DNA from: an uncultured Clostridia bacterium
Lineage (GTDB): Bacteria; Bacillota; Clostridia; Christensenellales; Borkfalkiaceae
Length of the DNA: 50,119 nucleotides
Direction of reading: 5' to 3'
Assembly (NCBI GenBank): GCA_947053545.1
Contig: CAMRSY010000010.1
Coordinates: forward strand, 1 to 50,119
Under the pieces are notes generated by a model. That model was not told the origin of the DNA, searched no databases, and saw only the letters and a program-made list of their open reading frames with translations. Both the position numbers and the translations under genes were made by a program. Of the stretch, positions 1 through 50,119 are shown in pieces; within the stretch, counting starts at the first letter, position 1; the number at the start of each line of letters is the position of its first letter.

Positions 1-55
1 AAGTCCTCGCCGTCGTACTCGTCCGCGTCTGTCGCCGTCGTTATTACTATGTGTC
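1..55. repeat. Exact 55-bp direct repeat, copy 1 (other copy 2446-2500)
   Basis: Bases 1-55 are identical to 2446-2500 and then diverge on the right. The left limit of copy 1 is outside the window. Both lie in the same reading frame at the start of a YDG repeat (product TDADEYDGED). Such identity inside otherwise diverged repeats points to recent recombination or gene conversion between domains. Confidence 0.9.
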
Positions 56-3000
56 TGCGGCTTATTGTAAGCGTGGCGTCTTCGCTGAATGTGAAATTAT
101 AATTGGTAAGTAAGCGCCTACCGCCGTTTACCATCATATTGTCTACGTCGGCTATAATTACGTAGGTTCCTGCGTTTAACGTCGTACTGCCGTCAAACGT
201 GTTGCCGTCAGCCGCATAAAGCACGCGGAAATTTAGCACCTCGCCGTTTACAAGTTTGCTTTCCAGCACAAAATTATTTACGTTTACGTCTTCGCCGTAT
301 ACTTTTTGCATGTCGGCTATTTCAACGTTTACGGACAGGGCTTCTACGGTAAGCGTACCTTCGGTTACGATTATTTCGTAGTTTACCGTAACATTTTTAT
401 CCCCTTCCGTTACAGTCAGCGCCATCGAATTGGGTTTGCTTTCCGCGTCGGTTACCGAAGCCTGGCTGACAACGGACAAAGTATGACCCGCAACGAGTTC
501 GTCGGCGTCGTAAGTAAATCCTGCGGTAAGCGCTGAACCGTTGTACCTGCGCGTTGCGCTATCGGTGGCAACGTTTACCGTTCTTTTTAAAATTATAAGT
601 TTTGCGTCGTTTTTCGCGTAAGTTATAACGTAATTGCCCGCAGCTTCGCCTCTGCCGTCTACCACAGCGTATTCGGCGGTGTTTTCCATAGACGAACTTA
701 CGTTGCCGTCGGCAGTTGCAAATTCGCCGACGAGCACAAGCTTATAACCTTCCGGCAGGGTTGCTGACAAGTTGCCGTCTATAACGTATTCTACCTCTTC
801 GGAAGGCGCGTCGGGCGAAAGCGCAAGCTTTTGTCCGTCGTAAACTTTTGTAACCGTTTTGCGGACAACGGAAATATTTACGCCCTCTATGGTAAGTTTA
901 CCGTACGGCGTACCGGTAATTACGTTGTAGTTTGCCGTATTAACCGCTGTGTTACCTTCGTATACTGTTATTTGTCCGCAGACGATGTCGTATTCGCCCG
1001 CAAATTCGGGCAGAACCGCTTCACCGTCTTTTTCAAACGCAGGAATAACTGTAAGCGTTTCGCCGCTTAACAGCCCTTCAGCCCTGTAATATCCCTTATC
1101 GCCATCGGGATAAGTTAAAGCGTCGCCGTAGCCCACGGTTAAATCGTTCATATAAACGGTTAAATCTTTGGCTACGATTTCAAACGAAACGTCTTCGCAG
1201 GAAACGATATTGTAATTGGCTATGTCGCCGCCTTCTACCGTGCAGGCGCCTAAATTTATTGCCGCGGTGTATTCGCCTACGTCTTTAGGTTTTAAAAGGT
1301 TGTAAGTTACCGCAACTTTAAGCTGTTCGCCGTCCGTCGACCAGCTTGTTTTTACGTTGCGAATTGCTCCGTCGTAATCTTCGCCGTAAACAAACGCGGA
1401 TTTGCCGCCGGCGTTTAAAGTAACCGAGATATTGCGTTTAACAACTTTAAATTCGCACGACGCAGGCACAAATTCGGGCGCGTAATTGTCGGCGCCGTCA
1501 GCGATAACCAAGCCGCGGTTATTTTTTATTATGCTGTCTTCCCAGTTTACGCTTGCGGTATAAACGCCAATTCCGCCAACCGCTCTGTCTGTGAAAATGG
1601 CTATTTCTGCGGTTTCGCCGTTAACGAGCGTAACTGCGCCCTGCGTAAGCTTTTGCACGTATGAACCGTCGCCGTATTCAACCTGTACGCCTTCGTTTAA
1701 AGTAACGGTTACAGGTGCGCGGGCGATTACTATTTTACCGTACGTGTACGTAATTGAATAATTGTGCGTAAGGTCGGTTGCGCCGAGGACAACGCCGTAC
1801 TTCGCAGTATTGTTTACACCCTCAGTTGCGTTGGTATAAGTAAACTTTTTAACAAGTTTTAGTTCGTGACCCAGACCGGTTAACAGCCCTTCGCCTATGC
1901 TGTCGGGCGTATCGTTGCCTTGCGGCTGACCGCTGTAAACGGACGAAACTCCGCCCGTAGTTATTGCCAGCGGTCGCTTATTGATAATAATCGTGCCGTA
2001 ATTGTACGAAATATTATAATTTTCCGAAACGTCAAATCCGTCGGCGTCGCAAATTTTTACGGTAAATTTGTTTTTAACGCCCGACGTATAATCGGTCTGC
2101 GATATTATAACGCCGTCGGCAAGTATTTCGTGCCCTTCGACAAGCCTGAGCGGATTGTAGCTTAGCGTGCCGTTGGAATGGGGAGCGCCGTCGTACGTTT
2201 CGGTTATATCCGCGGTTTTTACTGTGATAGCGCGTTTCGTAACGGTTAAAGTGCCGTAAACGTAACCGTTGTCTTCGATTACATAGTTTTCGGGCGCGGC
2301 ATACGTACAGATATTATCCTCACTGCCTATTTCCATGCGTTTCGTATACGTTAGTACCGTTAGTTCGTCGCCGTTTATTAAACCTGCCGCTCCCTGCTTT
2401 TCGCCGTCTTTTATCCATTCGGTCGTATAGTCTTTATAATTATAAAAGTCCTCGCCGTCGTACTCGTCCGCGTCTGTCGCCGTCGTTATTACTATGTGTC
2501 GGGGCGTAACTTTAAGTTCGGCGTCGATATTGAAATCGAATACGTAGTTTTCGGCTTTTCCTCTGCCGCCCTCTATTGCCGAAGACTTGTTTGCGTATAT
2601 TATGCCGTAAGTACCTACCGGCAATATAAAGAATTCTCCGTCGGTTACGGGTTTTACCGTTAATCCGCCCTGCTTATACTCTACTCCGAAAGAGAGCGTT
2701 TCGCCGCTTACGAGGGGAACGTCGGTTTTAAACAGAACAGCCGGCTGTTCGCCGAACACGGACGAATTGTTTTGTATAGTTACGTATACGCCCTTTTTGC
2801 TTACGGAAAGTAAACCGAATTTTTCGGTTATGCGGTAGTTTGAAGAAACGTCGTTTCCGTCGCCGTCGGTTATAGTATATTTCAATATGTTGGGACGGCT
2901 GCCCGCGTCGGTCAGCCCCGCGGTTTCGGTTACGGTAAACGTATCGGTATCGGCGATTGCATCCGAGCCCGTTACCGCCCCCGCATACTTTAACGTGTAT

Positions 3001-6000
3001 CCCGCAGTAAGCTCGGCACCGTCGTATTCCTTGCTCTTTGTTCCGGTTACAATTTCTATACGGCGCTGAGTAACTTTCAGTTTGCCGTATGTAACGCCGT
3101 ATGAAACGACGTAGTTATCGGTGGGAGCGCCGTTTTCGTCGACGACTTTAAAAGTAGTTTTATTATCCACTCCGCCCGCGGACGTAACGTAGACCACTTC
3201 GGAAAGTTGTTCCGCAACAATTTTGTAACCTTCGGCAAGAGTGCCCGAATACGAATAATCTTCGCACGTGAGCGGAGATCCGTCATACTCTTTTTCTGCG
3301 CTGCCGGTTGTTATTACGATTACGTTGCCCTTTATTTCCAAAACGCCGTCTTTGCGCGTAACGTCGTAGTCGCCGGTAGCACTTTCGCCTTCGGCGTTAA
3401 CAATTTCGAAACTTACGAAAATAATGTTGTATTTGCCCGCGTTTACGGGTTTTTCAACAGCGTTGCCGTATGCGTCGGTGTAGGACACTTCGGTAATTTT
3501 CAGCTCGTCGCCTTCGACAAGAGCGTCCGATTTGTCGGCGTCGTAGTTACCGAAAGCCTGCGCATAGTCGACCTCTGTTCCGAAAGGAACAAGTAAATTT
3601 TTAACGTATACCGTAACGGGCTTCGCTTTGATTGTGAGCTTGGGCGCCGCGTTTGTATATTTTATCGAATAGTTGGCGATGTCTCCGCCGTCAATCGAAG
3701 CTTCCGCAATATTCACCGCATACTCGCCTTTATGCACGGGCGGTTTGCCGTTTTCGCCGGCTAATGAGAACGTAAGCTGCAACTGTTGCCCTTCCGGCAT
3801 TGTTTCCGCAACGCCGAAAGTTATTTCGGGCAGTTTTTCGCCGTACTCGCACTCGGCGTCGTGCACGGTTACCGTAAGCTGCATAGGCACTATGGAAAAT
3901 TCTACGGGAGCGCAGTTAAAGCCTGCCCTGAGTTTATAGTTGCCTATGCCGCCCTCCGTCGGGTTGCCGTCGGCATCTGTAACGGTGCAGTTCTGCAAAT
4001 CGAGCGAGGCGATATAATTACCCACGTTTTCGGGTATGAATTTCCCGCTTCCGCCGGCGGTTAACGCGCGGAAATGCGCAAGCAGTTTAGCAGTCTGTTC
4101 GGGTTTCACCGCGTAACTCAACGCTATATTTATCTGCTGTCCGCCTAAAACGCCGGTTACGTCGGCAGCGCACAGTTGCGAATTGTAATCTTCGCCGTAG
4201 GCAAACGAAACTCTGCCCGATGCATTTAAAACAATTTCAATTTCGCGCTGCAAAATTACAAGCTCGGGGCTGTTGTCGGCAACCGTTACGGCATAGTTTT
4301 CAATTCTGCCGTTACCGCCCTGTATTTCCGCCGTAGCCGTAATTGCGTACGTACCCGCCGCTTCGGGCTGCGCCGTTTTGTCGCCTGTTGCTTTATTTAC
4401 GTAAATTAAGTTGAGTTTAAGAATATCGCCGTAGGGCAATACCGAACAAATTTCGCCGCCGGAGGTTACCGTATAAGCAATTTCCGGCAATTCTTCGCCG
4501 TATACGCATTCGCCGCTGCCCAGCGTTACCGTAACAGGCATTGCCTTTATATGAAGATTGCCCTCGAAAATATAATTTACGTTATAGTTAGAATAGCGCC
4601 TGTTGCCGCCCACTATTTCGCAATTATTTTCGTCTACGCCTATTTGGTATAAACCTGCGTTACGGGGTGCGGACGACCATACGCCGTCAAGCCCGAAAAT
4701 AAACGCGGGAACTAATTTTTCGTTATTGGGAAGCGTATACGAAGCGCCGTTAGAGGTTATATCGAAATTAAGCGCAGGCAACTTTTCGCCGTAAACGCTT
4801 GCACCGCCGTAAACGGTTACGTTTATGTACTTTCTGAATACGGTTAAAAGTCCGTTTTCGCCCGTAATTTCGTAATTGGGGTGAACGGTATTTAAATCGA
4901 TAGCCGCGCCGTCGTAAACTACTGTGTACTCGCCTGCGTTGACGGGACTGCACGAATTGCCGTTTGCGTCCTCGAAATGGTGAGAAACGGCAAGATTGTC
5001 ACCGTAAGGAAGCGTGTCGTACTCTACGCCGTCCGACGTTACGAAATATGGAATTTCGGGCAATTTTTCGCCGTATGTGTAAGAAACCTCGTCGGAAAAC
5101 GCTATATGCAATCTGCGTTTGGTAATTTCAAGCGTGCCGTGACCGCAGGTTATAATATAATTGGTTAATTTATTGCCTGCGGCGCTCTCCTGTCCGCCTT
5201 CGTAAACTCCGTCCTCGTACGAAATTACCGTAAACTGTATTGCCACAACCGAATATTCGCCAACGTTTACCGGCGTAATATATCCGTTTGTATTTTCTTG
5301 TCCGACGGCGGTGAAAGCTATATCGACTATCAACGTTTCGCCGTTTGCCAACAGCTCGTTTTCCGAGCCGTCAGTTTGATGCGCCGAGCCTATTTCAGGC
5401 AGCACCGTTTCGAAAGTGCCGTCGGGGTTTGCCACGCAGTATTCGCCGTACTGCGCAGTTATGTCGTCTAAGGTGATTTCAACCGTCTTTTTATTTATTG
5501 TCAGCGTTGCGTAATCATATGTAAACGAATAGTTGCGCGCGCCGTCTTCGCCGCCGTCTATTTTTACGATACCATGACGAATGCCGTATTCGCCGGCGTT
5601 ATGAGGTTTAACGTTTAAACCGTTTTTAACATAAGCGTTTTCGAACGTAAGAATTTCGCCGTACGGCAATTCACCTTCGGAAAACGAGCCGTCTGACACG
5701 TCTGAAACGTCAACCGAAAGGTCAAACTCTTCGTTGCCTGCCGTGCCGCTGCCGTATTCAAACTGCCTGTCGATAAATGTTACGCGTACGTTTCTGGGCG
5801 CAACCGTTACGTAACCCACCTGCACGTCGGTTACGTTGTAATTGGTTGAAAGCGGCGTTACGCCGTCTAAAGTGTAGACAACGCTGTTTTCTTCGTCCAG
5901 CGAAATTATATAATCCCCGCAGTTCCAAGCGCCATCATTTTCTATTATAACGGCAACCTCAAGCACTTCGCCGTTAACCAATGAGGCGGAATTTATGACG

Positions 6001-9000
6001 TCGTAATTGTTTTTACCCGCAGCGTAAACGGGAGCTATGCCGTAATAAACGTCGGGCAGGCTGTTTAAAGTTATATCTATATCCGCTTTCGCTATGTTAA
6101 GTTCGCCGTCGGAAACGGTGATAAAATAGTTGCCCGTCAGACTTTCAAGCAATATTTTACCGCCGTTTATGTAAACGTTTACTACCGTGATTCCGTATAC
6201 TCCCGCATTTTTAGGTGTAACAGCGGTTTTTCCGTCGTCGCCTGAAACGTAGTAAATAAAGTCGGCGTTAAACGTATCGCCGTACGGAAGAACGCTTATC
6301 TGAGCGCCGCCGGAGGTAAGTTTGCTTTCGGGCTGAGGAACTTGTTCGCCGTACGTACAGTTTAAAAGCCGCGAAATTTCAACTTTTAGCTGCCGCTGGG
6401 TAATAGTAAGCTCGCCCGCTTCGTAACTTATGCGGTAATTATCTTTGCTTGCGATTCCGTCGCCGTCATAAACGGTAAAGCCTGCGCCCGCAATAACGTA
6501 ATCGCCCACCGATTTGGGGGTTGTATCGACAAGTTCGCCGTCCGCACTCAACTGATATTTTATGTCTACCTTAAGCTGCTCGTTAAAAGCAAGCGGCGTT
6601 GACTTATATAAATTGTAATTGTTTTTGCCGTCGGGATAGGCAAACGTACCGTACTCGCCTATCTTAAATTCGCCGTACTGCATTTCATAGCTGTTAAGAG
6701 CAATTTTAACGTCTTTAGGAACTATTGTAAGTTTGCCCTGCCACGTTGCGGCCGTAGCGAACGAGTAGTTTTGCATTCCCGACTTAATTTCGTTTCCTTC
6801 AGCGTCATATACAGTAGAATTAAACCATTTAATTGCGTATTCGCCAACGTTTTTAGGTTCTGCAGGTTTACCGTCTTTAAGATACTCTACAGCAATTTTA
6901 AACTGCTCGCCGTAAGGAACGCCTTCTACTTTACTTTCGCCGTCGGCGTATTCAACGCGCTTGTAGTTTCCTATTTCGTCAGGGTAACTTACGGTTACTC
7001 CGAATTCGCCGTACTGTACGCCCTGCAAATCCAAAACATAAATATATATCAGTCGGCGGGATATTTTCAAATTTTCCGCGTCTTCGCAGATGAAAATGTA
7101 ATTGTCGGTGCCGTTTTCTATTTCCGTTACGCCGTCGCTTTCGTATATTTTGGATCGATTTATATTTAACGAAGCCGAATAATCGTAAATATACCTGTCG
7201 TTGTAAGAGGAATAGTTTGCATTTTTAGGCGTGCCTGCCTCGCCGTCGATAAAATATTCGACAGCAACCTCAAGTTTTTCGCCGTAGGCAAGGCTTGAAG
7301 CGCTTGCATAGTTGCCAGCGCCCGCCGCGTATGTAAACGTTTCGCCGTATAACACGGGGGCTATTTCGCTAAGAACAATCTGCACCGTTTTGGGTTTGAC
7401 TGTAAGCTTGCCGTCGGTTATTTCCAAAATGAAATTTCCCGAAACGTAGTTAGATTCGCCTATAGCTATATCAGCCCCGTTTAAGGTTGCCGATTTTACG
7501 GTTACGCCGTATTCGCCCGCATTTTTGGGGATTATTTCGGTTTTTTCGGGGTCGCTTAACGCATAGCGCTTTAACACCGCCGATATTTCGCCGTCAGTTA
7601 CCGCATATTCATCGCCGTTTTCGTCGTAAATCCGGAAAGAATTTTCCGCAAGTTTATCGCCGTATAAACACTCGGCACCGCCGTCGATTACCAGATTTAA
7701 TTTTTTAGGTTTGATTGTAAGCTTGCCGCTAATCCAGGTAATATCGTAATTATTCTTGTTTTTATTACCTGTAACAACGTCCCAGTTTTGTACAGTTATT
7801 TCGTAGTAGCCCGCGTCTTTTATTATGTCGGGGGATTTTCCGTTATACAGGAAAGACGCGCTTAAGTTATCGCCGTAAGGCAATCCGTACACCCCGTCGC
7901 CGATTATTCCGCCTTCAATATTTGCAAATAATGGCTTTGGACATGTTACTTTTTCGCCGTAGGTAAGGTTATAATCGTTAATTGTAACCGTAAGCGGGCG
8001 AGGCGTAATTGTCAAACGGCCGAAATCGGAAGAAAAATCATAGTTGTCGGCGCCGTTTTCTATTAAAACGCCCTGCTCGTCGTAGACGAAGTATTCCACG
8101 GCTTCCAAATCGTATGTTCCTACATTTACAGGATTAACGGCAACGCCGTTTTGCAAATAATTTACCTTAATTTCGATTTTTTCGCCGTAATAGAATTTGC
8201 TGCCGTCTTGATTTTCATTAACGGCAAACCAATTTGAAATTTCGCTGCCGTAAACTTTAGTGAAATCCGAAATGATAAGTTTAACAGCCCTTGTCTGAAT
8301 AATAAGCCCGGGCGCATATTTAATGCTAAAAGTATAGTTGCTGGTTGCATTTGTCAGCAAAACTCCGTCGACGTACACGCCGGTGATTCTCAATTCGTAA
8401 GTGCCGACGTTTTTGGGTGTTTCGTACTCGTCGGTATGAAGATTAATATAACCGTATTCGAAAGTAACCTTTTCGTTATAGGGAAATGAATATTCTACGT
8501 CCTCTTTTCCCTTTTCATATATTATGTACTGAGGTTCGGGCAACTCGTCGCCGTAATAAATATCAAACCAGATTTTATCCTGATATTCTTCCGTAAACGT
8601 TACGGTAAGGGCGCGCCTTGCAATTATAAGCGAGCCTGCTTCGAAAGTAATTTTATAGTTGCTTAACAACCCGGCAGATAAATCTTTATTGGTTACTACA
8701 CAATTTTCTTCGTCCACGACGATTTGATACGTACCTGCGTTTTTAGGGCTTGCTATTGCGTTGCCGTACTTATCCGTATATTTTACGGCAACGTCAACCG
8801 TTTCTTCGTATTTCAGCCCGGAAATAATGGTTTTATCCTGCGGGTAAGTCCAACTGTCGCCGTAAGATATTCCCGTTATTTCAGGTAACGTTATTTTAAG
8901 CGGCGCCGCCGTGACGGTAAGAACGCCGCCGTGATAGACGCGTGAAGCAGTATAATTATCCAAAGCGGAAACGCTTCCGTTTATCATTACCGAATCGGCT

Positions 9001-12000
9001 TGCGTGTAATATTCGCCCGCGTTTAAATGAGGATTATCAATATGCCAACCGCAGAAATCGTCCGTTAATCTATCGCAATAATAGAAATTAATTGCCTCTA
9101 TAGTATCGCCGTAAGGGAATTTTTCTATTTTATTTCCGTCTTCGTCTACAAACCACCACTCTACGTCTGGTAGTTTTTCGCCGTACTCGCACTCTTTGTC
9201 GGCAATATACATTGCAATAACAAAAGGCGTAACATTAAGCGTACCGTTTATAAACGTAAACGCATAATTGCAGCTGTCTAAATTTATTTCCGTGCCGTCG
9301 ATAAATACTTTATTTTGTAAAACGTCGTAGTCGCCTACGTTTTTAACCTCGCGGTCGTACTTGTATGTAAGCGCAAGCTGCTCGTTATAAGGCAGTTTGG
9401 TTTCAACAGGCGCATCTATAACTCCGTTTAAAGTGCAGTCTAAAACAAAGCCGTAATCTTTTTCGCTTACGTCGTCGCCGTACACTGCGGTGCCGTCGTT
9501 TATTTCTACGGTAACGTTGCGGGGAGTTATATCAAGCGTGCCCTCTTCACAATAAATTTCGTAATTTTTAAGCGTTTCTCCACTGTCAATGGTATATCCG
9601 TTTTCGGGCTGAGATTTAACGTAGTATTTCACTGCATATATTTCATACGAACCTACGGCAAGACGCCAGCAAGGCTGCGAATCTACGAAATAGTCCATAT
9701 ACAGTATTTTACCGTCTTTTTTGAAACCGACTTCTATTAAAAGAGTTTCGGAACCTGCAAGCGCATTTTCAACCGAACCGTCTTGCCGCCAGAAACCTGT
9801 ATTCTGTTCATAAAGATAGCTATAAGCTCCTTCATTCCCGTACTCGGCAGTTTTTATTTCTATTTTTATTTCTACGCGTTTTTTATCAACTTTAAGAGTG
9901 CCGTTTTTATAGCCCACTATGTTATAGTTGCCGTTTTCGTATATGTTTGCGTTTTCCTTTTCGCCCGCGTCGGTTAAGGTTACAGGTTCGCCTACCAAAG
10001 TTAAGCTGTCGCCCGCAATTAAGCCAACTTTACTTTCGTCCGCCGTCCAAAGCTTGGTTTCTTCGTTTTGCACGGCAAAGCTGACGGAATAATCTTCGCA
10101 TAAAAGAGGATTTCCGTCGTAAGTTTTTACCGCGCTGCCCGTTTCCACTATCACGGGGCGGGGAATTATGGTAAGAGTGCCGTACTTAGTTTCGAATATC
10201 GTGTAATTGCCGTTTGGTACGGAATAAGTTACTACGTTGGGCGTGGGAATGTCGTCGATAGTTTTCACCGTCATATAGCTGTTCACGGTGAGAGAATCGT
10301 CCTTTAACAAGCCTTTTTTGGTAATATCGTCGGCAAATACTGTTGTATAAGTTGTATCTGAAAAGTCGTTGCCGTCGTAAACGTGGCTTGCAGTAGCGGT
10401 TGTAACAACTATTTTTCTTGCCGCTATTTCAAGCATGCCGTTTTCGAAATTAAATATATAGTTGCTTAACAGCGCGTTACCGCCCGTTATTCTTTCGGTT
10501 CCTGCGGTTGCAACCAGCGAATACGCAGTTGCGTTAAGCAGAGTGTAATTTTCCCACTTTTCGGGCGTTACGGTTGCTCCGAATTTTTCGATATGCGTGT
10601 CGAAAATAATAGCTTCGCCGTTTGGCAGCTCGCCGCAATCAAGATTAAACTGCGTTAACGGAATATCTTCGCCGTAAACCGCGTAAGCGTCTTTTATGAA
10701 TACCGTTACCTGTTTGGGCTGAACGGTAAGTTTGCCGTAATTTATTGTCCCCGATATCTCGTAATTTGAATGAACTCCGTCAAACGTAGGCAGACTGTAC
10801 GAGCACGCGTTGTCAACCGTACCCGCATTTGTAATCGCGGTAAAATTTGTAAGGGTAAGCCTGTCGCCGCCGTATAATCCTTCGCCGTACGCGTTTACGC
10901 GGGTTGCCGTGTAGTTGCCGTTCGAGAAAGCCGTACCGTCGTATACGCGGCTGTCGGACACCGTAGTTACCGAAATTTTCAGCGCTGTTACAGTAAGTGT
11001 ACCATACACGTGCTTAATTGTATAATTTATTCCCACGTCGCGCCCGAGGTCGTCGACAACGGTGTATTCCGCAGCGTTAGCTACGCCGCCTGCCTGCGTA
11101 ACGTTTGTAACGCCGAACTGTTTTATCTGTTTAAGATACTGATAGCGCGCCACATTATCGCCCGAAGGCTCGTTGCAGGTTAGCGCTGTGCCGTCGTAAA
11201 CTTTTTCGCCGCTTCCGGTAGTTACAGTTAAGCTGCGCTTATAAACGGTAAGTTTGCCGTAAACGTAGTTTATCGCAAAATTTTCGGTTACGTCCGAACC
11301 GTTAAGCGTTGCGGTTATTTCAAATTCGTTTTGGTATTCGCCGGCATCTATCGTATTCTGCCTGACATTTTCATTTGCATTAAATAAAAATTTTGTAAGC
11401 GTTTCGCTTGTGGTAAACCCGTAATTTTCAATTGGCGTACCGTCGTATATTTTATTATCGTTTGCCGTGGCAACCGTAATCGCGCGCGGCGTAATGGTAA
11501 GCGTGCCCGCGTCGCACTCTATATAATAATTGGATGATACGTCGGTTGTGCCGTCGAATACGTAAACGCCAAATTCGTTTTTATATAAACCAACGTTTAC
11601 GGGATTGGGCATCGACGATAAGTCGGGGTTTGCCACGTGCCCGTTAACAAGATTTTCCGCAAAGAACTTTACGCTTGCCAGAGGCGCGCCGTCGTAAATT
11701 TTTTCCGCATCATGTGTGGTTAAAACAAGTTTACGTCTGTTTATCGTGAGTGTTGATGTAAGTCTGGTTAAATTATAGCGCGAAGTTACGTCGGTTGCGC
11801 CGTGCATAATTTTAACCTGCTCTAACCTTACGAAATATCCGCCTGCGTTTACCGCGCCGTACACGGCAGAACCCGAGGCGTCGTACAGCGAGGTTACAAC
11901 AGAAATTTCATCGCCTTTTGCAAGCCCCGTTATCGTTTCGTCCGTCACAGCATTTTCCGACTTATGCGAAACGCCGTCGTAAGTAAATTCCTCGGCGACA

Positions 12001-12656
12001 GGCTTTACCGTAAGGCTTCTTTGCTTTACCGAAAGCGTTTTACCGCTAAATTTAACATTATAGCAACATGTGAAATCGTCGCCGCTTCCGTCGACTATTT
12101 TAAGCGAACTTTCAACCGCATTCACCTCGGTTACGTCCGCCGCGGGGTCGGCATAGTCAAATTGCAGCGAATTATCGTCTACCCTGTGCCCAGAAACAAG
12201 CTGAGTTAACGAATAACGGGGCACGTCGCCGTATACTACGCTGCTTCCCGTAATAGTAAATTCGGCATCGATAGGAAGAATTTCAAATTCAACGGGCGAA
12301 GAATAGCTGTAACCTACTACCTTTTTGGTGACCGTACGCGCCGTGTACTTACCTGCTTTTACAGGTTTTTCGGTCGTCCAGCCGCCGCTGCCTGCAAGCG
12401 AATACTCTACCTTCTGTTCTCTGGGAGAAGCGAGGAAAGCCTTTGCCGGCGTAACCTCGTACGGCTGATTGAAACTGACTGTTTGGGCTGATAAAGACAT
12501 GTCGGACATGTATGCGCCCTTGGCCACCATCAGCCCGACCGACCCGCCGACAAGCAAAGCAAGCACGCCGCATATCAGAAACCTGAATTTATGCAGCACG
12601 CGCTTGGTTTTTGCCAGTTTTTCTATTCGGTTTTTATAATTATCGTATGAAATCAT
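1..12656 (-). CDS. Giant MBG/YDG-repeat envelope protein, C-terminal part beyond window
   Basis: An open frame runs from the ATG at 12656 to the window edge (at least 4218 codons) with no stop in the stretches I translated, and its stop lies outside. The N-terminus has a basic stretch and one hydrophobic segment (about residues 24-46), which reads as a signal anchor or uncleaved signal peptide. After it come tandem beta-rich repeats of roughly 80-105 aa. The first block (DNA about 12.0-10.0 kb) and last block (about 3.5 kb to edge) carry K-x-YDG-x-x-L starts, typical of the YDG domain. The middle block (about 10.7-3.6 kb) carries C/V-x-YGE-x-L-P starts with NAGxY cores, typical of YGX-type MBG domains, repeating about every 300 bp. 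These families occur in large bacterial adhesins and surface proteins. The gene starts 36 bp after the upstream repeat gene and is the last visible gene of the operon. The ribosome site is weak. Exact partners and ligand are unknown. Confidence 0.92.
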   Translation of the reverse strand, partial: MISYDNYKNRIEKLAKTKRVLHKFRFLICGVLALLVGGSVGLMVAKGAYMSDMSLSAQTVSFNQPYEVTPAKAFLASPREQKVEYSLAGSGGWTTEKPVKAGKYTARTVTKKVVGYSYSSPVEFEILPIDAEFTITGSSVVYGDVPRYSLTQLVSGHRVDDNSLQFDYADPAADVTEVNAVESSLKIVDGSGDDFTCCYNVKFSGKTLSVKQRSLTVKPVAEEFTYDGVSHKSENAVTDETITGLAKGDEISVVTSLYDASGSAVYGAVNAGGYFVRLEQVKIMHGATDVTSRYNLTRLTSTLTINRRKLVLTTHDAEKIYDGAPLASVKFFAENLVNGHVANPDLSSMPNPVNVGLYKNEFGVYVFDGTTDVSSNYYIECDAGTLTITPRAITVATANDNKIYDGTPIENYGFTTSETLTKFLFNANENVRQNTIDAGEYQNEFEITATLNGSDVTENFAINYVYGKLTVYKRSLTVTTGSGEKVYDGTALTCNEPSGDNVARYQYLKQIKQFGVTNVTQAGGVANAAEYTVVDDLGRDVGINYTIKHVYGTLTVTALKISVTTVSDSRVYDGTAFSNGNYTATRVNAYGEGLYGGDRLTLTNFTAITNAGTVDNACSYSLPTFDGVHSNYEISGTINYGKLTVQPKQVTVFIKDAYAVYGEDIPLTQFNLDCGELPNGEAIIFDTHIEKFGATVTPEKWENYTLLNATAYSLVATAGTERITGGNALLSNYIFNFENGMLEIAARKIVVTTATASHVYDGNDFSDTTYTTVFADDITKKGLLKDDSLTVNSYMTVKTIDDIPTPNVVTYSVPNGNYTIFETKYGTLTIIPRPVIVETGSAVKTYDGNPLLCEDYSVSFAVQNEETKLWTADESKVGLIAGDSLTLVGEPVTLTDAGEKENANIYENGNYNIVGYKNGTLKVDKKRVEIKIEIKTAEYGNEGAYSYLYEQNTGFWRQDGSVENALAGSETLLIEVGFKKDGKILYMDYFVDSQPCWRLAVGSYEIYAVKYYVKSQPENGYTIDSGETLKNYEIYCEEGTLDITPRNVTVEINDGTAVYGDDVSEKDYGFVLDCTLNGVIDAPVETKLPYNEQLALTYKYDREVKNVGDYDVLQNKVFIDGTEINLDSCNYAFTFINGTLNVTPFVIAMYIADKECEYGEKLPDVEWWFVDEDGNKIEKFPYGDTIEAINFYYCDRLTDDFCGWHIDNPHLNAGEYYTQADSVMINGSVSALDNYTASRVYHGGVLTVTAAPLKITLPEITGISYGDSWTYPQDKTIISGLKYEETVDVAVKYTDKYGNAIASPKNAGTYQIVVDEENCVVTNKDLSAGLLSNYKITFEAGSLIIARRALTVTFTEEYQDKIWFDIYYGDELPEPQYIIYEKGKEDVEYSFPYNEKVTFEYGYINLHTDEYETPKNVGTYELRITGVYVDGVLLTNATSNYTFSIKYAPGLIIQTRAVKLIISDFTKVYGSEISNWFAVNENQDGSKFYYGEKIEIKVNYLQNGVAVNPVNVGTYDLEAVEYFVYDEQGVLIENGADNYDFSSDFGRLTITPRPLTVTINDYNLTYGEKVTCPKPLFANIEGGIIGDGVYGLPYGDNLSASFLYNGKSPDIIKDAGYYEITVQNWDVVTGNKNKNNYDITWISGKLTIKPKKLNLVIDGGAECLYGDKLAENSFRIYDENGDEYAVTDGEISAVLKRYALSDPEKTEIIPKNAGEYGVTVKSATLNGADIAIGESNYVSGNFILEITDGKLTVKPKTVQIVLSEIAPVLYGETFTYAAGAGNYASASSLAYGEKLEVAVEYFIDGEAGTPKNANYSSYNDRYIYDYSASLNINRSKIYESDGVTEIENGTDNYIFICEDAENLKISRRLIYIYVLDLQGVQYGEFGVTVSYPDEIGNYKRVEYADGESKVEGVPYGEQFKIAVEYLKDGKPAEPKNVGEYAIKWFNSTVYDAEGNEIKSGMQNYSFATAATWQGKLTIVPKDVKIALNSYEMQYGEFKIGEYGTFAYPDGKNNYNLYKSTPLAFNEQLKVDIKYQLSADGELVDTTPKSVGDYVIAGAGFTVYDGDGIASKDNYRISYEAGELTITQRQLKVEISRLLNCTYGEQVPQPESKLTSGGAQISVLPYGDTFNADFIYYVSGDDGKTAVTPKNAGVYGITVVNVYINGGKILLESLTGNYFITVSDGELNIAKADIDITLNSLPDVYYGIAPVYAAGKNNYDVINSASLVNGEVLEVAVIIENDGAWNCGDYIISLDEENSVVYTLDGVTPLSTNYNVTDVQVGYVTVAPRNVRVTFIDRQFEYGSGTAGNEEFDLSVDVSDVSDGSFSEGELPYGEILTFENAYVKNGLNVKPHNAGEYGIRHGIVKIDGGEDGARNYSFTYDYATLTINKKTVEITLDDITAQYGEYCVANPDGTFETVLPEIGSAHQTDGSENELLANGETLIVDIAFTAVGQENTNGYITPVNVGEYSVVAIQFTVISYEDGVYEGGQESAAGNKLTNYIITCGHGTLEITKRRLHIAFSDEVSYTYGEKLPEIPYFVTSDGVEYDTLPYGDNLAVSHHFEDANGNSCSPVNAGEYTVVYDGAAIDLNTVHPNYEITGENGLLTVFRKYINVTVYGGASVYGEKLPALNFDITSNGASYTLPNNEKLVPAFIFGLDGVWSSAPRNAGLYQIGVDENNCEIVGGNRRYSNYNVNYIFEGNLHIKAMPVTVTLGSGECVYGEELPEIAYTVTSGGEICSVLPYGDILKLNLIYVNKATGDKTAQPEAAGTYAITATAEIQGGNGRIENYAVTVADNSPELVILQREIEIVLNASGRVSFAYGEDYNSQLCAADVTGVLGGQQINIALSYAVKPEQTAKLLAHFRALTAGGSGKFIPENVGNYIASLDLQNCTVTDADGNPTEGGIGNYKLRAGFNCAPVEFSIVPMQLTVTVHDAECEYGEKLPEITFGVAETMPEGQQLQLTFSLAGENGKPPVHKGEYAVNIAEASIDGGDIANYSIKYTNAAPKLTIKAKPVTVYVKNLLVPFGTEVDYAQAFGNYDADKSDALVEGDELKITEVSYTDAYGNAVEKPVNAGKYNIIFVSFEIVNAEGESATGDYDVTRKDGVLEIKGNVIVITTGSAEKEYDGSPLTCEDYSYSGTLAEGYKIVAEQLSEVVYVTSAGGVDNKTTFKVVDENGAPTDNYVVSYGVTYGKLKVTQRRIEIVTGTKSKEYDGAELTAGYTLKYAGAVTGSDAIADTDTFTVTETAGLTDAGSRPNILKYTITDGDGNDVSSNYRITEKFGLLSVSKKGVYVTIQNNSSVFGEQPAVLFKTDVPLVSGETLSFGVEYKQGGLTVKPVTDGEFFILPVGTYGIIYANKSSAIEGGRGKAENYVFDFNIDAELKVTPRHIVITTATDADEYDGEDFYNYKDYTTEWIKDGEKQGAAGLINGDELTVLTYTKRMEIGSEDNICTYAAPENYVIEDNGYVYGTLTVTKRAITVKTADITETYDGAPHSNGTLSYNPLRLVEGHEILADGVIISQTDYTSGVKNKFTVKICDADGFDVSENYNISYNYGTIIINKRPLAITTGGVSSVYSGQPQGNDTPDSIGEGLLTGLGHELKLVKKFTYTNATEGVNNTAKYGVVLGATDLTHNYSITYTYGKIVIARAPVTVTLNEGVQVEYGDGSYVQKLTQGAVTLVNGETAEIAIFTDRAVGGIGVYTASVNWEDSIIKNNRGLVIADGADNYAPEFVPASCEFKVVKRNISVTLNAGGKSAFVYGEDYDGAIRNVKTSWSTDGEQLKVAVTYNLLKPKDVGEYTAAINLGACTVEGGDIANYNIVSCEDVSFEIVAKDLTVYMNDLTVGYGDALTYPDGDKGYYRAEGLLSGETLTVIPAFEKDGEAVLPEFAGEYDIVCGQITVYEGNTAVNTANYNVITGTPYGKLTIEGVNISVVRKTVTKVYDGQKLALSPDAPSEEVEYVIDGNLSATLPEGYKLVLVGEFATADGNVSSSMENTAEYAVVDGRGEAAGNYVITYAKNDAKLIILKRTVNVATDSATRRYNGSALTAGFTYDADELVAGHTLSVVSQASVTDAESKPNSMALTVTEGDKNVTVNYEIIVTEGTLTVEALSVNVEIADMQKVYGEDVNVNNFVLESKLVNGEVLNFRVLYAADGNTFDGSTTLNAGTYVIIADVDNMMVNGGRRLLTNYNFTFSEDATLTISRRHIVITTATDADEYDGED
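2446..2500. repeat. Exact 55-bp direct repeat, copy 2
   Basis: Second copy of the sequence at 1-55, in the same frame of the giant repeat gene. The separation of 2445 bp is an exact multiple of three (815 codons), so recombination between the copies would keep the frame while removing or adding about eight repeat domains. Confidence 0.9.
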
Positions 12657-12692
12657 AAAATACCAGTCTTTACAGCCCTGTTTTTTTACTTT

Positions 12693-15600
12693 TTAATAAA
12701 TTTTAAGTTTTGCCGTTACGGGATTTACACCGTCTAAATTCGTAAATTCGTAGCAGCCCTCGTTGCTGAGAGTGTATTCGGCTATCGAGTACAGCTCAAG
12801 ATTGCCTATTCCATCGCCTTCCGCAATGGCGCTTGTTATAACAAAGCTGTCGCCGTCGGCAAGCGGGGTTAAATTGGATACGGAAATATTATAAGTTACG
12901 TCGAAACTTTCTTCGTAATCTCCGTTGTATCCCTCGTCGAAATCCTGTCTGCTCATTTCAAGGTTGGCAAACGTTATAGTAAGCTTGCGCTTGTTTATTT
13001 TAAACTCGCCGCCTTCCTTAATTGTTATATCGAAATTAACCGATTTAGCCAAATCTTTAAGCTCTATGCCGTATGTATAAACCGACTTGGTTATCACTTT
13101 ATACGTTGTGGTACCTATCACCCTTGTTTCGCCGTCGTAAATTTCACCTGCCTTAAGCGGCTCGAGGCAGTCGTTGGCGAGGTGCAAATCGTCGGTATAA
13201 ACTACTGCGAAATCGTTTTTTGAAAGCAGAGCGGCACCGTCGCCTTCAAGCAGTTTGACAGCGTCGAACACATTTATTACGTGGTTGGCGTTGTTGTAAG
13301 TTACAGCATAATTTTTAAGCGTAACAGAAACTTCGGCGGGCACGATCTGATAATTGCCGCCCTCGGTTGCAACTTCGTAATTTCCGCTTAACGTACGGTC
13401 GGTTATGCGCACGCCGTACGTATAGTCGCCTACGTTTAACATTTCAACTTGATAAACAAACGTTAAATCTGCCGCGGTTAATCCGTCGGGATTTGCGCTT
13501 ACCGACAGCACGTCGGCAACCGTTGCCGTTTGCGCAACGCCGCTGTATTTTTTACCTAATGCGTTTTGCAGTTTAACGGTAATATTTGCCTTTTTTATGG
13601 TAAGAACGTTAGACCCCGCTATTTTTAAGCTGTAATTGGAGGCTTCCTCTTCCGACTTGAATTTTACCGTAAAGAAATATTCCCCGGCGTTAACCGCCTC
13701 TCCGTCTATTACGACCGCAAACTCGCTGCCGTCGAACGCAGCATCGGACGCGATAACGTCTATAAAGTCGTCGGACGTTAAGGCTGCATCTCTTCCGGTA
13801 TATGTTAAAGTTACGTTTTTAAGAGTTACCGTAACCTCCGCCGCCGTAATTTCCAAATTGCCGTATACGTAACTTATCTCGTAGTTATCCGTAACGTTGC
13901 GCAAACCTTCCATTATCTTACATATGTAAGCGTTTTCCACCTTTCCCACGTTTATCAGGTTAGGCAAATCTTCAGCCGCGAATATTTGATGACCTTCGGC
14001 AAGCCCTTCGAAACTTAACGTGGCGTCGGATAACTCGGCTCCGTCGTAAGCTTTTACCGACGTACCTGTAGTTACTTTCAACGGACGTCTGGTTACGGAA
14101 AGCGTGCCGTAGTTATACAAAATATTATAATTTTCGGTCACGTCCATTTCGGTTTCGTTGCCGTCGCCGTCGGTGTAAGTATAAACTATTGTATACTCGC
14201 AGTTATTCGACGCAGGCTCGGCAAGCACGTCTTTAACCGAAACAACGGTGTCTAATATAACTTGCGCCCGATGTCCGTACAGCGCACCCGACAATACAGG
14301 TTCTGCCGCGCTGTGCTCTTTGCCGTCGTAAACGAACGATTTTGTTTGCGTGGTAACCGTTACGGTTTTTTTGCTTATCGAAATTTTGCCGTTAACGGCG
14401 TTTATCTCGACGTCGTCAAGTTTATCCGCGTGAACGTCGGCCAGAGCAACGTTAACGAAATATTCGCCGGCGGCTGAGTGGTCGGCTTCGCCGTCGCCGT
14501 ACGATACGCTGAAATCGTATTTGCCGAACGTAGTGCCGCTTACCGCATAAATTGCCGTTTCGGGCACAATAACGTATTCGGAGCCGTCGTATTCCTTGGC
14601 AAAATTATTTAACGTGACGGTTACGGACAGTTTGTTTACCGTAACGGTTCCGCCGTCCACCACGCCGTCGGTCGACCCCGCCACAGTAAAGTTGCCGTTG
14701 TTTAAAGTTACGGTATAGGAATATTCGCCCGATTTAAGCAACTCGGCTTCCGCGCCGTCGCTGAAAACAGCGAACGTAAAATCTTCGGGTTTAACAAGTG
14801 GCGAACTAATTTCAAGCGCCTTTGCACCGTCTATTTTTATTATTTCCGCGCAATAAGTGTAATTAAGGTCGTTTAGCATAACCGCTATTTCCATAGGGGT
14901 TATTTCTACGGTACCTTCGGGAATTTCGCCCTCCTCAGTTGCAAAAACGAAATTCGCGGCGTACGCTTTGTCCGCCAGTTCGGCCGTATACGCGTATGTG
15001 CCCGCATTAATCAGCTTTTCGCCGCCGGTTACTGAAATTACGAAATCGGAAGAATTTAAAAGGTTTGTGCCCCTCAACGTTACGGCGTCTGCCGCGCTTA
15101 CCGCATATTCGCCGCCGGAATATTCGTAAACAATATCGTTAAGCGTAAGCGTAACGTTTAGCTTATCTATCGTTACGTCCCCTTCTTTTTCGGTAAAGTT
15201 AAAGTTTTTAGCCTTGTAATCGTAAGTTATCCTTACCTTATATTTATAATTGCCCGCATTGCGCAGTTCGGTAGGGTAAATTACCGTAAAATCTTTTGCG
15301 GAAATCAAATCGGAAGGAACCGGTTGCAACTGGTTATCGAGTATATCTATAACCGCTTCTTCCGGCGAAAGAGTTTGTACCCCGCCGCCGAAAGTGAGGC
15401 TGTCGCCTTCGGTAAAGCTTTTAAGATTTAAAGTTATCTGTTTTTTGGTCACCCGCACCGTAGGCTGAACCTGTTCGAGAATAAAATTAGCGGCAAACTT
15501 TTCGTTTGTGAATTTTACGGAATAGGTGTAATTACCGGCGTCGAGTATAAGCGTTTTATAAACTATTTCGAAATCCGCCGCCGAGAAAGATATTCCGTCC

Positions 15601-18600
15601 TCGTCGTCTTCGTCGGTCTGTCCGTAATATATTCCCTCGTCGATTATTCCTCCGTCCAGCACATACTGTTTACCGTTTACCAAAATATATTCGATTGCGT
15701 CGCTTACGTTAAACGTTTTCGCCGTACCGTCGTATTCCATATTATATAAATCTCTGTCGGAAAAATCGTTTAAGTAAACCGTTGCCGCCAACGGAGTTAT
15801 TTTAAGGGTTCCGTAAACGTACGAAATTTCAAAATTTTCGGTTACGTCTGTGTCGTCGTTGGAGTAAACCGCGCATACAAACCTGTTTTCGTGCGTACCT
15901 ACGTCGGTTATTGAAAATTCGGTTGAACCTTCAGACGGCCGAGCATTGTAATTAAGCGACATTTCGTCGGGCAAATCCAATATTTCGGCAGTAGCCGCCG
16001 AAAGCGGCCTGCCGTCGTATATTTTGTCGGCGTCGCCCGTTTTTAGCGTTACGGAAAGTTTGGTTACCCTTAATGTACCGTAAACATACGTAATTAAATA
16101 ATTGTCCCTAATAGGTTCGCCGTTGGCGGTTTGAATATCGCACTCAAATTCGTTTTTAAGCGTTCCCACATAGGTTAACGAGGGTAAATCTTCCTCGGAA
16201 GGCACAACTATTTCGTGATTGCGGAACAGCGTAATATTTGCCGAAGCCTCGGAATCGGTAAGCGCTTCTCCGTTGAACGCCCTTTCAGACGAACCCGTGG
16301 TTATGGTTATGGGACAGGGCTTTATTGAAAGTTTGCCCGCAATAAGATTTATTGCATAGTTTGCGCCGACGGAATTTCCCGCTTCGTCGGTAATAGCCAA
16401 ATCGAAAATGTTTTCAGCCTCTTCGCCTACGTTGCATACTTTAGGCATATCGGCAGGCAATGTTGCAACGGCTATTTTGTGAGAAGAGTTTGCCAGCGCG
16501 CCGTTTACGAAAACTCCGCTGAACTGTTCTTCGCCGTTATATTGGAACACCTGCGTGTCGGTGGTTACGTTTACCTCGAATTTAAGTATTTTAAGAAGCG
16601 CTTTATTGCGGGAAAGGTCGTTTAAATTGTTTACGGTTAAAACGTAATTCTTCTTTTTCGCGTCGCAGACGTTTACGGTAAACGGATAGTTCGTAGCGTT
16701 TATGTGCTCTGCCGAAGGGTCGTCGTAAGAAATCTCAAGGTCGTCGCGCGTGAGCCCCGTTTTAGTGTTGGATATGGCGTGCACGGAAGAATAAGCGTCG
16801 ATAATGTGTTCGGCACCGTTGTACGTGCGTTCTACGTCTTTTAACGTTACGGTTACGGGCAACGCTTTTACCACTACTTTAGCAGTATTGCCTTTAACGG
16901 TTAAAGCAAAGTTTTTTGCAAATTCCTTTTCTGTTATTTTTACCGTATAGGAATAAACGTCGCCCGCGTCGATTATTTCGCCGTCGCATACAACCGTGAA
17001 ATCGCCGCTGTCGATAACGTCGGCAACGGTTACGCCCTGCGCCGTAGTCGTTATTGCAACGATTGCGTCGTTTACGTTAATGGAAACCGCTTTGCCCGAA
17101 TAAGTAAACGCGTCGGCGTCTTCGTATTTTTTAAGTTCGACCGACAAAGGCAGTTTTTCAACCGTGAGTTTGCCGTATGTGTAGCTTACGGAATAGTTTG
17201 CGGTTGCGTCAACTCCGTTTGCGTCTTTAACCGTTATCGAGTACTCGTTAAATATTTCGCCCGCGTTTATTATGGACGGGTATGTTAAAGGACCGGCTAT
17301 CGTGTGCCCCGAAACTATTTCGCCCGTTAAACTGTACGAAGGGTCGGTAAGCGCCTTACCAGAATAGGGCTTTGAAAGAGTGCCCGTTTCGTAAGTAAAC
17401 GCCTTGCGGTCTATAGTCAGATATCCGAATTCGGGTATTTCAGGCACATAGTTATCGTACAGCTTTTTATCTTTGAATTTAACCGTATAGCGGTATTCGC
17501 CGGCGTTGCGCATTTCCCTTGCGTCGGGAACCGCCTCGAAATGCGAATAATCGAGGTTGAATACACCCACCTCTTCGTTTTCACCCAAAACGGGTTCGAC
17601 TTTGAAATACTGCGAATTTCCCGCTTCCAAACTACCGAAATAGGGCGTGTGTATTTCGCCGTCGTATTCAACGTGCTCCTTGTCGTTTAAAGTAATTTTT
17701 ACCGGCAGTTTTTTAACCGTAAGGGTACCGTAAACGTACTTAAGCGCATAGTTACGCGTACATTCGTTATTTGCACCGTCCAGCACGGCGATTTCGTAAT
17801 CGTTTAAAATTTGACCCGCGTCGGTTAAGGACGGAAGCTCGCCGTCGCCGTTAATTAAAATTCTGTGCTTTTCGTGGGCAAGCGTAATGTCAAGCGCACC
17901 CTCGGTAAGCGGTTCGCCGTCGTAATATTTTTCCGCCGAACCGGTTTTTATTTCAAGATCGAAAGGCAGAACGGTTATTTTTCCGTCGATAAAATGCTTT
18001 TCGTAATTGTCTTCGTTACCGGTTAAAATTACGCCGATGATAGTGTTTTCCGTCGTTCCAACGTCGGTAAGCGCGCCAGAATAGGAAACACTTACAAGTT
18101 CTTCGCCGTCGGCAAGCCCTTCTACAAACAGCGCTTCGCCGTCGTCGGTCAGCGACTGCTCGGTTCCGTTATATACAAATTCGGCGCTTTTTGCGGTTAC
18201 CGTAAGCAGGCGGGGCGTAACTTTTAAAAATCCCGTTTCGTATGTATCTATTTCGTAATTTTCGGTAACGTCAACCTCTTCGCCGCCAGATATATCGAAA
18301 ATTTTAATTTCGGTTATGCCCGTTTCAACCGTGCCCGCGTCGCAAATTTTGTTTTCGTAATCTTCGTTTATTTTAAATCTTGCAATTTGCCCTTCAACCA
18401 GCGTTCCTTCCAGAAACTCTATCTGGTCGGCAATAAGCTCCGTTCCGTCGTAAACCTTTTCGTACGTTACTGGACGAACCGAAATATACCGCGGAATCAC
18501 CTCTATTTCGCCCATCGTAAATTCAATGGAATAGTTTGCCGTTACGTCATTGCCCGCTACGTCGAATACAAGCGGAGTTAAGTCGTCGGGCAGAGTGTCG

Positions 18601-19133
18601 CCAACGTTTAAAAGCTCCGCGTCGGTAGAGCCGTAAATTTTATGCCCGCTGCACAAATCCCCCTCGCTGTCCTCGGTTATTTCATACTTTGAAAACAGCA
18701 CTTTCGAGCCGTTGTATACAACCTTTTGCGAAGGCATATCCACGCTTATAGATTTTTGCGTGACGGTTAACGGCGCGCCCGTAACCTTTATAGAATAATC
18801 GCCGGAAACGTTAAAACCGTCTTTATCGTAAATTTTAACCGTCATGTCGCTGATTGTAGTGCCTACGTTTGTTTGCGAACCGATAAATTCGTACTTTGCA
18901 ATATGCCCTTCAGCCAGTTTGCCTTTCTGCAGGCTGATGTCGTTTAACGGGTCGTCAAGAGTTAACGGTGTTCCGTCGTAAACCTTTTCTTTACCTCGCA
19001 GCACATACACAAGCTCTATAGGGTCGGTTTTCATAGAGCCCGTCGCATACAGCGCCAGCGCCGTCCCGAGCGACGCCGCTACCGCTACTACAAGTATTCC
19101 TATTATCAGTATCGATTTTTTTAACTTTGACAT
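12693..19133 (-). CDS. YDG-repeat giant surface/envelope protein (2146 aa)
   Basis: After a basic N-terminus (KLKK) comes one hydrophobic segment (about residues 8-28) ending in an ALA that could be a signal-peptidase site. The remainder is about 23 tandem repeats of about 90 aa, each opening with a variant of K-x-Y-D/N/S-G-x-x-L and closing with NYxI-x-YxYGxLxI/V, the pattern of the YDG domain found in large bacterial adhesins. There is no LPXTG sorting signal, membrane tail or other anchor at the C-terminus, which simply ends within a repeat-like strand. The frame opens 12 bases earlier at a TTG (19145), but the ATG at 19133 is preferred. The only ribosome-site candidate is GGGTGACA, contributed by the duplicated segment upstream. 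It lies 40 bp after the AAA ATPase gene and 36 bp before the next giant gene, so co-transcription is likely. Role inferred: extracellular fibre or adhesin. Confidence 0.9.
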   Translation of the reverse strand: MSKLKKSILIIGILVVAVAASLGTALALYATGSMKTDPIELVYVLRGKEKVYDGTPLTLDDPLNDISLQKGKLAEGHIAKYEFIGSQTNVGTTISDMTVKIYDKDGFNVSGDYSIKVTGAPLTVTQKSISVDMPSQKVVYNGSKVLFSKYEITEDSEGDLCSGHKIYGSTDAELLNVGDTLPDDLTPLVFDVAGNDVTANYSIEFTMGEIEVIPRYISVRPVTYEKVYDGTELIADQIEFLEGTLVEGQIARFKINEDYENKICDAGTVETGITEIKIFDISGGEEVDVTENYEIDTYETGFLKVTPRLLTVTAKSAEFVYNGTEQSLTDDGEALFVEGLADGEELVSVSYSGALTDVGTTENTIIGVILTGNEDNYEKHFIDGKITVLPFDLEIKTGSAEKYYDGEPLTEGALDITLAHEKHRILINGDGELPSLTDAGQILNDYEIAVLDGANNECTRNYALKYVYGTLTVKKLPVKITLNDKEHVEYDGEIHTPYFGSLEAGNSQYFKVEPVLGENEEVGVFNLDYSHFEAVPDAREMRNAGEYRYTVKFKDKKLYDNYVPEIPEFGYLTIDRKAFTYETGTLSKPYSGKALTDPSYSLTGEIVSGHTIAGPLTYPSIINAGEIFNEYSITVKDANGVDATANYSVSYTYGKLTVEKLPLSVELKKYEDADAFTYSGKAVSINVNDAIVAITTTAQGVTVADVIDSGDFTVVCDGEIIDAGDVYSYTVKITEKEFAKNFALTVKGNTAKVVVKALPVTVTLKDVERTYNGAEHIIDAYSSVHAISNTKTGLTRDDLEISYDDPSAEHINATNYPFTVNVCDAKKKNYVLTVNNLNDLSRNKALLKILKFEVNVTTDTQVFQYNGEEQFSGVFVNGALANSSHKIAVATLPADMPKVCNVGEEAENIFDLAITDEAGNSVGANYAINLIAGKLSIKPCPITITTGSSERAFNGEALTDSEASANITLFRNHEIVVPSEEDLPSLTYVGTLKNEFECDIQTANGEPIRDNYLITYVYGTLRVTKLSVTLKTGDADKIYDGRPLSAATAEILDLPDEMSLNYNARPSEGSTEFSITDVGTHENRFVCAVYSNDDTDVTENFEISYVYGTLKITPLAATVYLNDFSDRDLYNMEYDGTAKTFNVSDAIEYILVNGKQYVLDGGIIDEGIYYGQTDEDDEDGISFSAADFEIVYKTLILDAGNYTYSVKFTNEKFAANFILEQVQPTVRVTKKQITLNLKSFTEGDSLTFGGGVQTLSPEEAVIDILDNQLQPVPSDLISAKDFTVIYPTELRNAGNYKYKVRITYDYKAKNFNFTEKEGDVTIDKLNVTLTLNDIVYEYSGGEYAVSAADAVTLRGTNLLNSSDFVISVTGGEKLINAGTYAYTAELADKAYAANFVFATEEGEIPEGTVEITPMEIAVMLNDLNYTYCAEIIKIDGAKALEISSPLVKPEDFTFAVFSDGAEAELLKSGEYSYTVTLNNGNFTVAGSTDGVVDGGTVTVNKLSVTVTLNNFAKEYDGSEYVIVPETAIYAVSGTTFGKYDFSVSYGDGEADHSAAGEYFVNVALADVHADKLDDVEINAVNGKISISKKTVTVTTQTKSFVYDGKEHSAAEPVLSGALYGHRAQVILDTVVSVKDVLAEPASNNCEYTIVYTYTDGDGNETEMDVTENYNILYNYGTLSVTRRPLKVTTGTSVKAYDGAELSDATLSFEGLAEGHQIFAAEDLPNLINVGKVENAYICKIMEGLRNVTDNYEISYVYGNLEITAAEVTVTLKNVTLTYTGRDAALTSDDFIDVIASDAAFDGSEFAVVIDGEAVNAGEYFFTVKFKSEEEASNYSLKIAGSNVLTIKKANITVKLQNALGKKYSGVAQTATVADVLSVSANPDGLTAADLTFVYQVEMLNVGDYTYGVRITDRTLSGNYEVATEGGNYQIVPAEVSVTLKNYAVTYNNANHVINVFDAVKLLEGDGAALLSKNDFAVVYTDDLHLANDCLEPLKAGEIYDGETRVIGTTTYKVITKSVYTYGIELKDLAKSVNFDITIKEGGEFKINKRKLTITFANLEMSRQDFDEGYNGDYEESFDVTYNISVSNLTPLADGDSFVITSAIAEGDGIGNLELYSIAEYTLSNEGCYEFTNLDGVNPVTAKLKIY

Positions 19134-19135
19134 TG

Positions 19136-20271
19136 TGTCACCCAAAAGAAGAGAGAGTAATTTTTGAAATGATTTATACGTTTTGTTCTATCAGCCGTAT
19201 GGTCTCTTTACACAGTTCAAGCTTGTTTTCGCCGAACAGTTCGTCCAGACAATCGCATACGTTGTCAGCCATCTGCTTGACGTATACAGGATTCTTGCTT
19301 TCCAGCTTGCGGAATATCTTCCTCGCCAGTATGTCGTCCAATGCCTCTACCTCTGTTCCTCCGCACGCTACCAGTACCGGCACGTAACATTTTATCTGCT
19401 TCATTATTCGGTTTCCGAACGTTATATGAAACGTTTTTATCATATATTCGTCCAGCTTCTTCAGCCTTCTTAAATTCCTGTCGCTTATCGCGTATTCCCG
19501 CTGCGCCCTGTCCATCAACTCCTGCAGGTGCGTTGCCGATATCTTCCTCTTCCTGCCCTCCGCCTCGAACGGCGTTGCCTTCTTGTCTAAATTTATTACC
19601 ATCGCTCGGTCGTATACCTTATCCGATATACTGAACGTACTGTCGTCGTTGTTCGCCGTTCCTATAAACCACATGTTTGTCGGCAACTTCATCTTTCCGT
19701 TGCTCTGCAACAGTTTCGGGTCGTCTTCCCATCTGTCCGCTACTACGTCTAAATTCCGTCCGTCCGCGTTCGGTATTTCCAATAGCGATAAAAACTCCGC
19801 AAAGTAATACTCTACCCTCGCTATGTTCATTTCGTCGAGAACCGTTATGTATATCTCTTCGTTGTTGTTCGCCTCGTACATCTTATACAACAGCGTCGTT
19901 TCGTTGAACCGTCTCGTAAACTCGTTGTAATATCCCAGCAGATCAGTCCTCTCTTTCCACATCGGCTGTATCGGCACAACAACCGTCTTGTTGTCCAGAT
20001 ATTCCCCGAACGCGTACGCAAGCGACGTTTTTCCCGTTCCCGACATTCCCTGCAGAATTATTAGCTTGGTTACCGACAGACCGCCGATAAACCGCCTTAT
20101 ATCCTCGATATCGTAATACAGATGCAGTTCCCCTGCAGAATAGTTCCTGAAATCTTCGCACAGCTCTTTCAGTCCTATCCTGTCGTCATACTCCGGCTTT
20201 ACGTAGTTTTCGTATTCCCTGTCTATCTGCGTTAACATGTAAAATCGCGATCCTTCTTCGTTTTCGCCGGC
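19136..20271. repeat. Segmental duplication copy A (1136 bp, identical to 22590-23725)
   Basis: By direct reading, 19136-20271 matches 22590-23725 at a constant offset of 3454 bp with no difference seen. Sequence diverges immediately at both ends (19135/22589 and 20272/23726). The unit covers the whole AAA+ domain (last 365 codons), the stop codon and the short gap up to the next start codon. Codon use in the unit leans to AAG lysine and AGG/AGA/CGA arginine, unlike the AAA and CGC preference of flanking genes. Confidence 0.96.
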
Positions 20272-20682
20272 CGTGTTATTTTCACGCTTTTCCGCTGTTG
20301 CGGACGCGTGCGATTTGTACGCGAAAGAGCCGGCGTTGGGTACCGCAGCTTTCGATTCACCCGGATTGTAATTATCTATATTCTGTAATTTGGGGCGTTC
20401 CCTGTCCATCTTTTTGAAATCCACGCCGAAATAGTCGGGTCTGACGTTTAATTTCGAATTGCAAACTGTTGCCAGAATTAAAAACAACAGCAACAAAGGA
20501 AGAAGAATTATGAATGCTAAAATAAGATATTTAAGGTTGGAACTCATTAAGGGCAATCTGTCGCCCGAAGCGATAAAGGCTATAACCGCCGCGATTAGCA
20601 ACACGAAAAGACCGATAATAAGCAATATCGGCATAAGCAGTTTTATACTGTTTTTTCCGCTGTTTTCGTCCCTTTTTTTCAT
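19174..20682 (-). CDS. Membrane-anchored McrB-type AAA+ ATPase, copy 2 (two N-terminal TM segments)
   Basis: 502 aa. Residues 13-38 and 50-73 are two membrane segments unique to this copy, followed by a polar linker to about 137. From residue 138 the protein is identical to the AAA protein at 22628-24106. Walker A is GMSGTGKTS (212-220), Walker B is ITVLDE (D283, E284) followed by MNIARVEYYF, and a sensor motif GTANNDDST precedes the arginine in YDRA. The DEMN-x-AR-VEYYF and GTxNxDxST motifs are those of the McrB branch of AAA+ proteins rather than MoxR or classic AAA. ATP or GTP hydrolysis is expected; McrB itself uses GTP. The start has a good site (AAAGGA, 5 nt before the ATG). It begins 34 bp after the DUF2357-like gene. 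A membrane-bound motor assembling with its near-identical partner is inferred, not shown. Confidence 0.9.
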   Translation of the reverse strand: MKKRDENSGKNSIKLLMPILLIIGLFVLLIAAVIAFIASGDRLPLMSSNLKYLILAFIILLPLLLLFLILATVCNSKLNVRPDYFGVDFKKMDRERPKLQNIDNYNPGESKAAVPNAGSFAYKSHASATAEKRENNTAGENEEGSRFYMLTQIDREYENYVKPEYDDRIGLKELCEDFRNYSAGELHLYYDIEDIRRFIGGLSVTKLIILQGMSGTGKTSLAYAFGEYLDNKTVVVPIQPMWKERTDLLGYYNEFTRRFNETTLLYKMYEANNNEEIYITVLDEMNIARVEYYFAEFLSLLEIPNADGRNLDVVADRWEDDPKLLQSNGKMKLPTNMWFIGTANNDDSTFSISDKVYDRAMVINLDKKATPFEAEGRKRKISATHLQELMDRAQREYAISDRNLRRLKKLDEYMIKTFHITFGNRIMKQIKCYVPVLVACGGTEVEALDDILARKIFRKLESKNPVYVKQMADNVCDCLDELFGENKLELCKETIRLIEQNV

Positions 20683-20716
20683 AGCATTCCTTTAAACGTT
20701 TATGCGTTTAACGCGC

Positions 20717-22588
20717 TCAATTACCGTCGCGTTTTTTCTTTTCTTCCTTAGTCCAGAGAATGGTTTTACGAATTTCTTTTTTTGTGAACTCCCACTGCTT
20801 TTTAAAAAATTTCTGAAAAGCTTCGTATTCCTTTTCCAGTTCGGTAAATCTCTCGCGCGAGGTATATTCGGTTGACGGAGTAAGTTTTCCCTGCTGAATG
20901 CGTATTCCGTCAAGTTCGCCGCGCGCGAGCGCCGCCTCTTCTTTAAGTTCGGCAAACTGCTTTTCGTACTGCATTTTAAGCGCCTCGGATTTTGTCTGTT
21001 CGCTTTTCACAGTATCGGCGCAACGCTGCTCTACGTCCTTTAGTTTTGCGTCCAATGCGTCTTCAAGGCGCTTTTTCTCGTTATCGTAGTCGGTCATTTT
21101 AAACTGCATATCCGCAATGCGTCTGTCGCACTCGTCCAATGCCGACTGATACTTTGCGTTGGCGGCGACTATTTCGCCCGTAAGTTCGGCAACTTTATTT
21201 TCGTATCCGTCTACTGTATACGTAAATTTTTCGGTAAACTCCGCATTAAGCGCCGCTATTTCGCCGTCTTTATCGTCCTTTAATTTTGCGATAGCCGACG
21301 TATGCTCGTTTTTAAGCGCGGCGATATCTTCGATGTATTTTTGCTTTAATTCGTTTATTTCCTCTTCCTTCTGTTCTACTGTCCGCCTTAGTTCGTCCAC
21401 ACGCCTGTTAAGTTCGTCTTTTTCTGAATTTAATCCTTCGATTTCCTTTAAAAGCTGTTCGAGCTGCAACCGCACATTGGCAAGCTCCTCACTGTCTTTT
21501 TCGAGGTGACGGTTGCGCCTTTCCAAAACCAGCATATACTCTTCCAGACTTTTTCCCGACTCGGAAGCGCGCTTTTTAAGCCTGTTTAAGTTTTGTATAA
21601 GCTTTTGCTCGGCTTCTTCCTTACGTCTGCGCTCCTCTTCGCGGTAGTTGAGTTCTAAAGTTTCTTCTAATTTGTTTCCCGCTTTGTATGCCACGAAAGA
21701 CATTAAATTTGCAGCCTCGGCTATTTCGTCGCTCAAAAATTCGGAATAGGGCGCAAAATCGAGCGTTACCTGCTCTGACGAAAAACCGTCTCCTTTATAC
21801 GACGCGATAAAGTCGTACAGCGCCAGCGCGTTTTTAAAGTTGTTGTTCATCTTTAAAACGTTGGTTTTAACTATAGGCGGTTTAATCATCGGCGTTTTTG
21901 CAACCTGCTGCATTAGGTCGGTATTTAAAAGCGCGTTTATTATTTCGCGGCAGTCGCTTATGCGGCGCACACGCTTTTCACACTCGCCGTCGGGTATGGG
22001 ATAAGGATTGTCCGACCGCTCCTCCAGCACGCGCATCTCTATTTTAAGCGTGCGTTTTTTTGCAACCACTTTTTTATCTATACTCATATCGCCGACGTAC
22101 GAACGCCGCAGATTGTCTATTTTTTCCAGCCTGTACTCGATAAAATTTTTAAGGTAGCACAGCATCATATATAAAAATCTGTTTTCGTACACCGCGAAAT
22201 CGGAAAGTTTTTCCACCATATAAAGCTGGTCGGGCACTATTGTAGCGTCCTCGTCTTCGGGTATATGGGTTATCATATCGCTGTGCTTTGCAAGGTGCAC
22301 AACCGTGTCTTTGGATATTTTTCGTATCTTTTCTATAGGAACAACTTCGCCGTTGGTACGTATAAACTGCCGCTCCTCCGCAACCGCCTGCTCGACGAAT
22401 TTGAGTCCGTCCTCGATTGCCTTAATCCAGTCTTCCTCTACCGTGACAATGTATTTAGTTGATTGCAGTTTGTCCCGCTCGGTATCGGTTTCCGCAACCG
22501 CGCGCTTTTCCTTTTCGCATACGTTGGATTTTACGGTTTCCTTGCGGTAATCTTTAAACGCGCGATAATAAAAATCTAAATTTTCCAT
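20717..22588 (-). CDS. DUF2357-like protein with long C-terminal coiled coil
   Basis: 623 aa, no membrane segment. Residues 45-300 resemble DUF2357 proteins, which often sit beside McrB-type ATPases: a YENRF motif at 134-138 and a PPIVKTNVL segment at 237-245 followed by NFKNALALYDF. In family members known to me this region is commonly followed by a PD-(D/E)XK nuclease. Here residues about 306-560 form instead an uninterrupted, highly charged coiled coil with heptad leucines, and the tail (575-623) is basic and amphipathic. I see no nuclease motif. It lies between the two AAA genes and starts right after copy B of the duplication, whose last bases supply the likely ribosome site (GGGTGA). 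A McrC-like role as partner or regulator of the AAA ring, with the coil as reach or tether, is inference. The DUF2357 assignment is from motif memory only. Confidence 0.85.
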   Translation of the reverse strand: MENLDFYYRAFKDYRKETVKSNVCEKEKRAVAETDTERDKLQSTKYIVTVEEDWIKAIEDGLKFVEQAVAEERQFIRTNGEVVPIEKIRKISKDTVVHLAKHSDMITHIPEDEDATIVPDQLYMVEKLSDFAVYENRFLYMMLCYLKNFIEYRLEKIDNLRRSYVGDMSIDKKVVAKKRTLKIEMRVLEERSDNPYPIPDGECEKRVRRISDCREIINALLNTDLMQQVAKTPMIKPPIVKTNVLKMNNNFKNALALYDFIASYKGDGFSSEQVTLDFAPYSEFLSDEIAEAANLMSFVAYKAGNKLEETLELNYREEERRRKEEAEQKLIQNLNRLKKRASESGKSLEEYMLVLERRNRHLEKDSEELANVRLQLEQLLKEIEGLNSEKDELNRRVDELRRTVEQKEEEINELKQKYIEDIAALKNEHTSAIAKLKDDKDGEIAALNAEFTEKFTYTVDGYENKVAELTGEIVAANAKYQSALDECDRRIADMQFKMTDYDNEKKRLEDALDAKLKDVEQRCADTVKSEQTKSEALKMQYEKQFAELKEEAALARGELDGIRIQQGKLTPSTEYTSRERFTELEKEYEAFQKFFKKQWEFTKKEIRKTILWTKEEKKKRDGN

Positions 22589-22589
22589 C

Positions 22590-23725
22590 TGTCACCCAAA
22601 AGAAGAGAGAGTAATTTTTGAAATGATTTATACGTTTTGTTCTATCAGCCGTATGGTCTCTTTACACAGTTCAAGCTTGTTTTCGCCGAACAGTTCGTCC
22701 AGACAATCGCATACGTTGTCAGCCATCTGCTTGACGTATACAGGATTCTTGCTTTCCAGCTTGCGGAATATCTTCCTCGCCAGTATGTCGTCCAATGCCT
22801 CTACCTCTGTTCCTCCGCACGCTACCAGTACCGGCACGTAACATTTTATCTGCTTCATTATTCGGTTTCCGAACGTTATATGAAACGTTTTTATCATATA
22901 TTCGTCCAGCTTCTTCAGCCTTCTTAAATTCCTGTCGCTTATCGCGTATTCCCGCTGCGCCCTGTCCATCAACTCCTGCAGGTGCGTTGCCGATATCTTC
23001 CTCTTCCTGCCCTCCGCCTCGAACGGCGTTGCCTTCTTGTCTAAATTTATTACCATCGCTCGGTCGTATACCTTATCCGATATACTGAACGTACTGTCGT
23101 CGTTGTTCGCCGTTCCTATAAACCACATGTTTGTCGGCAACTTCATCTTTCCGTTGCTCTGCAACAGTTTCGGGTCGTCTTCCCATCTGTCCGCTACTAC
23201 GTCTAAATTCCGTCCGTCCGCGTTCGGTATTTCCAATAGCGATAAAAACTCCGCAAAGTAATACTCTACCCTCGCTATGTTCATTTCGTCGAGAACCGTT
23301 ATGTATATCTCTTCGTTGTTGTTCGCCTCGTACATCTTATACAACAGCGTCGTTTCGTTGAACCGTCTCGTAAACTCGTTGTAATATCCCAGCAGATCAG
23401 TCCTCTCTTTCCACATCGGCTGTATCGGCACAACAACCGTCTTGTTGTCCAGATATTCCCCGAACGCGTACGCAAGCGACGTTTTTCCCGTTCCCGACAT
23501 TCCCTGCAGAATTATTAGCTTGGTTACCGACAGACCGCCGATAAACCGCCTTATATCCTCGATATCGTAATACAGATGCAGTTCCCCTGCAGAATAGTTC
23601 CTGAAATCTTCGCACAGCTCTTTCAGTCCTATCCTGTCGTCATACTCCGGCTTTACGTAGTTTTCGTATTCCCTGTCTATCTGCGTTAACATGTAAAATC
23701 GCGATCCTTCTTCGTTTTCGCCGGC
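22590..23725. repeat. Segmental duplication copy B (1136 bp, identical to 19136-20271)
   Basis: Partner of the segment at 19136-20271, in the same orientation. It ends on the left two bases before the ATG codon of the DUF2357-like gene and on the right inside the AAA gene at codon 128, exactly where the two ATPases stop resembling each other. No terminal inverted repeats, target-site duplication or transposase are visible at the borders. Confidence 0.96.
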
Positions 23726-24106
23726 TTGCCCGCCATTGCCTGCGTGCGGGCCGTCAGACGCCGAAGCCGCCTGCTGCGCCATCGAACGAACGGGGGCGGG
23801 ATAACCGGAAGAATTGGCAAGGTTGCGCTTTACGTAGTTTAAATCACCGCCTATTCTTTCGAAATGTTTATCCATTTTTTTGGATACGCTTTCGATTACG
23901 GCTTCCTGAGCCGCCTCCTCTTTAATACGTTTTTTCTGCCTGTGCTGTTCGGCGCGTTCCTGCTCGCCGAGAATAACCCTTACGGCAAGCACAACTATTA
24001 GCACCAGAATAAGCGAAATATAAATTATTAAAGCCACTTTGCTTGTAAGCGCGGACATAAGCTGTTTGAAGAATTCGTCCGCCGCAAGAAAATTGCTATA
24101 CGTCAT
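22628..24106 (-). CDS. Membrane-anchored McrB-type AAA+ ATPase, copy 1 (single N-terminal TM)
   Basis: 492 aa. A single hydrophobic segment (about 23-46) is followed by a short charged coiled coil (48-95) and a Gly/Ala-rich linker. Residues 128-492 are identical to the other AAA protein in the operon. Walker A 202-210 (GMSGTGKTS), Walker B D273-E274, sensor GTANNDD at 331-337 and a candidate arginine finger at R349 are all present, so the site looks active. The ATG overlaps the TGA of the upstream gene (ATGA) and has a strong GGGGAGG site, so translational coupling with the GH3-like protein is likely. Because its N-terminal anchor differs from that of the other copy while the motor is identical, the two may place the same motor in different membrane assemblies or mix in one ring (inference). 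Confidence 0.9.
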   Translation of the reverse strand: MTYSNFLAADEFFKQLMSALTSKVALIIYISLILVLIVVLAVRVILGEQERAEQHRQKKRIKEEAAQEAVIESVSKKMDKHFERIGGDLNYVKRNLANSSGYPAPVRSMAQQAASASDGPHAGNGGQAGENEEGSRFYMLTQIDREYENYVKPEYDDRIGLKELCEDFRNYSAGELHLYYDIEDIRRFIGGLSVTKLIILQGMSGTGKTSLAYAFGEYLDNKTVVVPIQPMWKERTDLLGYYNEFTRRFNETTLLYKMYEANNNEEIYITVLDEMNIARVEYYFAEFLSLLEIPNADGRNLDVVADRWEDDPKLLQSNGKMKLPTNMWFIGTANNDDSTFSISDKVYDRAMVINLDKKATPFEAEGRKRKISATHLQELMDRAQREYAISDRNLRRLKKLDEYMIKTFHITFGNRIMKQIKCYVPVLVACGGTEVEALDDILARKIFRKLESKNPVYVKQMADNVCDCLDELFGENKLELCKETIRLIEQNV

Positions 24107-27100
24107 AATTCCTCCCCGCCGTTTTCATTCTGACCGCCTACCGCTGTTTCGGGCACGCCTGAAACTTGCTGTTCCGGAACGCCGGCATTACCGTTTTCCG
24201 CTTGCCCGCTTAAACTTTCCGCCGTTTGTTCGTTCCCATTATCAGCGCGCTGCCCGAAATCGCCGTCTTGCGTGCGTTTTTCTTCCTCGCTTATATTTTC
24301 GTCCGCCGCCGTAACAGTTTCGCCCGCGGACCCCCCGCTTTCAACCGTAGACGGCTGCGTTTCAGCAATGCGCGTATATTTGGTAAGCGAACGCTTTATT
24401 TTTGTAAGCTCTTCGTCGGCAAACAGTTTTTCAACGATTGCAAATACCGCTTTGTCGCCGCCGTCCTGCCTGAACATACGCGTGTTTTTAAGTATGTACG
24501 ACAGTTTTGCTAAAAACATATTTGTAACCGCTTCGGGCTCGTCGGCGCCGCAAGCAAGCATTACCGACGTAAAACTTTCGCACTGAATTATATTTTTGTT
24601 TCCTATTGCAAAGCGTTCGTTTGCGCCCAACGTTTCCGTAAGCGCGTCAACCTTTTTCCAGATTCGTTCGGAAACAAAGTGCTCTTCCTTAGCCTCCGAA
24701 AGCATTAAAAGAAAATCTTCGTGCGAAATAATTTTCGGCTCCGCCTCTTCGCCGTCCTGAACCGTGGTTTCCGAAAGCATAACCTCGGCAACCAGCGCCG
24801 CGTTAAGAATTTCCGCGGGCAGCATATCGATAAAACCGTCCTTAGGTACCAGCACGTAAGTAAGATTTTCGGGCAGACTGAACGACGTTTCCTCGTTAAA
24901 GTTTATTACAAACTGCTCCGTAGGGTGATTGGCAAATTCCAGAAAATTGAAAAAGTAGCTGCCCAGATTGTTTATGTTAACGTTTTCGATTACGGTAACC
25001 CGCTCTTGCTCGCGCGATTTGTGAGCGCCGTAAACCGCGTTAGAAAATGCAGAAAGGACATATTTTCCGTCGCCCTCTTCCCACAGCAAATCGGAAAGAG
25101 CGCTCCATTCGTCTTCTGCCCTTACAGGCGTTTCGTTACCGTAATATTCGTTTAAAATTTTAACGAATTTCGGCAGCAATTCGGCATTTTTCGAAGTCAA
25201 AAATACAAGCTTGCAAGACGCGATTGCAGCGACAAGCGCGCGGGCTGACGTAATTTCGAGATTTATCCCCCTGTGCATTGCGAAATTGCGAAGATTTCTG
25301 CACAGCTCGCCGAAAGACGCTTTATCCGCAAGCGCCATATCCGCAACCTCGGTTTCGTTGAAATTTACCTCGTATGTGGCTGCAAGCGCCTGCGCTTCCT
25401 GCTCGGCCTCGGTCTGCTCTTCGATTTTTTCCGTTTGACCGGCCGCCTCTTCCTCGACAGGCTGTTTGTATTTTACTTTTGCTATTTCGGTAAATTCACC
25501 CACGTTGTCAAGCATATCTGTCAACACGACATTGGGATGCAGATATTTCTGACCTTTTCGGCGCGTGCTTACAATACCCGCATAAGCGATAACCAAACCG
25601 TTTACCACAAGCGCGACGACGGCGATTATTACGTAAAACAACAAATCTTTGCGGCTTATTGCGTTTCCCACCGCAAAAAATATGAGTATCGCGTCGACAT
25701 ACAGGGCAAAAATTACGGCAAGCGTTATTTTAAGAGCAAACGGCAACTGTCTGCGCGCCGCCTTCACGTCCGGCGGAAGATTGCTTTCGCTGAAATCGAT
25801 TTTAGACAGGTCGGACGAGGTTTCGGCAACCGTGTTTTCGAACTTGTACTTTTCGTCGTAGTCTTTAAGCATCATTATGCCCGAAAGTTTATCGCTTTCT
25901 TCACTGTCGCCTACCGATACGGTGTAAAGTCCGCCCTCGACAAAATACCCCTTTACCTGCGAATACTGGCTGAACGTCGTTTCGTCGAAAGGAATTTTTA
26001 CGTTTACCGCATCGCCCTTACTTACGAAAACCTTGGCAAAGCCCTTCATGGTTTTGTTGATGAAAGAAGATTTTGTGTTCTTTTTTCTTACGAACATACG
26101 GGGAACGGCATAGCCGTCGTACGCGCCGGTATTTCGCACAGTGAAACTTACTCCGCTTTCGTTAACTTTAAGGTTGGAATACTCGAACGACGTGTAAGAA
26201 AGACCGAACCCGAACGGATATTTTTCAATAAATCCGCCCTCGCCCGTTATCCCCGCGGCGGAGGCAAGTTTTCCCGAAGGCGACGCTTCGCCGGTTAAAA
26301 TATCAAGCGCGGCAACCGTACCGCCCTGACCTGCGGCATACGTTAAAAGCACGGCGTCGCATTTGTCGGCAAAACCCATATCGATATTTTTTCCGCACGA
26401 AACCACCGCCGCTATTTTTGCGTGCCTGCCGGAAATCGCGTTAAGCAGTTCCATCTGCTCGGCAGGCAGCCTGTCGGCGCCGACAGGAGCGGAAAGGTAT
26501 AAAATTATGCAGTCGGCGTTATTGCTCAACAAAAGAGCGTGGTCTATTAAATCGCTTCTGCCGCGCTCGCCTTTGGCGTAGCCGAGAGCAAACCCAACGG
26601 TATCGAGTTCGTAATCGTTTACAGCGTCGAAAGGCAGTTTTTCCGACGTAGCCGACGTAGGATAATATTTGCGCTGATAGCTTAAGTCCTTGGCGTATTC
26701 GCCCATAACGGCTATTTTCATATTGCGCGAGACAGGCAGTAAACCGCCCTCGTTTTTAAGCAATACCGCCGACTGCCTTGCCGCTTCGGCCGCAAGCTCG
26801 TTATGGTTTATTTCGTCGAAATTTGCCGTTTCGTCCTTTCTTAGCGAGGCAAAACCTTCAGGCGGATTGTCCTTCGCGCTCTGCATTCCGAAAATTACGT
26901 CTATTATTTTATCGCACGCCCTGTCCAAAATTTCGCCGTCGAAAATTTTGAAATTGCGCACCAGACGCGCAAAATTGCTTTCCGTCATCTTGTCGTTAAC
27001 AAAACGCGCGTGCGCCTGCTTATACCCTTCCGTAAGCGTTTTAAGCTTGTTTGCAAGCGCGTCGGTAATATCGTCGGTGAGAAACACGAACGAAGCGCCG

Positions 27101-27699
27101 CAGTACAAAAAGTCGAGTGCTTCCTCTACCGACGAAGCGGTTCCGAATACAAGGTCGCGGTATTTAAATCTTTTAACCGCCGTTTCCGCTTCGGCAACGT
27201 CGGAAAAAATTACCGACCCGGGCGCCGCGGTATTTAAAACGTAATCTCTGATTTCCCGCCTTACTATACTTTCGTCGAAATCGTCCGAACCGTCGTCCTC
27301 GAAATTTACATTAGCTCCGCCGCGCCTCAATCCGCCCGTCTTTTCGGCAAGAAAACGGGCCAGCACGCAGGGGTCGGTAGTTATCGATCCGCTTGCTTTT
27401 CCGTTTGTACAGTTAAAGTACGCAAAGCTGTTTTTTGCGTACGCCTCTTCGCCCACAGCCGCATAAACCCTTTCTATGAGGTCACCGTTCCAGGAACAGG
27501 CAAGAGCCGCGTCGCAGGGAAAATGCGTTACGCGCACCCCCTTACAGCTTTCGTCGAAGGGTTGGTTTTTAATTTCGAAAACCGGAAATTCATAGCTGCC
27601 TACGGACGAGCTTTTGAAAAATTCGGTCGAGGTTATAAGCCTGACCTTTTGCTCCGTAGACATTTTCACTATAAACCGTTCGTATTTTAATGCAGCCAT
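24103..27699 (-). CDS. Degenerate GH3-like / TM hairpin / inactive McrB-like AAA fusion protein
   Basis: 1198 aa from the ATG at 27699, chosen because GGAG lies 5 nt upstream; an upstream ATG at 27726 has no such site. Residues 10-180 retain traces of a GH3 beta-glucosidase N-domain (FPCDAALACSWN, then VGEEAYAK), but most of the barrel is missing or altered and the usual nucleophile motif SDW reads SDV (166-168). Residues 295-500 are a recognisable GH3 C-domain (AAEAARQSAVLLKNEGGLLP; YPFGFGLSYTSFEY), followed by a fibronectin-III-like domain to about 600. Two membrane segments lie at 652-676 and 686-712. Residues 793-1100 align by eye with the operon's AAA proteins, but the Walker A position reads LTSKNAELL and Walker B VTVIENVN, so it should not hydrolyse nucleotide. 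The tail is acidic and disordered. There is no signal peptide, so both large domains are predicted to be cytoplasmic. It is the first gene of the operon. Confidence 0.85.
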   Translation of the reverse strand: MAALKYERFIVKMSTEQKVRLITSTEFFKSSSVGSYEFPVFEIKNQPFDESCKGVRVTHFPCDAALACSWNGDLIERVYAAVGEEAYAKNSFAYFNCTNGKASGSITTDPCVLARFLAEKTGGLRRGGANVNFEDDGSDDFDESIVRREIRDYVLNTAAPGSVIFSDVAEAETAVKRFKYRDLVFGTASSVEEALDFLYCGASFVFLTDDITDALANKLKTLTEGYKQAHARFVNDKMTESNFARLVRNFKIFDGEILDRACDKIIDVIFGMQSAKDNPPEGFASLRKDETANFDEINHNELAAEAARQSAVLLKNEGGLLPVSRNMKIAVMGEYAKDLSYQRKYYPTSATSEKLPFDAVNDYELDTVGFALGYAKGERGRSDLIDHALLLSNNADCIILYLSAPVGADRLPAEQMELLNAISGRHAKIAAVVSCGKNIDMGFADKCDAVLLTYAAGQGGTVAALDILTGEASPSGKLASAAGITGEGGFIEKYPFGFGLSYTSFEYSNLKVNESGVSFTVRNTGAYDGYAVPRMFVRKKNTKSSFINKTMKGFAKVFVSKGDAVNVKIPFDETTFSQYSQVKGYFVEGGLYTVSVGDSEESDKLSGIMMLKDYDEKYKFENTVAETSSDLSKIDFSESNLPPDVKAARRQLPFALKITLAVIFALYVDAILIFFAVGNAISRKDLLFYVIIAVVALVVNGLVIAYAGIVSTRRKGQKYLHPNVVLTDMLDNVGEFTEIAKVKYKQPVEEEAAGQTEKIEEQTEAEQEAQALAATYEVNFNETEVADMALADKASFGELCRNLRNFAMHRGINLEITSARALVAAIASCKLVFLTSKNAELLPKFVKILNEYYGNETPVRAEDEWSALSDLLWEEGDGKYVLSAFSNAVYGAHKSREQERVTVIENVNINNLGSYFFNFLEFANHPTEQFVINFNEETSFSLPENLTYVLVPKDGFIDMLPAEILNAALVAEVMLSETTVQDGEEAEPKIISHEDFLLMLSEAKEEHFVSERIWKKVDALTETLGANERFAIGNKNIIQCESFTSVMLACGADEPEAVTNMFLAKLSYILKNTRMFRQDGGDKAVFAIVEKLFADEELTKIKRSLTKYTRIAETQPSTVESGGSAGETVTAADENISEEEKRTQDGDFGQRADNGNEQTAESLSGQAENGNAGVPEQQVSGVPETAVGGQNENGGEEL

Positions 27700-27776
27700 T
27701 ATATCTCCGATGCCTTGCCTGCGCATATGTGTACGCGCACGTAAAAGGCGGAATTTTAATTATAATTACACATTGC

Positions 27777-27806
27777 ATTATACACCCGTGCCCGCGTGTG
27801 TGTCAA
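27777..27806 (-). promoter_or_regulatory. Sigma-A promoter of the GH3/AAA/giant-protein operon
   Basis: On the minus strand a perfect TTGACA (27801-27806) and perfect TATAAT (27777-27782) are separated by 18 bp. The upstream 50 bp are runs of A and T, as in UP elements. Transcription should start near 27770, about 70 nt before the ATG at 27699. I found no comparable promoter in the short gaps of the operon downstream. Confidence 0.85.
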
Positions 27807-28098
27807 TATATATAATGCATATTTTTTTACAAACAAAAAAATGTATTTTTTAGCTAAATTTACCTTATGCGGCGTGCGGCGTTTAAAGGCCTTTAAAGCG
27901 GAACAAAGAAAAGGCGCGTGCCGCACGGCACGCGCCTTTTCAATAAGAGAGAATATGAAAAAAGTTAGAGTGTGTAAATTTATGCCTGACGGATTTTCCT
28001 CCGCTTTGCAAGATGATTATATCCGCCGAATGTGTAATCTGTATGAATTTAAAATGATTTTACGGTTAACTTTTAACAAACAAAAGTTTAAATTAACT
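27807..28098. other. Intergenic region between the operon promoter and the FAD-dehydrogenase gene
   Basis: Apart from the promoter and terminator listed separately, this stretch holds A/T tracts (27807-27860), a perfect 16-bp palindrome TTTAAAGGCCTTTAAA at 27882-27897 (possible operator, about 75 bp upstream of the -35), and an AT-rich tail to the next stop codon. A small plus-strand frame here has no ribosome site worth trusting. Confidence 0.5.
27909..27940 (-). terminator. Intrinsic terminator after the FAD-dehydrogenase gene
   Basis: Perfect stem AAGGCGCGTGCC / GGCACGCGCCTT with a 4-base loop, followed on the minus strand by TTTTCTTTG. It lies about 160 bp downstream of the stop codon at 28099 and isolates that transcript from the operon promoter. 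Confidence 0.8.
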
Positions 28099-29640
28099 TT
28101 AATCGCCGCAAAAACGCGCGTACAGCGTTTCCGCCGCCCTTATTCCGTCAGCCGCGGAAGAAGTTATGCCGCCACTGTAACCGCTGCCTTCGCCGCAGGG
28201 ATATAAATTTTTAACAGATACGCTTTGCATATCATCGCCGCGCACAATTTTTACAGGCGAAGAAAATCTCGTTTCGGCGCCCGTAAGCAACGCGGAACCG
28301 CTGTCGAAGCACTTTAAACGTTTTGCCATATCGGGAATCGCCGCCTTAAGCGCGCTTACCGCAAACGCAGGAAGAACTTTGTCTAGCGGAGCAAAACTTA
28401 CGCCCGCCGCATACGTGGGTTTAACTTCCCCGAACCCCTGCGAAAGCCTGTCCGAAGAAAAATCTTTGTAAAGCTGACAGGGCGCGCGGAAATCACCCCC
28501 GCCGTACTCGAAAGCTTTCCGCTCGATCTCGCGCTGAAAACGCACCCCGGCAAACAGGTCTTCGCCGCCGAAATCCGAACGGTTGCACTGTACCATAAGC
28601 GCAGAATTGGAATTTATGCCGTCGCGGGCGCGGTTGCTCATACCGTTTACAACCACTCCGCCCCGCTCGCTGGCAGCAGGAATGACAACCCCTCCCGGGC
28701 ACATACAAAACGTAAAAACGGTGCGCTCGTGCGCGTGGCTGACAAGCTGGTAATCGGCGGCAGGCAACAAACGGCAGCTTTCGCCGTACTGAGCGTAACT
28801 TATATCGCGGGACAGATGCTCGATTCGCACGCCCACGGCAAAATCGCGCGGTTGCATAAACACGCCTTCGGCGTTTAACATTTCGTAAGTATCTCGGGCG
28901 GAATGCCCCACGGCAAGCACCGCGGCGGCAACAGGCAGTTCGCTCTCTGCGCCGCTTTTCACATTTTCAAGTATCAGCGACTTAAGACAGCCGCCGTCAG
29001 ATTTTATTTTTGTAAGCTTGGTATCGAAAAGGTAAGTTCCGCCGTTGGCGGTAACGTAAGCGCGCATATTCCGCAAAACGCCGTACAGCCTGTCGCTGCC
29101 GACGTGGGGTTTGTTTATATACAGAATATCTTCGGGGGCGCCGAATTTCACAAAACCTTCCAGCACGTCGCGGTTGTATCCGTCTTTGGTGCGCGTGTTG
29201 AGTTTTCCGTCCGAAAACGCGCCCGCGCCGCCCTCGCCGAACTGAACGTTGTTTTCTGTGTTGAGCGCGCCGCCGCCGAAAAATTTAAGACAGCTTTCCC
29301 TTCTGTCTTCCACTGCTCCGCCGCGCTCGATTATCACGGGGGCAAAACCGCGGTCGATTAACCTGATGGCACAAAAAAGCCCCGCGGGGCCCGCGCCTAT
29401 AACGGCGACTGGCGGCGGGTTTTTAACGCGCCCGAACACGTGCGGCTTCTCCCGTTCCTCTCCTGCGGAAAACGCTATCGAATAAACCCAGAAAAGGTTG
29501 CGCCTGTCGCGGGCGTCAAGCGATTTTTTTAAAATTTTAAAATATTTTACTTTGGCGCCCAGCCGCTTTTCGGCGATTTTAATAAGCTCGCTTTCGGGGC
29601 GGTCGGGTGAAAGTTTTACGTTGTCCAAACGCTTAATCAT
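28099..29640 (-). CDS. FAD-dependent dehydrogenase (COG2509 family)
   Basis: 513 aa. It begins with the small N-terminal domain seen in this family (residues 1-70, with a KILKKSLDAR segment). Then comes the FAD-binding Rossmann fold with IGAGPAGLFCA (81-91), an ERG strand-end acidic motif and the family signature GGGALNTENN with GEGGAGAFSDGKLNTR. The C-terminal NLYPCGEGSGYSGGI segment closes the FAD site. Members are predicted flavoprotein dehydrogenases of unknown substrate. The start overlaps the end of the upstream HI0933-type flavoprotein gene by 8 bp, so the two are co-expressed and possibly functionally linked. The length is normal for the family and nothing looks broken. Confidence 0.88.
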   Translation of the reverse strand: MIKRLDNVKLSPDRPESELIKIAEKRLGAKVKYFKILKKSLDARDRRNLFWVYSIAFSAGEEREKPHVFGRVKNPPPVAVIGAGPAGLFCAIRLIDRGFAPVIIERGGAVEDRRESCLKFFGGGALNTENNVQFGEGGAGAFSDGKLNTRTKDGYNRDVLEGFVKFGAPEDILYINKPHVGSDRLYGVLRNMRAYVTANGGTYLFDTKLTKIKSDGGCLKSLILENVKSGAESELPVAAAVLAVGHSARDTYEMLNAEGVFMQPRDFAVGVRIEHLSRDISYAQYGESCRLLPAADYQLVSHAHERTVFTFCMCPGGVVIPAASERGGVVVNGMSNRARDGINSNSALMVQCNRSDFGGEDLFAGVRFQREIERKAFEYGGGDFRAPCQLYKDFSSDRLSQGFGEVKPTYAAGVSFAPLDKVLPAFAVSALKAAIPDMAKRLKCFDSGSALLTGAETRFSSPVKIVRGDDMQSVSVKNLYPCGEGSGYSGGITSSAADGIRAAETLYARFCGD

Positions 29641-30814
29641 CGGTATCGAAAGAATTTACTATGCTCTTCGCCGCGTGCATTCCGCTGCAAAAAGCCCAGG
29701 TGAGATTGTAACCGCCGCAGTCGCCGTCGACGTCTAAAATTTCGCCAGCGAAATACAAATTTGGCGCAAGCCTGCTTTGCAGATTTTCGTCAACCTCGCA
29801 AGCGGGCACGCCGCCCCTGGTAACCTGAGCGTAATCAAACCCCAAGCTGCCTTCCGCTTTCAGCGTGAAATTTTTTACCGTTTGCGCAACTGTGCGCGGG
29901 TCGCATCCGCCGCAACGGCGCATTATCGCCCTGCCCAGCTGATTGTGCAAAGTGCCGCACAGCAATTCGGACTGCGGATACCCCTTTTCTATTTTATTGC
30001 GCACGTCGTTTTCTATTTGCCCGACGGAAATTTCGGGAAGAAACTCAAGCGAAAGAGTAACGTTTTCCTCGCCCGAGCAATAAGCCGATACATAAAAAAC
30101 CGCATTGCCCGACACGCCGTAATCGGTAAAAATTACGTCGCCTTCTGCCACGCCCAAAATTTTTCCGTCCGCGCCGTACGCCGTTACTTTACATTCGGCG
30201 CGAATCCCCTTTAACGTTTTGATATGGCGGGTATCGCACCTAAGCTGAACAAGCGAAGGACTGACGGGCGTTACCGTGTGACCCAGACTTTTTACAAGAT
30301 TATATGCGCTGCCGTCGGTACCGAACTGTTTTTGCGCCGCGCCGCCAGCGGACATAACCAAGCGGTCGGCAAGTATTGTATTGCCGTCGGAAAGAGAAAG
30401 TTTATAGCCCCTTTCAACCGACTCGACCGAGGTTGACAAAACAAGGTCGACGCCCGCTTCTTTTACCTTTTTCAAAAGGCAGTCGGAAAGCGCCGAACCC
30501 TGCTTACCTGCGGGATATATGCGCCCCAATTTATCGTTTATAAACAAAAAATCGAACAGCTCAAGCGGATTGTAAAGCCCCGAGCAGCACAGTTTTTCGG
30601 CAAGAAAAGCGCCGCTTCCATGATAGTGCGAAGCGCTTAAATCGACGTTTGAAACGTTGCCCTGTCCGTTGCCGGAGGCTGCGATTTTTCTGCCCGCACG
30701 CTCGCCTTTTTCCAATATTACAACCGATAAATTTTTATCGCGTTCCTTTATGCCTACCGCGCAGGCGAGACCTGAAGCCCCGCCGCCGATTATGGCTACG
30801 TCGTATTTTTGCAT
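29633..30814 (-). CDS. BaiN/HI0933-like NAD(P)/FAD-dependent oxidoreductase
   Basis: 393 aa. The dinucleotide-binding motif GGGASGLACA (10-19) is followed by LEKGERAGRKIAASGNGQGN, a form of the GKKxxxTGNGRCN hallmark of the HI0933/BaiN flavoprotein family (TIGR00275), with the Cys replaced by Gly. The C-terminus has LYFAGEILDVDGDCGGYNLTWAF, also characteristic. BaiN itself reduces unsaturated bile-acid intermediates, but most homologues have no assigned substrate, so only oxidoreductase is claimed. The promoter -10 lies 6 bp from the ATG, predicting a leaderless or nearly leaderless mRNA; no Shine-Dalgarno sequence is present. It overlaps the downstream COG2509 gene by 8 bp. Confidence 0.88.
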   Translation of the reverse strand: MQKYDVAIIGGGASGLACAVGIKERDKNLSVVILEKGERAGRKIAASGNGQGNVSNVDLSASHYHGSGAFLAEKLCCSGLYNPLELFDFLFINDKLGRIYPAGKQGSALSDCLLKKVKEAGVDLVLSTSVESVERGYKLSLSDGNTILADRLVMSAGGAAQKQFGTDGSAYNLVKSLGHTVTPVSPSLVQLRCDTRHIKTLKGIRAECKVTAYGADGKILGVAEGDVIFTDYGVSGNAVFYVSAYCSGEENVTLSLEFLPEISVGQIENDVRNKIEKGYPQSELLCGTLHNQLGRAIMRRCGGCDPRTVAQTVKNFTLKAEGSLGFDYAQVTRGGVPACEVDENLQSRLAPNLYFAGEILDVDGDCGGYNLTWAFCSGMHAAKSIVNSFDTDD

Positions 30815-30820
30815 AGTGTA

Positions 30821-30849
30821 ATTTTACATCTTATTGGCGGTTATGTCAA
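30821..30849 (-). promoter_or_regulatory. Sigma-A promoter of the BaiN-like gene, leaderless geometry
   Basis: TTGACA (30844-30849), 17-bp spacer, TAAAAT (30821-30826) on the minus strand. Six bases separate the -10 from the ATG at 30814, so the expected start site falls on or next to the start codon. The -35 overlaps the stop codon of the ferritin-like gene. Confidence 0.75.
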
Positions 30850-31355
30850 TAGGAAAGCCCCTCCAAGCTTGATTTAAGGTGCTGCAAATGCAGATGTTCG
30901 TCGTCTAAAATCCGACATATAAGCGAACGCAAAGTGTCGTTTTTCAGCCTAGGTAGCATACGCTCGTAGCCGTAAATCGCGTATTTTTCACCCATAATGT
31001 CATCCTCCAGCATATTCCTTAACGTACGCGAGTAGGCAACGAATTTAGTTGAATAAAAATTATAATGTGCCGGCGGCGCGAAGCTGTACACAGGCGTCGA
31101 GCCTAAACGCGAAAGCGCTTCGCCCAACAGATGCAAATGAATCATTTCTGCCACGGCAATGCTTTTAAGAAGCTCTGCGCGCTTCTCGTCTTCTGCGCAT
31201 AAAAAACTGATTGAGTGGTATATATACTGCAACGAAGCGTTTAATTCGCCCGACGAAGTGGCATAAGCGGTAGAGATTATGCGCGCTGCGTACGGGTCGC
31301 ACTGTAGGTCTTTAAGCGAGGGATAAGCCCCTTCTGCAATGAGCGGTTTAGGCAT
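30846..31355 (-). CDS. Ferritin-like diiron/dimanganese four-helix protein
   Basis: 169 aa. The helices carry the carboxylate/histidine pattern of ferritin-like metal proteins: E37 in GELNA, E70-x-x-H73 (EMIH), E117 or E123 in EDDIMGE, and E153-x-x-H156 (EHLH). Two ExxH motifs a half-bundle apart fit a dinuclear metal site. The nearest recognisable types are the manganese-catalase/CotJC and bacterioferritin-like proteins of Clostridia; I cannot choose between them. Expected role: peroxide handling or metal sequestration in the cytoplasm. It stands between the uvrA terminator and the BaiN-like gene. An AAAGGA site lies rather far (about 12 nt) from the ATG. Confidence 0.8.
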   Translation of the reverse strand: MPKPLIAEGAYPSLKDLQCDPYAARIISTAYATSSGELNASLQYIYHSISFLCAEDEKRAELLKSIAVAEMIHLHLLGEALSRLGSTPVYSFAPPAHYNFYSTKFVAYSRTLRNMLEDDIMGEKYAIYGYERMLPRLKNDTLRSLICRILDDEHLHLQHLKSSLEGLSY

Positions 31356-31419
31356 AATTTAGGCACTTCCTTTAAATTTTCAGGTACTAACAAAGTATTC
31401 GTATGCGCGCAAAATTGTT

Positions 31420-31454
31420 AAGGGGCGGAGCAACCGAATGTTGCTCCGCCCCTT
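31420..31454 (-). terminator. Intrinsic terminator after uvrA
   Basis: A perfect 15-bp stem (AAGGGGCGGAGCAAC / GTTGCTCCGCCCCTT) with a 5-base loop sits 15 bp after the uvrA stop. The minus-strand tail is TTAACAATTTT, a moderate U tract. The stem is symmetrical and may act in both directions. Confidence 0.8.
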
Positions 31455-31468
31455 TGAAATGCCTTATT

Positions 31469-34288
31469 TTAAGCCTTTAGTACGTCTTTTAAAAACTGCC
31501 CCGTGTAACTGCTTTCGCACTCCGCTATCGTTTCGGGCGAACCGCAGGCAATAAGCGTGCCGCCCCTGTCCCCGCCTTCGGGTCCCAAATCGATTAACCA
31601 GTCGCTGGTTTTGATTACGTCGAGATTGTGCTCAATAACAATTACCGTGTTGCCGCCGTCGCGCAGGCGAGCAAGTATACCCACAAGCTTATCGACGTCG
31701 TACGTGTGCAACCCCGTAGTAGGCTCGTCGAGAATGTAAACGGTTTTGCCCGTTCCGCGCTTGCTTAGTTCGGTTGCAAGCTTTACCCTCTGCGCTTCGC
31801 CGCCGGAAAGCGTGGTTGCGCTTTGACCCAGTTTTATATAACCCAGCCCGACGTCGACTAACGTTTTAAGCTTGTTGTAAATAGACGAAACGGGTTCGAA
31901 GAAATTCGCCGCCTCCTCCACCGTCATTTCAAGCACGTCGGAAATAGACTTGCCCTTATACTTAACCTCAAGAGTTTCGCGGTTGTAACGTTTACCTCCG
32001 CACACCTCGCAAGGGACGAAAATATCGGGAAGAAAATGCATGGCTATCTGCAAAATTCCGTCGCCCTGACAGTGTTCGCACCTGCCGCCCGCAACGTTGA
32101 AAGAAAACCTGCCGCTCTTGTAACCGCGTTCTTTTGCGTCGGGCGTAGCCGCAAACAGATCGCGTATCATAGTAAATACGCCCGTGTAGGTTGCGGGATT
32201 GCTGCGCGGCGTTCTACCTATCGGCTGCTGGTCGATAGCTATAACTTTATCGAAATATTCTATCCCCTCATAGCTTTCGGCATTGCCGGCAGGTTTGCGC
32301 GCGCCGTTTAATTTGTTGGCGAGATAGGGATAAACTATTTCGTTTACCAAGCTGGATTTGCCCGAGCCGGAAACGCCTGTAACGGCTGTAATAAGCCCCA
32401 CGGGGAAACTTACGTTTATACCTTTTAAGTTATTTTGGCGACAGCCGTTAACCGTAAAAAATCTGCCGTCGGGCACCGCTCTCCTTGCGGGAACGGCAAT
32501 TTTTCTGCGCCCTGCAAGATAGTCGCCAGTAATTGATAGCGGCTGCGCCATAATATCTTCCTGCGTGCCGCAAGCCACAACCTCGCCGCCGTGAACGCCC
32601 GCCTTAGGACCTATATCCACAATGTAATCCGCGGCTTTGATAGTATCCTCATCGTGCTCAACAACAATAAGCGTATTGCCGATATCGCGCAAGCCCTGCA
32701 ACGAACCCAAAAGCTTTTGATTATCGCGCTGGTGCAGACCTATAGACGGCTCGTCGAGAATATAAAGCACGCCAGTTAGCGCGCTGCCTATCTGCGTGGC
32801 AAGGCGTATGCGCTGACTTTCGCCGCCGGAAAGGGTAGCGGCGGAACGCGACAGCGTAAGATACCCCAACCCTACGTTTTCGAGAAAAGAAATACGGTTG
32901 TTTATTTCCTTGACAATATTGTCGGCTATCATGTGCTCGGTTTTGTTAAAAAACGAAAAATCGGAAAACGCGTGAATTTCCTCGACGGACATATTGCATA
33001 TATCCGCTATATTTTTGCCGCCAACGGTAACCGCAAGCGCCTCTTTTTTAAGCCTTTTTCCGTGACAGCAAGGACAATCGGACGTACGCATATACTTTTC
33101 GATATCCCACTTTACGCTGTCGGACGACGTTTGCTCGTAACGGCGCTGCAGATTGGTTACAAACCCTTCCCACGATTTTTTGTAACTGCCCGAAAAATGG
33201 TAGGCGTTGTACTCCATATCTATCCGTTCGCCGCCGTTGCCGTACATAAGCATATTGTAAATATCTTCCGGCAAATCCTTTACCGGCACGTCCAAAGAAA
33301 AGCCGTAAACTTTTGCAAGCGAATTTAAATTCATCTGCGTTATTGCCGAACTGTCCAAATTCCATCCGCTTATTTTAATTGCTCCGTCGCGCAGCGATTT
33401 GGTTTTATCAGGGCAGATCAGTTCAGGGTCTACCGCCTGTTTAAAACCCAAGCCCGAACACTCGGGACACGCGCCCCACGGCGTATTGAACGAAAAAAGA
33501 CGCGGCTCAATTTCCTCGATAGATATGCCGCAGTCGGGACAGGCATATTTTGTTGAATACAGCTCTTCACTTCCTTCGCAGTCTATAAGTACAAGCCCGT
33601 CGGCAAGCTTCAACGCGCTTTCCAAACTGTCGGTTAAACGTTTTATTACGCCTTCTTTGACGATAAGCCTGTCCACCACCACCGAAATATTGTGACGGAT
33701 ATTTTTTTCAAGACGGATATCTTCCTGCAAGTCGTAGAGCGAGCCGTCGATTTTAACCCTGCCGTAGCCGCTTTTTTTGTAGGAAGCAAGCTCTTTTACA
33801 AACTCGCCCTTTTTACCGCGGACAACGGGCGCCTCGACCATAATTTTACTGCCGGCGGGCAACAGCATAATTTTATCGGCAATTTCGTCAACCGACTGCC
33901 GGCGTATTTCTCTACCGCATTCGGGGCAATGGGGTATACCTACGCGGGCGAACAGCAGACGGAAATAATCGTAAATTTCGGTTACCGTGCCCACAGTGGA
34001 ACGCGGGTTGTGCGACGTGGTTTTCTGGTCGATAGAAATTGCGGGCGACAAACCGTCTATAAGCTCGACGTCGGGTTTTTCCATCTGCCCTAGAAACTGA
34101 CGCGCGTAAGAAGACAGACTTTCGATATACCGCCTTTGCCCTTCGGCAAAAATCGTATCGAATGCAAGCGTTGATTTTCCGCTGCCTGAAAGCCCCGTAA
34201 ACACCGTTAAGGAGTTGCGGGGAATGTGCACGTCGATATTTTTTAAATTATTTTCCTTTGCGCCTTTTACGAAAATTTCTTCTTTCAT
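31469..34288 (-). CDS. uvrA: UvrABC excinuclease subunit A
   Basis: 939 aa from the ATG at 34288, which has an AAAAGG site; the frame continues upstream to 34330 but those 14 residues do not belong to the family. There are two ABC ATPase modules: first Walker A GLSGSGKST (32-40) and later GVSGSGKSS, each with a LSGGE signature (SAATLSGGESQR, SATTLSGGEAQR) and DEPSIGLH / DEPTTGLH Walker B. Zinc-binding pairs CPECG, CPDCG/CPECSG and CEHCQG/CEVCGG are intact. It is the damage-sensing subunit of nucleotide excision repair, acting with the UvrB encoded 79 bp upstream. Length and motifs are normal. Confidence 0.98.
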   Translation of the reverse strand: MKEEIFVKGAKENNLKNIDVHIPRNSLTVFTGLSGSGKSTLAFDTIFAEGQRRYIESLSSYARQFLGQMEKPDVELIDGLSPAISIDQKTTSHNPRSTVGTVTEIYDYFRLLFARVGIPHCPECGREIRRQSVDEIADKIMLLPAGSKIMVEAPVVRGKKGEFVKELASYKKSGYGRVKIDGSLYDLQEDIRLEKNIRHNISVVVDRLIVKEGVIKRLTDSLESALKLADGLVLIDCEGSEELYSTKYACPDCGISIEEIEPRLFSFNTPWGACPECSGLGFKQAVDPELICPDKTKSLRDGAIKISGWNLDSSAITQMNLNSLAKVYGFSLDVPVKDLPEDIYNMLMYGNGGERIDMEYNAYHFSGSYKKSWEGFVTNLQRRYEQTSSDSVKWDIEKYMRTSDCPCCHGKRLKKEALAVTVGGKNIADICNMSVEEIHAFSDFSFFNKTEHMIADNIVKEINNRISFLENVGLGYLTLSRSAATLSGGESQRIRLATQIGSALTGVLYILDEPSIGLHQRDNQKLLGSLQGLRDIGNTLIVVEHDEDTIKAADYIVDIGPKAGVHGGEVVACGTQEDIMAQPLSITGDYLAGRRKIAVPARRAVPDGRFFTVNGCRQNNLKGINVSFPVGLITAVTGVSGSGKSSLVNEIVYPYLANKLNGARKPAGNAESYEGIEYFDKVIAIDQQPIGRTPRSNPATYTGVFTMIRDLFAATPDAKERGYKSGRFSFNVAGGRCEHCQGDGILQIAMHFLPDIFVPCEVCGGKRYNRETLEVKYKGKSISDVLEMTVEEAANFFEPVSSIYNKLKTLVDVGLGYIKLGQSATTLSGGEAQRVKLATELSKRGTGKTVYILDEPTTGLHTYDVDKLVGILARLRDGGNTVIVIEHNLDVIKTSDWLIDLGPEGGDRGGTLIACGSPETIAECESSYTGQFLKDVLKA

Positions 34289-34367
34289 ATGTACCTTTTC
34301 CGCCGACGCTTTCCCGCGCGGCGCTTGCACGAACTTATTTTTTAAGCCGTTTAACGTTTGTAAACTA

Positions 34368-36344
34368 TTACGATTTTTTAGCCTTCAAAAGTTTTTTTCT
34401 TAAACCCGAAATCGTATCGCGGATTTCTATTGCCCGCTCGAAATCGAGCTGGGCGGATGCAACTTTCATAAGCCCCTTTAATTTTTCTATTTCTGCGGGG
34501 ATATCCGCAAGTTTTATGTCGTCACCCGCGGCCTTTTTACTTGTTATGCCCAAAGTGATTTTATTTTCTTTAATAATCGTTTTCGGAACGATGCCGTGTG
34601 CCAGATTATATTCCTGCTGAATTTTGCGGCGGCGTTGGGTTTCGTCGATTGCGCGGCGCATACTGCCGGTAATTACGTCGGCATACATTATTACCCTGCC
34701 TTCCGAATTTCGCGCGGCGCGCCCTATTGTCTGCACAAGCGCTGTTTCGCTGCGCAAAAACCCCTCCTTGTCCGCGTCTAATATGGCAACCAGTTTAACC
34801 TCGGGCAAGTCAAGCCCTTCCCTTAAAAGGTTTATGCCGCACAGCACGTCGAACTCGTCGCCGCGCAAGCCGTTAATTATATCTATACGCTCCAGCGCGT
34901 CTATATCGGAATGCATATACCGCACGCGTTTACCGTGCTCTTTCAGATAGTCGGTTAAATTTTCGGCCATACGCTTTGTCATAGTGGTTACAAGCACTTT
35001 GCCACCGCCGCCTACCACAGCGTTTATTTCGCCCAGCAAGTCGTCTATCTGGTTTTTCGTCGGCCGTATGGCAACCTCGGGGTCCAGAAGCCCCGTGGGG
35101 CGGATAAGCTGTTCTACCGTCTGCCCCGACTGCTCTGTTTCGTACGGAGCGGGGGTTGCCGAAACGCAAATTAACTGCGGTACGCGTTCATCGAATTCTT
35201 CAAACGTCAAAGGACGGTTGTCGTATGCCGATTTCAGGCGGAATCCGTATCCGACAAGATTGTCCTTGCGTGAACGGTCACCGTGGTACATTGCGCGGAT
35301 TTGCGGTAATGTCATATGACTTTCATCGATAAAAACAAGAAATTTACCCGCGGGGAAATAGTCTAAAAGCGTAAACGACGGCTCTCCGGGGGCGCGGCCG
35401 TCAAAGTATCGGGAATAGTTTTCAACGCCGCTGCAATAACCTATTTCGCGCATCATTTCAAGGTCGTAACGCGTGCGCTGTTCCAGCCGCTGCGCTTCCA
35501 GAAGCTTACCTTCGTCGCGGAAGGCTTTCACCTCGTTATTCATATCGCACTCTATCATAGAAAGCGCGCTCTGCATCTTTTCGTTGCCAACCGCGTACTG
35601 GCTGGCAGGAAATATAAGCACGTGTGCAAGCTGCGATAAAATATTGCCCGTCAGCGCGTCCTCTTCGCATATTCTTTCTATTTCGTCGCCGAAAAACTCA
35701 ACGCGTATTGCAACCTCGGAATTGCTTGCGGGGAAAATTTCAACAGTGTCGCCGCGCACGCGAAAACACGAACGGTGAAAATCGGTATCGTTGCGCTGGT
35801 ACTGAATTTCCACTAGCCGCCGTATCAGGTCGTCGCGGCTCAGCTCGTCGCCCGGACGCATAGAAACCGCAAGGCGGAAATATTCTTCCGGAGCGCCCAA
35901 ACCGTAAATACACGAAACCGAGGCGACGACGATAACGTCTTCGCGCTCGCCTAGCGAACTTGTCGCCGAATTGCGCAGTTTATCGATTTCGTCGTTTAAG
36001 CTCATATCCTTTTCGATATAGGTATCGGTTGACGGAATGTAACTTTCGGGCTGATAGTAGTCGTAATACGAAACGAAGTATTCCACCCTGTTTTCGGGGA
36101 AAAATTCTTTAAACTCGTTACACAGCTGGGCGGCAAGCGTTTTATTGTGCGCAATTACCAGCGCTGGGCGGTTTACCTCCTTAATAACGTTTGCCATTGT
36201 AAAGGTTTTGCCCGAGCCCGTAACGCCCAGAAGCACCTGAGTGCGTATTCCGTCCTTAACCCCTTCGACAAGCTTTTTTATAGCCTGGGGCTGGTCGCCC
36301 GTAGGGCTGAATTTCGAATGAAGTTTAAATTCTTTTTTATCCAT
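34368..36344 (-). CDS. uvrB: UvrABC excinuclease subunit B
   Basis: 658 aa. Walker A is GVTGSGKT (40-47); the [12 protein letters not shown] beta-hairpin region, the DESH helicase motif and QTIGRAARN motif VI are present, and the C-terminal UVR motif (about 620-655) that contacts UvrC is intact. It is the damage-verifying helicase-like subunit of excision repair. The start is set by the family N-terminus; the ribosome site is weak (GGAAC 11 nt upstream). A LexA-like box lies between the -10 and the ATG. uvrA follows in the same direction, so the pair is probably one transcription unit. Confidence 0.98.
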
Positions 36345-36345
36345 A

Positions 36346-36359
36346 CAAACAAAAGTTCC
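36346..36359 (-). promoter_or_regulatory. Possible LexA/DinR box of uvrB
   Basis: GGAACTTTTGTTTG keeps the GAAC-N4-GTTY core of the Gram-positive DinR consensus CGAACRNRYGTTYC with four mismatches outside it. It lies between the -10 and the start codon, where LexA binding would block transcription. uvrB is a known SOS gene in Bacillus. Confidence 0.5.
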
Positions 36360-36367
36360 GTATTTTT

Positions 36368-36396
36368 ATTATAGGACGGCGGCAATTAAAAATCAA
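36368..36396 (-). promoter_or_regulatory. Sigma-A promoter of uvrB(A)
   Basis: TTGATT (36391-36396), 17-bp spacer, TATAAT (36368-36373) on the minus strand, 23 bp ahead of the uvrB ATG. Confidence 0.75.
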
Positions 36397-36423
36397 GCGA
36401 ATTATTGCCGAAAAGAAAAAATA

Positions 36424-37116
36424 TTATAATAGGTCTTTAACCACCTCGGCCGCAATTAACAGCCCTGCGGCGGGCGGAACGAAAGCAACCGAACCGGGCA
36501 CGCAGCGCCGCCCCTCTTCCGTATTTATTCGGACAGGCGGCTCTTCGGAATACACTGCTTTCAATTTGTTTATCCCCGCCGCTTTCAGTTCGCGGCGCAT
36601 AACTCTGGCAAGCGGACACACCGACGTTTTACTTATATCGGCCACTTTGAACCCCATAGGATTAAGTTTGTTGCCCGTGCCCATACACGATATAATCGGA
36701 GTATTCGCCCGATGGCATTTTACAGCTAAAAGAACCTTTGAAGGCACGCTGTCTATTGCGTCGACAACATAGTCGTATAGCGTGAAATCAAAGGCGTTTT
36801 CCGTAGTATTATCAAAGAAAATATTGCGTTCATCGGCACATATGTGGGGGTTAATTGCTTTTATACGTTCGGCGGCGACCTCGGTTTTAAACCTGCCGAC
36901 AGTATTGTGCAAGGCAAAAATCTGACGGTTTATATTGCTGACCGAAACCGTATCCCCATCCACCAAAACAAGGTTTCCAACACCGCTTCGGGCAAGCGCT
37001 TCCACCACGTAGCCGCCCACACCGCCCAAACCGAAAACGGCAACGCGGCGGTTTTTTAACTTTTCTATCGCGTCCTCTCCCAGTACGAGAGACGACCTTA
37101 TAAACTGTTCCTGCAT
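36424..37116 (-). CDS. tcdA: tRNA threonylcarbamoyladenosine dehydratase (TcdA/CsdL)
   Basis: 230 aa, E1-like ThiF/MoeB fold. It has the nucleotide-binding GLGGVGG (29-35), the DGDTVSVSNINRQ strand with the conserved Arg, and the YDYVVDAIDSVPSK segment typical of TcdA. TcdA uses ATP to cyclise t6A37 in tRNA to ct6A. There is no catalytic-Cys ubiquitin-like partner gene nearby. The start matches the family (QFIRSSLVLGEDAIEKL). No ribosome site is present because the -10 element ends 6 bp before the ATG, so a leaderless mRNA is predicted. It is a single gene between the uvrB promoter and the sensor kinase terminator. Confidence 0.93.
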   Translation of the reverse strand: MQEQFIRSSLVLGEDAIEKLKNRRVAVFGLGGVGGYVVEALARSGVGNLVLVDGDTVSVSNINRQIFALHNTVGRFKTEVAAERIKAINPHICADERNIFFDNTTENAFDFTLYDYVVDAIDSVPSKVLLAVKCHRANTPIISCMGTGNKLNPMGFKVADISKTSVCPLARVMRRELKAAGINKLKAVYSEEPPVRINTEEGRRCVPGSVAFVPPAAGLLIAAEVVKDLL

Positions 37117-37122
37117 ACGCGT

Positions 37123-37151
37123 ATTATAGCACTGCCAAAAAAATAAAGCAA
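37123..37151 (-). promoter_or_regulatory. Sigma-A promoter of tcdA, leaderless, overlapping a terminator
   Basis: TTGCTT (37146-37151), 17-bp spacer, TATAAT (37123-37128) on the minus strand. The -35 is the distal arm of the hairpin terminating the histidine kinase transcript, the spacer contains its U tract, and only 6 bp separate the -10 from the tcdA ATG. Confidence 0.7.
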
Positions 37152-37169
37152 CCTGTAAAAGGTTGCTTT
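37136..37169 (-). terminator. Intrinsic terminator after the sensor kinase gene
   Basis: Stem AAAGCAACC / GGTTGCTTT with a 7-base loop at 37145-37169, followed on the minus strand by TTATTTTTTTGG. It is about 110 bp after the kinase stop; the AT-rich gap 37170-37278 holds nothing else I recognise. Confidence 0.8.
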
Positions 37170-37278
37170 TAACTGACCGTCATTAATGAAATTTTTAATA
37201 AACTTTTAAATTTTCAATTACCTTTTACGCCGCGTTTTAAATTGACTGCGCGTTTGAATTTTGGTTTTACGTTTAAAG

Positions 37279-38694
37279 TTATGCCGAGGGGAAATCGATA
37301 TAGAACGTTGAACCCGCGCCCTCTTTCGTGTTTACGCCGAAAGTAAAACCGTGCTTCAGTAAAATTATTTTAACAATATTCAGCCCCAGTCCCGTTCCCT
37401 TTACGGGGCGCAAATGGCTGTCTTTACTGCGGTAATATCTGTCCCAGATATGCGCAAGTTCCTCTTCCGCTATGCCCTTCCCCGTGTCGCGGACGGCAAA
37501 TTTTATTCGCTGCCGTTCGGCATCGTACTTCAAAGAAACGTAAACGGTTTTATCTTCGCCGGTATAATTTACGGCGTTGGAAACAAGATTGTAAATAACC
37601 TGATAAATCTGCTCCTCGTCCGCAAGCGTGTATAACTCGGCGTCCACGTCTACCATAATCGAATAACCCTGCGTTTCCTGCAGGTAACTGAATTTGTTAA
37701 TTACCCCGTATAAAAGTTCGGTTAAATTAAACACTTTTTTATTTAGTTGTTCCAGCCCCGCCGTTATTTTCGAGGTGCTTAAAATGTCGTTTACAAGCCC
37801 TGTAAGGCGGTCGGCTTCGTCTATAATTACGTCCAGATGCTTTTCTCTTTTTACAGGGTCGTCGCCAGAAATTTCCTTTATCATTGAAGCATACGCTTTT
37901 ATCATTGTAAGCGGCGTTTTTAAATCGTGCGTTACATTTGCAAGCAATTCTTTCTGAAAGTCGTCGCTTTTTTTAATTTCGTCTTTCATATAATTAAGAG
38001 TGTCTGAAAGCTTTGCTATCTCAGAATACTGCACCGAATTGAATTGTACCTCGTAATTACCCTCGGCAAGTTTTTGCGCAGTACCCGAAATTTCCCTTAT
38101 CGGACCCGACAGCTTGTTGGCAAGCGAATACGAAATAAGAAACGCTATGACAAACGCGCACAGTGCCACAAGCAAAACGTATATTTCCATTTGCCGTACC
38201 GATTCGGCAATATGCGAAACGGGGAAACGCACCAGAAGCTTGCACTGCTCGCCGTCGTTAAGCGTTACGCAAGCCGCAAAATTGAAGGTTGTACGGCCTC
38301 CGCTGCGGGAGTTAAATTCAACCGTTCTGCCATTTTGCCACACGCCCAGTTTTGCCACCAGATCGTCGTGCACCGACACAAGTTTGCCTTCCGTAATGGT
38401 AATGTTGGGCATTTTCAATCCGCCGTCAGCGTCGAAAATAAAAACGTCAACTCCGTCCAAAAGCGCGTAATCGGTAATTTTTTGTTCTAAAACGCTTAAA
38501 GGAATGTCCGCGTCGTTTACGGTTTCCAGCATATCGTTGCCAACCGCGCCTACCCTACGCTTTGCCTGCGATAAAACCGCGTTGCCCAAAATGCCGTAAC
38601 AGACTAACGCTATTACGGCTATTACACCGAACGCGAAAAACGTAAAATATCTCCACAGAATCGTGTTGGTGCTGTTTATTCTTTTAAGTTTCAA
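37279..38694 (-). CDS. OmpR-partner sensor histidine kinase
   Basis: 471 aa. Membrane segments at about 13-38 and 170-192 enclose an extracellular sensor region of about 130 aa. A HAMP linker (193-245) leads to the HisKA motif NVTHDLKTPLTM with phospho-acceptor H256. The ATPase domain has the N box (NLVSNAVNYT, 369-378), the D403-TGKG G1 box and the GTGLGL G2 box. The architecture is that of PhoR/ResE/WalK-type kinases. The signal is not evident from the sequence. It starts 34 bp after the response-regulator gene, the two forming one operon, and is followed by a strong terminator. Confidence 0.93.
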   Translation of the reverse strand: MKLKRINSTNTILWRYFTFFAFGVIAVIALVCYGILGNAVLSQAKRRVGAVGNDMLETVNDADIPLSVLEQKITDYALLDGVDVFIFDADGGLKMPNITITEGKLVSVHDDLVAKLGVWQNGRTVEFNSRSGGRTTFNFAACVTLNDGEQCKLLVRFPVSHIAESVRQMEIYVLLVALCAFVIAFLISYSLANKLSGPIREISGTAQKLAEGNYEVQFNSVQYSEIAKLSDTLNYMKDEIKKSDDFQKELLANVTHDLKTPLTMIKAYASMIKEISGDDPVKREKHLDVIIDEADRLTGLVNDILSTSKITAGLEQLNKKVFNLTELLYGVINKFSYLQETQGYSIMVDVDAELYTLADEEQIYQVIYNLVSNAVNYTGEDKTVYVSLKYDAERQRIKFAVRDTGKGIAEEELAHIWDRYYRSKDSHLRPVKGTGLGLNIVKIILLKHGFTFGVNTKEGAGSTFYIDFPSA

Positions 38695-38728
38695 ACGTTT
38701 GGGGCGCTTTGCTTTTTTTTCAACCCCG

Positions 38729-39394
38729 TCAGATTTCGAACTTATAACCTACTCCCCTTAAAGTTACTATAAATTTACGGTATTGCTTCAAATTTGCCCT
38801 TAACATCTTTATATGAGTGTCAACGGTACGGTCGTCGCCGTAAAAATCGAACCCCCAAACGTCGTACAACAATTTTTCACGCGTGAGAGCTATTCCCTTA
38901 TTCCTGATAAAATAAAATAAAATTTCGTATTCCTTTGGCGTTAAATCAACTTTTTCACCGTCGACATAAACGTTGCGGCCGGCAAAATCGACGGTTAATC
39001 CCTCGAACGTAACCGTATCGCCCGTTTCGTCCTTTTGGTTTCTGCGCTTGGTTACGGCGTTTATACGAGCCATAACTTCTTTGGGAGAAAAAGGCTTTGT
39101 TACATAATCGTCGACGCCTATTTCGAAACCGAACAGTTTATCGTATTCCTCTCCCCTTGCCGACAGCATTATAACGGGCACGTCTTTCGATTTCTTTATT
39201 TCCTTAACGGCGGAAAACCCGTCAAGGCGGGGCATCATTACGTCCATTAATATTACGTCAAAATCCGTATCGCGGCACATTTTAACGGCTTCCATTCCGT
39301 CCGCCGCCTCGTATGCCTCGTTGCCTTCAAACTCCACATATTCCTTCAGCACGTTACGAATCATATCTTCGTCGTCGACTATAAGCACTTTCAT
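38729..39394 (-). CDS. OmpR/PhoB-family response regulator
   Basis: 221 aa. The receiver domain has the acidic pair D7-D8, phospho-acceptor D51 in LMDVMMPRLDG, the switch Thr/Ser in VIMLSA and K101 in VTKPF. The C-terminal winged helix (about 125-221) has the LTPKEYEILFYF and RTVDTHIKMLRANL motifs of the OmpR class. It is the DNA-binding partner of the kinase encoded immediately downstream. The ATG follows a G-rich leader (GGGGTGTGGATAA). A 140-nt leader with a small hairpin is predicted. Confidence 0.95.
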   Translation of the reverse strand: MKVLIVDDEDMIRNVLKEYVEFEGNEAYEAADGMEAVKMCRDTDFDVILMDVMMPRLDGFSAVKEIKKSKDVPVIMLSARGEEYDKLFGFEIGVDDYVTKPFSPKEVMARINAVTKRRNQKDETGDTVTFEGLTVDFAGRNVYVDGEKVDLTPKEYEILFYFIRNKGIALTREKLLYDVWGFDFYGDDRTVDTHIKMLRANLKQYRKFIVTLRGVGYKFEI

Positions 39395-39444
39395 TTATCC
39401 ACACCCCCCCCGTTTTAATTTATGGTTGCATATATATTTTTTCG

Positions 39445-39460
39445 TTGCCGCAGTCGGCAA
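39445..39460. other. Small hairpin in the response-regulator leader
   Basis: TTGCCG-CAGT-CGGCAA, 6-bp stem. It is followed on the plus strand by TATTTTTTTG, so it could stop stray plus-strand transcription, while on the minus strand it lies in the mRNA leader about 50 nt before the start codon. Confidence 0.45.
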
Positions 39461-39531
39461 TATTTTTTTGCAAATGACTAAATAAAATTTAATTACAAAT
39501 AGTTTTACGCTTATTTTTTGCTTACACTATA

Positions 39532-39559
39532 ATTATAAACCGCGTTATGTAAATGTAAA
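39532..39559 (-). promoter_or_regulatory. Putative sigma-A promoter of the two-component operon
   Basis: TTTACA (39554-39559), 16-bp spacer, TATAAT (39532-39537) on the minus strand; leader about 130-140 nt. Confidence 0.6.
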
Positions 39560-39612
39560 TGGCGACACAATGAAAAATTAGTGAAACTTTTTAAAAAAAT
39601 CGCAAAATGCAG

Positions 39613-39641
39613 TTGACATTCGCTTTAAGGCGTGGTATTAT
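39613..39641 (+). promoter_or_regulatory. Sigma-A promoter of the radical-SAM DNA-repair operon
   Basis: Perfect TTGACA (39613-39618), 17-bp spacer, TATTAT (39636-39641). The predicted start at about 39648 lies at the edge of a LexA-like box. Confidence 0.8.
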
Positions 39642-39648
39642 ACATTTA

Positions 39649-39662
39649 CGAACAAACGTTTT
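39649..39662 (+). promoter_or_regulatory. LexA/DinR box of the radical-SAM operon
   Basis: CGAACAAACGTTTT matches 13 of 14 positions of the Gram-positive DinR consensus CGAACRNRYGTTYC. It covers the predicted transcription start, a position where LexA would repress. Confidence 0.75.
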
Positions 39663-39712
39663 TTATCTGCAAAGAACGGGTTTGCACATAAAAAACCTTC
39701 AGGAGACGAACT

Positions 39713-40972
39713 ATGTTGGACGCGGAAAGACTTGCAATACTTACCGAAAGCGCCAAATACGACGTTTCCTGCTCGTCCTCCGGTTCGAAACGGACCAATG
39801 TTAAGGGCGGGTTGGGTAACGCTTCCGTCGGCGGGATATGCCACTCCTTTACCCCCGACGGAAGATGTATATCCCTTCTTAAAATGCTGATGAGCAACGC
39901 CTGCCTGTACGACTGCGAGTACTGCCCCAACAGGCAAAGCGCAAACGTGCGCAGAACAAGCGTAACCCCCGACGAAATATGCGAGCTTACAATAAACTTT
40001 TACAGGCGCAATTATATAGAGGGTCTGTTTTTATCCTCCGCCGTTTTCGACACTCCCAACCGCACTATGGAGCTTTTGTGCGAAACGGTTATAAAACTAA
40101 GAAAAGTTTACGGCTTTAACGGTTACATTCACTTAAAAGGTATTCCGCACGCGGACGACGCGCTTATTATGAGAGCGGCGAAATTTGTTGACCGTATGAG
40201 TTTTAACGTTGAACTGCCAAGCGAAAAATCGCTTAAGCTTTTAGCCCCGCAAAAAACCAAAGACAGCCTGCTGCTGCCTATGAAAAAGCTGAACAACGCT
40301 ATTTTATACGACAAAGAAAACAAAGTTCGCACAGGCAACAGGGTTATACCCGCGGGACAGACGACGCAGATGATAATAGGCGCTTCGCCAGAAAGCGACG
40401 GCCAGATATTGCGGCTTACCGAGTCGTTATATCGCAAAATGGGATTAAAACGCGTTTACTACTCTTCGTACGTGCCGGTTGTGCAGAGCCCGAAACTGCC
40501 CGCCTCGGGGGCGGGGCTGCTGCGCGAGCACAGGCTTTATCAGGCGGACTGGCTGATACGTTTTTACGGATTTGACGTGGCGGAAATTTGCGAAGAGGGC
40601 GAAAATCTTTCCGTGGAATTTGACCCGAAATGTCACTGGGCGCTGAAAAATATGCATTTATTTCCCGTAGAAATAAACACTGCGCCGCTTGAAATGCTGT
40701 TGCGCGTGCCCGGAATCGGCGCGCGGGGAGCTTACCGTATTACCAATGCGCGGAAATACGGCAAACTTGACTTTGATAATCTTGCAAAAATGCGCATAAT
40801 ACTTAAAAGGGCAAAACACTTCATAACCTGCAAGGGCAAATTTTACGGTTCGGAAAGCGGAAACGCGGTAAAGGCCGCGTTGCTTTTGGACGGTATTAAA
40901 GAATCGCGTGAGCAACTGAGCATATTTTCCGACGCGTCGGTTGCGCTGAGTGCCCTTTCGGGTGAAATATGA
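39713..40972 (+). CDS. Putative DNA modification/repair radical SAM protein (TIGR03916)
   Basis: 419 aa. The radical-SAM cluster motif is C64-x3-C68-x2-C71 (CLYDCEYC), with NRQSANVRR after it as in this family. The C-terminus has a helix-hairpin-helix (LLRVPGIGARGAYRI, about 330-345), a DNA-binding element. It starts at an ATG with AGGAG 7 nt upstream. TIGR03916 proteins occur next to TIGR03915 proteins, sometimes with a uracil-DNA glycosylase, hence the repair prediction; no glycosylase is seen here. The reaction is not known to me. The ATGA overlap with the next gene indicates coupling, and the promoter carries a near-consensus LexA box. Confidence 0.93.
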   Translation: MLDAERLAILTESAKYDVSCSSSGSKRTNVKGGLGNASVGGICHSFTPDGRCISLLKMLMSNACLYDCEYCPNRQSANVRRTSVTPDEICELTINFYRRNYIEGLFLSSAVFDTPNRTMELLCETVIKLRKVYGFNGYIHLKGIPHADDALIMRAAKFVDRMSFNVELPSEKSLKLLAPQKTKDSLLLPMKKLNNAILYDKENKVRTGNRVIPAGQTTQMIIGASPESDGQILRLTESLYRKMGLKRVYYSSYVPVVQSPKLPASGAGLLREHRLYQADWLIRFYGFDVAEICEEGENLSVEFDPKCHWALKNMHLFPVEINTAPLEMLLRVPGIGARGAYRITNARKYGKLDFDNLAKMRIILKRAKHFITCKGKFYGSESGNAVKAALLLDGIKESREQLSIFSDASVALSALSGEI

Positions 40973-41694
40973 CGTATTATCTGGTAGACGGAAGCGAAGA
41001 TTGTTTTTACACGGCTGTGTTCGACGCATACAAAAATAGCGACTGCATTATTACCTCGGAGCGGGACGTACAGCTTGGGCTGGGCTTCGAGGTTATCGAC
41101 GTTGTTACCGACAGGAACAAAGCCGACCGCGTTAAAGCAAAAATTAACGCTCTTGACAGGGGCGCCGCGGAGGATATAAGCCTTGTTTTGAAAAGCAATT
41201 CCGCCTTAAAAGAAAGTACGGCGTTTGGCTATATTAAACTTATTATCCAAAACGGCGGCGCGGTCAGAAGTATGCTTGCAAACCCCACAGTTATAGAAAT
41301 GACGGAAATCCGTACCCGCGTTTTCGGGGAGTCGCACAGGCTTAAAGGGCTGCTGAGATTTATGGAAAACCGCGACGGCATTATGTACGCCCCATACTCC
41401 CCCGATAACGACGTAACCGAAATACTTGCGTTGCATTTTGCCTCGCGCTTTGACGGACGGCCCTTTGTAATACACGACATTAAACGCAAAATTGCCGCAA
41501 TGTACGACGGCAATGAAATAGTTATGACTTATGCGGGCGACGCGGAAATATACCTTTCCGAATACGAAAACTATTTTCAGAATCTTTGGAAACAGTATTA
41601 CAATTCGGTAAATATAGAAAGCCGCCCTCACCCCAAGCAGATGCGCGGCAGTATGCCGGTGCGCTACTGGAAATTTTTACCCGAAAAAAAATAA
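40969..41694 (+). CDS. Probable DNA metabolism protein (TIGR03915 / DUF4130)
   Basis: 241 aa, soluble. The C-terminal half has the DUF4130 pattern: a RLKGLLRFMENRDGIMYAPYSPDNDV segment resembling the family's FxEx-x-x-LYAPxxPxx stretch, then LALHFASRF, FVIHDIKRKIAA and a final W-x-x-YY motif. The protein is the constant partner of the radical-SAM protein upstream, with which it shares a 4-bp overlap. The family's biochemical role is unproven; DUF4130 proteins share distant similarity with uracil-DNA glycosylase-like partners only by context. It ends 9 bp before a bidirectional terminator. Confidence 0.9.
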   Translation: MTYYLVDGSEDCFYTAVFDAYKNSDCIITSERDVQLGLGFEVIDVVTDRNKADRVKAKINALDRGAAEDISLVLKSNSALKESTAFGYIKLIIQNGGAVRSMLANPTVIEMTEIRTRVFGESHRLKGLLRFMENRDGIMYAPYSPDNDVTEILALHFASRFDGRPFVIHDIKRKIAAMYDGNEIVMTYAGDAEIYLSEYENYFQNLWKQYYNSVNIESRPHPKQMRGSMPVRYWKFLPEKK

Positions 41695-41702
41695 CGTGCA
41701 AA

Positions 41703-41732
41703 AAGGCGGGCTTTAATTCAAGCCCGCCTTTA
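41703..41732. terminator. Bidirectional intrinsic terminator
   Basis: AAAGGCGGGCTT / AAGCCCGCCTTT hairpin with a short loop, followed by TTTATATCTTTTT on the plus strand and TTTTTGC on the minus strand. It separates the convergent radical-SAM operon and DUF975 gene. Confidence 0.88.
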
Positions 41733-41743
41733 TATCTTTTTAT

Positions 41744-42523
41744 TTATAAATCGTCGGCGTTTAGCGGAGGAATATTATCGCCGTCGTCCTTGCCCGCCGA
41801 GCTTTCGTCATTTTCGTTTGCGCCGTTTCCCAGTTCGGCAAAAGGGTCGGTTGCGCGCACGCTGTCGTCATGCCGCACAGCTTCCGCGCCTTCCTCCCGC
41901 GCGCGGCCTGCCGCGCCGCCGTTTTGCATAAAATCTTCAACGCCTCGTTCCCTTAATATATTGCAGTAAAATTCGGCGCGAGCCGCTTCGTGATAGGGCG
42001 TAATCCAGAAAGAAAGTATACCGAACGTCAATAACGCAAGTATATACCAGCCTATGAAACTGATATCCAGGCAGAACAGTTTCCATTTATAGCCGCGCAT
42101 AATTTCCATCGATTTTTTTAGCGCAGTATTTCCGTCCATTTGGGGATTATCGGCAAGGATATACATACCCATACTGTATGAATACGACTTTATTATACCG
42201 GGCACTATTAAAAGCAACGACCACAAAAATGTGAATATGCTTGTAAGCAGCGATAAAACCAAAGCGTTGACAAAATTTTTAAATCCGTTAAACGCTTCGG
42301 ACAGTTCAACGTTTCCCCCGCGTATAACTTTTAAATGCACCTCTGAAACGCCAAGCATAAGCGGCCCGATAACTATTAAAAGCGCTACCGCGCCCACGCC
42401 TATAAAACTTAATCCGCCCAGCGCGCCCGATATAAGCGAAACAATCAGCGTTATAAGCACCATTGTGCCCCACTTGCCGTTTAATGCGCTCCACGCCCTT
42501 TGTCTGAAATCTTTTGCTTTCAT
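41744..42523 (-). CDS. DUF975 family integral membrane protein
   Basis: 259 aa. It starts KAKDFRQRAWSALNGKWG, the amphipathic opening typical of DUF975 proteins, followed by about five membrane segments (roughly 18-40, 42-65, 88-115, 145-175). Between them lie conserved stretches IRGGNVELSEAFNGF, IKSYSYSMGMYILADNP and ALKKSMEIMRGYKWKLF. The C-terminal 60 residues are hydrophilic, acidic and probably disordered. Function unknown for the family; a role in envelope processes is often suspected. It has its own promoter (42629-42656) and a structured leader of about 100 nt. AGGAG is 11 nt before the ATG. Confidence 0.88.
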   Translation of the reverse strand: MKAKDFRQRAWSALNGKWGTMVLITLIVSLISGALGGLSFIGVGAVALLIVIGPLMLGVSEVHLKVIRGGNVELSEAFNGFKNFVNALVLSLLTSIFTFLWSLLLIVPGIIKSYSYSMGMYILADNPQMDGNTALKKSMEIMRGYKWKLFCLDISFIGWYILALLTFGILSFWITPYHEAARAEFYCNILRERGVEDFMQNGGAAGRAREEGAEAVRHDDSVRATDPFAELGNGANENDESSAGKDDGDNIPPLNADDL

Positions 42524-42552
42524 TTTTCAATATTCTCCTTTTGAATTTTTTA

Positions 42553-42594
42553 CGCCGCTTGTAAAACTACAAACGGCGCGGAGTAATCCGCGCC
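42553..42594 (-). promoter_or_regulatory. Two overlapping hairpins in the DUF975 mRNA leader
   Basis: A perfect 8-bp hairpin (GGCGCGGA / TCCGCGCC, 42575-42594) and an 11-bp hairpin with one mismatch (CGCCGCTTGTA / TACAAACGGCG, 42553-42578) share four bases, so in the RNA only one can form fully. The second lies just upstream of the ribosome site. No known riboswitch class recognised. Confidence 0.4.
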
Positions 42595-42628
42595 ATGCCA
42601 AGCATCACGTAAAATTCTCTCTATATAT

Positions 42629-42656
42629 ATTATAACATAGCGTTAAAAAAAATCAA
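42629..42656 (-). promoter_or_regulatory. Putative sigma-A promoter of the DUF975 gene
   Basis: TTGATT (42651-42656), 16-bp spacer, TATAAT (42629-42634) on the minus strand, between the mrp terminator hairpin and the DUF975 leader. Confidence 0.65.
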
Positions 42657-42676
42657 AGAATTTTTTATTGATGTTG

Positions 42677-42711
42677 CGCGCCGCACAGCTTTGTTTACTT
42701 AGTGCGGCGCG
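42677..42711 (-). terminator. Hairpin after mrp, probable terminator
   Basis: Perfect 10-bp stem CGCGCCGCAC / GTGCGGCGCG with a 15-base loop, starting 6 bp after the mrp stop. The U-rich tract is not immediate (TTCTTTGATTTTTTTT begins about 20 nt later), so termination strength is uncertain. Confidence 0.55.
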
Positions 42712-42716
42712 TTAAA

Positions 42717-43553
42717 TTATTTAATTAGATTTTTAGCAATTTTATCGAAAAATTCCTGCAAATAATTGTTTTGTATATCTTCTATTTTGCCGGCGTCGGC
42801 AGCTGCGGTAAGCGCGCTATCTACAGGCACTTTGGCAACCGCCTGTATGCCGTGCTCCAAAGCGATAGCGTCTACGCGGCTGTCCCCGAAAATACTTAGC
42901 TTTCTGCCGCAGTCGGGACAGGTGATATAGCTCATATTTTCAACTATTCCCAAAATGGGAACATTCATCATAGTAGCCATATTAACCGCCTTCTGAACTA
43001 TCATTCCCACCAAGTCCTGCGGAGTGGTGACAATTACTATGCCGTCTAAAGGAAGACTTTGGAAGATGGTGAGCGGCACGTCGCCCGTTCCCGGCGGCAT
43101 ATCGACAAACATAAAGTCTACGTCTTCCCAAATTACGTCCGTCCAGAACTGTAAAACCGTACCCGAAATAAGAGCGCCGCGCCAGACAACAGGCTCTTCC
43201 TCCCTTTCAAGCAATACGTTCATACTCATAATCTGAACGCCGGTTTGGCTGTCTACGGGCAAAATGCCGTTTTCACCGCCCATAGCCCTTTGACGAATGC
43301 CGAACATTTTGGGTATGGAAGGCCCCGTAATATCGGCGTCCATAAGCGCAGTATTATAGCCGCGGCGCTGGGACGAAACAGCCAGCATAGCGCTGGTCAT
43401 AGATTTACCTACGCCGCCTTTACCAGAAACAACGGCTATAACCTTTTTAATTTTAGCAAGCTTATGCGGCTTTTTAATTAAACTTTCAGCCTTGCGCGAA
43501 GAACAGTTTTCTCCGCATGACGAACAGTTGTGAGTGCAGTTTTCAGCAGACAT
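42717..43553 (-). CDS. mrp: Mrp/NBP35-family Fe-S cluster carrier ATPase
   Basis: 278 aa. A Cys-rich N-terminus (C6, C10, C13, C17) resembles the NBP35 type, and the deviant Walker A is SGKGGVGKS (43-51). Switch motifs DADITGPSIPKMFG and VDMPPGTGD are intact, and a CPDC pair (about 211-214) can bind a bridging cluster at the dimer interface. The protein is expected to bind and transfer a [4Fe-4S] cluster to apo-proteins in the cytoplasm. It stands alone, with its own promoter (43580-43608), an AAAGGAG site 7 nt before the ATG and a downstream hairpin. It is divergent from the SRP RNA gene. Confidence 0.93.
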   Translation of the reverse strand: MSAENCTHNCSSCGENCSSRKAESLIKKPHKLAKIKKVIAVVSGKGGVGKSMTSAMLAVSSQRRGYNTALMDADITGPSIPKMFGIRQRAMGGENGILPVDSQTGVQIMSMNVLLEREEEPVVWRGALISGTVLQFWTDVIWEDVDFMFVDMPPGTGDVPLTIFQSLPLDGIVIVTTPQDLVGMIVQKAVNMATMMNVPILGIVENMSYITCPDCGRKLSIFGDSRVDAIALEHGIQAVAKVPVDSALTAAADAGKIEDIQNNYLQEFFDKIAKNLIK

Positions 43554-43579
43554 ATCGTAACTCCTTTTTTACGCCCTAT

Positions 43580-43608
43580 ATTCTATAAAGATTTTTGACG
43601 AAAGTCAA
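43580..43608 (-). promoter_or_regulatory. Sigma-A promoter of mrp
   Basis: TTGACT (43603-43608), 17-bp spacer, TAGAAT (43580-43585) on the minus strand. The -35 lies inside a short inverted repeat (TTGACTTTCGTCAA, 43595-43608) that could bind a regulator. Confidence 0.7.
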
Positions 43609-43635
43609 GTTATTTATAATCGGTAGAAATTTTAC

Positions 43636-43664
43636 TTGCAAAATCCACCGCACTGTGATATACT
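43636..43664 (+). promoter_or_regulatory. Sigma-A promoter of the SRP RNA gene
   Basis: TTGCAA (43636-43641), 17-bp spacer, TATACT (43659-43664). The predicted start is at about 43671, matching the start of the recognisable SRP RNA. Confidence 0.8.
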
Positions 43665-43668
43665 GACT

Positions 43669-43911
43669 TTCGCCGTGCTAAGTGGGGAGATAGCGGTGCC
43701 CTGTACCCGCAATCCGCTACAGCGGGACAGAATTGCCCCTCCCGACTTTTAAAGTGGAAGGCAGCCCCGTATAAGGGGTGTTGATAACAAGGTCTTATGC
43801 AACTTTTCGCCGCGAACCGTGTCAGGGTAGGGATACAGCAGCACTAAACGGTTAGAGGGGTGTGCCATAGGGTTGCTTTGCAGTAGCTACCTGTTCGGGT
43901 TACGCTTCGGC
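43669..43911 (+). ncRNA. ffs: Large (Alu-domain-containing) bacterial SRP RNA
   Basis: The 5' part (GTGCTAAGTGGGGAGATAGC, then GGTGCCCTGTACCCGCAATCC) is the conserved Alu-domain sequence of Bacillus/Clostridium scRNA. Domain IV is at about 43814-43854: stem AACCGT...ACGGTT, the 5' side CAGG (43823-43826) and 3' side AGCA (43837-43840) of the Ffh-binding symmetric loop, capped by GUA-GGGA-UAC instead of the common UCC-GGAA-GGA. The 3' part (TAGCTACC, GTTACGC) matches the closing strand in Clostridia. It is the RNA scaffold of the signal recognition particle. Ends are approximate (about 5-10 nt). It has its own promoter and terminator. Confidence 0.93.
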
Positions 43912-43955
43912 TTTAATTGGCAAAAGGGGCTGCACGGTTTTTTTAAATATGTTTA

Positions 43956-43993
43956 CGCGCCCGCGCATTTAATGCGCAGGCGCGTTCTTTTAT
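43956..43993 (+). terminator. Intrinsic terminator after the SRP RNA
   Basis: Stem CGCGCC-x-GCGCAT / ATGCGC-x-GGCGCG with a 3-base loop and one mismatch, followed by TTCTTTTATT. The gap 43912-43955 between RNA and terminator also has a run of seven T (43938-43944). The hairpin lies between the convergent SRP RNA gene and ABC permease gene. Confidence 0.75.
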
Positions 43994-44022
43994 TCTTTTG
44001 CATTTTAATTCGGCTTTACCGC

Positions 44023-45192
44023 TTATCTGTTAAACATAATTTTTTCGCTGTTGAACATCCTTGTAAGCACAAGCACCAGCAATGCGGCAAACGCAACGTT
44101 CACGCAAATTGTTACCGCTATTCCTGCTACGCTAACCGTACCCGACAGAACGGTTGATATGACAAGCGCGCTGTTGAAAACGGGTATGAAATACAGCCCT
44201 ATAGAGGCAACCGCGCCCGCAAACATACTGAATACTCCGCAAAGCATAACCAAAATCATAATGGGTACGACAAGTCCGTTTGCTTCCTTAACGCTTTTTG
44301 CAAACGCGGAAACAATGGAAATTACGGCAACAAGAATTAGCACTGTTGATAAAATTACGCCCAAAATTGCTGCGTAATCGCCGAAACCGTACATCGAGAA
44401 AGTTATTCCGCCGCCTGCGGAACCAGCGAGTTTGGGAAGCGACAACAACATTCCAAGCGCGCTGGAAAGCCCGCTTAAAAGCGCTATAACGCTTAACGCT
44501 GCTATTTTACCTACGGCTACTACGCTTCGTTTTACGGGAGTTACCAACAGGGTTGCAATAGTGCCCCTTTCCTTTTCGCCCGCTATAGATTCGGGCGCGA
44601 CAGCCATACAGCCGCTGAAAAGCAACATTAAAAGCACCATTGGAACTACCGTAGACAAAACCGTACGCGATACGTTTTGTACGTCGGCTAGGTCGTAAAC
44701 GCCGTTTAAGTCTGCATTGATATCGAATTTATTTACCAAAGTTTGCTCGTACCGCGATAAAAGAGCGGTTGCCAGCGAATAAGCTTCAAACGATTTCGGC
44801 TTTGCCGAATTGTAATATATTTGCACGTTGGGAGCGGGCTGACCTGAAGAAACGTCGTAATCTTTTACCGCTTCGTCGAAATTTTTAGGGAAAGCCATAT
44901 ACAAATCGAGCGAGCCGTCCTTTACCGCCGCCCTCGCCGTTTCGTCGTTAAAGTCGGCTTTTAAGGAAAACGAAAGCAAAAAGCTTTGCTCTAAGCTATC
45001 GGGTATATCTGCAATGTACACAGTACACGCCTTTTCCGCTTCTTTATCCTCAGCATTTTGCATAATCGTGCCCATAATATTATAAAGCGCAAATATTAAA
45101 AGTCCCGGCAGAATAAGCGCAGTTATAAGCAGGCGCGTATCTTTGAAAAAGCGCGCAAATTCCTTTTTTATTATTGTCAGCACCGTTTTCAT
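44023..45192 (-). CDS. ABC-2 type permease (NatB-like)
   Basis: 389 aa. One membrane segment near the N-terminus (about 20-42), then an extracytoplasmic domain of about 130 aa, then about five membrane segments (roughly 175-375). A PESIAGEKERGTIATLLVTPVKR segment, the coupling helix typical of NatB/YhaP-type exporter permeases, precedes them. With the ATPase encoded just upstream (stop and start overlap as TAATG) it should form an ABC exporter; NatAB of Bacillus extrudes Na+, but substrate is not deducible here. It ends 30 bp before the convergent SRP terminator. Confidence 0.88.
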   Translation of the reverse strand: MKTVLTIIKKEFARFFKDTRLLITALILPGLLIFALYNIMGTIMQNAEDKEAEKACTVYIADIPDSLEQSFLLSFSLKADFNDETARAAVKDGSLDLYMAFPKNFDEAVKDYDVSSGQPAPNVQIYYNSAKPKSFEAYSLATALLSRYEQTLVNKFDINADLNGVYDLADVQNVSRTVLSTVVPMVLLMLLFSGCMAVAPESIAGEKERGTIATLLVTPVKRSVVAVGKIAALSVIALLSGLSSALGMLLSLPKLAGSAGGGITFSMYGFGDYAAILGVILSTVLILVAVISIVSAFAKSVKEANGLVVPIMILVMLCGVFSMFAGAVASIGLYFIPVFNSALVISTVLSGTVSVAGIAVTICVNVAFAALLVLVLTRMFNSEKIMFNR

Positions 45193-45962
45193 TACCGCTC
45201 CTCCTTTACGCTTTTGTATAAATCGAAAAACTTATCTTCAAGATTCTTTTCCGCCGTAAGATTTGCAAGCGTGTCGAGAGCGACAAGCCTGCCGTCGATT
45301 ATAACACCTACGCGGTCGCAAAGTTTTTCAATAAGGCTGAAAATATGGGTAGATAAAATTACGGTTTTGCCGTTTGCTCGCAGCTCGGCAAGATAGTCGG
45401 TAACCGTTTTTGCTGTAAGCACGTCCAAACCGTTTGTAGGTTCGTCGAAAATAATAAAATCGGGGTCGTTGACAAGAGAAATAACTATCGAAAGTTTTTG
45501 TTTCATACCCGTGGAAAGATTTGCCACCTTGACTTCGGCAAATTTGTCTATACCGAAACTTTCAAACATTTTTTTCTTACGCTCGGCCGCCACGTCTTCA
45601 GGCACGTTGTAAAGTCTTGAAAAGTATCCGTAAAGATAATTGGGGGTAAAAAAGTCTTCAAGCTTTAATTCACTTGTAAGAAAACCTATTTTCGACCGCA
45701 CTCCGTACGGGTCGGAAACTATACTTTTGCCGTCTATAACCGCGTCGCCGCCGTCGGGCTTTATAAGCGTTGCAAGCATTCGCAAAGTAGTGGTTTTACC
45801 CGCGCCGTTAGGGCCCAGCAGGCCGAATATTTCGCCTTTATAAGCCGTAAAAGACAGGTCGTCCACCGCTTTTTTAGTTGCAGCTCCGCCTTCCAGTTTA
45901 CGTTGCTTGCGGGACAGCTTAAACGTTTTTTTCAGGTTTTTTACCTGTAAAATTTCTTCCAT
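45192..45962 (-). CDS. ABC transporter ATP-binding protein (NatA-like)
   Basis: 256 aa from the ATG at 45962; a TTG-initiated extension to 45989 is less likely because the AGGAG site (45974-45978) lies between them. Walker A GPNGAGKTT (50-58), signature LSTGMKQ (149-155), Walker B IIFDEP (170-175) and the switch His in LSTHI are all present. It is an energising subunit for the permease encoded directly downstream. A promoter and a perfect 17-bp palindrome lie immediately upstream, suggesting repressor control. Confidence 0.93.
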   Translation of the reverse strand: MEEILQVKNLKKTFKLSRKQRKLEGGAATKKAVDDLSFTAYKGEIFGLLGPNGAGKTTTLRMLATLIKPDGGDAVIDGKSIVSDPYGVRSKIGFLTSELKLEDFFTPNYLYGYFSRLYNVPEDVAAERKKKMFESFGIDKFAEVKVANLSTGMKQKLSIVISLVNDPDFIIFDEPTNGLDVLTAKTVTDYLAELRANGKTVILSTHIFSLIEKLCDRVGVIIDGRLVALDTLANLTAEKNLEDKFFDLYKSVKEER

Positions 45963-45990
45963 TGTTCGGTTAGCTCCTTTTTCGTGCAAA

Positions 45991-46020
45991 ATTATATCAT
46001 TTTATACACAAAAATTTCAA
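45991..46020 (-). promoter_or_regulatory. Sigma-A promoter of the NatAB-like operon
   Basis: TTGAAA (46015-46020), 18-bp spacer, TATAAT (45991-45996) on the minus strand, 28 bp ahead of the ATG. Confidence 0.7.
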
Positions 46021-46039
46021 CAAGTTTTAACCGCAAAAA

Positions 46040-46056
46040 TTACAGTAAAACTGTAA
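46040..46056. promoter_or_regulatory. Perfect palindrome upstream of the ABC exporter promoter
   Basis: TTACAGT-AAA-ACTGTAA, 7-base arms, 20 bp upstream of the -35. It has the size and symmetry of an operator for a dimeric regulator such as a GntR or CopY/BlaI-type protein. No regulator gene is adjacent. Confidence 0.5.
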
Positions 46057-46062
46057 CTTTTA

Positions 46063-46093
46063 CAAAAAATAAGCGCCGGATAAATTCCGACGC
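46063..46093 (-). terminator. Intrinsic terminator after uppP
   Basis: Minus strand: GCGTCGGA / TCCGGCGC stem (one G-T pair), 5-base loop, then TTATTTTTTG. It is 7 bp after the uppP stop. Confidence 0.82.
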
Positions 46094-46099
46094 GTTTGT

Positions 46100-46927
46100 T
46101 TATGCAAATTTGCCCACGCACTGCAGTACAACGCAAGTTATTGCAAGCAAAACAAGATATAGTGAAAACCATTTATAGTTGGCTTTTTTAATTGCGGCAA
46201 GCATTACTTTAATTGCAAACAGCCCCGATATTGCCGAAACTATAAGCCCTATTGCTATGCACCAGCCGAACTGCGGCCCCGCAACCTCGAACGAATATGT
46301 AAAACCCGTTTCCTTATCTATAATTCCTTTGATAAGCTGAACGGCGAAACTGCCCAAAATTACAGGAATAGACAGAAGGAATGAAAATTTGGATACGCTG
46401 TCGGCGTCGCCGCCCGCAAACGTGCCCGCCGCAATAGTGGAACCGCTGCGCGAAATACCGGGAAGAATTGCAACCGCCTGAGCAAAACCCATAGGCAGAG
46501 TTGTGCGCCAGCATAAGGGCAACTCGCGCTGTTTGCGCTTTGCAAACATTTCGGTAGCAAACAGTACGGCGGCGGTAACGGTAAAGAACACCGCCAAAAT
46601 TACGCCCACATACTTGCCGCCCATAAGATGTTCTTCGATAACGTCGTCCAAAAGCAACCCTGCAATAGCCGCGGGAATTGTGGCAACAACCAAATATAAA
46701 AGCGTTTTGAAAGGCTTTTTAAACAAATCGAGAATATCGCGCCAAAAAATAATGCACACCGCCACAAGCGTGCCGAGGTGCAATATTATATTGAAGAATA
46801 ATTCCGCCCCGCCGATGTCAATGCCGAGCACCCGCTGTAAAAAAGTGAGATGCCCGCTGGACGAAACGGGTAAAAATTCGGTTAAACCCTGAGTTAAGCC
46901 TAAAACTAGCGCTTGCCACCACTGCAT
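46100..46927 (-). CDS. uppP: Undecaprenyl-diphosphatase UppP (BacA)
   Basis: 275 aa, about eight membrane segments. Both active-site motifs are present: EFLPVSSSGH (17-26) and PGISRSGST (156-164). It dephosphorylates undecaprenyl pyrophosphate to recycle the lipid carrier for peptidoglycan and other wall polymers, and can confer bacitracin tolerance. It starts 4 bp after the PrsA-like gene, so it is co-transcribed with it. Confidence 0.97.
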   Translation of the reverse strand: MQWWQALVLGLTQGLTEFLPVSSSGHLTFLQRVLGIDIGGAELFFNIILHLGTLVAVCIIFWRDILDLFKKPFKTLLYLVVATIPAAIAGLLLDDVIEEHLMGGKYVGVILAVFFTVTAAVLFATEMFAKRKQRELPLCWRTTLPMGFAQAVAILPGISRSGSTIAAGTFAGGDADSVSKFSFLLSIPVILGSFAVQLIKGIIDKETGFTYSFEVAGPQFGWCIAIGLIVSAISGLFAIKVMLAAIKKANYKWFSLYLVLLAITCVVLQCVGKFA

Positions 46928-46931
46928 TTAA

Positions 46932-49109
46932 TTAAAGCCCCGATAAATCTTTATAAGCGTCTTTATAGACCGTGACCGCTTTATCGGTGTTGTATTCCTT
47001 TAACACCGTGTTACGTTTTAACGTCACTTCGTTTGCAAGCACCGAATCTTTTTTCCATGTATAGAAACGGTTTTCGAACGTGCCCTCGGTTTCAACCCTT
47101 TCCGTGGTGAAACTGGGGGAATAAACCGACCCGCCGGCCGTGCTGAACGTATCGGTTACGTATAGAAGGTGCCAGCCGTAATCGCCCGCGCATACCTTAA
47201 ACGTGCCTACGCCTTCCCTTATAGCCGATTGCGCGGCATATTCAAACTCTTTAATATAAGAGGTATCGTAAGCGGAAACCGAATAACCGATATACTGAGA
47301 CAATACGCCCGTATCGGTAGTATAAGCGTACTGCAACTCGTTAACGGCGCTCATTGCCTTGTAACGGTCGGTCGTCTTATCTTTGTCGGTTACAAGCATA
47401 TCCTCTTTCGACGTCTGGCTTAAATTTACCCTGCCGGTCGCATAGACCAAAAGCGAATAGTCGATTTCCTTTTCGTCGTCGCCCTTTGTAAACGATTGCA
47501 CGTTGTAATAATTTTCGTTGGTGTCATTCCATACGCCGTCGAAAGTATCACCCGGATGAATTTCAACCTTGTCGCCGCCGAGCACATAGTTAATATATGC
47601 CGAAAACTCCGCCAACATATCGTCTATCGTCAATTTTTTAGCAATTAACGTATAGCTGCCGTTTTTATTCTTTTTTACCGTACCGTTATACGAATACAAA
47701 CCCGTATATTTTTCCAAAGCTTTATACTGTTTGTGTTCGGTATCGGTTACGTTGTTTTTAAAGAACAGATAATCTCTACCGGCGTCCGCCCCGAAATACT
47801 CCAAAGGAGTTTCGGTCGTCTCTTCGCTGTTGTATTCGCCAACGCTGAACGAATAGTCGGTGGAACCGTTAAACCACGCTTCGCGCTGGTCGGTGGTTAC
47901 TATATTTTTAAGCAATTTGTTTCTGTCTCTGAAATATCCGCTTTCGGTTATAATATCTTTGTCGCGACGGTCCTGATAAACTTTTAATTCGGCTTCCTGC
48001 TTTGCCGAGAAAGGCAACAAGATGTTATAAACGTAACCGAAAGTACCGTATCTGCCCGCCTGCGGCTCGGTGTCGTTTTCGGTTGAAGGGCTGTACAAAA
48101 TAAATTTGCTGTCAGACAGACCGCCCATAGCCGTTTCAAACGCAGACGCGGTGTCGTAATCTGCTTTCTGAACCTCGAGAAGGCTTTCGTACTCGCCCTG
48201 CACAAACGTGTAAACGCCGCCTTCAACCTCTTTAATTATCTCTTCCTTGTCCTCGACGGCTTTATCGTTGAAAGCGTTTAAAATTTCCGACTGCAACTGC
48301 GAAACGTACGAATCCTGCACATAAGAAAGCTGCCAGATATCGGTAACGTCCTCGTCTTCCTTAACCGTAAGGAAATTGTCTTCCAGATTTCCGACGAACG
48401 CGCGGTATGCTTTCTGACGAGTAACCTTTGTAGTTCCGTCAAGCGGTTCGTATTCATCGCCGGCGTTTTCCAGAAGATATCCTTCGTATCCCGTGTAAAC
48501 GTTATAATTTTCGGCAAGATAATCTTCTACCGTCGCGTCGATACCGGTTGGAGTCGAACGCGTGCCGCTGCCCGAATACTCATCGTCCTCTTCTTCGTCC
48601 AAAAGTTCGCGTTCGGCGCCGTCAAGCACGGAATTGAGCGTTGTGTTAAGCGCGTATTTTGCGCGTTTAACCGCTTCGGAATCCTTGCCGCCGAGAATAT
48701 ATTCGCACTTTTCCGCCTCGGAAGAAAGCGCCTGATATTCGGTTAACGCCGCAGCGCCTTTGTCCTTTAACAGCGATACCGTAGCATACTGCGTCATTAC
48801 CGCGTTGGTGCACAGGTCTTCTTTTATGGTTTCGAATATTTCGGCGTTGGATTTACCCTGCTGCGCAAGCTGATAATAGCCGTTATAGTAAGCGGTTATC
48901 ATTTCGCGCTTTAAGAAAGTTTTTTCGGTTACGGCCGAAGCGTAGCCTTCGAATTCTTTTTCGAAATTTTCGCTTTTTGAAATATTAACCGATGCAACCG
49001 TCTGCATTACGTCAGCCCGGTTGTTGATAACCGAGCAACCGGTAAGCGCCGCGCCCATAACCAGTGAAGCCGCAACCGCAAGGCAAATTAATTTTTTACT
49101 GTTTTTCAT
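46932..49109 (-). CDS. PrsA/SurA-like foldase lipoprotein (parvulin-type), unusually long
   Basis: 725 aa. The signal peptide ends in a lipobox LTGC (C25), so it is a membrane-anchored lipoprotein. The next part (30-280) is helical and resembles a SurA/PrsA N-domain. An acidic insert with a run of Glu/Asp (about 168-178) follows. The C-terminal region contains a FKVCAGDYGWHLLYVTD stretch (about 630-650), which matches the end of PPIC-type parvulin domains. PrsA proteins are about 300 aa; this one is more than twice that, suggesting extra or repeated modules. The position just downstream of mfd is usual for this type of gene in Clostridia. The peptidyl-prolyl isomerase assignment rests on a short motif and context. 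Confidence 0.72.
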   Translation of the reverse strand: MKNSKKLICLAVAASLVMGAALTGCSVINNRADVMQTVASVNISKSENFEKEFEGYASAVTEKTFLKREMITAYYNGYYQLAQQGKSNAEIFETIKEDLCTNAVMTQYATVSLLKDKGAAALTEYQALSSEAEKCEYILGGKDSEAVKRAKYALNTTLNSVLDGAERELLDEEEDDEYSGSGTRSTPTGIDATVEDYLAENYNVYTGYEGYLLENAGDEYEPLDGTTKVTRQKAYRAFVGNLEDNFLTVKEDEDVTDIWQLSYVQDSYVSQLQSEILNAFNDKAVEDKEEIIKEVEGGVYTFVQGEYESLLEVQKADYDTASAFETAMGGLSDSKFILYSPSTENDTEPQAGRYGTFGYVYNILLPFSAKQEAELKVYQDRRDKDIITESGYFRDRNKLLKNIVTTDQREAWFNGSTDYSFSVGEYNSEETTETPLEYFGADAGRDYLFFKNNVTDTEHKQYKALEKYTGLYSYNGTVKKNKNGSYTLIAKKLTIDDMLAEFSAYINYVLGGDKVEIHPGDTFDGVWNDTNENYYNVQSFTKGDDEKEIDYSLLVYATGRVNLSQTSKEDMLVTDKDKTTDRYKAMSAVNELQYAYTTDTGVLSQYIGYSVSAYDTSYIKEFEYAAQSAIREGVGTFKVCAGDYGWHLLYVTDTFSTAGGSVYSPSFTTERVETEGTFENRFYTWKKDSVLANEVTLKRNTVLKEYNTDKAVTVYKDAYKDLSGL

Positions 49110-49162
49110 GTATATAACTTATCTCCGCGATAAATTGCCGCGCCCAATGCGCGTTGTATCTA

Positions 49163-49191
49163 ATTATATAATATTTAATTGCCGTTGACAA
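49163..49191 (-). promoter_or_regulatory. Sigma-A promoter of the PrsA-like/uppP operon
   Basis: TTGTCA (49186-49191), 17-bp spacer, TATAAT (49163-49168) on the minus strand, directly after the mfd stop. Confidence 0.78.
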
Positions 49192-49198
49192 ATAATTT

Positions 49199-50119
49199 TT
49201 AAACGTTTTGAGCAAAACTTGAAGCAAATTTAAGAAATTTGGTCATCCCCAGCATTGTTTTAGTCTGCGAGGACTGTGCCGCAAACACAACCTGCACCCC
49301 TTTTGCAACCGAAAGCTTGACGTCCCGCCCGAATTTTTCAAGCGCGGCGGCAAGGCGCGCGTCCTTCAAACTGTTTACAGAGGGAAGCTCCAGCACACCT
49401 CCCTGACCGTCCACAGTCACTTTTTTAACGTTGAAAGGCGCCGCGTACGATTTAAGTACGGCGATAATAAGAAGATTTAGAACCTCGTCGGGCATTGCTC
49501 CGTAATTTTCCTCCACCGAACGGCACACGCGCTTATAGTCGTCTACCGAACGTATTTCGGCTATCTGTTTATAGCAGTCCATTCTGCCCGCGCTGCTTTC
49601 GATATAAGCTTCGGGGATATAAGCGGTGGCGTGAATATCCAGCTCGCAGGAAAGCTGTTCGCCGGTCAGCTCTTCCTTTAACAGTTTGGAATACAGCTCG
49701 TAGCCCACTTTATCCATATGCCCGTGCTGCTCGGCGCCGAGCACGTTACCCGCGCCCCTTATTTCCAAATCGCGCATAGCTATCTTAAAACCCGACCCAA
49801 GTTCTGTAAACTGCATTATCGCTTTCAGCCTTTCAGCGGCATCGGAAGTCATAACTTTATCAGGCTTAAACGTAAAATACGCCTGCGCGAGTCTCGAGCC
49901 GCGCCCCACCCTTCCGCGGAGCTGATACAGCTGTGATATACCCAGCCGGTCGGCGTCGATAACTATAATCGTATTGGCGTTGGGTAGGTCGATACCGTTT
50001 TCAATTATTGTCGTTGTTACAAGAACGTTTTTTTCGCCGCGGTAAAAAGAGAACACGTTGTTTTCCAGCGTGCTTTTATCCATTCTGCCGTGAGCGTAAG
50101 TTACGTTAGCTTCGGGAAT
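49199..50119 (-). CDS. mfd: Transcription-repair coupling factor Mfd, C-terminal part (5' end outside window)
   Basis: The frame is open to the right edge (307 codons visible). The visible part starts within the translocase RecG-like module: an AHGRM segment, then VLVTTTIIENGIDLPNANT, QLYQLRGRVGRGSR and the TRG-type GSGFKIAMRDLEIRGAGNVLGAEQHGH. The D7 domain follows. Mfd displaces stalled RNA polymerase and recruits UvrA. The gene is intact as far as it is seen and closes with a stop just before the PrsA-like promoter. Confidence 0.96.
   Translation of the reverse strand: MPEANVTYAHGRMDKSTLENNVFSFYRGEKNVLVTTTIIENGIDLPNANTIIVIDADRLGISQLYQLRGRVGRGSRLAQAYFTFKPDKVMTSDAAERLKAIMQFTELGSGFKIAMRDLEIRGAGNVLGAEQHGHMDKVGYELYSKLLKEELTGEQLSCELDIHATAYIPEAYIESSAGRMDCYKQIAEIRSVDDYKRVCRSVEENYGAMPDEVLNLLIIAVLKSYAAPFNVKKVTVDGQGGVLELPSVNSLKDARLAAALEKFGRDVKLSVAKGVQVVFAAQSSQTKTMLGMTKFLKFASSFAQNV

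Follow-up and report, generated by a model that had tools for sequence, protein, structure and literature searches.

McrB-type AAA proteins with an NxD motif and a DUF2357 coiled-coil partner are known from McrBC and CoCoNuT Type IV restriction, in which a nuclease (PD-(D/E)xK, HEPN or other) is part of McrC or of a gene next to it in the account consulted here (PMC11090510). A membrane type of the same kind, CoCoPALM, was named in 2024 in a single passage of that paper, which presents it as McrB GTPases of the NxD kind that carry an FtsB-like membrane/coil region as a fusion and are associated with signal peptidase family proteins, with coiled coils on the McrB as well as the McrC homologue; the passage names the type and does not describe it, and defers a fuller treatment (Bell et al., 2024, PMC11090510). 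Among papers found to use the word CoCoPALM, that one and its preprint were, judging by their titles, the sole relevant ones. On the side of giant surface proteins, MBG_2 repeats are known from stalks of variable length, such as that of CdrA, in the part of the literature covered by PMC8201768.

Here we analysed a window of 50,119 nucleotides (contig CAMRSY010000010.1 of an uncultured Clostridia bacterium) that holds an operon with two McrB-type genes, a DUF2357 gene and two giant repeat proteins. An earlier note on this DNA had called the operon a candidate new system. Among the matches listed in a search of mainly non-subscription literature, no title or abstract opening described a twin-AAA/giant operon. 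The word new needs qualifying because the parent type, CoCoPALM, already has its name in the passage cited above (PMC11090510).

The operon consists of six ORFs on the same strand, in the order gene 1 (X), AAA1, COIL, AAA2, Y1 and Y2 (Table 1). Gene 1 and AAA1 overlap by 4 bp and the subsequent gaps are 39, 34, 28 and 36 bp, in agreement with the earlier claim of six co-directional genes separated by at most about 40 bp. Across the loci compared, the median intergenic gaps are –1 to 24 bp. The promoter, previously called near-consensus, in fact matches the consensus perfectly and is the only perfect one among three promoter-like sites in the 801 bases scanned, where shuffled sequences gave a mean of 1.8. 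Between positions 12000 and 27800 there was no excess of promoter-like sites (18 vs 18.7 in shuffles) or of terminator-like sites (23 vs 24.2). The neighbours of the operon in the window include uvrA/uvrB on the upstream side, two FAD proteins, a ferritin-like protein and a two-component pair.

Table 1. Features of the operon and its upstream region, in window coordinates.
Feature	Position	Strand	Description
Terminator-like hairpin	27908..27941	-	15 pairs, T-rich tail; upstream of operon
Sigma-70 type promoter	27777..27806	-	TTGACA-18-TATAAT, 12/12 matches; heads operon
Gene 1 (X)	24103..27726	-	1207 aa; degenerate GH3-like region, Fn3-like domain, TM segments, AAA-like domain
Glyco_hydro_3_C domain of gene 1	26194..26766	-	residues 321-511, Pfam
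Dead AAA-like domain of gene 1	24373..25359	-	residues 790-1118; 72 bits to AAA body profile
AAA1	22628..24106	-	492 aa; one TM anchor (residues 24-42) and McrB-type AAA body
Repeat copy 1	22590..23725	-	exact 1136 bp; AAA1 body to just before COIL start
COIL	20717..22588	-	623 aa; DUF2357 (McrC N-terminal-like), long coiled coil, conserved C-terminal tail
DUF2357 (PF09823) match	22106..22429	-	28.8 bits, cut-off 23.3, direct family search
AAA2	19174..20682	-	502 aa; two TM (residues 19-37, 53-71) and body identical to that of AAA1
Repeat copy 2	19136..20271	-	exact 1136 bp; AAA2 body to just before next gene's ATG
Y1	12693..19145	-	2150 aa (ATG five codons in); N-terminally anchored repeat protein
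Y2	3..12656	-	at least 4218 aa, cut by window end; MBG_2 repeats, N-terminal tail, one TM
Y2 conserved N-terminal tail and TM anchor	12525..12656	-	Y-x2-Y-x2-K/R

AAA1 and AAA2 share one McrB-type motor, which each of them carries on a membrane anchor of its own. Both match the Pfam family AAA_5 above its curated cut-off, and for all three distinct AAA sequences that were compared with the PDB, McrB chains were the sole matches at E ≤ 0.001 (best 7.6e-5). In 44 aligned AAA rows the Walker A motif (GMSGTGKTS) is invariant and Walker B (LDE-NIAR) is mostly so, with D273-E274 invariant; the sensor, NND (N334, N335, D336) and Arg-finger positions are invariant as well. The two proteins therefore combine Walker A and B with the NxD/NxxD motif of McrB-like AAA proteins, NxD being defined as in PMC11090510. 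By hydropathy, on which all of our membrane topology calls are based, AAA1 has one TM segment in 39 of 50 rows and two in the other 11, and AAA2 has two in 58 of 62 rows and three in 4. The membrane-anchored McrB-type pair of the earlier note is thus upheld; the exact 1,136-bp direct repeat common to both AAA genes was overlooked there.

The third conserved component, COIL, had been called a DUF2357-like coiled-coil protein, and a direct family search placed its DUF2357 match over the cut-off (Table 1). The domain is unlisted for this protein by a plain Pfam scan at E ≤ 0.05 and by an NCBIfam scan. The same direct search was over the cut-off in 19 of 61 genomes, that of the window included, and in 0 of 14 controls. 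DUF2357 is over the cut-off as well in the COIL proteins of loci L127 and L122. The coiled coil itself is clear, and in a comparison of a COIL profile with the PDB the 60 matches listed, of 93, all fall in the coil half. Hydropathy gave no TM segment in 58 of 60 rows, the window's COIL among them, and no nuclease was detected in the protein. Judged by its domains, COIL appears to resemble McrC.

Like CoCoNuT and McrBC, of which distant examples were seen on plasmids, the operon pairs a McrB-type AAA carrying the NxD motif with a DUF2357 coiled-coil partner. Unlike these systems, in the account that PMC11090510 gives of them, it is membrane-anchored, its partners are extracellular-type proteins, and a restriction-type nuclease was not found: none, HEPN included, was present in the six operon proteins (Pfam on all, NCBIfam on five) or in the 17 window neighbours scanned with Pfam. 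The earlier note had likewise seen no nuclease. We therefore rejected Type IV restriction, for which no nuclease was found in the operon or its 17 neighbours. A looser relation to defence has also to be considered: phage or neighbouring cells would be sensed at the surface by the giants or by gene 1, and the AAA/DUF2357 pair, as a derivative of McrBC or CoCoNuT, would be the effector. The kinship of McrB and DUF2357 with restriction systems speaks for such a defence or antagonism role, as do matches of AAA2 (2.7e-46) and AAA1 (1.5e-44) to the PADLOC candidate PDC-M26A, a candidate whose partners are undefined in the sources, and a distant plasmid relative that has a partner with a nuclease domain. 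Against it stands the lack of any restriction-type nuclease among the operon proteins and neighbours scanned, and we consider it quite unlikely.

Gene 1 was described earlier as an inactive AAA domain fused to a GH3-like region, and this description holds: the protein has a GH3_C domain and, at its C-terminus, an AAA-like domain without Walker A or B. Hydropathy gives two clear TM segments (residues 667-685 and 695-713) and a borderline one (825-843). The GH3 domains detected by Pfam at E ≤ 0.05 are GH3_C and the Fn3-like domain only; the N-terminal catalytic domain was undetected, and gene 1 as an active GH3 enzyme was rejected on this ground. A match to the AAA body occurs in 52 of 55 gene 1 rows and reaches E ≤ 0.001 in 46 of them, or in 41 of 50 after dropping five second fetches (L090–L094, which repeat L037, L033, L035, L042 and L039 and are dropped where stated). 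No Walker A is seen in the alignment of these rows, many of which have a gap at that stretch. The N-terminal part varies. A GH3-like region occupies it in the window and in L043, L050 and L105, a zinc-ribbon-like one, below its cut-off, in L060, and LRR in L084; in L065 and L073 the position of gene 1 is filled by an unrelated gene.

The giants each have one N-terminal TM segment by hydropathy, which bears out the signal anchors proposed for them before. They had also been labelled YDG/MBG. The MBG half of this label stands for Y2, where MBG_2 (PF18676) scores 33.3 bits for a cut-off of 25. At E ≤ 0.05 neither giant has the Pfam YDG family listed, so YDG describes recurring letters only. The N-terminal tail of Y2 is short and predicted to be cytosolic, and its Y-x2-Y-x2-K/R pattern is present in 43 of 48 Y2 rows; of the five rows without it, L044 is not a real Y2. 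Because an LPXTG-type sorting signal ends none of the 71 complete Y1 or Y2 proteins, a sortase-anchored adhesin was rejected. In its long MBG_2 stalk of variable length, Y2 is like the Periscope-type MBG_2 adhesins such as CdrA, as far as PMC8201768 treats them. It differs from CdrA-type adhesins, within the same part of that source, in being held by an N-terminal TM segment with a conserved, predicted cytosolic tail and in its co-occurrence with an AAA match, which is quantified below (PMC8201768).

To examine how the two AAA bodies have evolved, we compared them in 46 loci in which both AAA genes are complete. DNA identity between the twin bodies is at least 99% in 22 of these loci, at least 90% in 26, and 61–83% in the other 20. 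Measured back from the stop codon, the high-identity block is about 1,080–1,200 nt long in 22 of 45 loci; in L033 and L042, differences near the stop brought a simple walk to 0. In 31 of 46 loci an AAA body is nearer to its own twin than to that of any other genome. The N-termini behave in the opposite way, and resemble the same paralogue in another locus in all 91 scorable cases (of 92 sequences). In a tree of the bodies, from which we counted, 28 loci have their twins as sisters; in the other 18 the twins are split, each body grouping with its own paralogue. From the patterns of N-termini and bodies it follows that the duplication is old and that the motor, not the anchors, has been homogenised, a process that ended in 18 loci. 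This is concerted evolution: a single motor is shared by two anchors, and the anchors never mix. Gene conversion is apparently the process that keeps the motors identical in many lineages. Identical motors are not obligatory, because in the 18 split loci the bodies follow the paralogue and not the genome.

The split loci share a further feature. All 18 have an extra gene, E1, upstream (as part of gene 1 in L082 and L084), and 16 of them have E2. Of the 28 sister loci, 23 have 2 kb or more of sequence upstream of gene 1, and a hand tally found E1 in 2 of these 23. Because the loci are related, we do not call this association causal.

Bacterial paralogues kept identical by gene conversion have a familiar example in tufA/tufB. 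AAA1 and AAA2 are like these, except that here homogenisation is limited to the AAA body and lid, and the membrane anchors are kept apart.

Identity over such a length could also arise if there were one real AAA gene and the second copy came from faulty assembly or from independent recent duplications. The repeat is longer than short reads and most loci are from metagenome assemblies. Assembly trouble is also visible at the repeat, since in four distinct loci (L015, L019 = L061, L026 and L066) one AAA gene is followed directly by a giant, with no COIL, and since some short contigs are about as long as the repeat spacing. The 3-kb contig L047, which reads COIL end, AAA, COIL start, is a matching circle, in the assembly graph or in the cell. 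The lone AAA of the COIL-less loci has an AAA1-type N-terminus; a search of the L015 and L019 genomes found no COIL elsewhere, and that of the L026 genome (G116) gave only a weak coil-only match. These loci could reflect collapse of the repeat in assembly or real deletion between repeats, with loss of the 3.4-kb COIL-AAA unit. Several observations argue against a single real gene. The twin copies have scattered differences in L032, L035 and L037, and in 17 of 58 named loci (counted by script; two of the 17 are gene 1 frames) the contig ends within an AAA copy, as it would at a true repeat. In addition, the distinct N-termini follow their paralogue and 18 loci have clearly diverged copies in the same positions. 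We regard one real AAA gene as very improbable, and a pure assembly artefact was rejected on the scattered differences and the paralogue-specific N-termini.

Conservation of the operon was followed in 58 loci from a scan of public genomes together with added regions of relatives. AAA1 is in place in 55 of 62 non-duplicate rows that have COIL and AAA2; in the other seven the sequence begins too late or the frame is masked. Both giants are present in 46 of 46 loci that have AAA1, COIL and AAA2 and at least 3 kb downstream, of which the window is one (44 by table, with the Y2 start of L099 and the Y1 of L117 located afterwards). The earlier note had named AAA/DUF2357 genes that never neighbour giants in related genomes as the result that would speak against its proposal, and on this comparison the link held. 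Its idea of a membrane AAA machine that acts on giants is accordingly sustained in its genetic part, with the four COIL-less loci as the exceptions. In L057, which is irregular, the giant is on the other strand.

Among 301 genomes of the window's family, an AAA match was found in 111 (single-AAA types included) and the Y2 tail in 56. An AAA match is present in 55 of these 56 (Fisher p ~1e-27, a value that is overstated because the genomes are related), and at least 43 of the 56 Y2 genes lie within 12 kb of an AAA gene, among the AAA matches listed for the 301 genomes. In a phylum-wide sample of 398 genomes the Y2 tail occurred in the window's own genome only, from which we conclude that the system is narrow. 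This patchy presence would suit defence. Against a defensive role, the 267 plasmid and 2 phage records compared contain no copy that reaches 60% identity or 80% coverage; for the same reason, prophage or plasmid cargo was rejected.

Most hosts found are Clostridia; the operon also occurs in Anaeroplasmataceae, in Acholeplasmatales and in a MAG filed under Haloplasma. The presence of the operon in the latter three groups raises a different explanation, namely an envelope-architecture or cell-division system in which the giants form a coat or scaffold, perhaps as a wall substitute in wall-less hosts, and the AAA/coil machine times or spaces its assembly. The 56 genomes with Y2 have one Y2 each, as might be expected of such a structure, and in L084 the operon comes after mraZ and rsmH, with the same run of gene lengths in L082. 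However, the division-cluster position is confined to one small lineage, most hosts are Clostridia, and 245 of the 301 family genomes have no Y2. We consider an envelope or division role rather unlikely.

To place the operon among its relatives, we compared it with 32 chosen loci that have one AAA and COIL, some with little flank (L158, L159 and L169). A signal peptidase of the S26 type adjoins the single-AAA/COIL pair in 15 of these loci, as two genes in 8 of the 15. Three of four S26 genes scanned passed TIGR02228, a signal peptidase I model, and all four matched the SipW model below its cut-off. Nearby small proteins, for which no family match was found, resemble by eye what we take to be SipW-dependent TasA-type proteins. 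Type IV pilus genes adjoin the pair in 8 of 32 loci (T2SSE in 8, T2SSF in 7 and prepilin peptidase in 6; for L127 a Pfam scan was also made), and neither signal peptidase nor pilus genes are beside it in 9 of 32. In the twin-AAA rows a signal peptidase was seen in 0 of 67, of which 5 are second fetches and several have little flank.

Those single-AAA loci that adjoin signal peptidase or pilus genes agree with CoCoPALM as far as the type is characterised in its one passage (PMC11090510). Measured against the same passage, the window operon is like CoCoPALM in having an NxD McrB-type AAA with a membrane anchor, a McrC-type DUF2357 coil partner and a link to surface appendages. It is unlike CoCoPALM in having a pair of McrB-type genes rather than one, a dead AAA-like protein as third subunit, two anchored giants, and no signal peptidase in the twin rows (PMC11090510). 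The twin-AAA/giant operon is thus a CoCoPALM variant that fails the signal-peptidase feature of that passage (PMC11090510). Because single-AAA relatives adjoin signal peptidase or pilus genes, the link to appendages has independent support, and the company that these relatives keep is a further point against defence. The earlier note had offered defence or antagonism as its alternative; this has less behind it, because no restriction-type nuclease was seen and no close plasmid or phage copies were found.

With these data we lean, if only just, towards a nuclease-free, membrane-bound relative of McrBC that builds, holds or moves giant surface fibres. Several observations count against this reading: the four COIL-less loci, the 9 single-AAA pairs that adjoin neither signal peptidase nor pilus genes, the 18 loci with split bodies, the unrelated gene at the place of gene 1 in L065 and L073, the Y2 rows that lack the tail pattern, and the failure of the plain Pfam scan to list DUF2357 in the window's COIL. 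From the domain content we propose that the three AAA-type proteins, AAA1, AAA2 and gene 1, would form a mixed ring under the membrane, with gene 1 as a putative regulatory, non-hydrolysing subunit. The DUF2357 domain of COIL would dock on this ring and stimulate hydrolysis, as McrC does for McrB, and the work would reach the fibres either through the coil or through the cytosolic tail that is conserved in Y2. By gene conversion the two motors would remain interchangeable, each on its own distinct anchor. The operon has no signal peptidase gene beside it, and we therefore propose that the fibres remain anchored; together with their TM anchors and the conserved tail, the missing peptidase suggests that they stay coupled to the ring, which may export, tension or retract them. 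Both the function and the complex are predictions from sequence. A more specific and decidedly tentative version is that the operon represents a new class of surface-fibre motor, in which a nucleotide-driven ring at the cytoplasmic membrane, derived from McrBC and assembled from a single motor domain that sits on anchors of two kinds, together with a dead regulatory subunit, pulls on or extends permanently anchored giant fibres from inside.

If there is such a fibre motor, a portable McrB/McrC-type module would have three wirings, of which this operon shows the one to giant fibres; the others are to secreted proteins processed by signal peptidase and to type IV pili, and the module would have left DNA restriction for surface mechanics. 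A McrB/McrC-type pair, known for cutting foreign DNA, appears here to work in the membrane without a nuclease, next to three kinds of surface filament. The twin operon provides a natural experiment, in which two motor domains have been kept identical in many lineages and let go in others. For uncultured gut bacteria and their wall-less relatives, it also offers a testable instance of giant fibres tied to a motor in the membrane.

Among the chosen relatives with a single McrB-type AAA gene and a DUF2357 coiled-coil (COIL) partner, the AAA/DUF2357 pair occurred in several settings. At L118-L126, L161, L162, L165 and L170-L172 the pair is adjoined by one or two S26 signal peptidases. Small secreted proteins, TasA-like as judged by eye, are frequent at loci of this type. 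Near one such locus lie two EAL-domain genes (table), one of which additionally carries GGDEF. In eight loci (L127, L153-L159) the pair is contained in a run of type IV pilus genes, with T2SSE in 8/8, T2SSF in 7/8 and a prepilin peptidase in 6/8. At L128, L129, L163, L164 and L167 the pair stands alone, flanked by apparent housekeeping genes, and no partner gene was visible at these five loci.

Position of features outside the window
Feature	Location	Remarks
Twin system (gene 1, AAA1, COIL, AAA2, giants Y1 and Y2)	L084:6001-19481	downstream of mraZ, rsmH and a 75-aa gene
AAA1-type frame	G524:C33:20606-21922	two in-frame TAG codons; genome of same order
Two EAL-domain genes	L122:14117-17736	near AAA/DUF2357 locus of signal-peptidase type

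The first gene of the L084 twin system carries leucine-rich repeats and, based on gene lengths, L082 resembles this arrangement. At L015, L019 (= L061), L026 and L066, COIL is absent and a giant comes immediately after a single AAA with an AAA1-type N-terminus. The 3-kb contig L047 has the order COIL end, AAA, COIL start. Either the repeat was collapsed in assembly at these loci and L047, or the 3.4-kb COIL-AAA unit was truly excised.

Two extra genes, E1 and E2, lie 5' of gene 1 in L063, L064, L097, L099 and L102-L117. E1 is present at all 18 loci (18 of 46) where the AAA bodies split by paralogue.
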